This document shows positions 1-64,000 of a DNA stretch of 64,000 nt, in pieces; the stretch's first letter is position 1, and every line of letters starts with the position of its first letter. The position numbers were made by a program, and so were the translations under genes. The notes beneath the pieces were generated by a model that worked only from the letters and a program-made list of their open reading frames with translations, searched no databases and was not told where the DNA came from. Origin of the DNA: Erythrobasidium yunnanense. Its lineage: Eukaryota > Basidiomycota > Cystobasidiomycetes > Erythrobasidiales > Erythrobasidiaceae. The DNA lies in NCBI GenBank assembly GCA_001600175.1, contig BCJC01000007.1, positions 558,001 to 622,000 of the forward strand, given 5' to 3'.

Positions 1-1846
1 GCTGGCAAACCTGAGCAAGATAGCAAGAATGCTCGCCCAGGAAAGCCTGCAGTTGATCCACACCTCGTATACTTTAAAGTCAGCCTTGCGACTGTCAGAT
101 TGGAACTGCGATTGACTCTGGCTTGGCTTGTTCGCAGAGAGGTGATCCAGACTGTCCTTTCTATTTTCCCCTCTGGAAGAAATGTATGATAGTCATCGTT
201 ATAGCGCTACAGGTTCGCCTAGATCGCTGCAGGCTTATGCGGAATGTGCAAAAGCTGAAAGGCTCATCTTTAGATTCTATGGGTTGCCGGAATTGGTGCT
301 TCCTGGTCGCCTGCAAATCACTACATGGCTGTAGACGTCGGTGTCTCAGACACAGTCGCAAGAGTCGCCCAAGCCATGTATCTGGTCGGCTTCTCCCTAG
401 GACCGGTCCTCCTCACACCTCTATCCGAAGACTATGGAAGAAAGCCAGTGTTCACTGCCAGTCTCGCCCTGCTTTATATCCTCCATATACCCATAGCGCT
501 GGCGAAGAACATAGAAACGCTCATCATCTGCCGTTTTCTGGCCGGATTCGTAGCATCTCCCATATTCAATGTGCGTCTAAACTACTACGATTGAAGGTAG
601 GAGCCATACTGACTGCATTCGAAAACAGTCCTGCTGCTGCATACCTGACTTGTGGCGGTCCACCGACGAATTCGTTGCTGGCTTCGCTCTCAATATCTGG
701 GCTTTATCTGCTGAAATCATAGTAATAGCACCCATCTGGGGTGCATACATTACCATCAATATCAACTGGAGGTGAGCAATCACCATTCTCGAACATGAAG
801 ACCAGCTGATTCTCTTGCTAGATGGCTTTGGGGCATCACAGCACTGGTTGGGATAGCCTCGACTGTGGTCTTCGTCATACTCGTTCCGGAGACCAGGCAT
901 ACCGTAATCTTGGGACGGCGTGCGAAGAAGCTAAACCACAAGCTAGGCGAGAACAAGCACTACGCGCTCGGCGCCATCGCAGAGAAACGCACAATCAGCA
1001 ATGTATTGCGAGAGACACTTTACCGCCCGGTGTTTATGCTCTTAACGGAGCCTATCGTCAACCTTTTCGCACTCTACGATGGGCTGAACTACGGTATCAT
1101 CTATCTGGCGATAGAGGCCGTCCCTATCGTTTATGGGCAGCATGGATTCGAAGATCCAGGTGTCGAGTTTATGTTTCTGTCTATTCTTGTGGGATACCTC
1201 ATCGGTATCGCTCTGTTTCCTGTCCAATGGCGAGCGAACCAGAAACTCAACAAAAAGAGTGGAGGACAAGTTATCCCGGAAGGAAAGCTGTACTGGGGGT
1301 TTTTGGCTGGCTTCCTCTTCCCAATATCACTATACCTCTTTGCTTGGCTGTCCTTACCCCATATATTCTGGTTTGTCTCCCTTATCCCGCTGGCACTTTT
1401 CGGCATAGCCAGTCATATCTTGGTGAGTTGGCACGACCCTGCAGCTGCAGAGTCTCACTGACCCTACGACAGTTCCTGATGGTTTCCGACTATACTGTCG
1501 ATTCCTACGGTCATCTGGCTAGCAGCGCGTAAGTCCTCTGGACTCCGCGTCTTGAACTCCGCTAAAGTCCAATCGATACAGTGTGACTGGCCAGTCATTC
1601 GCTCGAGAACTCATGAGCGCGGGTCTCATCGTAGTCGGGCACGCATACTATACCAATCTTGGCCCTCAGATCGCTACGACGATCTTGGCAGCCATCGCGA
1701 CTGCACTAGGCGTCTTGCCTTTCCTCTTCTTCCGCTACGGTCCAAAGATCAGAGAGCGTAGTCATTATTCGCAAGAGATCAAGAAAGCTGCGAAAGAGGA
1801 TGAAGAGCGTGCAATGCTGGAAGAAAGCACTCCGCAGTCAGCCTGA
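1..1846 (+). CDS. MFS drug/H+ antiporter-like transporter, 5' end outside the window
   Basis: Major facilitator superfamily transporter of the DHA1 (multidrug/polyamine) type, acting in the plasma or vacuolar membrane. The first bases are already coding in frame 1 without an ATG, so the start lies to the left. Inferred exons are 1-78, 138-212, 274-570, 629-771, 822-1422, 1473-1528 and 1582-1846; together they are 1515 bases and stay in one frame (504 residues seen). The cytosolic N-terminus carries the family pattern (VDPHLVYF, then NP-like DPDCPFYFPLWKK). The loop after TM2 has the MFS signature LSEDYGRKP, and the TM5 end reads PIWGAYITININWRW. Later helices (YLIGIALFPVQW, FLAGFLFPISLYLFAW, IATALGVLPFLFF) are typical. 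The donor at 79 (GTCAGC) is weak and the exon could end a few codons earlier. The substrate cannot be told from sequence. Confidence 0.9.
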
Positions 1847-2355
1847 TCCGGCAGTCTGCATCGAGTTCCGCATTGCAGTGATCGTTCTCATATGTACATA
1901 GACAGCATGTAGCTAGTATTGTGACAATCCGTGTTGTTCAGCATTAGTACCTAGCACGTGCATTTGGCATGCAATTTACTCACGAAGTCGACGCGTCGCG
2001 GTCGCGTAAATGGGCAGCATACCTTCGCTGCTGCTCTCTTTATTGTTTTGCTGCGTCTGCCGGCTTCCAGGCACTCAAGGCAGGCATGTTGTTGTTCGCG
2101 CCGTAAAGAGCCTGCAAGCACATTCGCAGTCTGGCTCTGAGACCAGCTTTGCTTCTTCTTCTTCTTCATCCAGCAAACAATCAACAAGCTTTCACAGACC
2201 TTCAAACAGTCTGTTCTACGTCGCTCCTTTACCAACCCTTCTTACGCTCACACAGCAAACCACACTCTCTATCCGAGGCCTTTCCCTAAACTTCCCTTGC
2301 AAGCAGCTCTAAGCATTACCATATACTCCCATCTTCTACTTCACTATCACCTACA
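1847..2355. other. Intergenic / 5' leader of the secreted-protein gene
   Basis: No gene is supported here. The last 200 bases hold pyrimidine-rich tracts (TTCTTCTTCTTC at about 2155) and AC-rich leader sequence directly before the ATG at 2356, as expected for a fungal promoter and 5' untranslated region. An open frame beginning about 2010 encodes a hydrophobic stretch followed by a serine run, but it has no recognisable features. Confidence 0.5.
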
Positions 2356-3013
2356 ATGCGAGCTTCTACCACCATCTCCCTCTTTTCGCTAGCGCTTTCC
2401 CTCTATCTCGCACCTTTCGCGCTGGCGGATCCTACGCCCAAGGCAGGACATGCCGTCAAGCAGCTATCAGACTCGAACCTCTTCGAAGCCCATCTCCAAC
2501 ATCCCGAGTTATCTCACAAGCGCTTACCCTCCGAGGTCATCAACCATCACGAGCGCGATGAGCCGGTCACGGCCACGCCGTCTGCCGTACCAGCCACAAC
2601 AGCAGCACCCGTCGAGATCAGTACATCAGCCACTTCGTCACCTCTCCCATCTACATCAGCCGTCAGGTTCACTCCCCGGCAGCCAAACCACCTCATCCGC
2701 CATCGTGCGCAACGACAAGGCAAGCAACGCTTGAGAAAGCGTGAAGTCGCAGAAGAGGAGGAAGGACCAGACGAGGAGGAGGCGGAGGAGACACCCGAGG
2801 AGCAGTCAGAAACCTCGCCAGACTCGCAACCTCTGGGACACGTCCAGCTGCCGTTCGCAGGCCTCCAGCTCAGCTGTAAGTCCTTGCCTATCTTGCTGTG
2901 TCGTTGATGGCATGTGCTGACGTTCGCTTCGATTTGCAGCGGTCGCACGCGAAGCAGCGCAGAAGCCGGGTACATTGGCCAGCTTTGCGGAACTCAGTCG
3001 CCGATTCCAGTAG
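2356..3013 (+). CDS. Small secreted acidic protein with a dibasic site, unknown function
   Basis: Two exons, 2356-2875 and 2940-3013, with a 64-base intron (GTAAGT donor); 197 residues. The N-terminus is a classical signal peptide: a hydrophobic stretch after MRASTT ending near ALADPTP, with cleavage likely around residue 24. The mature part is Pro/Ser/Thr rich. It then has a basic segment ending RLRKR followed at once by a strongly acidic block (EVAEEEEGPDEEE), and ends AELSRRFQ. The KR pairs (also HKRLPSE near residue 54) are candidate Kex2 cleavage sites, so the protein may be a processed precursor. There are very few cysteines, so it is not a disulfide-knot effector. I recognise no family. 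Its role (cell wall, secreted peptide or effector) is open. Confidence 0.7.
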
Positions 3014-3278
3014 TTCAGATAGATTACTCAGACGGAAAGAAAGGGTAATCGATTGGCAGAGCTGGTTTCTGTGTGTTCGTATCCTCGAGTACTGTAGATT
3101 GTTGTGCCCTTGAGCTCGCGCGTGAATGGTAGACGTCTTGATGGCGCATGCACTCTTCTATCCTATACAGACATCTGGGAGCTCTTCGTTCTTGCTTGCT
3201 GTCGCTCTAAGGCAGATGGGCCAATCTTGCGATACTGTACCACGGCTCTTGTGACAGGCCTGACTGCTCAAACCATCG

Positions 3279-3880
3279 ATGCAGTCGCATCCGACCGTAC
3301 GGAACATCTAACATGTTGCTATTGCATTAGCTGACTATGCTGCTTGTATCCAGTTCCCAGCAATTGAAGATGTCTGCAGAAAATACCCAGACCAAGCTGG
3401 AGCCATATGGCAGGCATACGCCGACCTGACGTTGTGTAGGCGTGAAAGTACCCATACGCGACAGCACTTTCACTAATCCATGCATATGTTCAGCTCAAAG
3501 GTGGGAAGATGTCAAAGTCAAGGAGCTGCCAACCCAAAATTGCTGCCTTCTTACTGGTCATCTCCCCAAACCAGACGTACGCAATAGCCTTTCTCAAGTT
3601 TCTAGATGGATTCTAATGCATCCTTTATGCGCAAAAGGCGGAAACTACAACCGTCCTTCCCATGCACTTGTCTAAACCTACAAGCATGAAATCGTAAGGA
3701 CTTCTGCGGAAACGCGTGTATACCTGACTGATGTACGATTTCTGCAGCCTCCATGCCGTCTTTGATAGTCTGGACCCGAAGCCTGCCTCCATCCTGCTAG
3801 CTATCTCTGCCGAAGATTCGTCCATCGTTTACTACAAGATCGGGCAGGGCATTGTAGCACCCAAAGAAGTGAAGGACTAA
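3279..3880 (+). CDS. SEN15: tRNA-splicing endonuclease subunit Sen15
   Basis: Structural subunit of the heterotetrameric tRNA-splicing endonuclease, which cuts introns from pre-tRNA; Sen15 pairs with a catalytic subunit and has no active site itself. Five very short exons, 3279-3296, 3354-3435, 3494-3576, 3638-3693 and 3748-3880 (introns 54-61 bases), join in one frame to 123 residues. The N-terminal helix reads HPTFPAIEDVCRKYP and then QAYADL. The fold follows as QRWEDVKVKELP, TTVLPMHLSKPTSMKS and AVFDSLDPKPASILLAIS, ending in the family signature EDSSIVYYKIGQGIVAP. This matches the known Sen15 pattern in which a (D)S(S/T)IVYYKL strand closes the domain. All splice phases agree, which is strong support given how small the exons are. 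The start codon is the only ATG that splices in phase to the HP motif. Confidence 0.85.
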
Positions 3881-4085
3881 GCTGCCAGCAGACGACAGGC
3901 TCCTGGAGCTTCCTGCAAATCGCTATGCCTGAAGAACAGGCTGCCACTTTCGCCAATGTGGGCCGTAAGGGTTGGATAAGCGGCCAGACAGGCTAGATCC
4001 TGGTCATTGGGAGGTCTGCTCGGCGAGACAGCGATCTCGCCATATGCGACGCGACGATAATCGTTGCAGGCGATAAGATGCAGGA

Positions 4086-4773
4086 TTATACGGCTAGACG
4101 CCTGGGTCGTGGAGGACCTCGAGGATACTTTGCGGACGTTTTGACGTTCCTGTATGTGCAGTCATAGTCAGCTCTCGTTACTAAGGCGACCAGCAAGCGA
4201 AACATACTCGTCTCGGTCTCGGTTTCTATCGAAGGTTTTGTACTTTCTCTTTGCGCCAGGCGGAGGAGTCCATAGAGGAGGTGGAGGTAGTCCTCGTGCA
4301 ATAGCTTCAGCTCTTGCTCGCTCGTTTGCTGCCTTCTTTTTAGCATTTCCCAAGAGTCTGGGTTTCGGCGGCTCCATGTTCTTCAAGCGAGTTGTATCTC
4401 TTCCTTCTTCTTCGTACTTGGCCAGTCTCTCGTGAAACAGTTGCATACATCGAAGCTTGAAGTGCTCTGTCTTGTGCGATGCACGCGCTCGGTTGTCTTG
4501 CTGCTGCAAAGGCAGCGTTTTCTCCCTCAATTCATCTCGCTCGTACACCCATTCCTCTATCTTGTCTTGCAGCGCGAGAATGTCCTCTCGTGTCTGCAAC
4601 GTATCAGAATGAGCTCCATTCTGTGTCGAGATCCCTGACCAAAAAAAAGCGAAGAAACGTACACCCTTCTTTGGCTCTGGGACCGGGATCTGGCGACGCG
4701 AGAAGTAGCTTGCGATCTGCTGGCGTACATTGCTATGCGACACACATCTTCTGGCTACGAAAGCGAGAAGCAT
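4086..4773 (-). CDS. Basic protein, probably mitochondrial, unknown function
   Basis: Three exons on the minus strand (4773-4663, 4593-4208, 4149-4086), 186 residues. The ATG at 4773 gives an N-terminus rich in Arg, Ser and hydrophobics without acids (MLLAFVARRC, then SYFSRRQIP), which is what a mitochondrial presequence looks like. The body is a charged helix (REDILALQDKIEEWVYERDE), followed by a basic stretch with PPKPRLL and PPPPLWTPPPGAKRKYK, ending PRGPPRPRRLAV. The intron at 4207-4150 has a perfect GTATGT donor and CTGACT branch, and using it removes a short alternative tail. A mitochondrial ribosomal or assembly protein would fit the composition and size, but I do not recognise the family. 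Confidence 0.65.
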
Positions 4774-4930
4774 ATGGCAGAATGTCAAAAGGCCAACTCG
4801 GTTAAGGAAGGCCGAAAGCCAACGACTCGTGAAGAAGAGTAGACATTCTACGGTATCGAAGACTCACTAGCTGACACAGGAGTGATACTGGTCGCGCCGC
4901 ATCCGCGGCAGGCCTGGTACGCCTCTGCCC

Positions 4931-5677
4931 TCATGAAGGGCAGCTACTCGCAAAACTTGCATCACTGCCGCGTCTCTTACAGTCAACCCTGAACTCTCCT
5001 TTCTCATCCTTCGACACTGAGTCTCGGCTGTAGATTGAAATACTGGAGCCTCGTAAAGACCTGGGCCTATGAAGCGGTGGTGACCTACACTGCAGAGGTG
5101 CAGCAGCTTTCGCGGGTTGTCCTTTAGGCGTCTCAACAGATGCCAGTAAAGCTTTCGCTTCTTGCGCTCGTCTTCCCTTCAGCTCCCGGATCCTCATCTT
5201 CTGCTCCACGTCTGCCTGTTTCTTCGCAGCTGCAAGAGCAGCAGCCTCGTCCTTCCGTGTCTTCTCGCGAGATTGGATGCCGGCTTTTGACAGAGGTAGC
5301 AACATCCACTTTCCTGATCCCGTGCCGACGATTTCGAGTTCATCGATCTTTCCCGCAGCCTTGGTCCAGACGCACCATGGGGACACTACCTTTCTGCCCT
5401 TCAGCGTCCGCCTAGGCAGCACCGAATCAGTCCAGTCTTGACTATCGACTGGATGTCGATCGTAGTCGGTCCATGTATTCCTGTATAGGGCCCGCGTGAT
5501 GACTGTCTCATCCTCGAGTACGATGGCTAAATCTGCTTGCCAAGCGCATTGACTGATCAAGCGGAGGTTATGGGTAGCGGTCGAGTATCTCTTTGGTTGG
5601 GGAGCTGCTGTCCGGCTCAGTAACGATAGGCAACAAGCACAGGTGGGCCGTAGCTTACTGGCTGCTGCAGGGCTCAT
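4931..5677 (-). CDS. Unknown 'PWxxW' family, member A
   Basis: First of eight paralogues in this window. Exon 1 is 5677-5659 (19 bases, MSPAAA plus one base), then a 54-base intron, then exon 2 5604-4931; 230 residues. The N-terminal module begins PKRYSTATHNL, matching KRYT-A--TL of the other members. The core holds VDSQDWTDSVLPRR, VVSPWCVW and GSGKWMLLPLSKAGI. After it comes an Ala/Lys/Glu-rich, probably helical segment (RKDEAAALAAAKKQ, then RRAQEAKALLASVE), and a Ser/Arg-rich tail ending SDASFASSCPS. There is no signal peptide, no membrane segment and no conserved cysteine pattern, so a cytosolic or nuclear protein is likely. I do not recognise the family. It lies at the 3' end of an array of five genes in the same orientation, spaced by about 225-460 bases. 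Confidence 0.75.
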   Translation of the reverse strand: MSPAAASKLRPTCACCLSLLSRTAAPQPKRYSTATHNLRLISQCAWQADLAIVLEDETVITRALYRNTWTDYDRHPVDSQDWTDSVLPRRTLKGRKVVSPWCVWTKAAGKIDELEIVGTGSGKWMLLPLSKAGIQSREKTRKDEAAALAAAKKQADVEQKMRIRELKGRRAQEAKALLASVETPKGQPAKAAAPLQCRSPPLHRPRSLRGSSISIYSRDSVSKDEKGEFRVDCKRRGSDASFASSCPS

Positions 5678-5902
5678 CTCACTTTATACGTGACTAGAAG
5701 GGCGATTATACCTGTGTGATGATCGAGTGAATCTGGACAAAGCAGCCAAAGAGCATATCTTGCATCTCCGACTTCCACGAAGTGTACCTTTGTTATTAAA
5801 GGCCACAAGGGGAAGGTAAGTGTATGGTCAAAGGGACACGACTGCTAGAACAACCGAGAGCTGAGTATAAGAGCGTTGCAAAGATACTGCACCTCGCGCG
5901 CT

Positions 5903-6581
5903 CTACGATGCCATGCTCCCGCGTCTCGACGTAGATGTCACCTTCTTCTTCTCTGATAACTTGGTCGTTGCCATGCTCATCAAACCGTCCCTGCTTGAAG
6001 TGCAGGAGCCTCCTTTCTCGCTCGCTTGTGCTTTTGAATCACCGCCGAATACTTCCCGCCCAGCCGTGTTGCCTGCTAAAGTCAATGCGGCTTCCCTCTT
6101 CACGTTGCGCTCGACGATAGCCTCGCTCCTTAGGCGCTCATACTTGTCTTCAGTCCGTTGTTTCGATGCCTTGAGTTCACCTTTTGACAAAGGTACTAGT
6201 GTCCACGGACCTGATCCGTCCACTGCTGCCACGACTTTGAATCGGCTTACATCGTATTTTGCGTTCTTCCATACAGCCCAAGGTGACATAGAAAGTGGCT
6301 TACGGAGACGGCGTGGGGATAGGTGATTCTGCCATTCTGTGCTGTTCACGGGTTTGCCAAGGTAATCAAAGGTCGAGTATCGGTCTAGAAGGCGGCTGAT
6401 GGGAGCGCCGTTGCGGGGATGTATTGCGAGCTCTACGCAGAACCGATGGTAGCGGACGAATTGGAGGGTGCCGTCTGATGTCGTGTAGGATGTCTTGGCA
6501 GGAGCTACTCTGAAAGTCAGTATGGACGTGCAGTACCGGTAACGATGTGGTCTGCCACTTACGTATTACGCGGAAACTCAT
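5903..6581 (-). CDS. Unknown 'PWxxW' family, member B
   Basis: Exon 1 is 6581-6563 (19 bases) and exon 2 is 6507-5903; 207 residues. The acceptor must be the AG at 6509-6508: the AG two bases earlier in the transcript would bring in an immediate stop. The N-terminal module reads SYTTSDGTLQFVRY and the bridging segment RLLDRYSTFDYLGKPVNS. The core is divergent at its first tryptophan motif (TEWQNHLSPRR) but has MSPWAVW and GSGPWTLVPLSKGEL. The tail is shorter than in D and E and ends in Lys/Ser-rich sequence (LSEKKKVTSTSRRGSMAS). Function unknown. Upstream, at 6668-6676, lies the CATCCTTTC element found before several other members. Confidence 0.75.
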
Positions 6582-6865
6582 TTGAACCTGGGTGTCGGGA
6601 GCGGATGTCGAGGAGCTGAGCGAGCAGACAGCATCAGCTCAGAGGGGTTGGATACCCTTCATCGGAGCATCCTTTCAAGCCTTCGGGTCGAAAGGGTATC
6701 AGGAGGTCATTCGCCTAAAGGTGTGGTGAATGGGTAGAATGCGCTTGTTGTGTGGGCTTAGTAGCTAGAAGCCGTAAACGTTTTTCTAGCAAGACTGCGC
6801 TGCAATCGGCCAACGATGTCTGACGGGAGTCATAAGATATTAGTACAAACGGGCACGACAGCACG

Positions 6866-7606
6866 CTACTTGCCGGAAGTAGCGACACTGCTCTTTGTGA
6901 TCGAATATCTTACTTTCCCCTCTTGTCCGGTAGCCATGCTAATATTAGTAGACGACCTAGCTGTATCTACGCGAGCGACTATCGGTCGTCGAAGAAACCC
7001 ATTTGAGCGAAATGATGTGGAAGGTGCGTGTGGGGCTGGTTTCGAATTAGCTGACCTAGGCTGATTGTTCAGCGATACCAGTATGGCCTCAGCTTCCTGG
7101 CCCCGTTGATCGTTGAGTCGCTGATCCTGTCCAGCCTTGATGCTTCGGCCTGCCCTATTCTCACTTTTCCGCTTCGTTTCGAGAGCTCGATGCTCTTCTT
7201 TGGTAAGAGGGGCCAGCATCCACTTTCCAGATCCATCCGGCGCAGCTAGAATTGCTACTTCATCGAAATTGACCCAACACTTTCGCGTCCATACTGTCCA
7301 GGGAGAGACGAGGTATTGTCGGTGGAAGCTCCTTTTCGGGGTGAGGTAGTCAGTCCAGTTTTTGCTCTCTATCGGTCTATCATCGGTGGATCTGGTCTCG
7401 AATTGGGTCAAACCTCGAGTAATCGGGGTTCGGCCGTACGGCTTAATAGTGAAGCTGGTCTGATACCATGTCTGACGCCCTGCACCCTCGCAGAGGGTTC
7501 CTTTAGCGGACGTGTACCGTACCATCTGGGGATCTGCTTGCACGTCAAGCTTTTATGCACATATCAGCGTCGCGACAGGGTGCTCACAGTGACCGGCTAA
7601 GCTCAT
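6866..7606 (-). CDS. Unknown 'PWxxW' family, member C
   Basis: Exon 1 is 7606-7588 (19 bases, MSLAGH plus one base) and exon 2 is 7536-6866; 229 residues. The N-terminal module reads MVRYTSAKGTL, then FETRSTDDRPIESKNW. The core is well kept: NWTDYLTPKR, LVSPWTVWTRK and DGSGKWMLAPLTKEEH. A charged helix (ALETKRKSENRAGRS) and a Ser/Pro-rich tail follow, ending KSSVATSGK. Exon 1 length, intron phase and core order agree with members A, B, D, E and H. No known domain is recognised. Confidence 0.75.
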
Positions 7607-8044
7607 AGTGGTCTCAAGCCAAGTTACGTCGTGAGGCCGGTGGCAGGAAACAGAGAGACTTGCTGCATGTACTTCTATGAAGATGCACTCTTCTGGCGGA
7701 AAGGCCCCCTTGAACGACTCTCAGTGCCCTGCCGCCAACTTTCCGGTCAGAATCTGTGAATACCATTCATCGATACGACAGGGGTCTGGGAACTGGCTTG
7801 CATGGTTGCTGATATGGTATGTAGATCTCGTTATCGCGATGAGGGGCCGAAAGGGAGCGGAGCTCAATTGTCGAGTAGCCTACCAAGGCTTATTTGCCAT
7901 GATAGTTGCAATGCATCACTCTTGGAGTAGGTACTGAGCTTGGGCGAGCTTCTTCAGCTGGTCGCGGATGTTGAACAAGCCGAAGCCAAGTGTGCGGACA
8001 CGCAGTGCGTTCTCATCTGTCAGAATGCAATCATACTACACGTT
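7607..8044. other. Intergenic region between family members C and D
   Basis: No gene is supported. This is the promoter side of member C and the 3' side of member D. I see a GGAAAGG stretch near 7700 but no clear copy of the CATCCTTTC element found before members B, D, E, F, G and H. Confidence 0.4.
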
Positions 8045-8848
8045 CTACGGCACACTGGCTTCAGAACTTGCGCGACTGCTGCATCGCACCAGCGGATCTT
8101 TAGCCTTTTCGATACTAGATCTGCGATTGCCATTCGATAAGCTTGTGCGAGACGATCGATTGGCCAGTCTCGAAGGCGAGCTGTTGGCAGATGAAGAGGG
8201 GATTCGAGAGGAGCTTGCTGACATGGAGGCTCTAGATCTGACATGTGGTTGTGGGGTTACGATAGGCACCTTTGTAGGTACTGTAGCAATATTCAGAGCT
8301 GCCATTTGTGCTTTGGCTTCTTCTGCTCTTTTCTTTTTCGTGAGGGCATGCTCGCTTCTGATTTGGGCCTTCATTTGGTCTTGCGCTCTGTTCTCGGCAT
8401 CTTTCTTGTCCTTCCTCGTTTTCTTCAAGGCATCCAACTCAGATTTAGGCAGAGGCGCCAACGTCCATTTGCCTGTACCATCTGCAGCAGCTATGATCTG
8501 TACTGAATCAATGTCTTGCCCACTGTGCTGCCAAAGCGTCCAAGGGGGAATAACCTTATGTCTGCCCCAACGTCTGACTGGCGAATCAGTCCATACCGTA
8601 CTATCGATTGGATCCCCGTGATAACTAATGGTTTCGTATTGTCTTAGTTGCCGTTTGACAGAGGTGCCCAGGTCAAGCGTTATTTCGAAGTTGATGTTGC
8701 TAGAGCTGTACCAACGATCATCCCAAGCTCTGAGGGTGCCACTAGCGGTGGTGTATCGTTTCATATGAACTTCTGCAGAGTGGATTTAGAAACTGCAGCC
8801 TGTCAACATGCGGTTGCAACCATACTCACCGGGTGCGCTGGACGTCAT
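8045..8848 (-). CDS. Unknown 'PWxxW' family, member D
   Basis: Exon 1 is 8848-8830 (19 bases, MTSSAP plus one base) and exon 2 is 8772-8045; 248 residues, the same length as member E. The N-terminal module reads MKRYTTASGTLRAW. Then come FEITLDLGTSVKRQLRQYE and the core IDSTVWTDSPVRR, VIPPWTLW and DGTGKWTLAPLPKSELD. A long Lys/Ala/Glu helix follows (RKDKKDAENRAQDQMKAQ, then KKKRAEEAKAQMAALN), then a Ser-rich tail containing SSIEKAKDPLVRCS. That tail motif is shared almost word for word with member E, so D and E are the closest pair and probably the latest duplication in this array. Function unknown. Confidence 0.8.
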
Positions 8849-9307
8849 CTTCGCAATATCTTTACTCTTGAATCAAATGAAGGTGAAAGAGGTGGACCCG
8901 TAGGCAGAGCGGACAGCTTCATAGCTGGCCTCGACTCCATCCTTTCTGCTCAACTGCCTTTTGTAGCAGAACGGCCCGATTCCTTGCCAGGGTATGGGAG
9001 AACTAGCTGTGGACCCTTTCACTAGAATGCTCCTTAGACTGCAAGCCTTCCGAGGAGGCCCTAGACAGGGCGACCGGAGGGACCAATCGGCAGCGTGCAG
9101 CTTTGCTGCATACAGCAGTGAATGAGGAGAGCGACAAGGAGCTCTAGCAAGATGAGTGTGCTCGCCGGTCTAAAGCCGAACTGCGCTACGAACCACTGTC
9201 AAGCTAAGCCCGGGCTTCATCGCATGTGAGTCTGCATTTTAATAAGCTCAGGCCAAGTCTACTGCAAGGGAGCGTACCCTTAGCTTCGATATGCGATCGA
9301 CAGGGCT
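8849..9307. other. Intergenic region between family members D and E
   Basis: No gene is supported. It holds a CCATCCTTTC element at 8937-8946, about 90 bases before the ATG of member D (on the coding strand it reads GAAAGGATGG). Otherwise I see nothing. Confidence 0.4.
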
Positions 9308-10110
9308 CTATCGGACGCTTGATGACGAGCTCCCGTGAGTGCTACAGCGTACCAGGGGTTCTTTAGCCTTCTCGATACTAGATCTGTGATTGCCGTTGGA
9401 AAAGCTTGTGCGAGGTGAACGACTGGCCAGTACTGCAGGGGAGGCATTCGTAGCTGCTGCAGAGACCTGAGAGACAGTGCTTAACGCAGAGGCTCTACTT
9501 CGAGCTTGTGGGCGCGCGGTCACTTTAGGCGGCTTCGAAGGTTGCGAAGCGTTATTGATAGCTGCCATCAGTGCCTTCGCTTCCTGTGCTCGCTTTTCTT
9601 TCTGAAGGCGTGTTTGCGCACGAAGCTCTGCTTTCTGTTCCTTGCGCTCCCGTCGATCCGCAGCTTTTTCATCTTTACGATTCTTATCCAGAGTTTGCAG
9701 GTCCTCCTTTGGAAGAAGCGCCAGCGTCCACTTACCATCTTCACTCGGGGCGGTGGTGATGATCTGAACCTTGCATACATCCTTGCCGGCCATCTTCCAT
9801 ATGGTCCACGGGGATACGGCCTTGGGCTTGGCCCACCTGGAGATCACCGAATCATTCCATCTCTCACTATCCACAAACTCTCCTGTCCATTCATCCCTGG
9901 TTTCGTACTTGCTCAGCCGCCGTTGTATCGCCGCCTTTTGAGGATCAGGAGTTATCGCGAAGTATATCGTGTCCCAATCCTTGCCGTACGTTTCGAGGGT
10001 CTTAGCAGCCGCTGTGTATCGCTTCCACCCGATTGCTATTGCATGCAGTCAGCATTCGTAGCCATACGAAATGCAGCCGGACAGTACTCACCAGGGGTAG
10101 AAGTAGTCAT
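9308..10110 (-). CDS. Unknown 'PWxxW' family, member E
   Basis: Exon 1 is 10110-10092 (19 bases, MTTSTP plus one base) and exon 2 is 10035-9308; 248 residues. The N-terminal module reads WKRYTAAAKTLETYGKDW, followed by YFAITPDPQKAAIQRRLSKY. The core is DSERWNDSVISRW, AVSPWTIWKMAGKDV and EDGKWTLALLPKEDLQ. A long basic helix comes next (RRERKEQKAELRAQTRLQKE), then the Ser-rich tail with SSIEKAKEPLVRCS shared with D. It is the most upstream gene of the first array. The CCATCCTTTC element lies at 10195-10204. No family recognised. Confidence 0.8.
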
Positions 10111-10384
10111 GTCTGGCAATACTTGAGACTTTGATGATTCAGACAGAAGCCAAAGAGTCGAGCCGTGGGCCAAGCAGGCATTTTGTAGGTGGGTCCATCC
10201 TTTCAGAGGGCTCCTACCATTGAACGGCTGCTGGTGGAAAGGGTATCGACAAGGGCACTTCCCCTTGGCTAGTCTTCCTTACTCACAGACTTACAAGGGT
10301 GATTGAAGGGGTTACTAAAAGGTGGCATCGTCTCCAAGCATCAGTACAAGCTACATGAAGCCAGTGAGCACTGTTTGACTTGCC

Positions 10385-10620
10385 TGCGGTCCCTCGATGT
10401 AACCTCTAGCTTCAGCAGCCTTCCGTTCAGTAAAGCCGTGCTTATACTGCTTTGATCCCTGCTGGAAATTGGTGCTAAGTGTGCAGTCAAACCCAGTCAG
10501 AACTCACGTCGCCCACATTTCTGGTAGTGCTGATATACGTACGATACTGCAGACGGGCTGCTCCGCGCTGCCTGCAGACTGGTTGATCTGGGGGTCGGCT
10601 TTCTCAGCGATAAGCATGAT
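10385..10620 (-). pseudogene. Decayed tandem copy of the CsbD-like gene
   Basis: Read on the minus strand, this stretch is clearly related to the intact gene at 11017-11528. It has an exon-1-like part (PQINQSAGSAEQPV against AQINQTVGSAKQLV) and an exon-2-like part (QQGSKQYKHGFTERKAAEAR against QQGSEQYNQGVAEQRAAEAK). The first exon lacks the original start context, the donor that should follow the second exon reads GC instead of GT, and I find no counterpart of exons 3 and 4. It is best read as a broken duplicate. The remaining DNA from 10111 to 10384 and from 10621 to 11016 holds no gene I can support. Confidence 0.65.
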
Positions 10621-11016
10621 GGCAGACATGGACCGGCAGGCGTTTTTTGTGCATGCGTACGGATGTGATAGAAGGCAGCCTTTCGAGACGCTGTTTAACA
10701 GACTCGGATTAACCACAACGATATGGCATATGCCTACCTGCGCGGCTGGAAAGCTCCTCATCTTGCCGAACTTACAGGTAGCTGGTCCATCCAGCTGTAG
10801 CCTGTAAGCTGTTAGCAGTTTAGCTTGACTACGGCAGTTGAAACGCTATTGAGGTATCATGAGCGATCAGTGCGGGGAATGTTCACGAGCTTTCTACGCG
10901 ACTGCGATGGTGTGTGGAAAACTCGAGGGTACAGAGAGAACCCGTTGGAGGAACAGACAGATAGAGAATAGATAGCTTAGAGAATGCGAAAGCGTGACAT
11001 GAAAGGTCTCCTATGC

Positions 11017-11528
11017 CTAGCTGCTGGGCTTGTTGAGATCCTGCTTCAAGACACCCTTGTCATGCTGTAGCTGAGCGGAGTTCTGCTTCTGAACATCACC
11101 AGTGACGGCACCGATGACCTGTCAAATTACGCATTAAAACCAGTCCTTAGGTACAGAGGCGAGTCGTCGAAGTGTAGTCTCACGTTGTCAACCTTACCCT
11201 GAACTCGGTCTGCCGACGGTACATCAGCTTAAGCTGGAGACAAGCGAACAGTAGTGCTTGACGCACCTGCAGTTCCCTCGACGTAGCCTTTGGCTTCAGC
11301 AGCCCTCTGCTCAGCTACACCCTGGTTGTACTGCTCAGAGCCTTGCTGCTGGAGGGTCGTTCCGAGTGTCGAGTCGACCTGCAAGATCGACCAGCCAGTC
11401 AGCACTGACGACGCTCGCTTTTCAGGTGTAGATATACGCACAACGCTGCCGACGAGCTGCTTTGCGCTGCCTACAGTCTGGTTGATCTGGGCATTGACTT
11501 TGGACGGTTCGCCGGACTCGGTAGACAT
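11017..11528 (-). CDS. CsbD-like / general stress protein
   Basis: Four exons (11528-11442, 11378-11267, 11209-11184, 11118-11017) give a 108-residue, hydrophilic, Gln/Gly/Ala-rich protein. It has repeating amphipathic units of the CsbD type: QINQTVGSAKQLVGSVVDST, EAKGYVEGTADRVQGKVDNV and IGAVTGDVQKQNSAQ. The pattern G-x-A/D-x-x-x-G-x-V/A is the hallmark of CsbD-like and LEA-like proteins, which in fungi are small cytosolic proteins induced by stress or stationary phase. All splice phases agree, including the 26-base third exon. The C-terminus ends KQDLNKPSS. A degenerate copy lies directly downstream at 10385-10620. The molecular role is not established for the family. Confidence 0.75.
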
Positions 11529-12091
11529 GGTTGCTTGGAGGGTTTAATAGGTTCGAGATAAATACGCAGAGAACTTGAAAGTAGTGCTTCAGAAGTCGTT
11601 CAGAAGTCAACAGTCGAGTCGCTTTGGTCTCTCCGGGACAGGCTAACGCCTTTGCGTCAGCGAGATGTCATCTGTATGGCGAGCTCGAATGGAGCCGGAT
11701 GAGCGGGCTATGCGTGAGCGTCAAGGCATCTTCTGAAAATCTGTAGATTGGCTTGTGTTGTAGGCGTAGTGAAGTCTTCTTGGTGCTGAAGTGTGGGACG
11801 GAGCAAAGTCGAGACAAGGAGAAAGAAACAAGTTTGATGCTTCGAGGTACTGTAAGCGATCCAGGTATCATTTCATCAATGTATCCGCTGATGGCGCTCG
11901 TTGCGAAGAAGAGCGCAAAACGAGCGGATAAGGAGCTACAATCTCGAAGATACCGACGAAAATGCAGACATAACCATGGCTTCGAACGAAAGCGTGATGT
12001 ATCCTTGCCATTGTAATGACGAGGGATACAGTGACAGGACCGACAAGGGAAACGTTGCTACGCGGAGAGCAGTCAGATTGTGACTGGCGAC
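11529..12091. other. Intergenic: promoter side of the CsbD-like gene and 3' side of eIF1
   Basis: No gene is supported on either strand. The open frames here are short and without recognisable content. Confidence 0.4.
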
Positions 12092-13035
12092 TTAGAAACC
12101 GTGAATCTTGATAGTCTCGCGGGCTACATAGACAGCGACAGCATCAGTATTGCAGTCAAGACATGAATGAAGTCACAAAAACTACTCACGCAATCCGACG
12201 TCCTCGGTAAGCATCTGAGAGATCTTTGATCTCTGATCACCTTGTAGCTGAATGACCTGACCCAGTTCCTCATCTTCAACGAGTGTTCCATTGCATGCAA
12301 ATTCCTTCTTAAAGTGTTTGAGCAGCTTCTTTGGGTCGTACTCGTTGGGAACACCTTGGACGGTCGTCAAGGTCTTGCGGCCATTGCGCTGCTGAATGCG
12401 GATGTGCACGTATTCAGGAGCTTTGGTGCTCTTGTCAAGCTGAGTCTGCGTCTCTAGCTCATCGAGTTCGGCAAAGGGGTCTACACCGTAGCGCATGTCG
12501 ATATTAGCGGAAGGCGATTTGTAGGTTGAGAAAGCGCGAACGCACCGAAACCAGCTAGATTCTGGACTTTCGAGGCCTTGGTCTCGGATGTCGACTTTGA
12601 GGAAGACTCTTTGGTCTTTGAAGAGGATGACTTCTTCTTCTTCTTTTCTACCTCGCCTGCAGCCGCGTCCGGCAGCGGAGTGTTTGAGCCTGCCATATAC
12701 CACAGTGCATCAACAATGTGTTCTTGCCAATGTTGCTGAGGCGTGGCACAAGCCAGCCAGCCAGTCCGCGACAATGAACCCAAGGCTTACGCGACTCATT
12801 GTCAGATGTTCCGGCGGCGGTAGCGTCAGTGATGTTGAGCTTGCCAGCGAGTGAGTCGAGTTGGTCTATCAAACCATGAATCAGATACGGAGTTCTTTGG
12901 TAGATTGGGTTGCGAGGCAGGCCCACCAGCGCCCAAAGGAGTCCCTTGGACAGCTGCTTTTGCAGCGTCAGACGGATTGCTGTTCTCTAATGATGCGCTA
13001 GCAGCATGCGTTGTGGTGGTGTCGGTCGAGCTCAT
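12092..13035 (-). CDS. SUI1: Translation initiation factor eIF1 (SUI1) with a long N-terminal extension
   Basis: eIF1 binds the 40S subunit near the P site and guards start-codon selection. Exons 13035-12927, 12865-12791, 12689-12546, 12480-12190 and 12123-12092 give 216 residues. The C-terminal half is unmistakable eIF1: VQNLAGFDPFAELDELE, YVHIRIQQRNGRKTLTTVQG, FKKEFACNGTLVEDEELGQV, IQLQGDQRSKISQMLTEDVG and the end IKIHGF. Usual eIF1 is about 110 residues; here about 102 residues precede VQNL. They include a Thr/Ser-rich start (MSSTDTTTTHAASAS), DQLDSLAGKLNITDAT and a Lys/Ser block (EKKKKKSSSSKTKESSSK). The extension depends on two introns (12926-12866 and 12790-12690), both in correct phase. 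An ATG at 12696 lies inside the second intron and could give a shorter form if that intron is retained at its 3' end. Confidence 0.85.
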
Positions 13036-13311
13036 AAAAGCGTAGAAAGGGACTGGCAGGCAGGTTTATTCGAGGGTTTGGTAAGGTCTGCCGACAATCA
13101 AGGACAAGTAAAAGCATATGGGTCAATGTAACACTTCTTGAATCTCCAGTTGTTCGCTGCCCACCTCGTAAGAAGGTCTGCTGCTTTGAAGGTGCTGAAG
13201 TCGGAGCTGGTTCAAAGGCTAACCCTCGAAAGAGTCTTGAAACACTTTCAACACTTTGTGGCAAGGGAGTCTTGAATTGCCTGTAAGGCTCTCTTCAACT
13301 CACTTGAAAGC

Positions 13312-14173
13312 ATGTTTGGAAACTATCTAGGTAAGTAGATCTACTATGTGTATGCTACAAGGTCTAAAGCTGATTCAAGACTGTCGCCAGGCGTCAAGAA
13401 GCCAGAAGACACGGGCAGGCGAGCCAGAGGACAAGGCCCACCAGCGAGATACACAAGAGCACCGACATCAGCACCCCAAGATGCTTCCAGCGTGAGATGC
13501 CAGAAATGCTTGAAGTGAGTGCAACAAACGCCAGCTTTCCTCGTGGGTTTGGGAGCTGATTTTAAGCCGGCGTCAGATTGGGACATTACACATACGACTG
13601 CAAGAACAGCCAGGTGTACAAGGTGGGCTAATAGCAGCTATCTAGATGCGAGAGTGCAGCTTACATATTGTTTTACAGGCCCGACCCAGCCGGACACAGC
13701 AGCTTCTGAATCCCAAGAAAGCAAAAGATGGACCCAGCGTAGCTGTTCCCGCAGAATTTGGCGGCTCAGGACAGCCTGTAACAAGCAGTGCACCTCTAGC
13801 TATCACAGCTGGGCTGGCAGACAAGATCCTGGCAGACAAGCAGAAGAACAGGAAACGAAAGTCGAAGCGGTCTGGAAGCAGCTCATCCAGTAGTAGCAGC
13901 AGCAGCGACAGTGACAGCGACAGCGACTCGTCATCCTCGTCATCCTCTTCCTCTTCGTCAGACTCGGATTCAGACTCACACTCGTCCTCTTCGTCTGGTA
14001 GCGGGTCATTAAGGTCTAGCCGGAGCAAGAAGCGCAAGAGCAAGAAGAGAAAGGTGTCTCGTTCGCGGTCACCCGTGCGAATACGGCGTAGAAGTAATTC
14101 AGCTGGGTCGAGAAGCCGTAATCGCTCCAGGTCGCCTGCAGATACAGGCAAAGGGAAGGGCAGAGGCGACTAA
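13312..14173 (+). CDS. Zinc-knuckle protein with Ser/Arg-rich tail (ZCCHC10-like)
   Basis: Exons 13312-13330, 13391-13514, 13577-13622 and 13679-14173, 227 residues. A CX2CX4HX4C zinc knuckle, CQKCLKLGHYTYDC (residues about 44-57), spans the exon 2/3 junction and is followed by RPSRTQQLLNPKK. This is the arrangement of animal ZCCHC10 and fungal zinc-knuckle proteins. The C-terminal half is low complexity: a Lys/Arg block (KNRKRKSKRSG), a long Ser/Asp run, and RS dipeptides (VSRSRSPVRIRRR) typical of nuclear RNA-processing proteins. The N-terminus MFGNYLGVKKPEDTG is split by a phase-1 intron after 19 bases. The family's biochemical role is poorly known; nuclear RNA binding is an inference. Confidence 0.8.
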
Positions 14174-14265
14174 GCTTTGTGAAGTACAATATCTTGTTGT
14201 GTGTATCTCTATATTGCTATGTAGACAAGCTTTGGTTCAGATCAACTGCCTACCCCTATTCCCTA

Positions 14266-16731
14266 ATGGCACCCACCGCGACAGACTGGCCAGCGCCTTT
14301 CATAGGCAATGTTCAGGATGGCGAAGAAGTCTACAACGTGCGCTGACCCTGAACCAGTTTTCCAGACGCCTTTGCGACTTGACCGAACTGACGTCTTGAC
14401 CCTATCCTTGGCTTGTGTTTACAGCGTCTACTTCTTGTCTCTGGACGTGCTGGACCCATCAATGTCCAGTTTGAAGGCAAGATACTCGTGGACACCTACG
14501 CCGAAGGGAGCGATGAACCTCCGTTTCCAAGCCAAGAGTGGCCTGTTGTGGACTCTCATTTCAAGGCCTTAGTACCACTCACGCCTGGCGTGAAGACTTC
14601 TATACGGTTCTTGTTCCAAGCTCCAGACTACCTAGGCTCTTCTACGAGCGATACGGGAACTACCATCTCCGTGCATTATACCCCACTATCCCAGAATCCT
14701 CCTCTTCATCTCGTGATTCTAGCAGCACACGATAGTCCGCTTACAGTAGACTGTCCTCCGGAACGAAGAGATGGACACTCGACTCTCGATTCGGTAGTAG
14801 CGAAAATGCAGCTGTGGGCATACATGTCCCAAGCTTTCACAGCGGAAGATTGTAGGAGAAACGGGTTGGGAAGAAGGACTTTTGCACTGGATGAACAGGA
14901 CGGACCGGATACGCTTGAGGCATATCCGCCGTATCAGAAGCGCAGGAGACCGGTCGTGCATGTATTGAGAAGTACACACAGTATGGCGGAGTTCCGTGAT
15001 CCGAACAATACGCAGCAGGCGAGCGATCTCACTGTCCATACTTTCATATGAGCTAATCACAGTTGGGTCAAATTTTTAGAACCCGAAAGCTACGCAGCAA
15101 CAAGCGATGCACATTTTCGCCAGCGAAGCACTCCGTCATCCATCTGCCCCATCCTGCTTCAAAGGTCCCAACGGAGCCTACGTCGCCGTCCTCACCTTAG
15201 ATTCGCACTGGGATCCTCAAGCCCGTCTACTACTCGGCCATGCAGCTCTAGGTGCAGGAGGACCCGTCAGTCCGGGATGTAAGATTGGGGTCTTTGGATC
15301 TCATTCCTGTTGGTCGTGGCCTAGAAGCCTGAATGAAGTCGTACCAGCGTTTAGGGATTCTTCGGATGTCGATGAGAGGTATGTAGTCAATGATCTGGGT
15401 AATGTAGGAACAGCGTGGGAGACGCTAAATGTTGGGCATGGAGGTAGACAAATTCTGTTTCATCTGTTGAATACATACTGACTCTGTGTCACAGCCTTCC
15501 TACATGAATGCGGACATGCGCTGAACAACCCTCATCATGCTTCCGGCATTATGGCTCGAGGGTACCACGAGTGGAACAGAAGCTTCATGTGCACTGAAGG
15601 GCCTTCAAAACGCACCAACACATCTTCCTGCCGCTGCATAACGCCCGACATGGACCACAAGGAAAATCACTGGAATCGGATGTCCCTCTTACGTTTACGG
15701 TATCATCCGACGATGCGTCTTCCTCGAGATCCTTACATCCCCTACCCCTATACTGCCATCGCGCCCACATTCTCCGTCACGAAAGACGGCATATCGGTAC
15801 ATGCGCCAGTCGGGCTTGGTAGTCTCGAAGTGCAGAAAGACGGACGATACGTACAGCATATAGAATATCCCTTTGCGGGCCCAAACCCTTCTCCACCGCC
15901 GCAGAGCTTGCAACTTACCACGAAAGAAATTGCAGAACTGGCTTCTGCGGACCCGCATAAATGCAAGATCTCCATCACTGCAGTCGGGACGGACCAGAGA
16001 CAGGCTGAGATAGAAGACTATGGAGAACTACTGAGGACGTCGAGACTGATCGTGCAGACAAGTTCAGAAGGTCCGGCAGCACCAGTTCCTACCTCCTCAC
16101 CCGCTTCGAAATTGAGGAGGACATTCGATAAATTTAGTCATAAGGAACATAAACCTCAAGTACATGCTGCGCATACGGGGACGAATGCAGCGCCAGGTCA
16201 GATGGAGGTTATCAAGGGCATCCACGTCGGGCAAGAGAAGAAGGACAATACCTGGATGGTCATCCTCAACTCGCACCAAGGCAGTCGGCCGAAGCTGGTT
16301 AAAGTCGAAGTGAGTGGTACACTCACTATATCATATATTACGGCCACTGAGTCTCCTGTTCAGATCGTCAGCGGGCTGGCATTAGATGGCTTCAGGCTCT
16401 TCTGGTCAGACGGGTCTAAGCAGACCATCGGTCCGTGCGCAGGAGGCGGATCAAGATCTTTCAAGGTCGATCCTCCTGGAAAGCTGGTTCGCCTGGTCGT
16501 GCGGAGCGGAGCTTGGCTAGACGCCGTCTCTGTCGTGCACGAGCATGGCGAAACCGGCCTCTGTGGTGGAGGAGGAGGAGATATTAGGGTGTTAGGTATG
16601 TCTTACTTTCTTCCAATGAGGCGTAAGCTGATTATTTTTCGTCAGAACCGCCGCCCGGTAGCGAGATCTGCGGTTTTTTCGGGTCATCTGGACAGTGGAT
16701 GAACAGCTTAGGCCTTTTGTACACGGCTTGA
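14266..16731 (+). CDS. Zinc metallopeptidase with C-terminal jacalin-like domain (YIL108W-like)
   Basis: Five exons (14266-14337, 14425-15033, 15080-15443, 15495-16595, 16646-16731), 743 residues. The central part carries a HExxH-type zinc site, FLHECGHALNNPHH, formed across the exon 3/4 junction, with a downstream GIMARGYHEWNRSF segment. These are features of the fungal putative zinc metallopeptidase family that includes yeast YIL108W. The C-terminus, starting around GGGSRSFKVDPPGKLVRL and including GLCGGGGGDIRVLEPPPGSE and FFGSSGQWMNSLGLLYTA, has the Gly-rich spacing of a jacalin-like lectin domain, which this family also carries. There is no signal peptide, so a cytosolic enzyme is likely. 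The donor at 15034 (GTCCAT) is unusual, although phase and a CTAATC branch site support it. The substrate is unknown. Confidence 0.8.
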
Positions 16732-16753
16732 TTTGATTGACAACACGGACAAT

Positions 16754-19681
16754 CTATACTCCCTCAGCATGGGACTGCCTATCCGCGACACTTCCTCGCT
16801 GACTACCTCTATGATGCGAATGCTGCTGCTGGATCCGAATCTCTTTGAGTGGACTCTTCTCTTTGTCTTCGACTGAACCCCAAGCACCTCCGCCAGGCGT
16901 CTTCATCAAGAAGCGATCTCCCTTGCCCATTTTGATCTGGACAGATGAGACTCAACGCCGATGATGGTGATACTCGATGAAAACGAAGGCTTACTGTAGT
17001 CTTGCCTCCCAAATTTATGGCTCGGTATTGTTTGGCATCAGCGCCCTCCGCTAGATCGCCATCTTCCTTCCTCGGCAACTTCATCCATAAATTCTGTCCA
17101 CACTCCGCATCACCGCCTCCAGCCAGTCCGAACGGCCTAAATACTCTTCTTTCCGAGAGCATAGAAGCCTGAATAGGTTCTGTGAACTCGACATCGCGAA
17201 TGACGCCGTTCCCTCCATTATGCATGCCCTTTCCACCAGATCCTTCGCGAACGCTGAACTCGCGCAGAATGACGGGATAGCGACGTTCGAAGATCTCGGG
17301 ATCGGATATACGAGTATTCGTCATATGTACATGGACACCAGACGTTCCTACCCATGTAGACCCGGCTCCCTGTAAAGACATGTCAAGAACAGCATCGCCA
17401 ATTATGTGTCAGTACATACCGAACCCCCGCAAACAGTCTCGTAGTAGCCCCTTCAGAAGATCAATCAGCGAATGCCCTCCGGTCCCGTCGATCTAGAGCT
17501 ACGTACCAGCCCTCCGTATGATTGCCCTGTTCATCTTGGCCGCCTTGTCCGAAGGTGAAGTTGTTGCCTGTGGTGCTCTATCAGTCTCCAACTACAGAGA
17601 TACGGGAAGCCAGGCTCAAGAGGTGCCCACAATCCCCTTGACTGGCCGCAGCCGCGTTGAAAGCTTTCAAGACCACATCCGTGATACGTTGCGAAGTGCA
17701 CACGTTTCCGCCTACAGACAGCATTTGTTACTGAGTGTCTTGTCATATTTCACCATGAATCGGCGACTTACCGACTACAGCTGCTGTCTCGCTTGGCGCT
17801 AGCAAACTACCGGGCGGCAGCTTTACCTCGATAGGTATGAGACAGCCATGATTTAAAGGTATCTGTCATCGGTCCCAGATCAGTCTTGAGCTTGCTCTGT
17901 TATGATTCGGAGACTGCAACCCACATCGAGATCTATCATTGCTCGGAGGCAGTATACTATCGCGCTGTAAGAGACGGAGGTCGGGCAATTGAGGTTACCT
18001 GCTAATAAATGAGCTCTTATCACTGCTCGCGTCTCTTATTTCACTCACCGATCATCTCCGTACCAGTGCCTTCGAAGTCGAAGATCGCAGAGCCTTCTTT
18101 CTCGTTGATTTCGATATGTAGCTCGATAGGACTTCCGTCGTCCAGATAGTCTTTGGCATATAGTTTCGTTCCGCGTGCTTTGGCTACTTGCTTAAGGAGG
18201 TTCCGGACTGCTAGCTCTGCATTATCTCGAATCTGAGGAAGCAGGATCAGTATGATCGGACTACTCGATGGCAGTCGATGACTGACATGCAACATGTATT
18301 CTTGCACCGTCTCTAAGCCGTACTCCTCAATCATCAAATAGATCAGGGAAGTGCCCCTGCCAGGATCAACGTTCAGCCTCGATCTCGCTGTACTACGAGG
18401 GATAGCGTACTTCTGATTCGCAGCAATCTGAGCTTGTAAGTCACTCTCTACATCTCGTAAACAGCGGGTGCCCGAACATCCAGGGTATCTGGAAAAGCGT
18501 TAGTCCCCGTAGGCTGTCGCGAATCAAAGAGGACACAGTACTTGACGCACTTCGCTGGATCTTCACAAAGAAGTTTCAGAAGACCGTCTCTGTCGTAGTC
18601 GCCTTTCTTCACGATCTTGAAAGACTTGATCTGAGCGCCTTCTTCCTGAAAGCGCATTCCAGTCAGCGAATGTTACGGAAGCTATGATGAGACTCGTACA
18701 AAGATAGTCTTGCTCGTTGGCGGCATCGATCCCGGCAATATACCACCGATATCTGATAAGCCCGACAGATGAGCTGCGCCATGTAGTTTGAAGAGGAGAC
18801 GAGCAGTACCTGCATGATGCCCGCGAGACGCTGTGAAGAAGACAATCTCGCCATCCTGGAATACAGGTGTGATGACAGTCATGTCTGGCAGATGCGACCC
18901 TCCAGCGACAGGGTGATTTGCTGAGCGGACGATTGGGGGACCAATTAGCTGCCTGTTTGAGAGGGATATATAATCTCCCTACTGAGTAAGACGTCCCCTT
19001 CCTGCAGATCGCCCTCTGTTCATCCGGAAAGTCAGCATCGCTTCCAGGACAGTTGCAAAGCAATCGCACTGAGATGGTTGGTCTGCCATCGAACGGCACT
19101 ATAGATAAGGTTAGTGGGCACAATAGTTAAGATTACGTAGGCAGCGCTTACAAGGACATGCTGCCCTGGAACACAGAGAGATCTTGTCAGCAGAACATAG
19201 CATCGCCCAGTGCCATTACGATGTACCAGATGCACAGGCAGATGCGGCGCATCTAGGTAGAGTACTTAGCTTAATATCCTTTCCCAAGCGTGTTAGTCTA
19301 CATACTTGCGATCAGGTCTCCGTTTGGCGCGAAGATGGCACAGCTGAAGTCGAGGCGTTCTGTAGATAAATAAAAGGTGAAGAGATGTGGGTGTCAATTA
19401 AGCTGGGCAGGAAGACCAGGCTAGATCCGTACCCTTGATGTTGGTCCTGAATACCAATCTGGCTCAACGATAATTCAGAAGATAGACGATTCGCAATAAG
19501 ATCTCACGATATGGAAGTCTTCTGCAAGCTGCGACCCATCGCCTGGAACAGGATGACCTTAGAAGCGTGATCCGGCATGACTTGTCTGTGAACCACGCAC
19601 TTCGGCGACCGCCATGAAACGGTGAGCGAAGAGGGACAGCAGGATCCGGTCAGGCTTCTTGTCTTTGTTAGTCTCGGGCAT
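16754..19681 (-). CDS. Stand-alone hydantoinase B / 5-oxoprolinase HyuB-domain protein
   Basis: About 21 small exons spliced in consistent phase give roughly 590 residues that span the HyuB domain from end to end. Landmarks in order: [20 protein letters not shown] (first two exons, 19681-19601 and 19542-19508), [145 protein letters not shown] and the end [10 protein letters not shown] plus a polar tail. HyuB acts with HyuA in ATP-dependent opening of hydantoins or 5-oxoproline (glutathione cycle). In most eukaryotes the two are fused in one chain of about 1300 residues. Here an ATG at 19681 starts HyuB directly and no HyuA lies upstream, because a divergent gene begins at 20037. HyuA may be encoded elsewhere, or this is a HyuB-only enzyme. 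Confidence 0.85.
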
Positions 19682-20036
19682 GGTCAGTAGGATATGTCAG
19701 TTTGTCGCGAAAGCAAGGCAGGCCATAGCCATTTACGCGAGAACACATTATGCTTTTCGGGAAGAAGGGTAGATGTAATGAGAGCATATCTACTTGATAC
19801 TTCGATACAACTACCACTCTCAACTCCGCCTTGCTCCTTCGAGTTGTTTCTGCATGATCTCATCCTGACCCTGTTGCGCCGGCTGACAACCGAACGGACA
19901 GCGCAAAGCCTTTGCATTGATCCTTGGCTTATTACAGGTTGGCTCTGCTCCAATTCGCGCGAAACATCTTCAAGCTGCTGCTTTTGCTTGCAGAGTTCTC
20001 AGGTGTTTGAAGTCTTGAATTTGTCAGCGAGACAGG
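19682..20036. other. Divergent promoter region between HyuB and the DUF2985-like gene
   Basis: These 355 bases separate two ATGs pointing outward, so both promoters must lie here. It contains pyrimidine-rich tracts near 19960-20010 but no motif I can name. Confidence 0.4.
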
Positions 20037-22531
20037 ATGCCTCTCCTCAAGACCGACATCTTCAGGCGCGCGCAGCCAGCGCCAGCGCAAGAAGAAATGG
20101 CTGCAAACGAGCAAGTCACACCTAACACTATGACCACAACCCATGTACCTCCTCCTGCGACTTCTACGAACCAAAACAATGATGGCGGACACCTGCTAGC
20201 TCCGCCTACTCGGTCCTATGGTAGACCTGCAATGTCAGGCAGAACAGGCTCGGTCATGATACAGAGGATGTCCAGCTACGAAGGCCCTGACAGTTCTACC
20301 AGGCGCAGCAATCCATCCGCAAGTTCTGAAAATACTGCTGGCTCGCCGCCCGCCGAATCTCGAAAGCGCGCAGTCACAATTGCCATACCTCAGCGCATTC
20401 GTAGGACATTCACTCCGCAGCTCGGGAACAATAATGAAGAAGACGCAGTGGAGCTACAGCGCCCCCAGGTAGAAGAGAATGGTCAGACCGCTAGCGAGCG
20501 ATTCGAGGAGCACGAACAGGAAGAGTTGGAACGCGAGGATTCATCTAGGACAACAGGATGGGCACAAGCTTTAGGTCTCAGTAGGGTTGGCAGGAGTCGT
20601 GCTGGAACCGCTGCGACCAGAGCTACAAGTGGCCCCGCTGCCATCACTGGCGGCAGAAAACGAGCTGGCACTTCTGCGAGCCGGCTAAGCCATAACAGCG
20701 TAGACTACTCTGAGCAAGGCAGGGATCAAGCCTACGATACACGAGTCCACGATCTTCTAGACGCCATCGACCCTGAAGTTCAAATGCTCAACACGTTGGG
20801 AGATATCCAGAACTCCCTCTTCATCCCTTACACCGGTCTCTTTGATCGTACGCGTAAAGTCAACCTTACCAAACCGCCGAATGAGAATATCCTCTCGCCT
20901 TCACAACAGGCCGCGCAGGATCGTGCGGATATAGATGCCGAGCATGCAGCAGAGGTTCAGCGGGAAGAGGAGGATCCAGAAGCACGGCAGAGTAAGATCA
21001 AGAAGCTGTTATCCAGAGAAGAGAAAGGGAAAAGCGAGGTAGACGCAGAGAAGGACCTGCCTGCGCCTCCTACAGTAGCCAACGAGGACGGAACAGTCGA
21101 GTTGCATGGTCCCGATGAACCAGTCGACACAGAAACAACGCTTGTTGCTACTGAAGTAGTAGTCAAAGGAAAGTACTTCGTGCTACCCTCGAAATTGGTC
21201 GATATGTCGGACTGGACAGAGCAGGAGAAAGCAGAGTTGGATGACTATGTCCGACATCTCTTGCATAACAGGAAAGAGCGGCTGCGGCGGAAATGGAGAG
21301 GGTTCAAGAAATACGTATCGACGCGTGAGTTGCTGTTTTGAGTTCTGAGAATTCGACTCATGAAGCTAATGTGTGTGAATCAGCCCTCGGTGCCTTCGTC
21401 ACTATCTACGCTACCCTTCTTGGCCTATGGGGAACTGCGTGGTTCTTGTTCTTGCTAGGCTGGATCCCAGTCGGCGATCGACAAGCGTACTTCGTCGAGA
21501 TCTGCGACCAGATCTTGGTTGCTCTATTCTGTTTGACCGGACGTAAGTAGTCTCACTTGTTTGTCAGGCTGTGCGCGCTGCAACGTCAAGCTAATCTCGC
21601 TCTCGCTTGTTGCAGTCGGTCTCATACCCTTTCGATCCAGAGATACATATCATGCCTACTTTATCATCAAATACCACAACAAAACGCTCAGACTCCGCAA
21701 GAAGCGCGGTTTACCCAAGCTGGCAGATAGGAACGATCTGCCGAACGACCAGATGTACAATCGGGATCTTGAAGCAGCAGGTCATGCGCAAGATGCTGTT
21801 TTGAGCGATGAGGAGCAAGCATTGCTTGCGAAACACCAGACCGCCTTCCAGAAATCACATAGTGCGTGATCCTGGATTCTGTTTTCAGCAGCAGTGCAGT
21901 GATCTGTGTAGGGCTTTACTGACTGTCTTTTCGCGCGGACACAGCTTATTATCGACCTCACGAAACACCGACTCACCATGCCTTCCCTCTTCGCTATCTT
22001 ATCGCAATTATCATCCTTTCAGACTTCCATTCCGTCTTCCAACTCGCTTTAGGCACTACAACGTGGTCCATCTCCTACCACCGGCATTTCAAGTCAATCT
22101 TAACATCTGTAATTCTCGGTTTCTCCCTGTCATGTAACATCACGTCTGGCGTACTCATTGCGGCTGGTAACAAAGTATCACGCAAAACGGAAGTGGTAGA
22201 TGCCCTACTGAGAAAAGCCATCACGGAGGAAGCTATCAGACGAAGAGAAGACGCGATAGCGTACAGGGAGGAGAAGAGGCTGGAGAGGGAGAAAGCGCTA
22301 CAAAGAAGCAGAAGACAGAGCTCGGATGGAGGTGCGCTTACGAAAGCGACAGATGGGGCATTCTCCGTCGAGAAGATCATGAACATGCATGGTGCCTCGA
22401 AAGACAACGAGAACTCAGGGAAGCGAGCGAGTACACCTCCTATGCGACACTCGTCGGATAGCAAGCGGAAACTCGTTGGCAGTCGACAGTCTACGATAGA
22501 TACCTCTTCTTCCTCAACATTACAGAATTAA
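20037..22531 (+). CDS. Multi-pass membrane protein, DUF2985-like
   Basis: Exons 20037-21324, 21384-21542, 21616-21861 and 21945-22531, 759 residues. The first 400 residues are polar and disordered (Ser/Thr/Pro and Glu rich). The membrane part follows: FVTIYATLLGLWGTAWFLFL, then LGWIPVGDRQ, ILVALFCLTGLGLIPF, and after a short cytosolic loop (YHAYFIIKYHNKTLRLRKKR) two further segments, YLIAIIILSDFHSVFQLALG and SILTSVILGFSLSCNITSGV. The tail is a charged helix with RRREDAIAYREEKRLEREKA and a Ser-rich end. The order of W-G, LGWI and P-R-D/D-T motifs fits the fungal DUF2985 family, whose function is unknown; some members carry a PLAC8-like region, which I do not see here. Confidence 0.75.
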
Positions 22532-22793
22532 CGCAAGTCGTGTCGTTCCTTCCCGCATCTGCAGTCTGATTTCACTGCCTTTAATTGTAGCCTATCTCGT
22601 TCGATCAAGTTGTGTAGACAATAGCTGTCTCCTGTGTGTGGCTTAGAACAGCGCTTGGTGCATCAGCGATGCAAGGCAGCATATATCACGGAAAGCTTCA
22701 TAAGCTACGACACCACTGCTCTCCCCCTAAGAGGATTATAGCAGATATTCAGCCAGGCACGATGTAAAGGCTGGCTACGGAAAGTATCGACAA

Positions 22794-23285
22794 CTATCCC
22801 CTGATAGCCGAGTGTGGGGTTTCCCGTCTGATCATGTCGAGGTGTCCTCGTTCTTGAATTCGACGGCTTCTGCTTTGCTGTCTTTTAGACTTCAATCTGT
22901 CGTTCTGTTCCGCCATGCGTGTGGTCAGTACAGGTTGAAGCTCATCCCTCGGTAGGAATGCTAGCGTCCAGAGGTCCTTTCCGTTCGGCGAAGTGATCAC
23001 GCGTAGACGCGCCGGATCGTACTCAGCCCTCTCCCATATCGTCCAAGGATTGACCTTGCAATGAAGATCTCGCTTAGAGCCAGAAGAGTTGGTCCAGATG
23101 TCGTTCTGGCTCTGTCCATCGTACCATTTCCGCTTATTCAGCGGACGCATGATCTTCTCCCCGTTGTCCAGCGTGATCCGGATCACCAAACCACTAATGC
23201 CGTAGCGCTCGTCTTTACGATGTATAGCGAGATTTCCGGCTTGAGTGGTGAAACTCTGATATTGATCATGTGCAGTTCGGTCCAT
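22794..23285 (-). CDS. Unknown 'PWxxW' family, member F (intronless)
   Basis: Single exon, 163 residues. It starts MDRTAHDQYQSFTTQAGNL, matching the spliced N-terminus of the other members (KRYT-A-GTL), but without the 19-base first exon and intron. It continues with VIRITLDNGEKIMRPLNKRK and the core NDIWTNSSGSKRDL, KVNPWTIWERAEYDPARL and NGKDLWTLAFLPRDELQ. The C-terminal part is short and basic (DRLKSKRQQSRSRRIQERG). It is closest to member G (shared RITLDNG/CITLDNG, RPLNK, SxSKRDL and LAFLPxDEL). Upstream, at 23450-23458, lies CCATCCTTT. Function unknown. Confidence 0.75.
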   Translation of the reverse strand: MDRTAHDQYQSFTTQAGNLAIHRKDERYGISGLVIRITLDNGEKIMRPLNKRKWYDGQSQNDIWTNSSGSKRDLHCKVNPWTIWERAEYDPARLRVITSPNGKDLWTLAFLPRDELQPVLTTRMAEQNDRLKSKRQQSRSRRIQERGHLDMIRRETPHSAIRG

Positions 23286-23835
23286 CGTGTCTTGTAATAA
23301 AGCTCCTGATAGCTTGCTTTCTGATGTTTGCGGATCCTGCTGCCAGAGCAGGATGACCAGAATAGGCTGGATTGATGGGCAGAGCTCTTTGTGTCGAGAG
23401 CGGATTCAAGAGTGAAGGAGCAGCCCTGAGAGCGGTTGATATGAGGGTGCCATCCTTTGGGGGTGGTCAACCTTTGAGAGACTGGAAGGGTAGCGGTAGT
23501 CAGACTAGAAGGGATGCCTCACTCGCTAGCTGTTGTCGCTGCAGCTTGTCCAGGCAGGACCATGCATCAAGCTTGACTACTTCATTGTCGTTGAGACCGA
23601 AGCGGTCACATCAGCCATGGGAAGCCTGTCTATTGGAATTTCTGGTACGGTATGGTAAGTTCAGAATGTCAAGCATAGGCGGACAAGAGACAGGTGCACT
23701 GTGGTATATAGCACTCCGGATGTCATTTGTGCGGCTAGCATACGAAACTGCTTGCTACCAGGTGTGCCGATGTTGTCCGTTGTCCGGCAGTAACAAGCCT
23801 CAGAGCTTGGCCTTCTCCTTCGCAGGGGTAGTGCC
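23286..23835. other. Intergenic region between family members F and G
   Basis: No gene is supported. It is the promoter side of member F, with CCATCCTTT at 23450-23458 and a related GTCAACCTTTGAG at about 23466. The part nearest member F (about 23335-23460) resembles the DNA upstream of G and H (shared CCAGAGCAG and GAGTGAAG stretches). Confidence 0.45.
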
Positions 23836-24387
23836 TTAGGAACGCTTGCTGGACAAGCTTGTTCTACCAGACGAGCCTGCGACTACAGACCTTGGCTGAC
23901 TTTGCTGTGCTGCCCGATTGTCCTTCTTTCGATGACGCAGTTCCTGAGCAAGACACACCATGAAGCGGTCCGGATTGTCGTGGTAAGATGCACCGTCAAT
24001 CCTCCTCTGGTCTTTTCGCTTCTGCAGTACTATCTTGAGCTCATCTTCAGGGAGGAACGCGAGCTGCCAGGGGCCCTTGCCGTTCGGCTGAGCGCGCACG
24101 CGAAGACGCAGAGCATCGTAGCTAGCTCGCTTCCAAATCGTCCAGGGATCGACTCCATGCGGATGGAGGAGGTCTCGCTTGGACGATGGTGACTTAGCCC
24201 AATATGTGTCTTTACAGACATCGGAGGTAGCTTGGACCTTGTTCAGCGGCCGCTGGAGCTGGTTGCCATTGTCCAGGGTTATACAGACAAAGAGTATGTC
24301 AGGGGTGCCATAAGCAGGCCAACATTCGTTAGCAGCTATGATTCTTAGGTTCTTGGCAGAGTAGGTGAAACTCTGCATCTCGCTCAT
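23836..24387 (-). CDS. Unknown 'PWxxW' family, member G (intronless)
   Basis: Single exon, 183 residues, starting MSEMQSFTYSAKNLRI. The core has DTYWAKSPSSKRDLLHPHG, VDPWTIWKRASYDALRLRV and NGKGPWQLAFLPEDELK. The first tryptophan motif is altered (WAKS instead of WTDS). A basic helix and a Ser-rich tail follow (GRTSLSSKRS). It shares with F the fused N-terminus without intron, so F and G form a sub-branch that either lost the intron or arose through a spliced copy. The DNA upstream of the start (24445-24640) is duplicated upstream of member H. Confidence 0.75.
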   Translation of the reverse strand: MSEMQSFTYSAKNLRIIAANECWPAYGTPDILFVCITLDNGNQLQRPLNKVQATSDVCKDTYWAKSPSSKRDLLHPHGVDPWTIWKRASYDALRLRVRAQPNGKGPWQLAFLPEDELKIVLQKRKDQRRIDGASYHDNPDRFMVCLAQELRHRKKDNRAAQQSQPRSVVAGSSGRTSLSSKRS

Positions 24388-24896
24388 TATGGCTAGCTGA
24401 AGTACTTGATCGGGATGTAGCTGATGTTATCTTTTGGTTCTTGAAGTCTGCTTCCAGAGCAGTGATTCCGGAGTACGGGTCCATGAAATTGCTGTGTAGA
24501 GCAGAGTGAAGCTTGTTCGTATGAAGCGGACCCAAAAGCGAGCGAGCAGTTGTGCGAGCTCGGCGTTGAGCGGGTTCCATCCTTTGACTAGCAGCTCCTT
24601 TGGTCAACCTTTCAGGGGCATGTCGTGCAGATTCCGGTCAGCTAAGTGTCTGGAGGTTTGCCGTCTACTGAGTCGAAGGGAAAGACTTGTTGCATTAAGC
24701 GATACACAGAAGAGCGATTGTCTCGCAGTCAGAAGAATTCAGACGCTAGGTTGGCACGAGACTCAGCATACAATCGAGGCTCTTAAAGAGAGAAGAAAGA
24801 ACCAGAGCGAGCCTAAGACTTGACAACCAGTACCAAGTCAGACAAAGATCCAGATCAAGTAGTACGAGCTGCCTCACGAGAAGAATAGATACAGGA
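24388..24896. other. Intergenic region between family members G and H
   Basis: Promoter side of member G, with CCATCCTTTG at 24577-24586 followed by GGTCAACCTTTCAG. No gene is supported. Part of it (24445-24640) is one copy of a duplicated block. Confidence 0.5.
24445..24640. repeat. Duplicated upstream block, copy 1 (before member G)
   Basis: This stretch matches 25563-25765 at several points in the same order: CCAGAGCAGT, then GTGAAGCTTGTTCGTATGAA against GTGAGGCTTGGTCGTGTGAA, then AAGCGAGCGAG against AAGCAAGCGAGG, then ATGTCGTGCAGATTCCGGTC against ATGTCGTGTCGATTCCGATC. The duplication therefore carried the promoter as well as the gene. Confidence 0.6.
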
Positions 24897-25457
24897 CTAC
24901 TTGCCAGCAGTGGCTGCATTCGCCTTTCGGTGGTGGATGTGGCGGAACCGAGTCTTAGGAGGTTCAATCTTGCGTGGACCGCGGAAAATACCAGTATTAG
25001 GTGGTGTCTCCGGCTTTGTGGGAGGCTTTCCTCCGTGCTGCTCCTGATATTTACAAGTCAGCTCGAAACGCTCCTTCTTTGTGAGCGGCAGAAGGGCCCA
25101 GTTCCCGCTCCCGTCTGCTCGCGCCCACACTTGAAAGTTGCTGATGTCCGGACATCGCGTCCATAATTTCCAAGGCTGTATAAATCGCTCTTGTTGTTGA
25201 AAGGCCCGCTTTGGCAACATAGACTTTGTCCATAAGTCGCTGCCGCCATCAGGTCTGAACCCCTCGAGATATCTGTAAAGTCTCTTCCAGTTAGGGAGCT
25301 TGATGGACACCTTGATGTAGTCTCTTCCGACTTCATCTAGAGACAGAGTGCCTTCGATAACCGTATACTTTCGCATGGGAACATCTGTTGTACAAAGTGT
25401 GAGTAATCTCGGATAGGTGTATTGTCATATATACTGACCGGTCCCGGCTGTAGCCAT
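24897..25457 (-). CDS. Unknown 'PWxxW' family, member H
   Basis: Exon 1 is 25457-25439 (19 bases, MATAGT plus one base) and exon 2 is 25384-24897; 168 residues, the shortest member with an intron. The N-terminal module reads MRKYTVIEGTLSLDEVG, then VSIKLPNWKRLYRYLEGF. The core is SDLWTKSMLPKRAF, FIQPWKLWTRCPDI and DGSGNWALLPLTKKER. The long helical tail of A-E is replaced by a short Pro/Lys/Arg-rich end (KPPTKPETPPNTG, then RFRHIHHRKANAATAGK). Exon 1 length and phase are identical to A-E although the protein is quite divergent, which argues for common descent. Function unknown. Confidence 0.75.
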
Positions 25458-26034
25458 ATTGAATGTCACCTGTCTGGAGTTCTAGCGTTCGGGATGTTTG
25501 ACGGCGCAGGCGGACGTGATAGACGTAGTAACACCAAGAATGCAGCTGGTAGTATCCAATGATGGCGAGATGTGCTCCCAGAGCAGTACTGCAAGAATAA
25601 GTCTTTGAGGTTGCTGTTAGAAGCGGAGTGAGGCTTGGTCGTGTGAAGCGGAACCAAGAGCAAGCGAGGAGGGCTGAGGGATGGGCTTCAGGAGGGTGTC
25701 CTGTGCGCACAGGCTCCTTTCGCTATCCTTTCAGCTATATGTCGTGTCGATTCCGATCAGCTGAGCGAGTGGAAGAGCGCCGATTGCATTGATGAAGGGA
25801 CAGAGGCTGGTCTGGTGACCTATCGCTCAAGGCCAACTACCTCTGTTAAGCGGCAGATCGAAGTTACGACCAGTAGGAATAAAGCAGACCTTCAGCTTAG
25901 TAGGAGAGCTTCTGCAGGCGAGAAAGGCACAGGGTGAAGGTACCGCCGATCTGATAGTATATAGATGGTACCTTGCCTCTACAAACCCTAAGGCGCTCCA
26001 TACTCACCTCACACCCCTGCTATTTTCCCGTATT
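25458..26034. other. Intergenic: promoter side of member H and 3' side of the thioesterase gene
   Basis: No gene is supported. It contains the second copy of the duplicated upstream block (25563-25765) and the element TATCCTTTC at about 25724-25732. Confidence 0.5.
25563..25765. repeat. Duplicated upstream block, copy 2 (before member H)
   Basis: Counterpart of 24445-24640; see that entry for the matching stretches. The copies are diverged by point changes and small gaps, so the duplication is not very recent. Confidence 0.6.
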
Positions 26035-27234
26035 CTACAGCTTCGGCGCCATATGTTTCCGCACGACACCTTCTTGCTGCACTACGACAGCCAGCCTTCC
26101 ATCTCTTGTGTATATACGTCCCCTTACAAGACCACGACCATTGCTGGCAGCAGCTGCTTCCATCACGAAGAGCAGCCAGTCTGAAGGGTCGCATGAACTG
26201 GCAGAAAGGATGTATGCATCAGCAGAGATGTGCAAGTGAGATGAGATGCGTAGACACACTCGTAGAAGTGCATAGAATGATCTAGAGATGCCATCATGCC
26301 CAAACGAGGTTCCCGTGTTGAGCGTAGTCCAAGAGCCTGGCGGTACGATGCAGCTTCAGTTCATTTTGTACTTACAACCGTGAATATGCACCCACCCTCG
26401 CTGCCGTGCCAATGAAGAAGAAGTCGCTCGCATACGCCAGGACGCATTTATGGAATGAATCGTCGTTTGGCAATCTCGCTCTTGATCTGAACCATATAGC
26501 CTGTATTGGATTCTGACTCTCCGAGGCATTATTCTTCGAAGGCGCCGTCGAATGTATGTTATTCTCCGGGTACGCCCATCTGATCTCAATACTCGACAAT
26601 CTCCTCTCCTCCGCCGTGTTCAAGAAGTATTTCCTCAATCGTTCAGACATATCTGGCGTCTGTGTGATTATATTCTGCACACTCTCTTCGACCGGTAAAC
26701 ATCGTTCCGGATCTGGGATCTTCGCTAAGACATCGCCTTGGAAAGTCGTAGATGTCATTTCTATTTGGAACTTCGGTTGGAGTGGTTCTGGACGCTGATA
26801 AGAGGCTGAGAGGATGAAGATGGGTTTACCCCGTTGGATGGCTCGGATACTGCGTGTTGCATATGAGCGGCCTTCTCGCAGTCGTTCAACGATGTATAGG
26901 ACAGGGATCTCGACATCCCCGAAGGAGAGGAAGTAGCAGTGTAGGGAGTGAAGGTGTAGAGCTGCATCTACGGTGAGTCCGCTGGCCCGGACGCTTTGAG
27001 CTATGATCTGCCCGCCAAAGGCGCCCTGCGATACCACACGTCACTTAGTATGTTGTTGCGAACCACAAAGCAGTGCGCCTACGCGACCGGTCAGAGGCTT
27101 CCATAGCCGGACGCTTCGAAAGATGTCGGTATCGAGCTGTTCGAGCTCGAGGGCTGCGAGACTCTCCTAAGCTGACTCCTACTTCTGTGAAGAGTAATGT
27201 TACCTTGCTCAGTGTCTTGAGGTGTTCTTTCCAT
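26035..27234 (-). CDS. Acyl-CoA thioesterase II (TesB/ACOT8 type), probably peroxisomal
   Basis: Hydrolyses acyl-CoA to free acid and CoA, usually in peroxisomes next to beta-oxidation. Exons 27234-27204, 27153-27083, 27025-26396, 26336-26260 and 26197-26035 give 323 residues. The double hot-dog fold is visible: IFRSVRLWKPLTGRGAFGGQ, then IIAQSVRASGL, LHSLHCYFLSFGD, LREGRSYATRSIRAIQRGK and IFILSASYQRPE in the first half; IQAIWFRSRARLPND, VLAYASDFFFIGTAAR, LGMMASLDHSMHFYD, WLLFVMEAAAASNGRG and GRIYTRDGRLAVVVQQEGVV in the second. The C-terminus is HMAPKL, a PTS1-like ending, though PKL is not the strongest tripeptide. The donor after GTAAR (GTGGGT) was chosen because only it leads in phase into the conserved MASLDHS strand. 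Confidence 0.88.
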
Positions 27235-27815
27235 TATGTGAGTTAGCCGGAGCAAGAAACGTGATTTGTGCCAAACAAGTCGGGTCGCTTATCAGATAAG
27301 ATGAGATCAGCGGCTGATACTACGGGCACACATCGTGTGTCTACGAGTAACGTTCTATAGTACGCAGACACTGCAGGATCAGATCGCAAAGTTGTGTATA
27401 GCTTCAAGATACGGCCAGCTTTAGCATAATACGCTCCTTGCTTCTGAGTCGACGCGACATCATCTACATCAGGGCCGGCTGTTGTGTATACGGGCATTTG
27501 TGCGTGTCGTCGCTGTGCCTGACCTTGCTTACTTTCAATTCTGGCTGGCTGGCTGGCTGGCGGCAGGACCTTTGACATCACGCGCAAACAAACAGTGTTA
27601 TCAAATCGTGCTACATCTAGCTTGTTGCATCTACGACGCTGCTCTTTGCTTTCTACATTCCATTCGCATTCCCCAGTCTGAGTGACGTAGCCACTCCTCA
27701 GCAATTTTTTGAACACCGAAGAAACGTGAAAGCGAGTGAGTAAATTTGTCGGGCTTGGGCAGAGGCAAGGCTTTCTTTCTAACACAACACTTCCATCTTC
27801 AAAGTTATCAACATC
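27235..27815. other. Divergent promoter region between the thioesterase and HAD phosphatase genes
   Basis: The two start codons point outward across 581 bases. There is a CTGG repeat (GGCTGGCTGGCTGGC) at about 27543-27557. A long open frame on the minus strand overlaps this region and the first exon of the next gene; it has no recognisable protein features and is not called. Confidence 0.45.
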
Positions 27816-29452
27816 ATGTCCACTACTCCCGCCGCTGCACCCCCCGCCAAGAAGGTCTACTCTACGCACAAAGTAGAGAAAGCTCAATTCATCGTCGATG
27901 CAGTTCTCGTAAGTCAGGATATTACAGATTCAGTAGTAGCAATGTCTGACATATCGCATCGCAGTGGGACATGGACGGTGAATGACCAATCCTGACAGCC
28001 TGTCAAACTCAAAAATCTTAACGGAACGCCTCTTATCTGATACAGGCACCTTACTCGATTCCATCGGCGCTGTAGAGGAAGCATGGGGAAACGTCGCAAA
28101 GGGTGGGAACAAGCTTGCTGCCTTGACCCGAGCCAAATCCCTGACAGTCTCATCTCGATCTCATCTCTTCACAGAACTCAAGAAAGATCCCCAGGAAGTC
28201 ATTGATGCTACGCACGGTAGAAGAGCAACAGACAACTTGAAGGACCTCAAGCCAGAGCTGGCTGGTACTCCCGACAAGGATATGGCTCCTCACGTACATG
28301 AGTTCGAGACCAAGATCCTGGATGCTGCAGATGAGTTCCAGAAGGAGGTTCGCAGCAGACGAGAGTCTATGGCAGAGGAGATTGTACGTCCGACTTATCG
28401 CCCCTTGTCAGTCGCGACAGCAGCTGACATACAGATCACCAGCGCACAAGCAGATCCAACTCGAGAAGAGCATCAGCAGTCGCTTCCAGACGACCATCAA
28501 ACGTAGGAACTCCTCCTTCAGGCCTCGTTACCGGCAGCAGCAACCCAGGCAGCCGAAAGTCGTCTTTCGCAGCCGATCTGACCAAGAGATTGGCAGTAAG
28601 CTCGCCATACCTTGTTACATGATACATCCAGCTGATGTCTTTGTTCTCAGTTCTCCGGGCTGACCAAGACCACTCCTATGAACAAGGATGATTCCGGCAA
28701 TGGTTCCTCACCCAACGTCGAGTCTCCCCCTACACTCGACGAAGATCCCTTCGACGACGACAGCGAAGACGAGGAGATCGATCTTGAGTCTTTGCAAGTC
28801 GACACTTCCGATCTCGTTGATAGATCAGTCAAGATCCTACCTGGTGTACGAAGAATCATCGATTCTATACCCGAGGGAAGATATGCAGTAGCTACGTCCG
28901 GTGCATCGACATACTGCTATGGTGCCCTATCAAGAGTCGGTATCACTCCGCCCAAAGTCACAATCACGGCAGATGACCCCCGTCTCAAGAGAGGAAAGCC
29001 ATTCCCTGACCGTGAGCATCTTCTTACTTGTGGTTTGCATGGTCAAGAGCTGATGCGTATACTCCGACAGCCTTCATCCTCGCTGCTGAGCAGCTCGGCT
29101 ACGATCCCAAGAACTGCCTTGTCGTAGAGGACAGCCCAAGCGGCATCAAAGCCGGAGTCGCATCGGGTGCCAAGGTCATCGCAGTATGCACGTCCCACCG
29201 TGCGTCTGTCCCGTTCTATCCTCTTGCCGCTATCTGACATTTCCGAATCTCTACTCAGCTGTCGAGAAGATCAACAACTGCGGAACATCCTACATCGTAC
29301 CCGATCTCGAGTATGTCACAATTAAGGTTCTCCAAGATGGAAAGCTCCAAGTCACTATCGACAGCGATCCCATCATTCACGAAGCTACAGCCGCGCTCTC
29401 GAAAGCTAGAGATGAGCTCTCCGCAAAGGTCCAGCAGCTCAAGGTCGAATAA
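27816..29452 (+). CDS. HAD-family phosphatase, glycerol-3-phosphatase-like, with a large insert
   Basis: Eight exons (27816-27908, 27965-27977, 28046-28102, 28175-28383, 28443-28595, 28651-29011, 29050-29199, 29259-29452), 409 residues. HAD motif I WDMDGTLLDSIGAVEEAW is assembled over a 13-base exon. The cap begins DPQEVIDATHGRRATDNL. Motif II is AVATSGAST, motif III DPRLKRGKPFPDPDAYTPT, and motif IV LVVEDSPSGIKAGVASGAKV. These are the marks of the yeast GPP1/DOG2 branch (glycerol-phosphate or sugar-phosphate phosphatases, about 250 residues). Between the cap start and motif II sits an extra segment of roughly 100 residues: a Ser/Arg-rich part (RASAVASRRPSNVGTPPSG), then an acidic part (DEDPFDDDSEDEEIDLES). 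The final intron pair includes one of only 38 bases, the weakest part of the model. A role in glycerol production is an inference. Confidence 0.8.
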
Positions 29453-29693
29453 GTTTAATGCGCAAGGTTTTACTGAAGATACCCAGGACTTCTTCTGATT
29501 GTAGTCATGCATTTGAAAGGCTTCGTTTTCGTTAAGCGTAATTCTCGTATGATAGCAATCCCTAGACTAGCAAATCCTAGACTGTGCATAAGCTGTATGA
29601 GTGTAAGGTAGTCTATCTCTCTCTCTTGTGATCGAACTGTGTCAATCTTCACCACTACATCTGGAAACCTCTTTCTTGCTTCATCCGACAATA

Positions 29694-30696
29694 ATGGCTT
29701 CCCAGTATCAGCAAGTATGGTCCGCTCTGGCTCTCATGACCTGTTCAGCAGTCGTCGGCTACTGGATAGGCGTCGGCTGCAGCTTGAACATCTCGAGGGT
29801 GCATGGCTTTCAGCGCGTCAAGATCCTACTTCCTCTAGAAGCTGACGCCCTCCCTCTCCCATGCACTGTACAGGGATCTGACAACGAGTCTGAATCTGGA
29901 GACGAAGAACCTCGTCCTGCCGCTTCCACTTCTACATCGTCAAGAGAGAAACAGGCGGCCAAGCAAGATGCTGAAAGTGATGATGAGGAAGAAGACTTGG
30001 GAGATCTATCGCAGATCAAAGCTGGCTTGTTGGAAGAGTGCAAACTCGTAAGCCAGAAATCAAGCTCGCGGACTCGTCACCAGAATGAAAGATCTTTCAC
30101 CTTATGGCAAACAGATTCTGGTCGTGAGAACAGACTTAGGGATGACAAAAGGTATTGTTATATATCCTCTTATACATTCATGCGAATTATCTGACCTTTG
30201 TGCCGCATTCTAGGCAAAATCGCTGCACAATGCAGGTGTGTTGTCGCGTTCTGTGTTGATCGGCTATGGAGACTTACTCTTAGTTTCTCCTTGCTACAGC
30301 CACGCTACTCTAGCCTGCTATAAAGCCTTGAACAATACTAATCCTGCGTTGCTGAAGCACTGGGAACGGACTGGGTGCGTCCCCCCTGATATACACGAAT
30401 GTATTGCTGAATGAAAGTCATGTTCATGTCCACAGTCAAGCAAAGATCGCACTCAAGATCGATTCGGAAGAGGATTTGCTAGTTCTGCAAGCGCAAGCAC
30501 AGAGTCTGAATCTGTGCGCACGAAGTATACAGGATGCGTGAGCGAATTCTATACACTCACTATCTGCAGATATGAGGCTGACAAGGATCACAGAGGGCGT
30601 ACCCAGATAGCTGCCGGCTCTAGGACTGTGCTGGGAATAGGTCCAGCGCCGGCCCGTATCATCAATCAGGTTACAGGACACCTAAAGCTACTGTAG
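29694..30696 (+). CDS. PTH2: Peptidyl-tRNA hydrolase 2, membrane-anchored
   Basis: Releases tRNA from peptidyl-tRNA that has dropped off ribosomes. Six exons (29694-30047, 30115-30151, 30214-30235, 30300-30374, 30436-30537, 30594-30696), 230 residues. The N-terminus has one hydrophobic segment ([20 protein letters not shown]) that would anchor the enzyme to a membrane, as in mitochondrial outer-membrane Pth2. An acidic linker with [12 protein letters not shown] follows. The catalytic domain is complete: [72 protein letters not shown] and the end [11 protein letters not shown]. The exons of 37 and 22 bases are required to rebuild the signature and their phases agree. Confidence 0.92.
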
Positions 30697-30949
30697 CGAT
30701 AGACGTCTTGGCGTATGCATGATATTAGTTGCGGAGCCAGAGCTATTTGCGAGCTTTGCAGAAAAGACTGACGATATCGATGGAAGCGGTCGTTGCAGCA
30801 CTCTAAAGCCTGACGCCTAGTACGAACAACAACGATATGGGGACGACTTAGCACGAGAAAGCATCGGCCTTTTACTATTACTACTACTATCCCAGAACGA
30901 AATCTATATACGCATCTATTTCACCCCACTTCGTTCTTCTAGTTCTTAT

Positions 30950-33900
30950 TTAGTTTACATCTGTTGAATCCTCCTCCTCTTGAGGTATATTGATCGAAGT
31001 CCTGCGCGATCTAGAGCCTGTCTTCTTTGGTATATCTTTCTGGTTGTTGCGAGCACGATTGCGTCTGTGCAGCAGACTATGTCAGTCAAGCACAAACGTC
31101 AGGGAAGGGGAGGGGCTCACTTCTTAATTACGCCGTTATGTAGGTTTGCTGGTCTGTCTGAGCCATGTAGCTTGCGGAAAAGCTGGCACGCATTGCAGAG
31201 CGGCTGCCCATGCTCGTCGCGCCTCCATAGCGGTGTAGTCTGCAGGGTATCGGTCAGCTTCCTATACCCGACAGGGAGAGGATGCGAACTCACGGTAGTC
31301 TTACAATTTACACATGTAATGCTAGTGCCATCCGGGTTCACACTAGGTGCCAAAGTAGCAGTGTTGGATGCATCGGCAGCCGTGCTATGCGAGCGAGAAT
31401 GAGTCTTCTTATTTGTTGACTGGGTGTTGGGGGCAGCTGAAGCTGCGGGTCTGTTCTTGGTTTTCGCTTCGGAGGTAGATGTGCCATTGAGGGCTGGTTC
31501 AGATGCTGCAGCGGCGGTAGAGGTGTCTTGAACCGTGGGCGCCGGCGACTTGACCAGCTCAGCTTCCGGCATAGGCACCGAGGGAAGCGACGCAGGCATC
31601 TGCATTGATTGTAGCCATACCATCTGCTGCTCGTGATTGAAGGCGGCTTGTGCCATCGACGCATCGGCGAGAGCTTGCGAGGGATTGCCAAGCATGCCTT
31701 GCGCGAAAACATCGTAAGGATTGCTTGAAGTAGGCATGAAATTGGGCATAGTCGAAGATGCGGCGGCGGCTGCCACCGCCATCATATTGGGATCCATGTA
31801 GGGCGAGTAAGGCAATACTGGCTGCTGTGAGGCGGCATTTTGCATCGAAGCCTGAGCCTGTACATACTGCAGCCGGCGGAAAGCTTCTACCGCGGCGGCC
31901 TGCGAAGAAGCCGCATAGGGGTTGTTCATGGCGTGGAGGACCTCTGCAGAGCTCGGCACTGGCATTTGAGGACTTGCAGTGTTGTAGAAGCTCGTGAAGT
32001 CGAAGGGCGTACTGGCGAAGGAGGCTGCAGGCGTTCCCGGAGTAGATTGAGCTACTGTGTTGCGACTTTGCAAAGTCTGCTGTTGAGCTGGAGCAGCGGC
32101 CTTCGCATTGTTCTTACCCTCGGTCGCCTTGGACTGGGAGGATTGACTCTTCTTCTGCAACGCCGCAGGATAGCTGGCATCGAAGCTAGTCTTGCGTACA
32201 AGCTTGGGCAGGAAGCCATAGTCTGCATGCTGGTTGACCTTCAGATCTTGCTCCCTGAAAATACCCGGAACGCTTCCAGCATGTCTTTGAGCTGGAAGAT
32301 CCAGCACAGATGTACTGTAGTCTAGAGACTTGAGGTATGCCTCAACACTAGCAGAGATGCTGTCCCGAGATTCGTTGACGAAGGTAGACTGCGGCATCGG
32401 CGGTAGTGTCGGATTGTCCTCGAATGGCAGAGACAGTGATGTTGCAGCCGACGTATACGATCGAGCAAGTGCATTGTCCACTCCGTTAAGCAAGGGCTGC
32501 CATGCGTTATACGAAATAGGCACAGAGCCCGATGAAACAGGATTTTGAGATGTTGCCAGACTCGCGGTATTGTTCGCGGTCAAGGCTGTTGCCTGAGCAA
32601 AGAGATCGGTATCGAAGGTCAAAGGAGCGGAGGCTGGGCCGGCAAAGGCGTTCCCGACTTGCGGAGCAGGACTTGTCATGGTCATGGCAGCATGTTGTGC
32701 CATGAAGCTCTTGAGCGTCTCCTCTAGTGATTCTGACTGTCCATTGCTGGTATCCTTTCCAGAAGAAACAGTGCCCCTTGCAGCAGTATTTGTCGCTTCA
32801 GGAGGAGCAGGCTGGCCCAGGTCGCCTTGGTAAGGGTGATCTTGGGAGGTGAACTCTGCATGTAGAGGCGAGACAAAGGTAGAAGGGCTTGCGGGTATGC
32901 TGATGCGCATGTTGGGCGCGCGCGATCGCGATCGTGATGCTCCTCTCCAGTCCATTGCCATTACACTTGAAGGCCGCGACCGAGAACGACTTGCTTGCCG
33001 CCAATCCATGAAGTCATCAACGGCAGGTCTAGGTGCTCATTAGCGTGCATCTCTTGGGTCGATATCTGCGACTTACGGTTCGTTCGGCGACGCAGACTGA
33101 GAAGGCCCTCTCCCTTTTCTCCCTCTGCCGTCTTCTTCGACTGCAAAGCGGGCAGTCTGTGAAGACTGGGAGGCGGCAGCACGCTTCGCTTCCGACTCTA
33201 GCCGAGCCTGCTCTTCTGCTGCGGCGGAGAAGTCTTCTGCTGCTGCCTTCTCCGCCGCAGCCTGCTTCTCTTTCTGCTTATTCACTCTCAGACTCATCAT
33301 CCGCCAAGTTAGATTCTCCATACGAGCGCCTGACGGCAGTCCAGCTTTAGCTTTGTTGACCATCCTCCATAATTGCGTCGCCAAAGGATCGTTGGCCGCA
33401 AGCGCTTCTGGCGATTGGTCCTCGAGATCAGGCCAGCTAGTAAGGGCTTCGGGGGCGAGAGATGTTTCTCGAGTGAAGGGGCGGCCTTGTGCACCGCGCC
33501 CGATTTGTAGAGCCTGGGCTGAAGGCTGGCTGGAGGAAGCTGTGCCGATTTGCCCTGGCACAGTCCGCGAAGGGGAAGTAGGTGACAAGATATCTGGTTG
33601 TTGAGACAAGACGGATGAGATGACTGGCTGGCTCGACTGTTGCTGCTGTGATGCCCAGTTGAACCATTTGGGGCCAAGCCCAGCCATTGCAGCCGCTTTA
33701 TCCACGTCCACTGCATCATTGTTGCTTGCCGAAGCTATCAAAGAGTTGATTGGCGAAGCTAGTAGTGTCAGATCGGACGCATTGGCGCCATCGCTGGGTG
33801 TATTGGCGGAAGAGCTCCCACGATGAGAGGGCGAGGTTGTGGATGAAGTCGGTATGGCGAATGAAGGGAAACTTTCGATCGCGGGAGAGATAGGTGAGGC

Positions 33901-35049
33901 GAAAGCTGAGGCCGGATCCCTGTAGAGATCGCTAGGCGAAGATGCTGACGATTGAGTCTGATTGAAGATCGATTGTTGAAGCAAGGAACCGGCCTGATTC
34001 ACATTCTTCTGCTCGGAAAGTGATGCAAAGCTAAGCGCAGTGCTGCTTGATGTCGACTTTCGCTTGGATGCCTTCCTGCTCAACGAGCCGTGACTACCCG
34101 AGCCATTGGCGAAACTGCTCGAAGTCGATGTTTCCGGCCTGGCGTATGGTTTCGAGGGATAGGATGACGCTATAGATGATATGATGGGCACCTTCTCGGA
34201 GATACAGCCCAACGCAGCCCAGCCTGAGGCTGCTCCGCCAGGCGATGTGCCGGCAGGGAAAGCAACATTGCTCGATTGCCTCGACCGCGCTGGTCTATGT
34301 GCAGCAGATGTCGGACCAGAGCTTGGAGGTATTAGGTTCTCGCTGAAAGCGGAATTGAAGCTTTGCGAAGCGAGCGTCGATTGTTGGGAAGAGGGAGCTG
34401 ACCAGTCGGCAGCTGTGGGCATCGATGCGGCGAGTAGACTTCCTCGTCTACTGCTTGAACTCGATCCAGTCCCCGAGTTTGTTGCTCCAACTGGAGTATG
34501 CGAACCACTAGCCGATGGGTCATGCGTGAAATCGTAGTCGAAGCTGAGGTTGAAGGGCTGCGACACCGGCACCGACCCCGATGTCTTGTCTACATGTCCA
34601 TAAGCGGATGCAGTCTGATTGCTGACTTGCGGTCTTGACTGGTTGAACATGACTTGCTCTTTCAAGCTCGTTGCTCTTTCAGTCCGCCAAGAACCATGGG
34701 AGCCAGTGTATGACGTCGAGGCAATACTAGATGCTGCAGTAGAAGGTGTCGAGTTGGTCGTCGTCGTTGACGCTCTGTACGATGAATCGCTACCCGTTTC
34801 TGGAGGAGATGGGCTGATGGATCCGGTCGGGAGATTGAAGTGGAGCAGCGCATTTGGCCAATTCTTCGCAGAGTGCATCTGAGGATGTCCATACGCAGGC
34901 ATTTGCTGTGGGAAATTCATGTTGAATCCAGCATTGTTGCTGCTACTTTGCCCAGCTTTCGGGAAGCTCGCAGCATTCGCAGAACCATCTTCGTCGTCCA
35001 AGTCGACCAGGTAGGATGAGAAGTCGAGCTCGTCGTCGTTGAGCGCCAT
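30950..35049 (-). CDS. areA: GATA-type nitrogen regulator, AreA/Nit2-like
   Basis: Transcription factor expected to activate use of secondary nitrogen sources. Four exons (35049-33077, 33028-31294, 31239-31121, 31064-30950), 1313 residues. The conserved N-terminal block of AreA/Gln3 proteins is present near residues 560-600: [20 protein letters not shown] and [14 protein letters not shown]. The GATA finger is CX2CX17CX2C, made across an intron: [15 protein letters not shown], then [16 protein letters not shown], followed by the basic tail [13 protein letters not shown]. The rest is long, low-complexity Ser/Ala/Gln/Pro sequence usual for such activators. An odd point is [12 protein letters not shown], where nearly all GATA factors have Gly after CNAC; the cysteines themselves are intact. 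Two RS-rich repeats ([14 protein letters not shown] and [13 protein letters not shown]) open exon 2. Confidence 0.9.
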
Positions 35050-35625
35050 CGCTTGCGACTGCGATCCCTTCCTTGCTTCGCTGGCCTTCCCAAGCGAAGT
35101 CGCTACTTCTGGCGTCGCAGCTTTCGCCTGTCTTCACCAGGCTCGAATGGCCGCTTCCTTTGCGCTATACGATCCCTTTGTCACCTCCTGATGCTTGTAA
35201 ACCAATCTCTTGGATATCCAGAAATCCTAAAAATCCAGCTTCAAGTCCGACTTGGGGGGAGCCGCCTATTTTGGGGAGAAGGCCCGCAAGAATCTGGCGA
35301 GGATGCTGAAGGTCAAAAGAAGTTACGCTCAACGCGTATGTATTCGATAGTCAGTGAGGAAGCTTCCTTCACGAGCACGAGAGATGAACAGACAAGTCAA
35401 AATCCTGGCCCTGAGAATTCCGAGCCTAGGGTTCTGTTCGGCGAATTGGCTTTGACAAAGATGGACCGGCGCAGAGCTTTGCTTCGCACGTCAGATATGC
35501 TGGTGCATGCATTGCCCGGAACAGGAAGATCCAGTGACGCCAGCATCTCATATGAAGTTTGCACGACTGCATTAGTCGGCTGTACTATGTACAACAACAA
35601 ACCGCTTCTCTGTAATAACGTGCAC
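35050..35625. other. Promoter / 5' region of the AreA-like gene and 3' side of the sphingoid kinase
   Basis: An open plus-strand frame of about 200 codons covers this stretch but shows no recognisable protein, starts without a convincing ATG and lies antisense to the leader. It is not called. A few GATA-core sites occur (for example near 35350), which would fit autoregulation but are too common to prove it. Confidence 0.4.
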
Positions 35626-37765
35626 TTAGCTGTTGAGCCATTGTGGAGGAAGATACCAATCTTCTTGTAGAGAGAAGACGCGCCCTATGCCAGCATGGGG
35701 CTCTACTTGGAAAGGCTCGAACGGCGTATGCTCGCCGTCGATGGAGACTGCCAGTGAATATTAGCTCTTACTATCGTACGATGAGCTGTTCCGCGAGGAA
35801 GCCTACTGAAATGGGGAAAGCGTCCTTTGCTAGGCTTGGGCACCAAGCGATACTGCGCAAGATCGTCAACTACCGAGAACTAGAACTGTACTGTGCGCTT
35901 ACCGCTTCCACTTTGTAATACTCCATCTTGGCATGGTCGTAATGCTTGCCAGTCTCCGTACCGTCTATAGCCTGTTGTAAGTATTGTCAGTACACAGAAC
36001 ACATCGTCTGCGATCAATAGAGACGTTGAACTTACAGTCAACAGCGTAGAAGAGCTCACTACTGGCAAGATGCTCATGACTATATCGCCATCTGAATTTG
36101 CGATAGGAAACTGTAGTAGCGAGTCCGCTAGCCAAGGTATCGTGCCCGCGTACATGAAGCATATAGGTGCGTTCACTGTGGTCCAGCCAGAGGCCTTGCT
36201 ATGGAGTGGGGGACTGGGATCTGGACTTGCCGGAAGTGGATCGGCTATTGTGCCGAAGCGCAAGCCTGGCATTTCGTGCGAAGTTATCGCATCGGCTTCG
36301 GCTTGAGATTTAGAATCAGTCGAACTACCTACGAGGGTGGTAGCTGTGGGTGTCTTGGTCAGGCTGATTGAGGGAACTGCCTTTCTCTGATCCAAAACGG
36401 CCTGCTTCATGACATGCTTGTCGGCTTCCACGATGCGCATGCTGATCTCGCATTCGTAATGTGGGCCAGCAAGTGCTCGTTGGATGAAGCCAACGATGAA
36501 GCGCTGTCCTCCCATCCACCTAATGGCAAACTGTTTAGACCGTACTCAGGAAGCATCTTAGCGAAACCGGCTTACCTTAGGTGCTCAGTGCCGAGATCTA
36601 CATCGGCCATTAGACCATACGCTTGAGAGCAAAAGGAGTAGAAGCGCTTGTCTTGCTGCGTGATAGAGCAAATGTCGATTTTCTTGGGGTTTCCTGCTCA
36701 ACAAATTAGTCAGTCGTGCGTTCGCACTCGCCCCGCAAGGCCTTACCTTTGATGATAGTAAGAGCGGCATATCCTTGGTTTGTACCGAGCTTGGGACCGT
36801 TGAGCGAGCATGACATGGCGTTACCGGAGCCTGGCATATCCAACGATTAGCTCACTCTGTTTTGCAACCTGCCAAGCTACTCACCTCCTGGAATTACGCC
36901 TATTGGACACTGTGATAGAGCCTTAAGCCCGTCTTTGCGACTGGCAAGCCCGTTGACAGCTTCATAAATCAAACCATCTCCGCTGAAGACGACCAGACCG
37001 TCGTAGCTATCCACGTCGAGCGCTTCAGCAATTTCTTTTCCGTGTCCGACTCGCTCAGTGACTGTTGTCAATTCTTGGTCAGAATAGCAAGGACGGTAGA
37101 TGACAGCACATACAGGTCACGTCCAAGTCGCATTGGGCTGATCTGAAGATGGGCTCCATATGTTTCGTCCACTGACTGCGTGTCTTCCCTGGGCCAGAGA
37201 AAGGATTGACGAGTACTCTTAACCGCTTGTGCCGTTGCGACCCAGCTACGTGGACGATAAAGTCAGCGGAGGCATGTATTGTAGCATCGGCAATACCCAC
37301 AATATGCGTTGCGCATCAAAGTCTCAACCCATTCCTCTGCTGCACTTGCTCTGTCCGCTTCTATACTGCCGGATATCGTCACGACGCCTTCGTGACCTTT
37401 CAAAGCCAAGACCTTGATATCGACGATGAACAGTCCAGCAGCTTCGCGGAGTTCTGCATGAAGGACATTGAGGTATGGGAACTTCTTGTGCGCAGGCTCG
37501 GGAGCTGTCGAAGAAGAGGGTCAGCTTGGTCGCGACTAGCTTCGCATTCTTCTACATCCAGCACACCTTGACAGAGCAGGGTAGACTTCCAGGAGCGAGG
37601 AGCTGTTAGTACAGAATGGAAGCGTCAGAGGTAGGGCGCAGAACTGAGAGGATCAAGCGGACTCGTGTCTATCGAAATAACGTGAAGTTCGTCTGCAGTA
37701 AGGGCCAAGTTGGTAGCACGCTGGGTAGTGCTCAGAGTGATCAACAGCTCGCTGGCGTCGTCCAT
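35626..37765 (-). CDS. LCB4: Sphingoid long-chain base kinase (DAG-kinase catalytic fold)
   Basis: Phosphorylates sphingoid bases such as phytosphingosine. The gene reads on the minus strand from ATG 37765 through exons 37765-37645, 37602-37567, 37504-37301, 37245-37114, 37061-36885 and further exons to the stop at 35626-35628. The N-terminal domain reads FPYLNVLHAELREAAGLF. The catalytic domain holds the nucleotide-binding LRVLVNPFSGPGKT, the substrate loop TERVGHGKEIAEALD, the SGDGLIYEAVNGL motif, PIGVIPGGSGNAMSCSL and QAYGLMADVDLGTE. The C-terminal strands include VNAPICFMYAGTIPWLADS, TGKHYDHAKMEYYKVEAYRL and SIDGEHTPFEPFQVEPHAG, ending LPPQWLNS. Family order is complete. The first intron (37644-37603, 42 bases, GTTCTG donor) is the least certain. 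Confidence 0.88.
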
Positions 37766-38009
37766 CACCTCCATGATGGCGATCAGGCTCCGGCAAACAG
37801 TCGAGCTCGAAGTCACGCTTTCTTGCCTGCAGCTAGGAGAACCAACAGGTGATCTACAAGAAGGTTGGCTATAAGCGCTCTATGTATAACGATATTCTCT
37901 GAGTGGGGAGAGCGTCTAGATATGATCTATATAACGCAGATACGAGCCTTCAAAGCCTACTTGTTGTGTACGACCAGCAACTCAACGAGGAGATCCAGCT
38001 TTAATACGT

Positions 38010-39277
38010 CTATTGTATGGGAAAGGAGTCTATGAAGGGTGTTCCAGTATACGGGATCAAAGCCATCGAGGAAGTCGCGAGGCTGTTATCGGTGGAGGGG
38101 AAAGCGTACTCCAAGACTGGAGGCAGGCTCTCCAAGCTGCTTTCTAGTGTGCTGACCGATGAAACCTCTGACATGACGGTGTCTGAGCTGAATGTGCGTT
38201 CTGCGATGGAGGGCACGAAGTCCGATACTCGGAAAGTAGGTTTGAAGTCCTCCATAAGAGGGGCATCAGCTTCGTACTTGATCTCCTTCTTGATGTGCGG
38301 CATCGGAGGCAGCTTGTCCGCGAGCATGCTCCTCCTGCGAGAAGCCCGCTCGCGACGCACGCTACTGATATTCTTCTTTGTTTTGTCATTGTGATTGGGT
38401 CCACGGACATCCATATGCCTTTTCAGCGCATCCTTCCGGACAAATTGTTTGGAGCACAGTGTGCAAGGGAAAGAGCGTTCTAAAGTCACATTAGTTTGAA
38501 GCATCTGATCGGATTAGAGGTGTCACCCACCTTCGGCATGGATGGCAGCGTGCCGTTTCAGATCGTGCGCCCTTGTGAAGCTTTGCGAGCATCTTTCACA
38601 TGCATGCTTCCGTCTTTGACCGTGACTCGGCTTCATTTGCGAGACTTTGACCCGTGCATAATTCGCGGTCTGGAAAGACGACGCCCGCCTTGGTGTAAGA
38701 ACTGATTGAAAGACATTGCTCGCAACCACAGCTTCCTGAGCCTCAGGTGCACCAGGAATAGCTCCGAGCTTGAAGTCTTGGATTTCTGCAGTCGCAGCTG
38801 CTGTCGGGGCTCCATTCGGGAAACGGTATGCACCCAGAGCGTCTGAGGGAGTTGTTTCAGGAGACGGAGGTGTGCTGGTCTCCGACTCATCCGCCAACTC
38901 AAATCTCTCTGAGTCCTGCATTGACAGGTCGTCAACCAATTCCGATCGCGGGGAGAAGAAGGTGGCAGAAGTCACGGTCGGAGCGGAAGAGAATGCGAAC
39001 GGCAGGAACGCCGTTGTCATTGGGTGCTGAACGAAGCTTGAGTCAATGAAAGGCGACGGGACCTGCACGAGCGTAGGAGAGAATGCCATGAACGAAGTTG
39101 CAGGCGTGATGAAGTAGCCAGGTGAGCAAGGCATGAAGCTTTGCATCGGAGTTTGCGCATATCCATCAGGCACTGCACAGCTGGTCAGTCTCTCTCTTGC
39201 TGAACTATATTGGGACGAGAGCGCTCACGCATAAAGATGCTACTGCGCTTTGGCATGGTAAAGCGCGATGTAAACAT
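38010..39277 (-). CDS. C2H2 zinc-finger transcription factor
   Basis: Exons 39277-39229, 39172-38531 and 38479-38010, 386 residues. Two adjacent C2H2 fingers lie in the C-terminal half and are split by the second intron: CERCSQSFTRAHDLKRHAAI with HAEERSFP as the linker, then CTLCSKQFVRKDALKRHMDV. The second finger has a slightly lengthened ending (RGPNH). The N-terminal half is rich in Pro, Phe, Ser and Thr (for example SFMPCSPGYFITPATSFMAF), which suits an activation domain. Paired fingers of this kind are common in fungal regulators (Msn2/CRZ1/ADR1-like), but nothing fixes a target. The region downstream of the fingers is basic, then acidic/Ser rich. Confidence 0.82.
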
Positions 39278-39915
39278 CACAGGAAAGCGGTGAGGTAAAG
39301 GAGTCGCGGTAGAGCTCGATGACTCGCAGAAGTAGTGTAATGAAAGCAGGTACGAAAGGAAGCAAGAGATGATAGAGTCGAAGTTCTTGAGCGAAGAAAC
39401 TTGTAAAAAAATATCATCACGCGTTTGTCTAGCCGACAGCGGGGTTGCGAGAAAGTTTGTTCGCCTCATCACTGGAAAGGGTGTTCGGGAGGCGTTTTCT
39501 TCTTCTTGTCCTCGTAAAAATGGCGGATATGACGACCTCAACGCCTCGAAATGGATGAGACTGTGGCGTAAAGTCTAAAAGGAACCTCGCGTGTCTTCTG
39601 AGGCGTTCTTCAGGCGTGAAAAATAGTCGGAGGGCCAACGACAGAGACGCTTAAGTGCGGGATGAATGTCCCTGTATGACCGGCCAACAGTGAGGCGTAG
39701 GCTAGAAGAGCGGCCTGAGCGTACGGCTGAGACCATCTCAGGCAGAAGAGGCGCTGAATCGACCTGAATCGAAGACAACGTGCTTCGAATGTTGGACGCA
39801 ATGCACGCGCCCCCGGAGACCAAGTGACCCAATAGACTATCCGCCCCTTGACACTTTGTTTGGTCCAGCCGAGCAAGGTCCGCCTTGAAGTCTTCGACCT
39901 TTTTCTTGGTGGTTG
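39278..39915. other. Intergenic: promoter side of the C2H2 gene and 3' side of the FIST-like gene
   Basis: No gene is supported. The first 300 bases are the presumed leader of the C2H2 gene and contain AC- and AG-rich stretches. Confidence 0.4.
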
Positions 39916-41423
39916 CTAAAGCGCCATCCTCGCGCAGCTTCCCGCTACGCTGCAGATCCAGCTGTTCTGCTTTGGTCTGCCTACAATGTACCCGTGTTCG
40001 CTGTAGCCAGTAAAGCGGGGTTGCGGACCAATTGTTGCAGTTGCAGCAGAAGCCTCAGAGAATAGCAAGGAGCTGGCTTCTTCATTGCTTGTCGTTCTTT
40101 CTTGCTCCACACTCTTTGTTAAGTCGTGGAAGAATTGGACGTATTGCCCAGGTCTAATGTTAGCTTCGGTGTCCAGCGAAAGAGCGCCTCGCGAGGGATC
40201 GCCTGCGAGAATCGGTCGAACAGAGATCATGTCTTTGAGTGATGCTTGTACCTGAGACATCATCGCGGGTACGAGTGAAAAGAGAGAAGGGGACAGGTTA
40301 GACCGGTGAACGCGAGTGATCGGGTGAATCGGTGAAGACTCTGCTCACCTTGCCTTCTGGCAAAATACCTAGGTAGAAGCCTTGCTCTTTGTCAATGACA
40401 GTAGAGATGCCTTGCTGTATGCGCTCTAGCAGAAGCTTGGTCGCATTCGTCGAAGCCAATTCGAGAATAATGTTGCCTTTAGAGCTGAGGGAGGCCGGTA
40501 AGCCTTTGTATGCGGAGTAGCTTGACCATGTACTCACACAGTCACTTCCAGTGGGCCTCCTAGAGGCTTCAGACCACCGTAGTCGATCTCTATGGACCGG
40601 CTCGCTGCCGGACGGCGACAGACTGCGACTCCGACAGCGCCAGAAGAATAGATCTCCGAGCCATACATCATGGTGTACGGCCTCCCAGTCACGAAAGGTG
40701 TAGATGACGCTAGGAGACCCAGCTAAACGCAATGTTAGTCCATGCACTCCATCGAATATCGGTTCAGCCTTACCTTCTCAGCGTGGGGAATATTGCTATC
40801 CAAGCTCTTCATGAGACCTTGAGCTTGCTGATCAGAGAAGTATAGTATCTGCGAAATCATTGAAGGGCTGGACAAGCGTCAGCTTGGCTTTGACGGCACT
40901 CTTGACAGACTGACTCCAGATTCTCCAGCTCATGGGGTAGTCCCTCTGCCACGATACTATCTGCTCCCGCCCACTCTGCATCGTAGACTTTCTTCTCCAT
41001 CCGCGACACCTCCCGTCCAAGCGAAATCTTGGGTACGCCTGTGATCTCTGATCGGAAGGGAACAACCAGCTCGAGGCGGGCGTCTGAAGATTTGTGAATA
41101 GCATAGGAAAGAGAATACGGGCCAGAACCGTCCTCATGCCCATAAGCTAGGCACCCTATGGCTTTTGAAGGAAAGTCTTGGAAGTGCTTGACGAGCTTTG
41201 AGAGGGAGCTCTGCGGTACATTTCGGGACACAGTGAACATAGCTATGTTGCTATCCTGCGCGTCTTGCGATGAAGGTAGAGCTTCGAGCAGATCTTCGTG
41301 CTTTTCTGTAACGATAGTCCTTGTTGTCCATATCGAGCGAGAATACGAATTGGGTCTACGTCTACATCTAGGGGCATTGACTGCTATTCTTGACGCATTG
41401 AAAAGCCGAGGTATCCGGAACAT
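39916..41423 (-). CDS. Mitochondrial FIST-domain-like protein
   Basis: Exons 41423-40911, 40848-40774, 40722-40538, 40484-40349 and 40251-39916, 414 residues. The first 40 residues are a strong mitochondrial presequence (MFRIPRLFNASRIAVNAPRC, then RRRPNSYSRSIW). The body shows the order I associate with FIST proteins: IAMFTVSRNVPQSSL, GCLAYGHEDGSGPYSLSYAI, LGLLASSTPFVTGRPY, the strand IYSSGAVGVAVCRR and IDYGGLKPLGGPLEVT. The C-terminal part reads IRPGQYVQFFHDLTKS, GYSEHGYIVGRPKQNSWICS and VAGSCARMAL. FIST domains are found in bacterial sensor proteins and in uncharacterised fungal mitochondrial proteins. The assignment is by pattern only and should be treated as tentative; the gene model itself is well supported by phase. 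Confidence 0.6.
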
Positions 41424-41656
41424 ATCAGGCGCTTGAGTAGGAAACGGCTGTTTCGTTCAAGGCGATTGCAAGACCCGCTTGAAGATGGCTATAAACCTCA
41501 GAAACAGCGAGCAATAACCGCAAGATGAATGCAGAAGACGAGCTTGAAGGTGCCAGCTGGCGAGGAGGGCGAAGTGGTGTTGGCGTAAATCAAGCATCTT
41601 TCCTGGACTTTTCGAACGGTTTCTGAGCTTCGCCGTGGGCATAATAGGTCCATTCT

Positions 41657-43262
41657 ATGCCTAAAGTCTCGTACTTCTTCCCCAAAGATGTTGGCGAATA
41701 CCACTTTGGCGTACGTCTGGCCGGCCATCATGCGAAGATTCCGGCCTCTATACTGACAGGGCTTGCGTATGATTAGGAAAGACATCCAATGAAGCCTCAG
41801 CGACTAACACTGACCAATCATTTGGTGCTGGGATATGGCTTGCACACATACATGGACGTTTACCAGCCGAGGATGGCCAGCAAGGAAGAGCTGCAGTCCT
41901 TTCACGACGAGGACTACATCGAGTTCTTATCAAAGTGGGTACACAGGGTCAGTCCTCGAGCCCCCTGCTGATCTCGATATACAGGGTCACGCCGCAGAAC
42001 GCCTCGCAGTTTACCCATGTCCTCTCGAAATTCAATATTGGCGATGACTGTCCCGTCTTTGATGGCATGTACGACTACTTCAGACAGTATGCTGGAGCGT
42101 CCGTGGCAGCAGGCAAGAAGCTCGCTTCTGGTCATACAGACATCGCCATAAACTGGACTGGAGGCCTGCATCATGCTAAGAAGTTCGAAGCAAGCGGGTT
42201 CTGCTACATCAACGATATAGTACTCTCGATCTTGGAGCTTTTGCGGTGTGTAAACGAACTTCTGACAAGAATCGTAGCTGATCCAATACCTGTAGCGTAC
42301 ATCCGCGAGTTCTTTACATCGATATCGACATACATCACGGCGATGGCGTTCAGGAAGCGTTCTACAACTCCAATCGAGTTCTCACAGTCTCCTTCCACAA
42401 GTATGCCGATACCTTCTTTCCTGGCACTGGGCATATCGACGAAGTCGGCAACCAGCTTGGCAAATACTTCAGCTTGAACATACCTCTTCAGGACGGCATC
42501 GATAACGAATCCTATGTATCCCTATTCAAGAGCATTATGGAGCCTACCATCTATACCTTCCGTCCTTCAGTCATCGTACTTCAATGCGGAGCCGATTCGT
42601 TGGGATGCGATAGGCTTGGTGCTTTCAACCTGTCTATAGCAGCACATGGAGAGTGTGTTCGTTTCATCAAAGCTTTCAACATCCCTCTGCTTGTGCTGGG
42701 TGGCGGTGGATATACAGTCAAGAACGTCGCTCGATGCTGGACCTACGAGACGGCTGTCTTGCTAGATGTACAACAGAGTCTTTCCGCTTATCTACCATCA
42801 ACAGCCTACGACTCGTTCTTCGCTCCAGACTACAAGTTGCATCCACCTATTTCTGGCCGGGTAGAGAACCAGAACACGAGAAAGGATCTTGAGCGAATCC
42901 GAGTTGGCATCCTCGAAAGACTACGTTTCATGCATGGTGCACCTAGTGTGGAGATGCAGCAGATTCCACCTGATCTCAGCGGATGGTTGGCGAAAGAAGA
43001 GGACGAAAGAGCGAGAGAAGAGAAAGAGGAACTCGATCGAGCGCAAGATAACGAGGTCGATGACAAGGCTGCTTCTCTTGCAGGTGCAGGAAACCAGAGT
43101 GCCGGTCAAGGTAGCACCAAAGGCGTGTCTAGAAGACCGTCTGGCCAGAGAGCAGGAAGAGGCGCCGCAGCTACTCCTGGTACTTCAGGTCGAGGAAACA
43201 GGAGGAAGCGTAGAAGCACTATATTATCCCAAGAACAGCAACAACAACCGACAGAGCCGTAA
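41657..43262 (+). CDS. HOS2: Class I histone deacetylase, Hos2 type
   Basis: Removes acetyl groups from histone tails, as the catalytic subunit of the Set3-like complex in yeast. Exons 41657-41710, 41777-41934, 41985-42245 and 42296-43262, 479 residues. The start [18 protein letters not shown] leads into [20 protein letters not shown]. The catalytic core is complete: [36 protein letters not shown] with the zinc-binding Asp and His, [40 protein letters not shown] and [20 protein letters not shown] with the active-site Tyr. The short N-terminus and MKPQRL(T) wording place it with Hos2/HDAC3 rather than Rpd3. The tail from about residue 390 is charged and then Gly/Arg rich ([15 protein letters not shown]). 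The acceptor before ERHPMKP was chosen because a stop lies just upstream in frame. Confidence 0.92.
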
Positions 43263-43616
43263 TCTCTGCATAGACACGTTACAGGGCGACAGCCTGCCGT
43301 AACCACTCGTACATTCCTCGCCCGGATGGTTACGCTGAAGAATGCGGAATGTATCTGAAACATTCTCACCTGCAGTTCTGGTCAGTAGTGCGGCTAGTCG
43401 CGCCTGAGCCAGACTCGCAATGTTGCTGAACAGACTGGCCCGGGCGGGCGCCGGGCCTTCAGACTTTGAGGTCAGGAGTACAAGAAGCATCGCAAATACT
43501 GCCTTCTACAATTCTCTTCTTCACTACTCAAAGTTTAATCATCAATCTTCTTCCGCTCCAATCACCACCGCACCATCTGCAGCCAATCTCACACTCTCTT
43601 ATTCAACCCTAGCACC
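43263..43616. other. Intergenic between HOS2 and the first chitin deacetylase gene
   Basis: No gene is supported. The last 100 bases are pyrimidine-rich leader sequence before the ATG at 43617. Confidence 0.4.
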
Positions 43617-44600
43617 ATGCGCACTTTCGCTGTCACAGTAGCACTGCTAGCTTCTCTGGCTTCTTCGTACGCGCATCCTCTCGAAGAACGCGCCGCTGCA
43701 AGTCGAGTCTACACACAATGCAAAGACTCTGGCCATTTCGCTCTTACCTTCGACGACGGCCCTTACAAGTACAATGGCCGAGTCATCCAAGACTTGGATA
43801 ACGGAGGTGCTCTTGGTACATTCTTCGGTAAGCAACACATTATTCCGCTTGCAGAAGGGCTTACCCACACTAACTATCTCGCGCTTCAGTAAATGGAAAC
43901 AATTATGGATGCATCTACGACTATGCGGAGGACTTGCAAAAGGCATTCGCTGCCGGCCATATCATCGGATCTCACACCTGGTCGCACGCCGATATCGCAA
44001 AGTTATCTACCGAGGAGCTCAACAACGAGCTGAAGAAAGTGAGTCAGAACCTCATTGCTTCTTCCTGGAGGCCACGATTGACACAGTCGCACAGGTCGAG
44101 ACAGCTCTAAAGAAGATTCTTGGCATCCGCCCAAAGGTGTGCATATAGCTCACCTGTAGCTCTCTTTATCAAACGCTGAGCCACGCTTTGTTTTTGTAGC
44201 TCTTCCGTCCGCCATTCGGCTCTTACGATGACAACTCTCTGCAAGTTCTGAAGAAGCGCGGCTACTCCAGTACGTGTTTCTCGAATACAACACCAAGTAT
44301 GGCTGCTGACACAAGGTCCCTGCAGCTATTGACTGGTCGATGGACTCTGGCGACTCTGACAACAAGTCTGTTGAATACAGCAAGAAAGAATACCAGAAGC
44401 AAGCACGACGATATCCCGCTCCTGGCATTGGTCTGAATCACGAGACATACAAGGGCACTGCCTACACTGTCACTCCTTATGCCATCAAGACTCTGCAAGA
44501 TGCGGGCTACAAGCTTGTCAGCATTCCAGAATGCCTTGGTCTCCAGCCCTACGAGTACATCGCTGGCAAGGAGTCTCGCAACGGAAGCTGGAAGTGCTGA
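43617..44600 (+). CDS. Secreted polysaccharide (chitin) deacetylase, copy 1
   Basis: Secreted NodB-fold esterase that removes acetyl groups from chitin. Five exons (43617-43827, 43890-44038, 44095-44136, 44200-44269, 44326-44600), 248 residues. A signal peptide is clear (MRTFAVTVALLASLASSYAH). The NodB motifs follow in order: motif 1 HFALTFDDGPYKYN, motif 2 HIIGSHTWSHADI with the metal-binding HxxxH, motif 3 LFRPPFGSYDD, motif 4 TIDWSMDSGDS and motif 5 around GIGLNHET. Cysteines at VYTQCKD, NNYGCIYD, IPECLG and the very C-terminal SWKC are shared with copy 2 and suit two disulfides. There is no GPI signal or chitin-binding module, so a soluble enzyme is expected. It forms a tandem pair with the gene at 45041. 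Confidence 0.92.
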
Positions 44601-45040
44601 GCACGTCTATCATACCATCTTCGACCTTCTCTCAGTCTTGTGCATTCGAGGTCTTTTGTTCTCTAGATTCCCATAAGTGCCGGATAATTCCCAAGGACTA
44701 CACATACGATCTTCCCAAGCCCAAGTGACGCGAGATTGCGGGATGTACTGACGCATTGTCCGCTGCGGCTTTCGGGCAGACTGCCCTTCGCCAAGCCAGA
44801 TCTAGTTCGGAGACACTCCGGGTGTGCAGACTACCACGCTCTCAAAATAATACCATTGACAAGGAGCCGTTTCGTCTTTCCATCTTCTCCCTCTTCTTTC
44901 TCTCTACCTACCACTTCCCTCCTTGCCCATCTAGCTAATCCTACTTCTACACTTTCCTTCGCTCGATCACTACAGCCAGAGCGCTCACATTCTTTTGGAT
45001 CCACCTTCTTTTATATTCTTAATTCCTCTCTGCCACCGAC
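44601..45040. other. Intergenic between the two chitin deacetylase genes
   Basis: No gene is supported. It ends with a CT-rich leader (TCTTCTCCCTCTTCTTTCTC at about 44882) before the ATG at 45041. Confidence 0.45.
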
Positions 45041-46039
45041 ATGCGTATCTTCGCCGTTGCTATTGCGCTGCTAGCGTTCTCAACCCCATCTTTCGCACGC
45101 TCCCATGCGGGTGCGCACAGACGTCGCTCCAACGCAACCCAAGTCTACAAGGAGTGTAAGACTCCTGGACATTTCGCTCTCACCTTCGACGACGGTCCCT
45201 GGGAGTATGAACCTAAGGTCGTCCAGGATCTAGAGGAAAAAGGCGTGCGGGGTACATTCTTCGGTAAGCTTCACTGCTTTCGCAGCAACGGAGCGTGAAG
45301 TTTTGATATCACACCATTTGCTCTGCAGTCAACGGAGACAACTATGCGTGCATCTACGACTATGCCGATCAGCTGCAGAGCATCTTCGACGCAGGCCACA
45401 TCATTGGATCCCACACGTGGACGCATCGCGATATCAACGAGGTCTCTCCTGAAGAATTGGAGAGCGAGATGGGAAAGGTGAGGCTTATTGCCCTCTCTCC
45501 CGCTGTTCAAGGCTTGCTAAGTGCTAAGTCCGTTGGGCAGATCGAAGTCGCCTTAAAGAAGATCCTTGGTATTCGGCCCAAGGTAAGGACGTCATAGCAT
45601 ATACGAGTATAGTCTCTGACTGAGGATGGTCCATATAGCTTTTCCGCCCTCCGTACGGCCAGTACAATGATACCAACGTACGTATCTTGAAGCAACGTGG
45701 CTACTCCAGTGAGTCTTCTTGAAAGCTTCCTCGGGGTACAGAAGCTTACATGTAAACCTCCCAGCTATCGACTGGTCTCTAGACGCAGGCGATGCGCTTG
45801 GCGAGACTCCTGAGTACTCGAAGGCGCAGTACGATGCGCAAGCCGCCCTCTTCCCAGCACCTGGTATCAGTCTTATGCATGAGACTATCAACACTACTGC
45901 CTATGAGGTTCTGCCCTATGCTATCGAGGTTCTACAAGCTGCAGGCTACAAACTGGTCACCCTTCCGGTATGCCTTGGTCTAAAGCCCTACGACTACATC
46001 ACAGGCAAAGAGACTCGCAATGAGAGCTGGAAGTGCTGA
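45041..46039 (+). CDS. Secreted polysaccharide (chitin) deacetylase, copy 2
   Basis: Tandem paralogue of the gene at 43617, with identical exon structure (45041-45263, 45329-45477, 45541-45582, 45639-45708, 45765-46039); exons 2-5 have exactly the same lengths. 252 residues. Signal peptide MRIFAVAIALLAFSTPSFAR. Motifs: HFALTFDDGPWEYE, HIIGSHTWTHRDI, LFRPPYGQYNDTN, TIDWSLDAGDALGE and the end RNESWKC. The mature N-terminus differs from copy 1 (HAGAHRRRSNAT, basic). The identical intron positions show a direct duplication; the many substitutions mean it is not recent. The two copies may be used at different stages of wall remodelling, which is an inference. Confidence 0.92.
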
Positions 46040-46469
46040 GGGCGTTTACTCTTGTACCCTTGATATACCCTTTGTCCTGACCACACCTCAACTGGTTTGG
46101 CTTTCTTTATCTGCACATCCTTCGGGAGCTGTAACATAGTTTAAACTAGATACTCGTTATATACGAGCTGATAATCTACCCTTACCGAATCCTGTCACCT
46201 CTTGCTGCCTCTTTCGCCCTCACTGACACTTCCGGGAGTTCTTGACTGGACTGATTCGGCAGCCAACATAAAGAAACAGCACAATAAGCAGCATATCGAC
46301 ACCGTCACAAAACATCAGTCAGTGAACGGCCTTCAAAGCGTTCAAGTCGTCTTCGATTCCAGCTGGGCGCACAACCCGATTTCAAGCCATTTTGAATCCA
46401 ATCCGCCAACAACAGCCCATCAAGGCTTGAATCCGCTCCAAATTGTTGCCATTTCTTGGTGAAAGCAGT
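46040..46469. other. Intergenic before the SAP/kinase gene
   Basis: No gene is supported. It contains the 3' end of the deacetylase transcript and the promoter and leader of the next gene. Confidence 0.4.
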
Positions 46470-49400
46470 ATGCCGTCCATCAAGCAAGCTCTGGCTCGCA
46501 GAGGCGCCGTCGCTGTCGCTGCTGCTGCTGGAGCTGGCGCAAAAAGGCGAATGCTCAATCAGGCGCCGCCCAACAAGCGGAGGCGTGTGATGCTGCACGA
46601 GTCATCTACAGCTACAGAAGACGATGAGGACGACGATGTGGAGTCCTCCGAGCACGATAACGCCCTCGACGCCGACTACCGCGATGAAGAGGAAAACAAC
46701 GACAACGAGAGGAATGCACACCGAAGGAGAGCGCGAAAGAGCAGTAGCAGCCGTCACAGTAGAAGCTACTCATCAGCTTCATCGGCCTCAGCGTCCTCGT
46801 CCTCGTCTGCAGCTTCGTCGAGTCTTTCAGAATCATCATACGCCTCGCCAAAGCCGCTCAGCCCAATCGAAGTGAATTCTGGCAGGACGAGCGGGAGCGC
46901 CAGTCGTCGCAGGAGATCATCTACTACAAAGAAACACCGTTCTCAAGCTGCCCGAAAGCTGCAGAAGTGCGTCGCCCTTTGTTGTTGTTGTTTACCGCGA
47001 ACGCTGATCGGCCGTACCTAATTTTCTGACGACAGAGGCATCCCTGTCAAGGCTACAGCACCGCGATACACTATATCACCTGTCAAACTACTACCTTCCG
47101 CGCCGTCTCAAGCTCTCAAACGCGGTTTCCATGTCCGACCAGATCCTCAGATTCAGCCTTATTTCGGCAAGCCCTCCGATTTCGCCATGGGACGACATCA
47201 TCAATCAGCTCCCATCGTTCCTTCACCTTCAAAGAATCCATTCCGCAAGATGGCCGGCAAATTTGTGCGAGCTGTCAATAATATGGGCATATCTGGTAAT
47301 GCGCGCCAATCTGGAGCCATTTCCACAGCAAGACAGCATCAACGCCAAAATCAAGATATCTACACAGGCCCGACGCGTCCCAGTCAGGTGTCATCGCGCG
47401 CAGAAAGCTTCAATTCGAGTACGAAGCGGAAAAGAGAGTCTGCGAGGCGAAGTTCGTCGTCAACGCGTCCAGTACAAGTCGAACTAAGGACACAGCCAGA
47501 AGAGCTTGCTGCGATACAGCCTCTGCGAAGAACAAGGAGTATTGCAAGGAAGATGGAGGAAATTGGCGCGCCTATATCTGGCATAGATAGCAGGCCGAGC
47601 ACCGATAGGCAAAGAAGACATTCAGTTGCGGAGGAGGACGAAGATGATGACGAGACGGCATCGGTTGAGCGGAGTATTGCGGAGATGTCGCTGGACGAGA
47701 TCAGCGAGCACAAGGAGGACGAAGAAGAAGAAGAAGACGATGAGAGCGTGGCAGACGAAGGTGTGTGGTATATGTTGTTTAGGTGACTTTAAGCTGAGGC
47801 TATGCGCAGATGACAGCTGGTATCTGAACGAAGCGACCTCGCCTCAACTACATCGTCTCCGGAAAGACAAGCTACTTCGCTTAGCGACTCTTCTACCGAA
47901 CGAAGCAGAAAGCGATCATTCGGATCATACGAAAGACGGTCTGGTCAAACTAATCTTGGACGCTCGGCTCGATTTCAAGCCGAGTGAAAGTGCAAACCCT
48001 TCCTCTTCCTCCTCTTCCGGCGATGACGAAGAGCGCACAAGGACAAACTCAGCAGCGGATCTCCCTACAGCAGCACAAGCATATGCGACTCGACATACGA
48101 GGCGCTCTTCAGCAGCTTCGGACGCTGCCTCTACCTCGGGACCTTCATCCTCACATTCGACACCCAGAAGATCTCGCAGATCAGGCTTGAGATCAAAGTC
48201 GTACCCAAATGCCGTTGATTCGAGTGCAGGCGAGAACGAGGAAGATGAGGACGATGTACCTCTGGCAGTAAGAAGGCGGAGAACGATGAACCATGGTGGT
48301 CATGCTCGAGCTGTCTCTCTCAATCTAGGGAAGGACAGCTTGGTGGCTGAAAGAACGCCAGGCCGTCTTCGATCAGGAAAGCTGCGAGCTTCAGCTTCCC
48401 TTTCCGAGATGCCATCGTCTTCGCACGAAGAGGACGATGAAGATCATGAAGATGAGAAGAAAGAGGAGAACTTGCCTACTCCAATAGCCAGGCGAACCAG
48501 ACATCGCAGGAATTTGTCCAGCGTGTCAGTTTCTTCTGCCGGGCTGGGAGATGACGAAGAAGGTGATCTGCGCAACCGAGAATATAGGTTGAGGAAGGTG
48601 TCTTTACCGAGACGCGCGAAGAAGGGCAGCCTGGTCGAAGTGTCAGACAGCGAATCACTCGAGGAAGAGGAGGAAGAGGAAGACATTGAAGAAGCCGGCG
48701 AAGAGACGATTGAGGCTATAGCCAAAGAGGATCTGCCAAGCGATGAGGATGATGATGGGGAGAATGACGACGACCTCAACCATGAAGAAGACTTCGACTT
48801 CAGCAATGCTACGTTGAGCTCGTTGATGAAGCTGAAGCGGGACGATCTGGCAAGGCTATGTCGCGACAGAGACATCGCCGAAGAAGGGACTAAGAAAGAC
48901 CTCTCGAACGCTCTTCTGGAATGGTATTCTGCCAAACAAAGCGAGAACGAGGAAGTAGACGCGTCTTCGCCCGCATCGTCTGACAACGAAGAAGACGAAG
49001 ACTTTGTTCCACATGCCGATACGTCTATGGCTTCTGTCTCGTCCGTGGAAGAGGAAGATGAAGAAGAGGAAGTGCCAGACTACCGCAATGCGGTCTCTTC
49101 TCCCGCCAGGAGCGATGTGACAGCCCGAGCGTCGACCAAACGCGCTCGAAACGAGACAAAGACGCAAGCTCTAGCCAAACTCAGTAATAAGCGTCAATCA
49201 TACGACGCCGAGTCGCAGGAAAAGCCATTGCTACTTCATTCGCAGGATGATCTCGTCCACTCAAAGAAAGTCGATACGCCTCCAGGCAGTGGTGACCAAC
49301 AAGCCAACGATCTAGAACTAGATCTGGAAAGCCTGAATCTCTTGGACAAAGAAATTGCTCCCGACAAGCTGAAGAAAGGCGAAAAGATTGGAAGTGGTGG

Positions 49401-50309
49401 CTTCAAGGATGTGTAGGTTACAAGTTCCGCTCATTCGGATTGACTGCTCACGCTCGTAAACAGATACGAAGGCAAATATCGAAACGTCAAGGTTGCCCTG
49501 GCGGATATCCGCGGTCACCTCACCGAGAATGATATTAAAGAGCTCGGACTGCTACGTGACTTGAGACATGAGAACATCGTGCGCTTCATCGGTGTCAGCA
49601 TTCCAGAGCAGAAGGATGTCCCCGTCACCATCGTAACCGAGTTGTGCAGCAACGGTGATCTCTTCGACTACATTCGCAATGTTTCTCCTCCATCTTTCGA
49701 CAAGATTGTGAGTCGGATCTGATGCTGAAGCGTCCTCGAGCCAGTCAACTGATGTTTGGAATATAGCTGTCCATCATGCTGAACGTTGCAAAAGGCGTTG
49801 ACTACCTACACAATCGTAAACCAGCCATTATTCATCGTGATCTCAAATCCAGCAACGTCCTCATTACAGCACGCGGGGTTGCCAAGATAGCCGACTTCGG
49901 CCTGGCACGAGTCCGCAACTCCACTCGATCAATGATCAAGTCGCTCGTTGGCACCGTCAATTGGCAAGCTCCAGAGCTCTGGGTCGCTCATCCTCGATAC
50001 AACGAAAAGGCCGATGTCTACTCTGCTGGTCTAGTCTTCTGGGAGTGCTTGCAGTGGCATCTCAGCCAGAAACGATACCCATTCGAAGGCATGAATGAGC
50101 ATGCTATATACCAAGAAGTCGGTCAGAGACAGATGAGACCCGCTACCGCGACTATGCGAAGACAGTGGGGTGGCGATATTTTGGATCTCGTTGAGCGCAT
50201 GTGGGCTCAAGATCCGAAAGAACGTCCTCATATGTCGGAGGTAGTCAAGGATCTCGAGCGTCTGGTCCAGACTGAGAAGGCCAGAATGCGTGCAGCTCGT
50301 TACAGTTGA
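46470..50309 (+). CDS. TKL-type protein kinase with SAP motifs; beta3 lysine not conserved
   Basis: Exons 46470-46966, 47036-47760, 47810-49412, 49464-49707 and 49767-50309, 1203 residues. The first 500 residues are basic and Ser-rich, with acidic runs. Two SAP-like helix pairs follow (SPQLHRLRKDKLLRLATLLP; SSLMKLKRDDLARLCRDRDI then EEGTKKDLSNALLEW), suggesting chromatin or DNA binding. The kinase domain is C-terminal: KIGSGGFKDVYEGKYR (Gly loop), KVALADIRGHLTENDIKELG, LRHENIVRFIGVSI, IIHRDLKSSNVLITARG, KIADFGLARVR, GTVNWQAPELWV and DVYSAGLVFWECL. The HRD, DFG and APE motifs are intact. The place where the VAIK lysine should be reads VALAD, so the usual ATP-positioning lysine is absent. The domain is most like Raf/TKL kinases expanded in basidiomycetes. 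It may be an unconventional kinase or a pseudokinase. Confidence 0.85.
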
Positions 50310-50521
50310 TCGCATGTACTCGTATAATACCCGACAATCAGTTCTCATGCAAAGTGCTTACAGCTCCATACTAGTTCTACTTCGTTTTGTACCTCGTTAG
50401 TAGTATAGCCGCACAGCAGTCTCTCTGTTCGATTATTCGGATTTTCTCGCAGGCTTTGTATCGCTAGCAAGCATCTTTCTTTACTGAGACATTTGCAAAG
50501 TATGCCATTCTCATTTGAGAG

Positions 50522-51694
50522 TTACAGCTGGATAACTACTTTACCGAAATGGCTTCCGCTCTTGACATAGTCGAAAGCCTTATTCGCTTCTGCAAAGGTA
50601 AAGACCTTGTCCACAACTGGCACTATGTTATTTTCTGAGTAGAACTGGCACATCTCCTCCATCCTGTCCCTGGGACCGTTCAATATGCCTCGCAGCGTGA
50701 CATTCCGCCGTAAGGCCAGGACGTTCGTATTCAGTCTATCGCTGGGCTCGTCTTCTTTTCCAGAGAGGTAACCTATGCAGGCTATGACACCACCAAAGGT
50801 AATGCAATCGAAAGACTTTCGAAGCGTCTTGGCACCTCCGACTTCGAGGATGATATCGGCTCCGTTCTGGTTGGTCAGCTTGTTGACCTCGTCTTGCCAT
50901 TCTGGATTCGTGCGATAGTTGATGGTATGCGTTGCGCCAAGCTCTTTGGCTCGCCTGAGCTTGTCGTCAGAAGAAGAGGTCACAATGGCTGCAAGCACAA
51001 GGCTTTGTCAGATCGAACAAGAAGGCTGAGATAAAGCAGACCTACTAGTCGCTCCGGAAGCTGCTGCTATCTGCAGTGCAGCAACAGATACACCTCCTGT
51101 ACCTTGCAGCAAGACGGTTTCTCCTTTTCCACCTGGACTTCCCATCTGGCGCATTCCGTTGATTGACATCCAGGCTGTGGTAGCAGCAATTGGCAGTGTA
51201 GCCGCTTGCTCTTCGCTAAGGTGTTCTGGTGCCCTTACTAGACCGTGTGACGGGAAGATCCTGTAGGTCTGGAGCACGCCCGGCAGCGGGAAGCCGAGCC
51301 CGGACTTCATATCGCTTTCGCGGACTTGTCCAGTGACATGGGATTGGCAGAATGTCGATAGGACGCGGTCCCCAACCTTCCAAGACTGAGATGCTTTTGA
51401 GCCGACTTTTTCGACGATGCCGCACATGTCGCTGCATGGCACTAGCTCTTTTGACTGCTCCAGAGAAGCATGATGACCATAGTCTCCTTCGCAGACTGTA
51501 TTGCGGTTTTAGCAGAGCCTCCAGAGTCTTCTAGCTTATGTAAGCTGACCTTCGACGTCGCGGTAGTTGAGAGACACGGCCTTGATTCTGACGAGGACAT
51601 CTTCATCATTCGCAATTTGTGGCACCTCAGCTTCTTGTAGGTGCAAAGAAGCTAGCCCATCTTGTAGAGTTATCCATTGTTGCGCTTTCGTCAT
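50522..51694 (-). CDS. Zinc-type alcohol dehydrogenase / quinone oxidoreductase family (MDR)
   Basis: Exons 51694-51550, 51495-51046 and 50988-50522, 353 residues. The N-terminal GroES-like domain reads LQEAEVPQIANDEDVLVRIK, VSLNYRDVEVCEGDYG and SDMCGIVEKVGSKASQ, then VGDRVLSTF. The Rossmann part has ETVLLQGTGGVSVAALQIAA, SSSDDKLRRAKELGATHTIN and DIILEVGGAKTLRKSF. The C-terminus ends with GRI-like VKSGSHFGKVVIQL. The two-zinc ADH ligands are not seen (no C-x2-C-x2-C cluster), so this is probably a zinc-free NADPH-dependent reductase of the MDR superfamily. It lies convergent with the kinase gene (212 bases apart). The substrate is unknown. Confidence 0.88.
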
Positions 51695-52079
51695 CTCCAA
51701 AGGTGATAGTGAGGTAAGCGTAGTGTACGTATGCAGTAAACGATGTTTCGTAGACTTAGGAGCCTGCAGGAAGCTTAAAAGAAATCAAGATTCTGGAGGT
51801 GTTGGAGTTGTTGCAGATCCTTGCGACCGGAGTTGCTTCAAGGATGTCATAATTTCCTCCTCTTGCCGGATGAGAAGCAAAGGTGTTAGAGGTCTTGTAG
51901 AACTCTGTCCGATGTCTTCAGGCTTGCTTCTGCATTTATACGACTTTTCCGTACCACGTCAGGCTGACCCCTAACCCCTTTGCTTGGCTGCAGGCTGAAA
52001 AGCCAAATTAATAGCACAGCATCATCCAGCAGCAGCAGGGAGGAGGGTTGTAGAGCTCCCATTTCGAAGTCATCCAAAC
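51695..52079. other. Divergent promoter region between the MDR gene and the small hypothetical gene
   Basis: No gene is supported in these 385 bases. Both flanking start codons point outward. Confidence 0.4.
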
Positions 52080-52690
52080 ATGTCAGATCAGAGCAGCAGT
52101 ACCAGTAATAGCGGTTCTTCGTCGTCCTCATCCTCGCCAGACGCGTGCAGCCAGTCGTGTGAGTGGAGACGAGGTCGGAATATCGATAGATCTGGCTAAC
52201 ATAGTATGTTCTGGCGCAACCAGCTGCAGCCTTCTTTGACATCAAGCTTCTCCCCGTGCAAGATAGTCCAAAGTCACCTACTCGAGCACATTTCCGCAGC
52301 TCAAAGGTCATGGAGTTCGAAGGTCGCAAGGATGTCCGAACAGTGTGGCTCTGCGACGCCGCCCCTACCAGTCCATTCTCTGAAGTCCCTCCTGCTCACA
52401 ATCGTGCGTGTCTGGAACTATGCGGCCCCATTGTTTTGACGCTTGACTGACCCAAGGTCATGTGCGACCCGTCCTTACAGATTCAGCGAGCAGCTCAGAA
52501 TCTTCCGAGAATACATCTACTACCCAAGATGTCGGCAGTCCTAACATCAGTGCTCTGCGTCTAGGACAAAGGCCACCCCTCGTTCATTCAGAAACCGTCC
52601 CAGATGTGCATGTCGCAGGTGAGCCTTCTTCAGTTGTCGTTACTATAACATACCTCTTATGCATTATGTGCAGATCTCGAACGAAAGTAG
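52080..52690 (+). CDS. Small hypothetical protein, Ser-rich
   Basis: Four exons (52080-52158, 52230-52403, 52481-52618, 52674-52690) splice in phase to 135 residues. It starts MSDQSSSTSNSGSSSSSSSP and continues SFFDIKLLPVQDSPKSPTRA, VMEFEGRKDVRTVWLCDAA, SASSSESSENTSTTQDVGSP and SALRLGQRPPLVHSETVPDV. It ends VADLERK after a last exon of only 17 bases. All donors are good (GTGAGT, GTGCGT, GTGAGC). The SPTR/FxGRxDV-like wording recalls small intrinsically disordered regulators, but I do not recognise a family. If the last intron is not spliced, the frame runs on for about 40 more residues. Moderate confidence that it is a real gene. Confidence 0.55.
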
Positions 52691-53070
52691 GGAAACAAGT
52701 CTGCAAGCGGATTCTTCCCGAAACCTCACCATACATCCCTCCTGGAAGCATATACACGCGTATTCCCCGTCATTCGCATGCAAGAAGTCTCCTACCTTGA
52801 TGTAACATTCCCAGCATCAGTCCTGTCCGTCGTCTCGTTTCCTCTATCGCAAAGACACGCGCATCCTATCCGTTCGCAGATTCTGTACATATGCATAGTA
52901 CGTGTGCAGTGTCGTTCTGTTGTGATCAGCTTTCACAAGCTGCGGCATCTACCAGGCTTTATCCTCATCTGCGAATCGTCTCGCTCCGACTCTACATCAG
53001 GGCGCGCGTACATGTGCTATCTGGCCTTCCTGCAGCAACTTTATATACTACATACTAAACCAATGTCTTC
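52691..53070. other. Intergenic before the 5S rRNA gene
   Basis: No protein gene is supported. An open frame from about 52778 runs through this region into the 5S gene and is not called. Confidence 0.4.
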
Positions 53071-53189
53071 ATCTACGGCCATACCAAGCAAGAAGCACTG
53101 CATCCCGTCCGATCTGCAAAGTTAAGCTGCTTAGGGCTTCGTCAGTACTATGGTGGGGGACCACATGGGAATCCGAGGTGCCGTAGGTT
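53071..53189 (+). rRNA. 5S ribosomal RNA
   Basis: About 119 bases with the fungal 5S pattern: start ATCTACGGCCATACC, the conserved GCATCCCGTCCGATCTGC (helix II/loop C), GTTAAGC in the internal promoter, TCAGTACTATGGTGGGGGAC (loop E / box C region), CACATGGGAATCCGAGGTGC, and an end GCCGTAGGTTT that pairs with the start (CTACGGC with GCCGTAG). It is a single copy between protein genes, as in fungi where 5S genes are dispersed rather than inside the rDNA repeat. It would be transcribed by RNA polymerase III from internal elements. Confidence 0.93.
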
Positions 53190-53192
53190 TGT

Positions 53193-53202
53193 CTTTCTTT
53201 TT
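53193..53202 (+). terminator. Pol III terminator of the 5S gene
   Basis: Thymidine runs (TTTCTTTTT) begin a few bases past the 3' end of the 5S sequence, as needed for RNA polymerase III termination. Confidence 0.7.
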
Positions 53203-54067
53203 GCCTGTCCTAACGTTTTGCATTTCTTACTGAGCAGCCTAGCGCGCTCTTTTTTGGTCGAGGACAATGGAGGTTATAACCAAGAAACGTAGAAGACTAC
53301 TCCAACACCCACTGGCCAGGGAAGACAACCTCGTCATCGCAGACAGTACAAGCATGAACGGTGTCTCTGCGAGTTTGGGTACCATATGCAGTAGTAGCGC
53401 CGCGATGTACCCTCTGGCGCCAAACTCGCGGATGTTGGTTGCCTGGCAAGTTGCAGTAGTACTTGAGTGGACGCATATGAGTTGATGGCCTTTGGCTGCA
53501 GCGCCATGTCCTTTCGACTAACGTGCTTTGGCCGGGGCTGTCGAAGACGGTGCAGCACGCCTCTTGCCACGCACTTCTGCCGACACCGTAAAGGGTTCTG
53601 AGATAGTCGCAGGGTTTGGGTGGTACATCATCCCTATAGCCCAACTGATAGGCAGCAGATTCCCGTCGGACCGATCCTGTAGACATGATGAGCGGGTGAG
53701 CCCGAAGTACTAGAGCGAAGTCGATTGCTGTGAATCGACGAAGTCGAGTTTAGAGACTGGCCGGCTGAGATGCGCCGACTTGATGCTTGCCACCAGAAGC
53801 AAAGCAGAGTAGTGGCATGCCCGCTCGTGAGCCAGGCCACATGGTACGCTGTGCTGGTGCAGGGTTTTTCAAGAAAGGGCGATGTTGAAGGGACGCAAAG
53901 TGGCAAGAGTTGCAGAGATTTTTGGCAGAGCCCAAGTTTGCCGCAGATGCATGGCAACATTGGCTTCTGTGAGCTGTTCCCGAAGTGGTATGTCCTGCTA
54001 GCGGTCTTGCCCAGATACCACCGGCAGAAAGACGCGATAGAGTGCTCCCATTTCCATCATATATCCA
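53203..54067. other. Unresolved region between the 5S and RIT1 genes
   Basis: Long open frames occur on the minus strand, for example 53686-53297 (129 codons) and 53960-53634 (108 codons). I cannot link them by convincing splice sites or recognise a domain. It may hold a small minus-strand gene or be non-coding. Confidence 0.3.
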
Positions 54068-55908
54068 TCAGTTGTGCGATAGCAGATACGTGTTGACGCG
54101 CTTGAGGATGCCCTTCGAAGGATTGAGCAGGCCGCCTGTGCTGCCGATAATCCACTCAAGCCGTATTTGTATGCTTCCTTTGCCTGAGTGGTGCGCATCA
54201 GCAGAATTCGGGGTAAGATCACTTGTTGACGCCAAGCTCACTTGGATGTGCCGCATCACCCGAAGTCAATCTTCGCTGCTGATCATCGAAGTATTGGGCT
54301 GGCGCATGATGTCAGTCTATACGTAGAGGCAGGAAGGTCTACACTAACATAGTACGACAAGAGCGATTCCGATCAGGAAATCGCGATTGTTGTCCGTGTT
54401 CTGCGCCATTGTGAGAACAAGCTTCTTATCTCCCTCAAAGCGTTTCCGTAGCTGGCTTGTTAGGTTATCTATCTGATCTGTAAAGCTTTGTAAGTGCTTC
54501 TTGGAACCAGCTGGAACAGAAACCCAAATTATGCCACTCGAGGCGGGATCCTCCGTGTCTTCCGTGAGATTGGTGATTTCCAAGTAGACAGTATTACTGG
54601 CCGTTGATGGTTCGATGTGACACAGAGAGAATCCCAGACCGGTCTTCCCCACCCAGAAAAGCTCGCCCTGCCCGGGAGTGGACCCTGCTTCGACTGGCTT
54701 CGTAGATCGCCTGACAATATCCTCCAGTAGATCCGGCAATTCGTCTCGCGACGAACTCAAGAGTTCTTGGTTATGCGACCAAAACATGGCAGGTGTAAAG
54801 TCGTTCGGCGCCCAGGTCTCATGGTCGTCCCCTTGAAAGAGCTCATTATGGGCCGCCCAGCTTTCGAGTCCGCTGCACTCACCACTGCCTGGAACGTAGT
54901 TAAAGCTGCCTTGTCTCTCTGACGATCCGCCGCTGGTGCATCTACTTGCCGACAAGCAGATAATAGGCAGGTATGCCTGATTTCCGTTGACTGTACTAGC
55001 AATATTCTCAGCATCTGACGCTGGGCCGATGTGGACGGGCCGTAGCGGCAATCGTAGTCGAGGAAGGGTGTATGAGGATGCAGCAAGCTGAGTAGCCCAG
55101 CCATCGAGTCTAGCTCTAATTTGCGAGCGCTCCGAAGCTGAGACTGACGAGGAAGGCGTGTGAACATCTAACTCGTCTTCATCCCACCCCAGGTCGGGAT
55201 ATCTGACGCAGCAAGCACGATTCATTACGGAACACCAGATCGGTACCGTCTTCGAGAGCGCATCTGGAAAGCTTTTGCCTCGCCGCGTGGAGTCGACGAG
55301 GATTGCGCTAACATGATTAGGCCCGTTAGACCAGCACAACAGCACACATCGGATCTAGCAGACATACCCATTGAAGCGCTGGACCAGGTCCAGCAAGGGG
55401 AGATTAGGTCTACGAAAGCTAAACGACCATTCGCCATAATGCCCATCTATCGACTTGAAGTAGATTGCTTCTTTGACAGTCTATAGCGGCTGAATCAGAT
55501 GATAGTATGCCAAGTGGGTGATGGATCTTGCTTACCCTGGGCTTCGCAGGGTTGGTATACCACAGACCGCATCGCAGGTTGGCTGATAATACATCGCAAT
55601 CTCAGCTTCTCTGCGGCTGTCTACGAAAACCGGCAACTGACCTACTAGAGGGAAATCTGGGAAAAGCGCAGAGATGCTTTCGACATAGTCTGCGTCGGCC
55701 GCAATGGAGTGTAAACGATTGTAGCTATTGAACTGCGTCAATTATATTGCCGAGGTCGATGACCAGAAATCTTGCAGATTTACGGGTCGGTCAGTTCCTT
55801 TCGGATTTCTTTTCGCTGACTTCGCAGGCTCAGGTCATTGATTGCAGCTTTCAAGTCTTCATCGTTATCATCGTCGTGCGGGCTTGGTTGACGGGCGCCA
55901 TAAGCCAT
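54068..55908 (-). CDS. RIT1: Initiator tRNA phosphoribosyl transferase Rit1
   Basis: Adds 2'-O-ribosyl phosphate to position 64 of initiator tRNA-Met, which keeps it out of elongation. The reading starts at ATG 55908 (MAYGARQPSPHDDDND, then IRKELTDPYNRLHSIAADAD). It continues with the Rit1 landmarks FPDFPLVANLRCGLWYTNPA, IYFKSIDGHYGEWSFSFRRP, AILVDSTRRGKSFPDALSKT and VPIWCSVMNRA. The long middle exon (about 55310-54358) contains IWVSVPAGSKKHLQSFTD and RDFLIGIALVVL, and the C-terminal exons give QYFDDQQRRLTSGD, RLEWIIGSTGGLLNPSKGIL and the end KRVNTYLLSHN. The stop is at 54068-54070. The last two introns were placed by canonical donors (GTTAGT, GTGAGC) and phase. It is head-to-head with the next gene. 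Confidence 0.9.
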
Positions 55909-55958
55909 CAAGCAATTGTCCAGAAGAAGACCCTTGAACCGGCGTGCTGGATTCCGAT

Positions 55959-56640
55959 ATGTCCTATGAACTCACGCTGGCCCTCATCAAACCTTCCCTA
56001 TATGCATGCTCGCCTGAAACGTCGAAAGTCCTCCGGTAAACCGCCTGTTAGCTATGAACGTGGATCCTGCTTTGACTGAGCACGCGAATGACACTTCAGT
56101 TTGATACGCTCTCAAGGCTATGAGGTGCGATGTCGATAAAGTCAGAGCGCGTACTAGTACTGACAATTAATCTAGATATGCCGAAGCAAGAGGATTCATT
56201 GGGAAACCTCTGAGGCTGAAGCTTTCTATGCCGAACACAAAGGTGTGAAGCAATCCCAGACGTGTAGCGAGGAAGCTGACTTTAAGGTCAAGATCGCTTC
56301 TACTTCCCGCGTCTTGTTCTTGCCATGCAGGAGCCTTTCCTGGCTCTAGCGCTGGGCAAAGAAGATGCGATCAGGGACTGGAGAGCTCTGATAGGCCCAA
56401 CGCATGTCTACAGAGGGCAATGGACTGCGCCAGACTCGCTTCGAGCTCGATATGGCATCAGTGGTCAGCTATGGTTTGATTATGGCTGCGTCGGTGGAAC
56501 TGATGAGATCTATAGACACTCGCAATGCCTTTCATGGCTCTGACTCTCCTGACTCAGCGCGGAAAGAGCTGGGCCTCATCTTTGAGGACGTCGATATCGA
56601 CTGGCTGCTGAAATACCAGAGCGACCAGAATAAGCCATAG
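55959..56640 (+). CDS. Nucleoside diphosphate kinase-like protein
   Basis: Five exons (55959-56035, 56100-56124, 56176-56242, 56293-56463, 56516-56640) splice in phase to 154 residues. NDK fold markers: ELTLALIKPSLYACSPETSK, LIRSQGYEICRSKRIHWETS, AEAFYAEHKDRFYFPRLVLA, MQEPFLALALGKEDAIRDWR, LIGPTHVYRG and LRARYGISDTRNAFHGSDSP, where the His is the catalytic residue. Canonical NDK has FVMIKPD near the start and MVFSGP in the middle; here these are LALIKPS and LVLAMQEP. This suggests a divergent NDK-like protein (NME5/7-like) rather than the main housekeeping enzyme, so activity may differ. Its ATG lies only 50 bases from that of RIT1, so the two share a bidirectional promoter. Confidence 0.85.
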
Positions 56641-56685
56641 ACAAGTCTACCTGGACAACACAAGACACAGTATCTACAAGGTCAA

Positions 56686-59600
56686 TCAAGACTGCGGAAT
56701 AGCTGCAGTTACAGCTTCTCCGACTGGCGCAGGCCCGGCTGCTTCAGCTTCACTAGCTTCAGAAGGTGCTTCGGAAGACGCTGGTACAGTGTCTGAAGAC
56801 GGCTGGGCAGGTGCAGGTGCAAAACCGGATGTCGGTGCAGCCGGAGGTGCTGTAGTCGGAGCTGGACTCGAATTAAACATCGCTCGCAGAGAAGCCTCAC
56901 TCTTGAGCTGACGGATGCGCTCCGTCTCTTCTGCACCACCTATAGAGCAGCATAGATAGCTGTGTTCAGCTCATGTAGCATCGCATTGCATAAAAACATG
57001 TACATACCTGTCTTCTTGAGCATTTTACCATCGACAAAGTCGCTGAGTTCCGAAGCGAATTCATCCGTCTTTTCATCGACTTCTTTCCGCCTTGCCTTCT
57101 CTGCCTGTTCAATAGCCTTCATCCTCTGGTCCGAAGCTGGTGCTAACCCTTTCACCTCCAGTAGAACTGTTTTCAAGCCTTCGTGTCCTCTTGTCGGAGA
57201 TGGAGGCCGATACTCCTGCTTCCTACCACTGCTAGCCATTCTGAGCGAGACATATTGCTGTATCTGCTCAAAGATAGTCACGACGTTCTCGTGATCGGCT
57301 TTTAGATCCGCCAGCAGCTCTTCTTGGTGATTGAGCAGCTGTTGCTCCTCGACTATGTTCTGCAATTCGGCCTCCCATGTCTTCTTCCACATCGGTTTGA
57401 CTGAAGCTATGTATTGAGTAAGCTCCTCCAACTCGGTAGCCCGACTTTGCATTGAAGCTTTGATCGCATCCATCTGCTTAGTTTTCGGCTTGATACGGCG
57501 AGAAGTAACATCATTCTTGAGGTCGTCAATATTGTCTTGTAGCTCCTCTATCTTAGTGAGCAAGTCTTGACTCTTGCTATCCAGCTTGGCTTTTCCGCTG
57601 TCAATGAATGCTCTGCTACCGGGCACCTGCGAGTTTGCCAGCTCCTTGACCTGTTCTGTTTGCGTTCGCAAAGAGCCAATAATAGTAGAGGTCTCATTGT
57701 TGAAATCGACATAGATCTGTTTGAGAGCTCCTACTTCCCGTCTGACCGTCTGGATCTCGCTGAAGCTGGATCGCAAATCTCCTGCAAGTCGGGCTACCCG
57801 AGCTTCCTTGTTCTCTGCATTCGACGACACTGATGTTGTCGGTGAAGCTACAGCCGTCTCCTTGTTGGCATCTGAATCCGCAGACTTGCCCATGGACGAG
57901 CTTTTCCTCTTGAGATCGAAGACCTTCTGAGCGGCTGCCTGAACTTGCATTTCGGTAGGGACCTTCCGTTCACTCGGAGACAGTACTGGCGTGGTCGGAG
58001 CCAGAAGTGCTGGCTGTACTGCTGACAATGCTACCGAAGTTCGTTTGCCACTATTCATTGCGGTCTTGAGCTCCTTCAGATCTCGAGCGAGAGCGGCCAG
58101 TCCTTCGTCAATATGTTGCTTGACCTGATCAAGAGCTGGAGAACCACACGTTAGCAGACGTCCTTTACCGGGCTCTCGTGACTCACGCTCTATATTCAAG
58201 CTAAGAACGCTATGCTCTTTGATTTCTTCAAGATCTTCGAGCTCGTACTGTACTCCGCTGCTAGGATGCCGCAAGTAGATGGCCGGAAAGTCGGCAAGAC
58301 CAGGGTTGTATGCGAATTTGTCGGTGAAGAGCATCCGTAAGCTTGCGAAAGTGATAGCCTCATTCGGATCTAATTTGGCTTTCTTCATTTCTCGACCAAG
58401 CTGTAGATAGATAGTCGAAGGTACTGCAGGAGGAGAGATAGGAAGCGTGGGCGATAGAGGTGCGGATGGTATAGTCTCGACAATAACGGGAAGAGAAGGC
58501 ATAGTAGGCGTATTCTCGACCAGATCATCCTTATCTTCAGTGGAATACTTCGATGCGGAAGAGGCTACCGAGGCCTCCGAGTCCTTTCGAACAAAGCTGT
58601 TTGGCGGCCGCAATTTCGCCAAATCTTGCGGCCGTGACTTAGGGCTGAGGTCCCCGTTCGTCGGTGTTTGATGTATAGTAGCATCTTCGTCTTCCTCAGT
58701 ATCCATGGCAGACCCGCTATTCGCATCGCTATCGCCCAGCTGATCTTCAGTCTCTTCCGTTACTACAGACACCCTCTTCTTTCCTTTCCCTGTGGGCAGC
58801 GTAGATGCTGCACTAGAACCAGGAGTAAGGCCAAGTCCCCATGTACCATCTGGCGAGAACGATAGTTTGGGCAATGCATCGGGGAATGCTGGTAAGGCAG
58901 GAACCGGTTCTAGCAGATCTGCTTCACTAGGTCGGGGACTTGTTGAGCTCTTGTTCTTTCGTGCTTTACGCTGCCCGGGAGATGCGGACGATGCTGAAGA
59001 CTGGCTGGAATCTGAATATTTACTTGCTGACATCGAAGGGCGCCCTGAGCTGTTGTTGATGAACTCTTTTGCCGAATCATCTCTCTCCATGCCTAAGCTT
59101 CTACTCGGTAGCGTGGAAGCTAAGCTGCTCGAAGGTGAGCTAATCATGGACTGGCTGGCAGACATCTTGTTAAAAGTATACTGCGAGAATCGTTTACTTG
59201 CACGTCTGGATAGAGGATCTGCTTTCTTCAATGCTTCTAAAGATGGATCGCCTGGACCGCCATCCGGTAAAGGAGGAAGAGGCGGAGCTTGCGCACGATT
59301 TGGTGGGATGGGTCGCAGAGTACTTCTAGGGGGAGTATGAAATGCCGAGGGTTTACTGAAGGTCGGAGAAGGAGTCGAGGCTCGCTCGCTAGGGTCTGCT
59401 TGCGAAGGAGTGGATATACGAGGTAAGGGAGGTGTTGCTGTATTAGCATTATCTGGCGGCTGAAGGTGCTGCTGCCCAGGAAGCGGTAGAGGAGGTCGTG
59501 GTGTATGAATCATATGTGGTGGTAATGGAGGTAGAGGCGCTTCTACATGAGTCGGAGTCGAGGCAGAATCGCCAGATCCTGTCCGCGTCGGTCGTAGAGA

Positions 59601-60654
59601 CGATGAGGACCTAGACTTGACAATAGAGCCTGGTCGCGCGGTGTTAGATATCCGGCGCGCAATGCTGCCACTCGCAGTACCATCGTGCGAAGGCCGCCTT
59701 GCTGGTTGGCCGTCCTGATACCCGCTGTGCAGAAGCATGTCGTCCGAATGAGATTGTGGATGATTCGCCGTCCGACTCGATGGGCGCGATGTTGACGTAG
59801 ATCCAGGTGCTGGGCTGACTCTACCATTCGGCGCTGCATACAGATCTTCTCGGGATTTGCTGTGACCTAACGAGGGTTGGCGTGTCCGCTGTGCACCAGA
59901 CGAAGGTCCTGAAATACTAGATTGCCGCGGTATGACACTCCCATTCGCCTGTTCCTGCGACCCTTGGTAAGACATCGAGTCCGATCTGTTTGTACGTTCG
60001 CGTTCGGCTGCATGCGCGACCATAGCTTGATGCTGATCCTGCTTCTCTCGCAATCCACGTAGAAGATCCAGAATGATTGGCCTTATCTTTGGCAAATGCT
60101 CATTCAAGGTCGCTGGAGACGCCTCTTCGTTGATGGCAGCCTCTAGCCGCGCTCGCAGCATAGACGGTATCTCCTTGAGGTCCCTGTATGATGCCCGTCA
60201 GTATGGGCTACTAGTTTGGCGTTGATATCCTCGCCCACTTCATGCTTATACCTTCTTTCGAGAAGGCCGAAACGCAGGCATTGAAGCAATTGCCCAGGCG
60301 CACGTAGATGTCCGAGACCTGTTCTTCTGAGATCTTGTTCTGCGACCAGTCTGTCAAGCCTTCAAGCAGCTGTTTTGTCGCGACCAGGAGCTTTGTGACG
60401 GTTGACTCCATGTGAGCTGCCGCGCTGCTGCTACCGACGACGCTGCCTCTTCCAGTTGACGCGGTGTAGCTGCTCGAAGCTATCGAAGATTGCGACGTGA
60501 CTCTTCTGCTGTGCGAGCCGCCAGCGCTGGCCGTCGAGGCTGACCGATGCTGTCCAGCATGATTACTGCTGGAAGTCCCGCTGCTATAGGGATTGTACGA
60601 CGACGATGACGATGAAGGTGCAGCGAAACCGCCAGAAGTCGAGGGAGCAGCCAT
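56686..60654 (-). CDS. BUD6: Actin-interacting polarity protein Bud6/AIP3
   Basis: Polarisome component that helps formins nucleate actin cables. Exons 60654-60239, 60183-58187, 58135-57008 and 56939-56686, 1264 residues. The N-terminal conserved module reads ESTVTKLLVATKQLLEGLTD, EQVSDIYVRLGNCFNACVSA and ATLNEHLPKIRPIILDLLRG. The middle is long, Ser/Pro rich and disordered, with PPLPPLP stretches. The C-terminal AIP3 region is a long coiled coil: SLNIEPLDQVKQHIDEGLAA, GALKQIYVDFNNETSTIIGS, DIKN-like LQDNIDDLKNDVTSRRIKPK, VKPMWKKTWEAELQNIVEEQ and FVDGKMLKKT. The tail is Ala/Pro rich. The 51-base intron at 58186-58136 is a multiple of three without a stop, so retention would only insert 17 residues before the coiled coil. 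Confidence 0.92.
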
Positions 60655-60797
60655 ACAAGTACAGAGTTAGAAAGATTTAGTAGGGTGTCAAAAGTGTATG
60701 TCTGGAAAGACGATATAGATTTCGACTGTAGCTTCTCAGCGATAGCCTAATGTGACAACAACAAGAACGACTGCACGTATAGCCTCGTAGCTGCGCG

Positions 60798-61662
60798 TCA
60801 ACTCGACTCCTCAGCCTCGTCTTCATCCATCCCGTTATCGCTCGGCGCCCTGTCAGGGTCAAAGCCAGCTTCTAAGGCTTTCGTACCAAGCTTAGCACCT
60901 TCTTGAACAAGGACCAAGTCGTCTGAGCCTTTAAATATCCGAACGAGCCGTAAGCGCCTGAAGATAGCGTCAGGGAAAGGCACTGATAACGATGTTCGAT
61001 AGGCTGGACCCTACTTGAAGTATCCACCCTTTCCATCAAGAGCCTGATGCCAGTACCGCGCAGATGCCACGCTTTCTTCTACAGATAGATCCGGCATGAC
61101 TGAAAGCGACAAGTTAGCCAAATTTCTCGGACGACGTATTACCGACTTACGCAAGCCTTCCTTTGCATACTCGTGTTCATCACGCTTCTTCATTGTCTCG
61201 AGCTCTTCTTGCCGTTTGCTCATCGTTCTGCCAGGCCTACGTTGTGCAGCTTCGGTCGCGATTCCTTCGTTATGCCGTTCGCAGAAGTTGACGGCCAGCT
61301 TGTGCATCCCTTGCATGTCTAGACTCTTGAGCGATGGTTCCATAGTGTCAATGAAGTAGCGCAGGCGGTTTGCTAGGCATCAGATTTGACGTTTCAGCCC
61401 AGATTTCGCAGCCAGCACGTAGACCGTAATGAAGCACCTTTCTCTTCTTCAGCAGCATCGCGTTCCTTCTTGGACTATATCAAGACGTATCAGCTGCAGC
61501 TCGCTGAATCTCTGCGATGTACCGCACCTCGCCAATTCTCTTCGTTCGCAGCTCGACCCGAACAGCTTGCTTGACCCGACGAGACTTTGGATGCAGATCG
61601 TTCTTGCCGTTGCCTTTCTTGCCCTGCATCTGCGCCTTTGTGTGCACTTTGTTGTTCCCCAT
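60798..61662 (-). CDS. TMA16: Translation machinery-associated protein 16
   Basis: Pre-60S ribosome-associated factor. Five exons (61662-61528, 61474-61438, 61372-61151, 61099-61015, 60957-60798), 212 residues. Family markers: MGNNKVHTKAQ start, LHPKSRRVKQAVRVELRTKR, ANRLRYFIDTMEPSLKSLDM, EAAQRRPGRTMSKRQEELET, HEYAKEGLLMPDLS, and the C-terminal WHQALDGKGGYFKRLRLVRI ending in an acidic tail (NGMDEDEAEESS). Order and spacing agree with yeast Tma16 (HPKGRK, RPPSNRQ, CPDLS, LRLIRI). All splice phases agree. Confidence 0.88.
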
Positions 61663-61839
61663 GACTGAAAAATTTGCTTGAATCTGAAGAGCAGAGCCGT
61701 ACGTGAATACTTTCACAGGCATTCGTTTTCCTGAGCTTCAACGTGTATAAAACTCCAGTGAAGCTATCTCTATCGACTTATGACTACAACAACTGCGCAC
61801 TGATTACTTCCGCAAATACGAACGTCACGCTACTACGCT

Positions 61840-63193
61840 TCACCACCTAAAGCACCCGAAGAGCTTGCTAGACCCATGCCCTTCATCAGCAGTGCTATTG
61901 CGTGTCTGACCTTTGGTCGCTGCTCGTATCGAGACCTTGGCAGCCTCTGCGAACACTTCCACCACGCCGCGACCGTGCTTCGCACTGCATTCGAGATACC
62001 GAGATGCTCTTATACGCCGTGCGACAGCGAGGCCCTATGTTCTGTATCAGTAAAGAGTCCCCGATCGTGTTCTGACAACACCTACTTCTTCGTATGTGAC
62101 GGCTTTCTCACCCCGCGACCGTAGTTTCTGCTCTGTCTCGCTATCTTCGCGTAGATCGCACTTAAGAGCTGGATAGATCGCTAAAGTGATCAGCTCGATA
62201 CTGACAAAATCTATGTGCTACCTACCAACGAGACAGAGCTTGACACCCGGACATTGCTCATGGCTGTAGAAGGATCAGCTTTACTCCGCACGCGTTGCAA
62301 GCGTACTACGCACATCTCTTCCAGCCATTTCGTTTCCACGTTGTCCAACGACACCCTGTAGTCTCGTCAGCTTTGCTGTACCTCGACCAGCGGTATCCAC
62401 AACTCACGGCTGGTCCACCTGTTTTGTCGATAAAAGCTCATCGTCAGCGTCTGTAGACGTCTAATGCAAAGAATAAACGCACGGAAAAGCAGACTAGGAT
62501 GACCTGCACATACAATATCAGCGGAGACTTACCAAAGCAGAGGAAGAAGGCCATACGTGCGTGTCGGTGTATGATAGTGACCGTAAGCGATCAAATTCCT
62601 CTGTAGAGTTGTCAGCTTGGTACATTGCTGGAGATTTATTAACGGGCCTTACCTTGTCCTGCGGTATCCCACAACGCCAGCTCGACTAGCTGGTCATCGC
62701 TGGTGTCCATAGTCAATGTCAGTGAAGTTATTAGAGCGAGAAAGCGACCGGCGCCTGCTACCGGTAGTTCACTTACACGACTACGTCTTTCTGGAGGACA
62801 TATATAGGACAGAGTAAATCAGCTCCAGCAGGGAAGAAAGAGTCCACATGGTTCGCACGGTATGGTTCTCAAAGACAGTAGGTTCGTATGTCGACTGTTG
62901 ATAGTGGAAACTCGGGTTAGGTCCAGGTTGCCATGCGGTGTTGATCGTCCAAGGCCTACAGGAAACCGACCGCTAACATAGACATTCAGGCTGCGAGTGA
63001 TGGATCAGTAGAGACAACCGGAGCATAGAAGAACGGTACAGAGCTCACAGCGACGTCTTTCCGCACGCGCCGTCTCCAATCACGACACATTTCCGATAGA
63101 CCTGGCGTAGAGAGCTTCAATACGGATGCTTCTAGATTCGAAGAAGATTGCTCTTCATAGTTCGAGTCTACTGACTGGCTTTCTGCTTGACAT
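61840..63193 (-). CDS. RHO3: Rho-family small GTPase, Rho3 type
   Basis: Controls exocytosis and actin polarity with Bud6 and formins. About 13 exons splice in phase from ATG 63193 to the stop at 61840-61842, roughly 210 residues. It starts MSSRKPVYRKCVVIGDGACG (G1), followed by KTSLLNVYVSGRFPSTYEPT with VFENHT as switch I and ELALWDTAGQEEFDRLRSLS as switch II. Then come THVILVCFSVDQPVSLDNVE, KLCLVALKCDLRED (TKxD-equivalent ALKCDL as in yeast Rho3), YEEGLAVARRIRASRYLECS and AKHGRGVVEVF. EEFDRLRSLSY and LVALKCDLR are Rho3 rather than Cdc42/Rho1 wording. Two exons are tiny (14 and 11 bases). The predicted C-terminus is SSKLFGCFRW, so the last four residues are CFRW: the cysteine is at the CaaX position but the remainder is atypical. 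The last exon may be imperfectly modelled. Confidence 0.88.
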
Positions 63194-64000
63194 GCGTGCC
63201 TCACTGCCTCGTATCGAAGGTGTTGAAGTATGACAAACGATGACGATAAAGTCAAGCAGCAAACGACAAGGCCAGGCCTTGTGCTTGACAGCAGACGTTT
63301 CACATACGTACTGACTCGTATGATGTAGATAACAGACTGTGCAATTATCGCGTCTACTACCGAAGTACGAGAAATGCGGATTCGACTCGCAAATGTCCGT
63401 TAAGTATCTCTAGCCTCCTGTTCTATCGTGTCAGTGGACTTCTTTGCTGCTTTTGCTGTAGCATCGCAGGAATTCAACAAGGCTCCTTTCGCTCTTCATC
63501 GCGGCGAAATAGCTTCTTGGAGAGCGTAAGGTAGTGCGGTCTTGAGTGAACGAGCCCGGCAGTGCATACCTCGAAAGGCGTTTGCAACGTTGCTGATCGT
63601 GGTGCTATCGTTGCTGTTGGACTGGACCTGAATAAGCCGACCTAGCCTCACGAGCTTGCTCGAAAGCAATTCTGCCAGTGATTGCCAGAGTATTTCTGCC
63701 TAGTCGAAGCACTGGCATTTGTCTGGATCGCCCTCTGTTGCTCCCTGGCATGCATCCGCAATCGCTGGATCTTCGCAGCCGAACATGACAGTCCAGAAGC
63801 GCTCGAGCATGTGGCCTGATCAGCAGCAGAACTGTAAGCATCAAGCTTGTACTAAATGAAGTGCAGTCACCTAGGTATGGATTGGTTGGCCCCGGCTCCT
63901 AAGTATAGGCCATCAGGATGCGCAAAATTATAGGCAAATTAGTGTGACCACGCACCCCGTGATACTTCCACCATGTACCTTCGCCGTAGATCCAGTGACC
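63194..64000. other. Unresolved region at the right edge
   Basis: Upstream side of RHO3. On the minus strand between about 63840 and 63500 there are coding-like stretches in different frames (KIQRLRMHAREQQRAIQTN; NDSTTISNVANAFRG) with a possible intron between. They may be the end of another gene running in from the right, but I cannot build or recognise it. Confidence 0.3.

What the first reader, a model, noticed from the sequence alone, without database searches (positions are those of the whole stretch)
4931..25457. Eight-member, apparently undescribed protein family in two minus-strand arrays
Eight genes (4931-5677, 5903-6581, 6866-7606, 8045-8848, 9308-10110, 22794-23285, 23836-24387, 24897-25457) encode proteins of 163-248 residues with one core: W(T/N)xS, a K/R-R pair, PWxxW, then (G)xWxLxxLxK/E. 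The core is preceded by a K-R-Y-T-like module and followed by a basic helical, Ser-rich tail. I cannot match it to any family I know. The arrays are separated by about 13 kb of unrelated housekeeping genes, yet all eight lie on the same strand. This pattern (many diverged paralogues, fast-changing tails, invariant tryptophans) is typical of lineage-specific families under diversifying pressure, such as allorecognition, stress or host-interaction genes.
Basis: partly seen in the sequence, partly recalled or inferred. Interest (0 to 1): 0.85.

Follow-up and report, generated by a model that had tools for sequence, protein, structure and literature searches.

The report
Large unknown fungal protein gene family
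A small genome that looks fungal carries at least 22 related genes or gene remnants for an unrecognised kind of strongly basic protein, scattered in clusters and single copies; the genes look real and old, but what the proteins do is not known.

Summary
Six of the eight share a phase-1 intron after a first exon of exactly 19 bases.

None of the 18 members scanned passes a Pfam cut-off. NCBIfam (8 scanned), PDB sequences, two Foldseek PDB searches and one viral-structure search gave nothing convincing. AlphaFold2 gives g4 a fairly confident Trp-rich beta domain of about 105 residues running into a long charged helix; a second model (g3) is poorer in the middle.

All 22 have pI 9.4 to 10.4. A crude scan shows no signal-peptide-like stretch in the eight window proteins. 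RTS occurs in 8 and RR[GS]S in 6 of 22 tails.

Nine paralogue pairs show average purifying constraint at near-saturated synonymous change, so diversifying pressure is not supported.

Most likely: an old, duplicated family of basic intracellular proteins with a binding domain, a charged helical arm and a kinase-controlled tail. That function is inference. Fungal proteomes could not be searched, so lineage restriction is untested.

The parts
4931..5677 (-). g1: exon 1 5677-5659 (19 nt), intron 5658-5605 (54 nt, in frame), exon 2 5604-4931; 230 aa
5903..6581 (-). g2: exon 1 6581-6563 (19 nt), intron 6562-6508, exon 2 6507-5903; 207 aa
6866..7606 (-). g3: exon 1 7606-7588 (19 nt), intron 7587-7534 (an acceptor 3 nt away would also keep the frame, by my reading), exon 2 7533-6866; 228 aa
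8045..8848 (-). g4: exon 1 8848-8830 (19 nt), intron 8829-8773, exon 2 8772-8045; 248 aa; the first 165 residues from the ATG at 8764 were modelled by AlphaFold2
9308..10110 (-). g5: exon 1 10110-10092 (19 nt), intron 10091-10036, exon 2 10035-9308; 248 aa; 50% identical to g4 over the matched part
22794..23285 (-). g6: single exon, 163 aa; groups with g7 (support 94/81)
23836..24387 (-). g7: single exon, 183 aa
24897..25457 (-). g8: exon 1 25457-25439 (19 nt), intron 25438-25385, exon 2 25384-24897; 168 aa
6668..6675 (-). AAAGGATG box, 94 bases upstream of the g2 ATG
8938..8945 (-). AAAGGATG box, 97 bases upstream of the g4 ATG
10196..10203 (-). AAAGGATG box, 93 bases upstream of the g5 ATG
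23451..23475 (-). AAAGGTTG and AAAGGATG boxes, 190 and 173 bases upstream of the g6 ATG
24578..24612 (-). AAAGGTTG and AAAGGATG boxes, 225 and 198 bases upstream of the g7 ATG

Best explanation
The genes belong to one old, duplicated family of strongly basic proteins that most likely stay inside the cell. Shown here: common ancestry, modular layout, a 19-nt first exon in six of eight window genes, average constraint on the reading frames, basic charge, and copies in same-strand arrays at several loci. Inferred: a Trp-rich beta domain of about 105 residues is a binding module for an as yet unknown partner; the Lys/Arg/Glu-rich helix behind it is a basic arm that touches an acidic surface (nucleic acid or membrane) or pairs with another copy; the tail with RTS and RR[GS]S sites is a switch set by a basophilic kinase such as PKA. 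Copies would then differ in partner or condition rather than in mechanism.
For: Homology among 22 members: single-protein searches and core-only profile comparison (window vs C1/C2: probability 94.2%, E 1.1e-7, 93 columns; window vs C5: 95.8%, E 6.9e-9, 46 columns). First exon of exactly 19 nt with a phase-1 intron in 6 of 8 window genes and, by my reading of the sequence printed, in c4a and c9a. AlphaFold2 on g4: mean pLDDT 86.1, eight strands of 3 or more residues, a short helix over PWTLWQH, then a helix from 107 to 160. pI 9.4-10.4 in 22 of 22. Highest 15-residue mean Kyte-Doolittle value in the eight window proteins 1.35. RTS in 8 of 22 tails (shuffled mean 1.9) and RR[GS]S in 6 of 22 (shuffled mean 0.7). 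dN/dS about 0.25 for g4/g5.
Against: No partner, location, expression or phosphorylation was measured. The tail motifs were chosen after looking, most members lack each of them, the looser [RK][RK].S is only 15 against 9.3 in shuffles, and the shuffles do not control for relatedness (g4/g5 and the C1 genes share tails by descent). The g4 model has weaker blocks (mean pLDDT 74 for residues 11-20, 68 for 61-70, 56 at the end), and the g3 core model is poorer: mean 71.4, under 50 in four segments, without the two middle strands and the helix over PWxxW. A long helix from a charged sequence may be a bias of the predictor. C1/C2 to C5 is weak on its own (39.6%). Tail serine is 6%, 11% and 1% in g6, g7 and g8.
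Confidence: 0.35

Rival explanations
1. The proteins are host- or neighbour-interaction effectors that leave the cell by an unconventional route.
For: Arrays of diverged paralogues without known domains are common among effectors (general knowledge). Several copies look truncated or degraded: c4c lacks the first half of the core, c9a and c1e stop before a stretch that still matches, and C9:491k is a fragment, which fits birth and death.
Against: No signal-peptide-like stretch in the eight window proteins by a crude scan (the other 14 members not scanned); old divergence under average constraint. The loci lie about 290 kb or more from the contig ends (places and contig lengths).
Confidence: 0.15
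2. The family works mainly as nucleic-acid or chromatin binders, for instance in regulation or in genome defence.
For: pI 9.4-10.4 in 22 of 22, and a basic run behind the core in 16 of 22 by a loose pattern.
Against: Such runs are expected in proteins this basic. No known nucleic-acid-binding domain passes a cut-off (18 of 22 scanned) and no fold has a significant Foldseek score.
Confidence: 0.2
3. PWxxW is a clathrin W-box and the proteins are endocytic adaptors.
For: PWxxW is the published W-box consensus and the bound peptide is compact and helical (passages of PMC5182127 and PMC5694535). PWxxW is present in 8 of 8 window genes, c4a, c4b, c4c, c9a and the C9 fragment, and forms a short helix in the g4 model. 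In the g3 model the same stretch is unstructured, with pLDDT around 48.
Against: In the g4 model the motif lies inside a domain (block mean pLDDT 89), not in the disordered kind of stretch usual for adaptors. It is not kept in the C5 genes (PW with the second Trp two residues later) or in the C1/C2 genes (PG in place of PW). A classical clathrin box was not looked for.
Confidence: 0.08
4. Allorecognition genes.
For: Only the general pattern: many diverged copies in arrays.
Against: No HET, NACHT or other allorecognition domain by Pfam in the 18 of 22 members scanned; average purifying constraint; no population data.
Confidence: 0.05
5. The core is a far-diverged member of a known fold that sequence and structure searches missed (weak best hits: cyanovirin-N-type lectins). 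This can be true together with the main reading.
For: The top Foldseek hit for the g4 model is microvirin, and many cyanovirin-N homologues follow in the first 50.
Against: E 0.11, probability 0.38, TM-scores 0.21/0.30, rmsd 14 A; no hit reaches E 0.001. With the second model CVNH chains appear only at E 4.4. No Pfam CVNH match in the members scanned.
Confidence: 0.25

Closest known systems
Cyanovirin-N homology (CVNH) lectins
   Same: small beta-rich domain; weak Foldseek top hits for the g4 model
   Different: no sequence match; TM-scores of about 0.2-0.3; a long basic helix and tail that CVNH chains lack (recalled)
Clathrin W-box ligands (amphiphysin PWDLW)
   Same: PWxxW, in a short helix in the g4 model
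   Different: in the g4 model the motif is part of a folded domain; it is changed in the C1/C2 and C5 subfamilies
Lineage-specific tandem gene families of fungi (general kind, recalled)
   Same: arrays of diverged paralogues on one strand, some decayed copies
   Different: no signal-peptide-like stretch in the window proteins, strongly basic throughout, old and on average constrained; lineage restriction itself untested

Membership tests
CVNH lectins | match to the Pfam CVNH model | tested here: not met
   no CVNH match at E <= 1 in 13 family proteins (8, 5), nor at E <= 10 in the 7 cores; together 18 of 22 members
CVNH lectins | CVNH fold over the whole domain | tested here: not met
   best Foldseek E 0.11, TM 0.21/0.30, rmsd 14 A; second model E 4.4; both on predicted models
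Clathrin W-box adaptors | PWxxW sequence | tested here: inconclusive
   present in the window, C4 and C9 members, changed in the C1, C2 and C5 members
Clathrin W-box adaptors | motif in a disordered, exposed stretch | tested here: inconclusive
   inside the domain in the g4 model (block mean pLDDT 89); low-confidence and without structure in the g3 model; exposure not computed
Clathrin W-box adaptors | binds the clathrin terminal domain | not testable with these tools
   needs a pull-down
Conventionally secreted effectors | N-terminal signal peptide | tested here: not met
   hydropathy scan only, eight window members, no dedicated predictor: highest N-terminal 15-residue mean 1.35
Fungal allorecognition genes (HET, NLR) | HET or NACHT domain | tested here: not met
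   no such Pfam match in 18 of 22 members scanned
Genes under diversifying selection | dN/dS above 1 | tested here: not met
   9 of 9 chosen pairs have pN below pS; 5 with finite dS give 0.18-0.32; site-level tests not done
Lineage-specific family | found only in close relatives | not testable with these tools
   no fungal proteomes here; one query (g4) found no relative in IMG/VR or GTDB contigs, which are not expected to hold fungal genes

The most novel reading that the evidence does not exclude
The core is a new eukaryotic domain with a fold not in the PDB: a Trp-rich beta domain that hands over directly to a rigid charged helix, deployed at least 22 times in one 21-Mb genome as a set of kinase-controlled basic adaptors with separate partners.
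Probability: 0.2. Interest if true: 0.6.

Novelty: new variant of a known kind. Interest (0 to 1): 0.42.

Why it matters
At least 22 gene copies or remnants in a compact genome are a large investment in proteins that no curated library used here names. If the domain is new, it adds a protein family and possibly a fold; if it proves to be a far branch of a known one, the same data would give that family a large, constrained set of divergent sequences. The gene models (19-nt first exon, in-frame intron in g1) also show how automatic annotation could misread such genes.

Tried and rejected
CVNH lectins: weak Foldseek hits only, rejected as a membership. Clathrin W-box: kept as a minor rival. On re-checking, the g3 model does not reproduce the structured PWxxW helix, so I raised this rival from 0.06 to 0.08 and marked the disorder test inconclusive. 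Prokaryotic or viral relatives: one query (g4) against IMG/VR (no pattern match) and GTDB contigs (29 pattern matches, none a relative); this says little about fungi. The promoter box as a family mark: rejected. AAAGGATG is the top 8-mer upstream of the family (6 of 21 upstream stretches against 6 of 722 background stretches, P 2.6e-8 before correction for 65,536 words; the background includes coding DNA and other words, such as CTGCTCT in 9 of 21, also score), but AAAGGATGG occurs 264 times in the genome against 149 for the reversed control. It is at most a shared general element or a trace of promoter duplication. Relationship of arrays: 2 of 18 inner branches are strongly supported (C1/C2 against the rest, and C5); C1 comes out as one group at 92/96; the five-gene window array does not (4 changes, 157 of 500 shuffles as low). 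Weak extra places in the genome (C1:2502444 and C1:3855821 at E 0.23-0.29; C9:787144 at E 2.6) were not followed up. Paper searches for PWxxW-type words and for such families (and 73 for an upstream element; listings only, apart from passages of two papers) found no description of this family; that covers only this open-access library and those words.
Full report
WHAT WAS CHECKED. Splicing shows a first exon of exactly 19 bases, then a 54-57-base phase-1 intron, in g1-g5 and g8; g6 and g7 are read as intronless. The intron of g1 is a multiple of three, so the unspliced frame looks open. By hand I read the same 19-base exon and phase in c4a and c9a (sequence printed). In g6 the 19th base falls where the intron sits in its relatives, which suggests clean intron loss; g6 and g7 group together (94/81). 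The first exon keeps its length while its residues vary.

RELATEDNESS. The eight cores share 11 invariant columns and 43% mean column identity. With g4 as query the seven other window genes match at E 5.5e-61 to 1.8e-6. The genome holds more: 14 further members and one fragment on C1, C2, C4, C5 and C9. Two more queries, g7 and c9a, added none; the tool calls its counts lower bounds. Members are g1-g8; c4a, c4b, c4c; c9a; c5a-c; c1a, c1b, c1d, c1e; c2a-c. Not all look whole: c4c lacks the first half of the core and c5c has only 37 residues behind it; c9a and c1e end at a TAG with matching sequence behind it; my c1b model lacks the start of the core and has an in-frame TAA upstream, so an intron or decay is possible there. 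Core-only profiles join the window group to C1/C2 (94.2%, E 1.1e-7, 93 columns) and to C5 (95.8%, E 6.9e-9, 46 columns); C1/C2 to C5 directly is weak (39.6%) (E-values are for single comparisons).

LAYOUT. AlphaFold2 on 165 residues of g4 with the eight window sequences gave mean pLDDT 86.1 and pTM 0.66: strands at 2-4, 11-14, 23-29, 35-41, 61-65, 68-72, 88-92 and 100-104, short helices at 42-45 and 74-80 (the latter over PWTLWQH), and one helix 107-160; ten-residue blocks 11-20 and 61-70 average 74 and 68. The g3 core alone gave 71.4: the first four and last two strands return, the middle (about 41-80) is low in confidence and lacks the two middle strands and the PWxxW helix. A pattern made after looking at the alignment finds a block like QEAKALLA behind the helix in g1, g3, g4, g5, c4a, c1a, c1b and c1d; it also hits elsewhere in c5b and c2b and misses the other 12 members. 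Serine in the last 80 residues of the window members is 18, 15, 16, 29, 25, 6, 11 and 1% for g1-g8. RTS occurs in 8 of 22 last-80-residue tails (shuffled mean 1.9), RR[GS]S in 6 of 22 (0.7), R[RK].S 13 times against 5.3, while the looser [RK][RK].S is only 15 against 9.3. These motifs were picked after looking and related tails count more than once. All 22 members are basic, pI 9.4-10.4, computed mostly without the first exon.

WHAT IT IS NOT. Pfam: 18 of 22 members scanned, 13 whole and 7 C1/C2 cores (two members in both); not scanned: c4c, c5b, c5c, c9a. Best E 0.0034 (ATP-synt_B on the helix of c2a, below its cut-off), nothing else under 0.05. NCBIfam, eight window members: nothing below 0.05. 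PDB sequences: best E 0.062 and 1.5. Foldseek: no match with E <= 0.001 in PDB for either model, or in BFVD for the first. IMG/VR and GTDB contigs with g4: no relative.

EVOLUTION. Nei-Gojobori counts for nine pairs that I chose: pN below pS in all nine; dS is finite over the whole length in five, between 1.7 and 2.8, and saturated in four; dN/dS where finite 0.18-0.32. The copies look old and on average constrained. Tail pN is higher than core pN in 7 of 9 pairs and lower in g4/g5 and c2a/c2b. Seven locus labels need 8 changes on the tree (least possible 6; shuffled mean 14.0, as low in 0 of 200), so copies cluster by locus overall, as tandem duplication predicts. But this rests mainly on C1 and C5; the five-gene window array is not one group, and only 2 of 18 inner branches are strongly supported.

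UPSTREAM. AAAGGATG is the top 8-mer upstream of the family: 6 of 21 stretches of 350 bases (g2, g4, g5, g6, g7, c4a; c4c left out) against 6 of 722 background stretches. It lies 85-97 bases before the ATG in four of them. Genome-wide AAAGGATGG is 264 against 149 for the reversed control, so it is not a family mark.

HOW IT PROBABLY WORKS. The anatomy suggests a binding domain, a basic helical arm and a kinase-controlled tail inside the cell. Only the anatomy (partly by prediction), basic charge, average constraint and copy number are shown. Partner, location and regulation are inferred; I give this reading 0.35.

SURROUNDINGS. Of eight other window frames scanned, seven match ordinary Pfam families: SUI1, hydantoinase B, acyl-CoA thioesterase, GATA, histone deacetylase, AIP3/Bud6 and a putative peptidase; one (865-1461) matched none at E 0.001. 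ORFs listed next to the other arrays show no gene type common to all by eye, without a Pfam scan except for one.

VERDICT. Observation confirmed and enlarged; 'unknown family' supported within the libraries available; 'diversifying pressure' not supported; function open.

Noticed in passing
L011 (G000:C4:2001500-2007000), around G000:C4:2004220-2004380: Palindromic GCGGCGAATCGCCGC-type elements lie beside and at the 5' part of the truncated member c4c; the exact 18-base form searched occurs only twice in the genome, both here.
   Followed up: partly
L009 4912-5733 and 6639-7409 (+): Two similar open frames of about 260-270 residues lie between c9a and the C9 fragment; the first was scanned and matches no Pfam family at E 0.001. 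They look to me like RNase H-type proteins (recalled, untested).
   Followed up: partly
L009 2251-3038 (G000:C9:485k) and L012 1097-1972 (G000:C1:885k): Members c9a and c1e end at an in-frame TAG with family-like sequence following in the same frame: truncated or decaying copies, or unrecognised introns.
   Followed up: partly
L013 1747-2241 (+): A long simple repeat that reads Ser-Leu, partly masked as N, sits between two C5 members.
   Followed up: no
window, 19-nt first exons of g1-g5 and g8: First exons keep exactly 19 bases while their residues vary; why the length is kept is unexplained.
   Followed up: no
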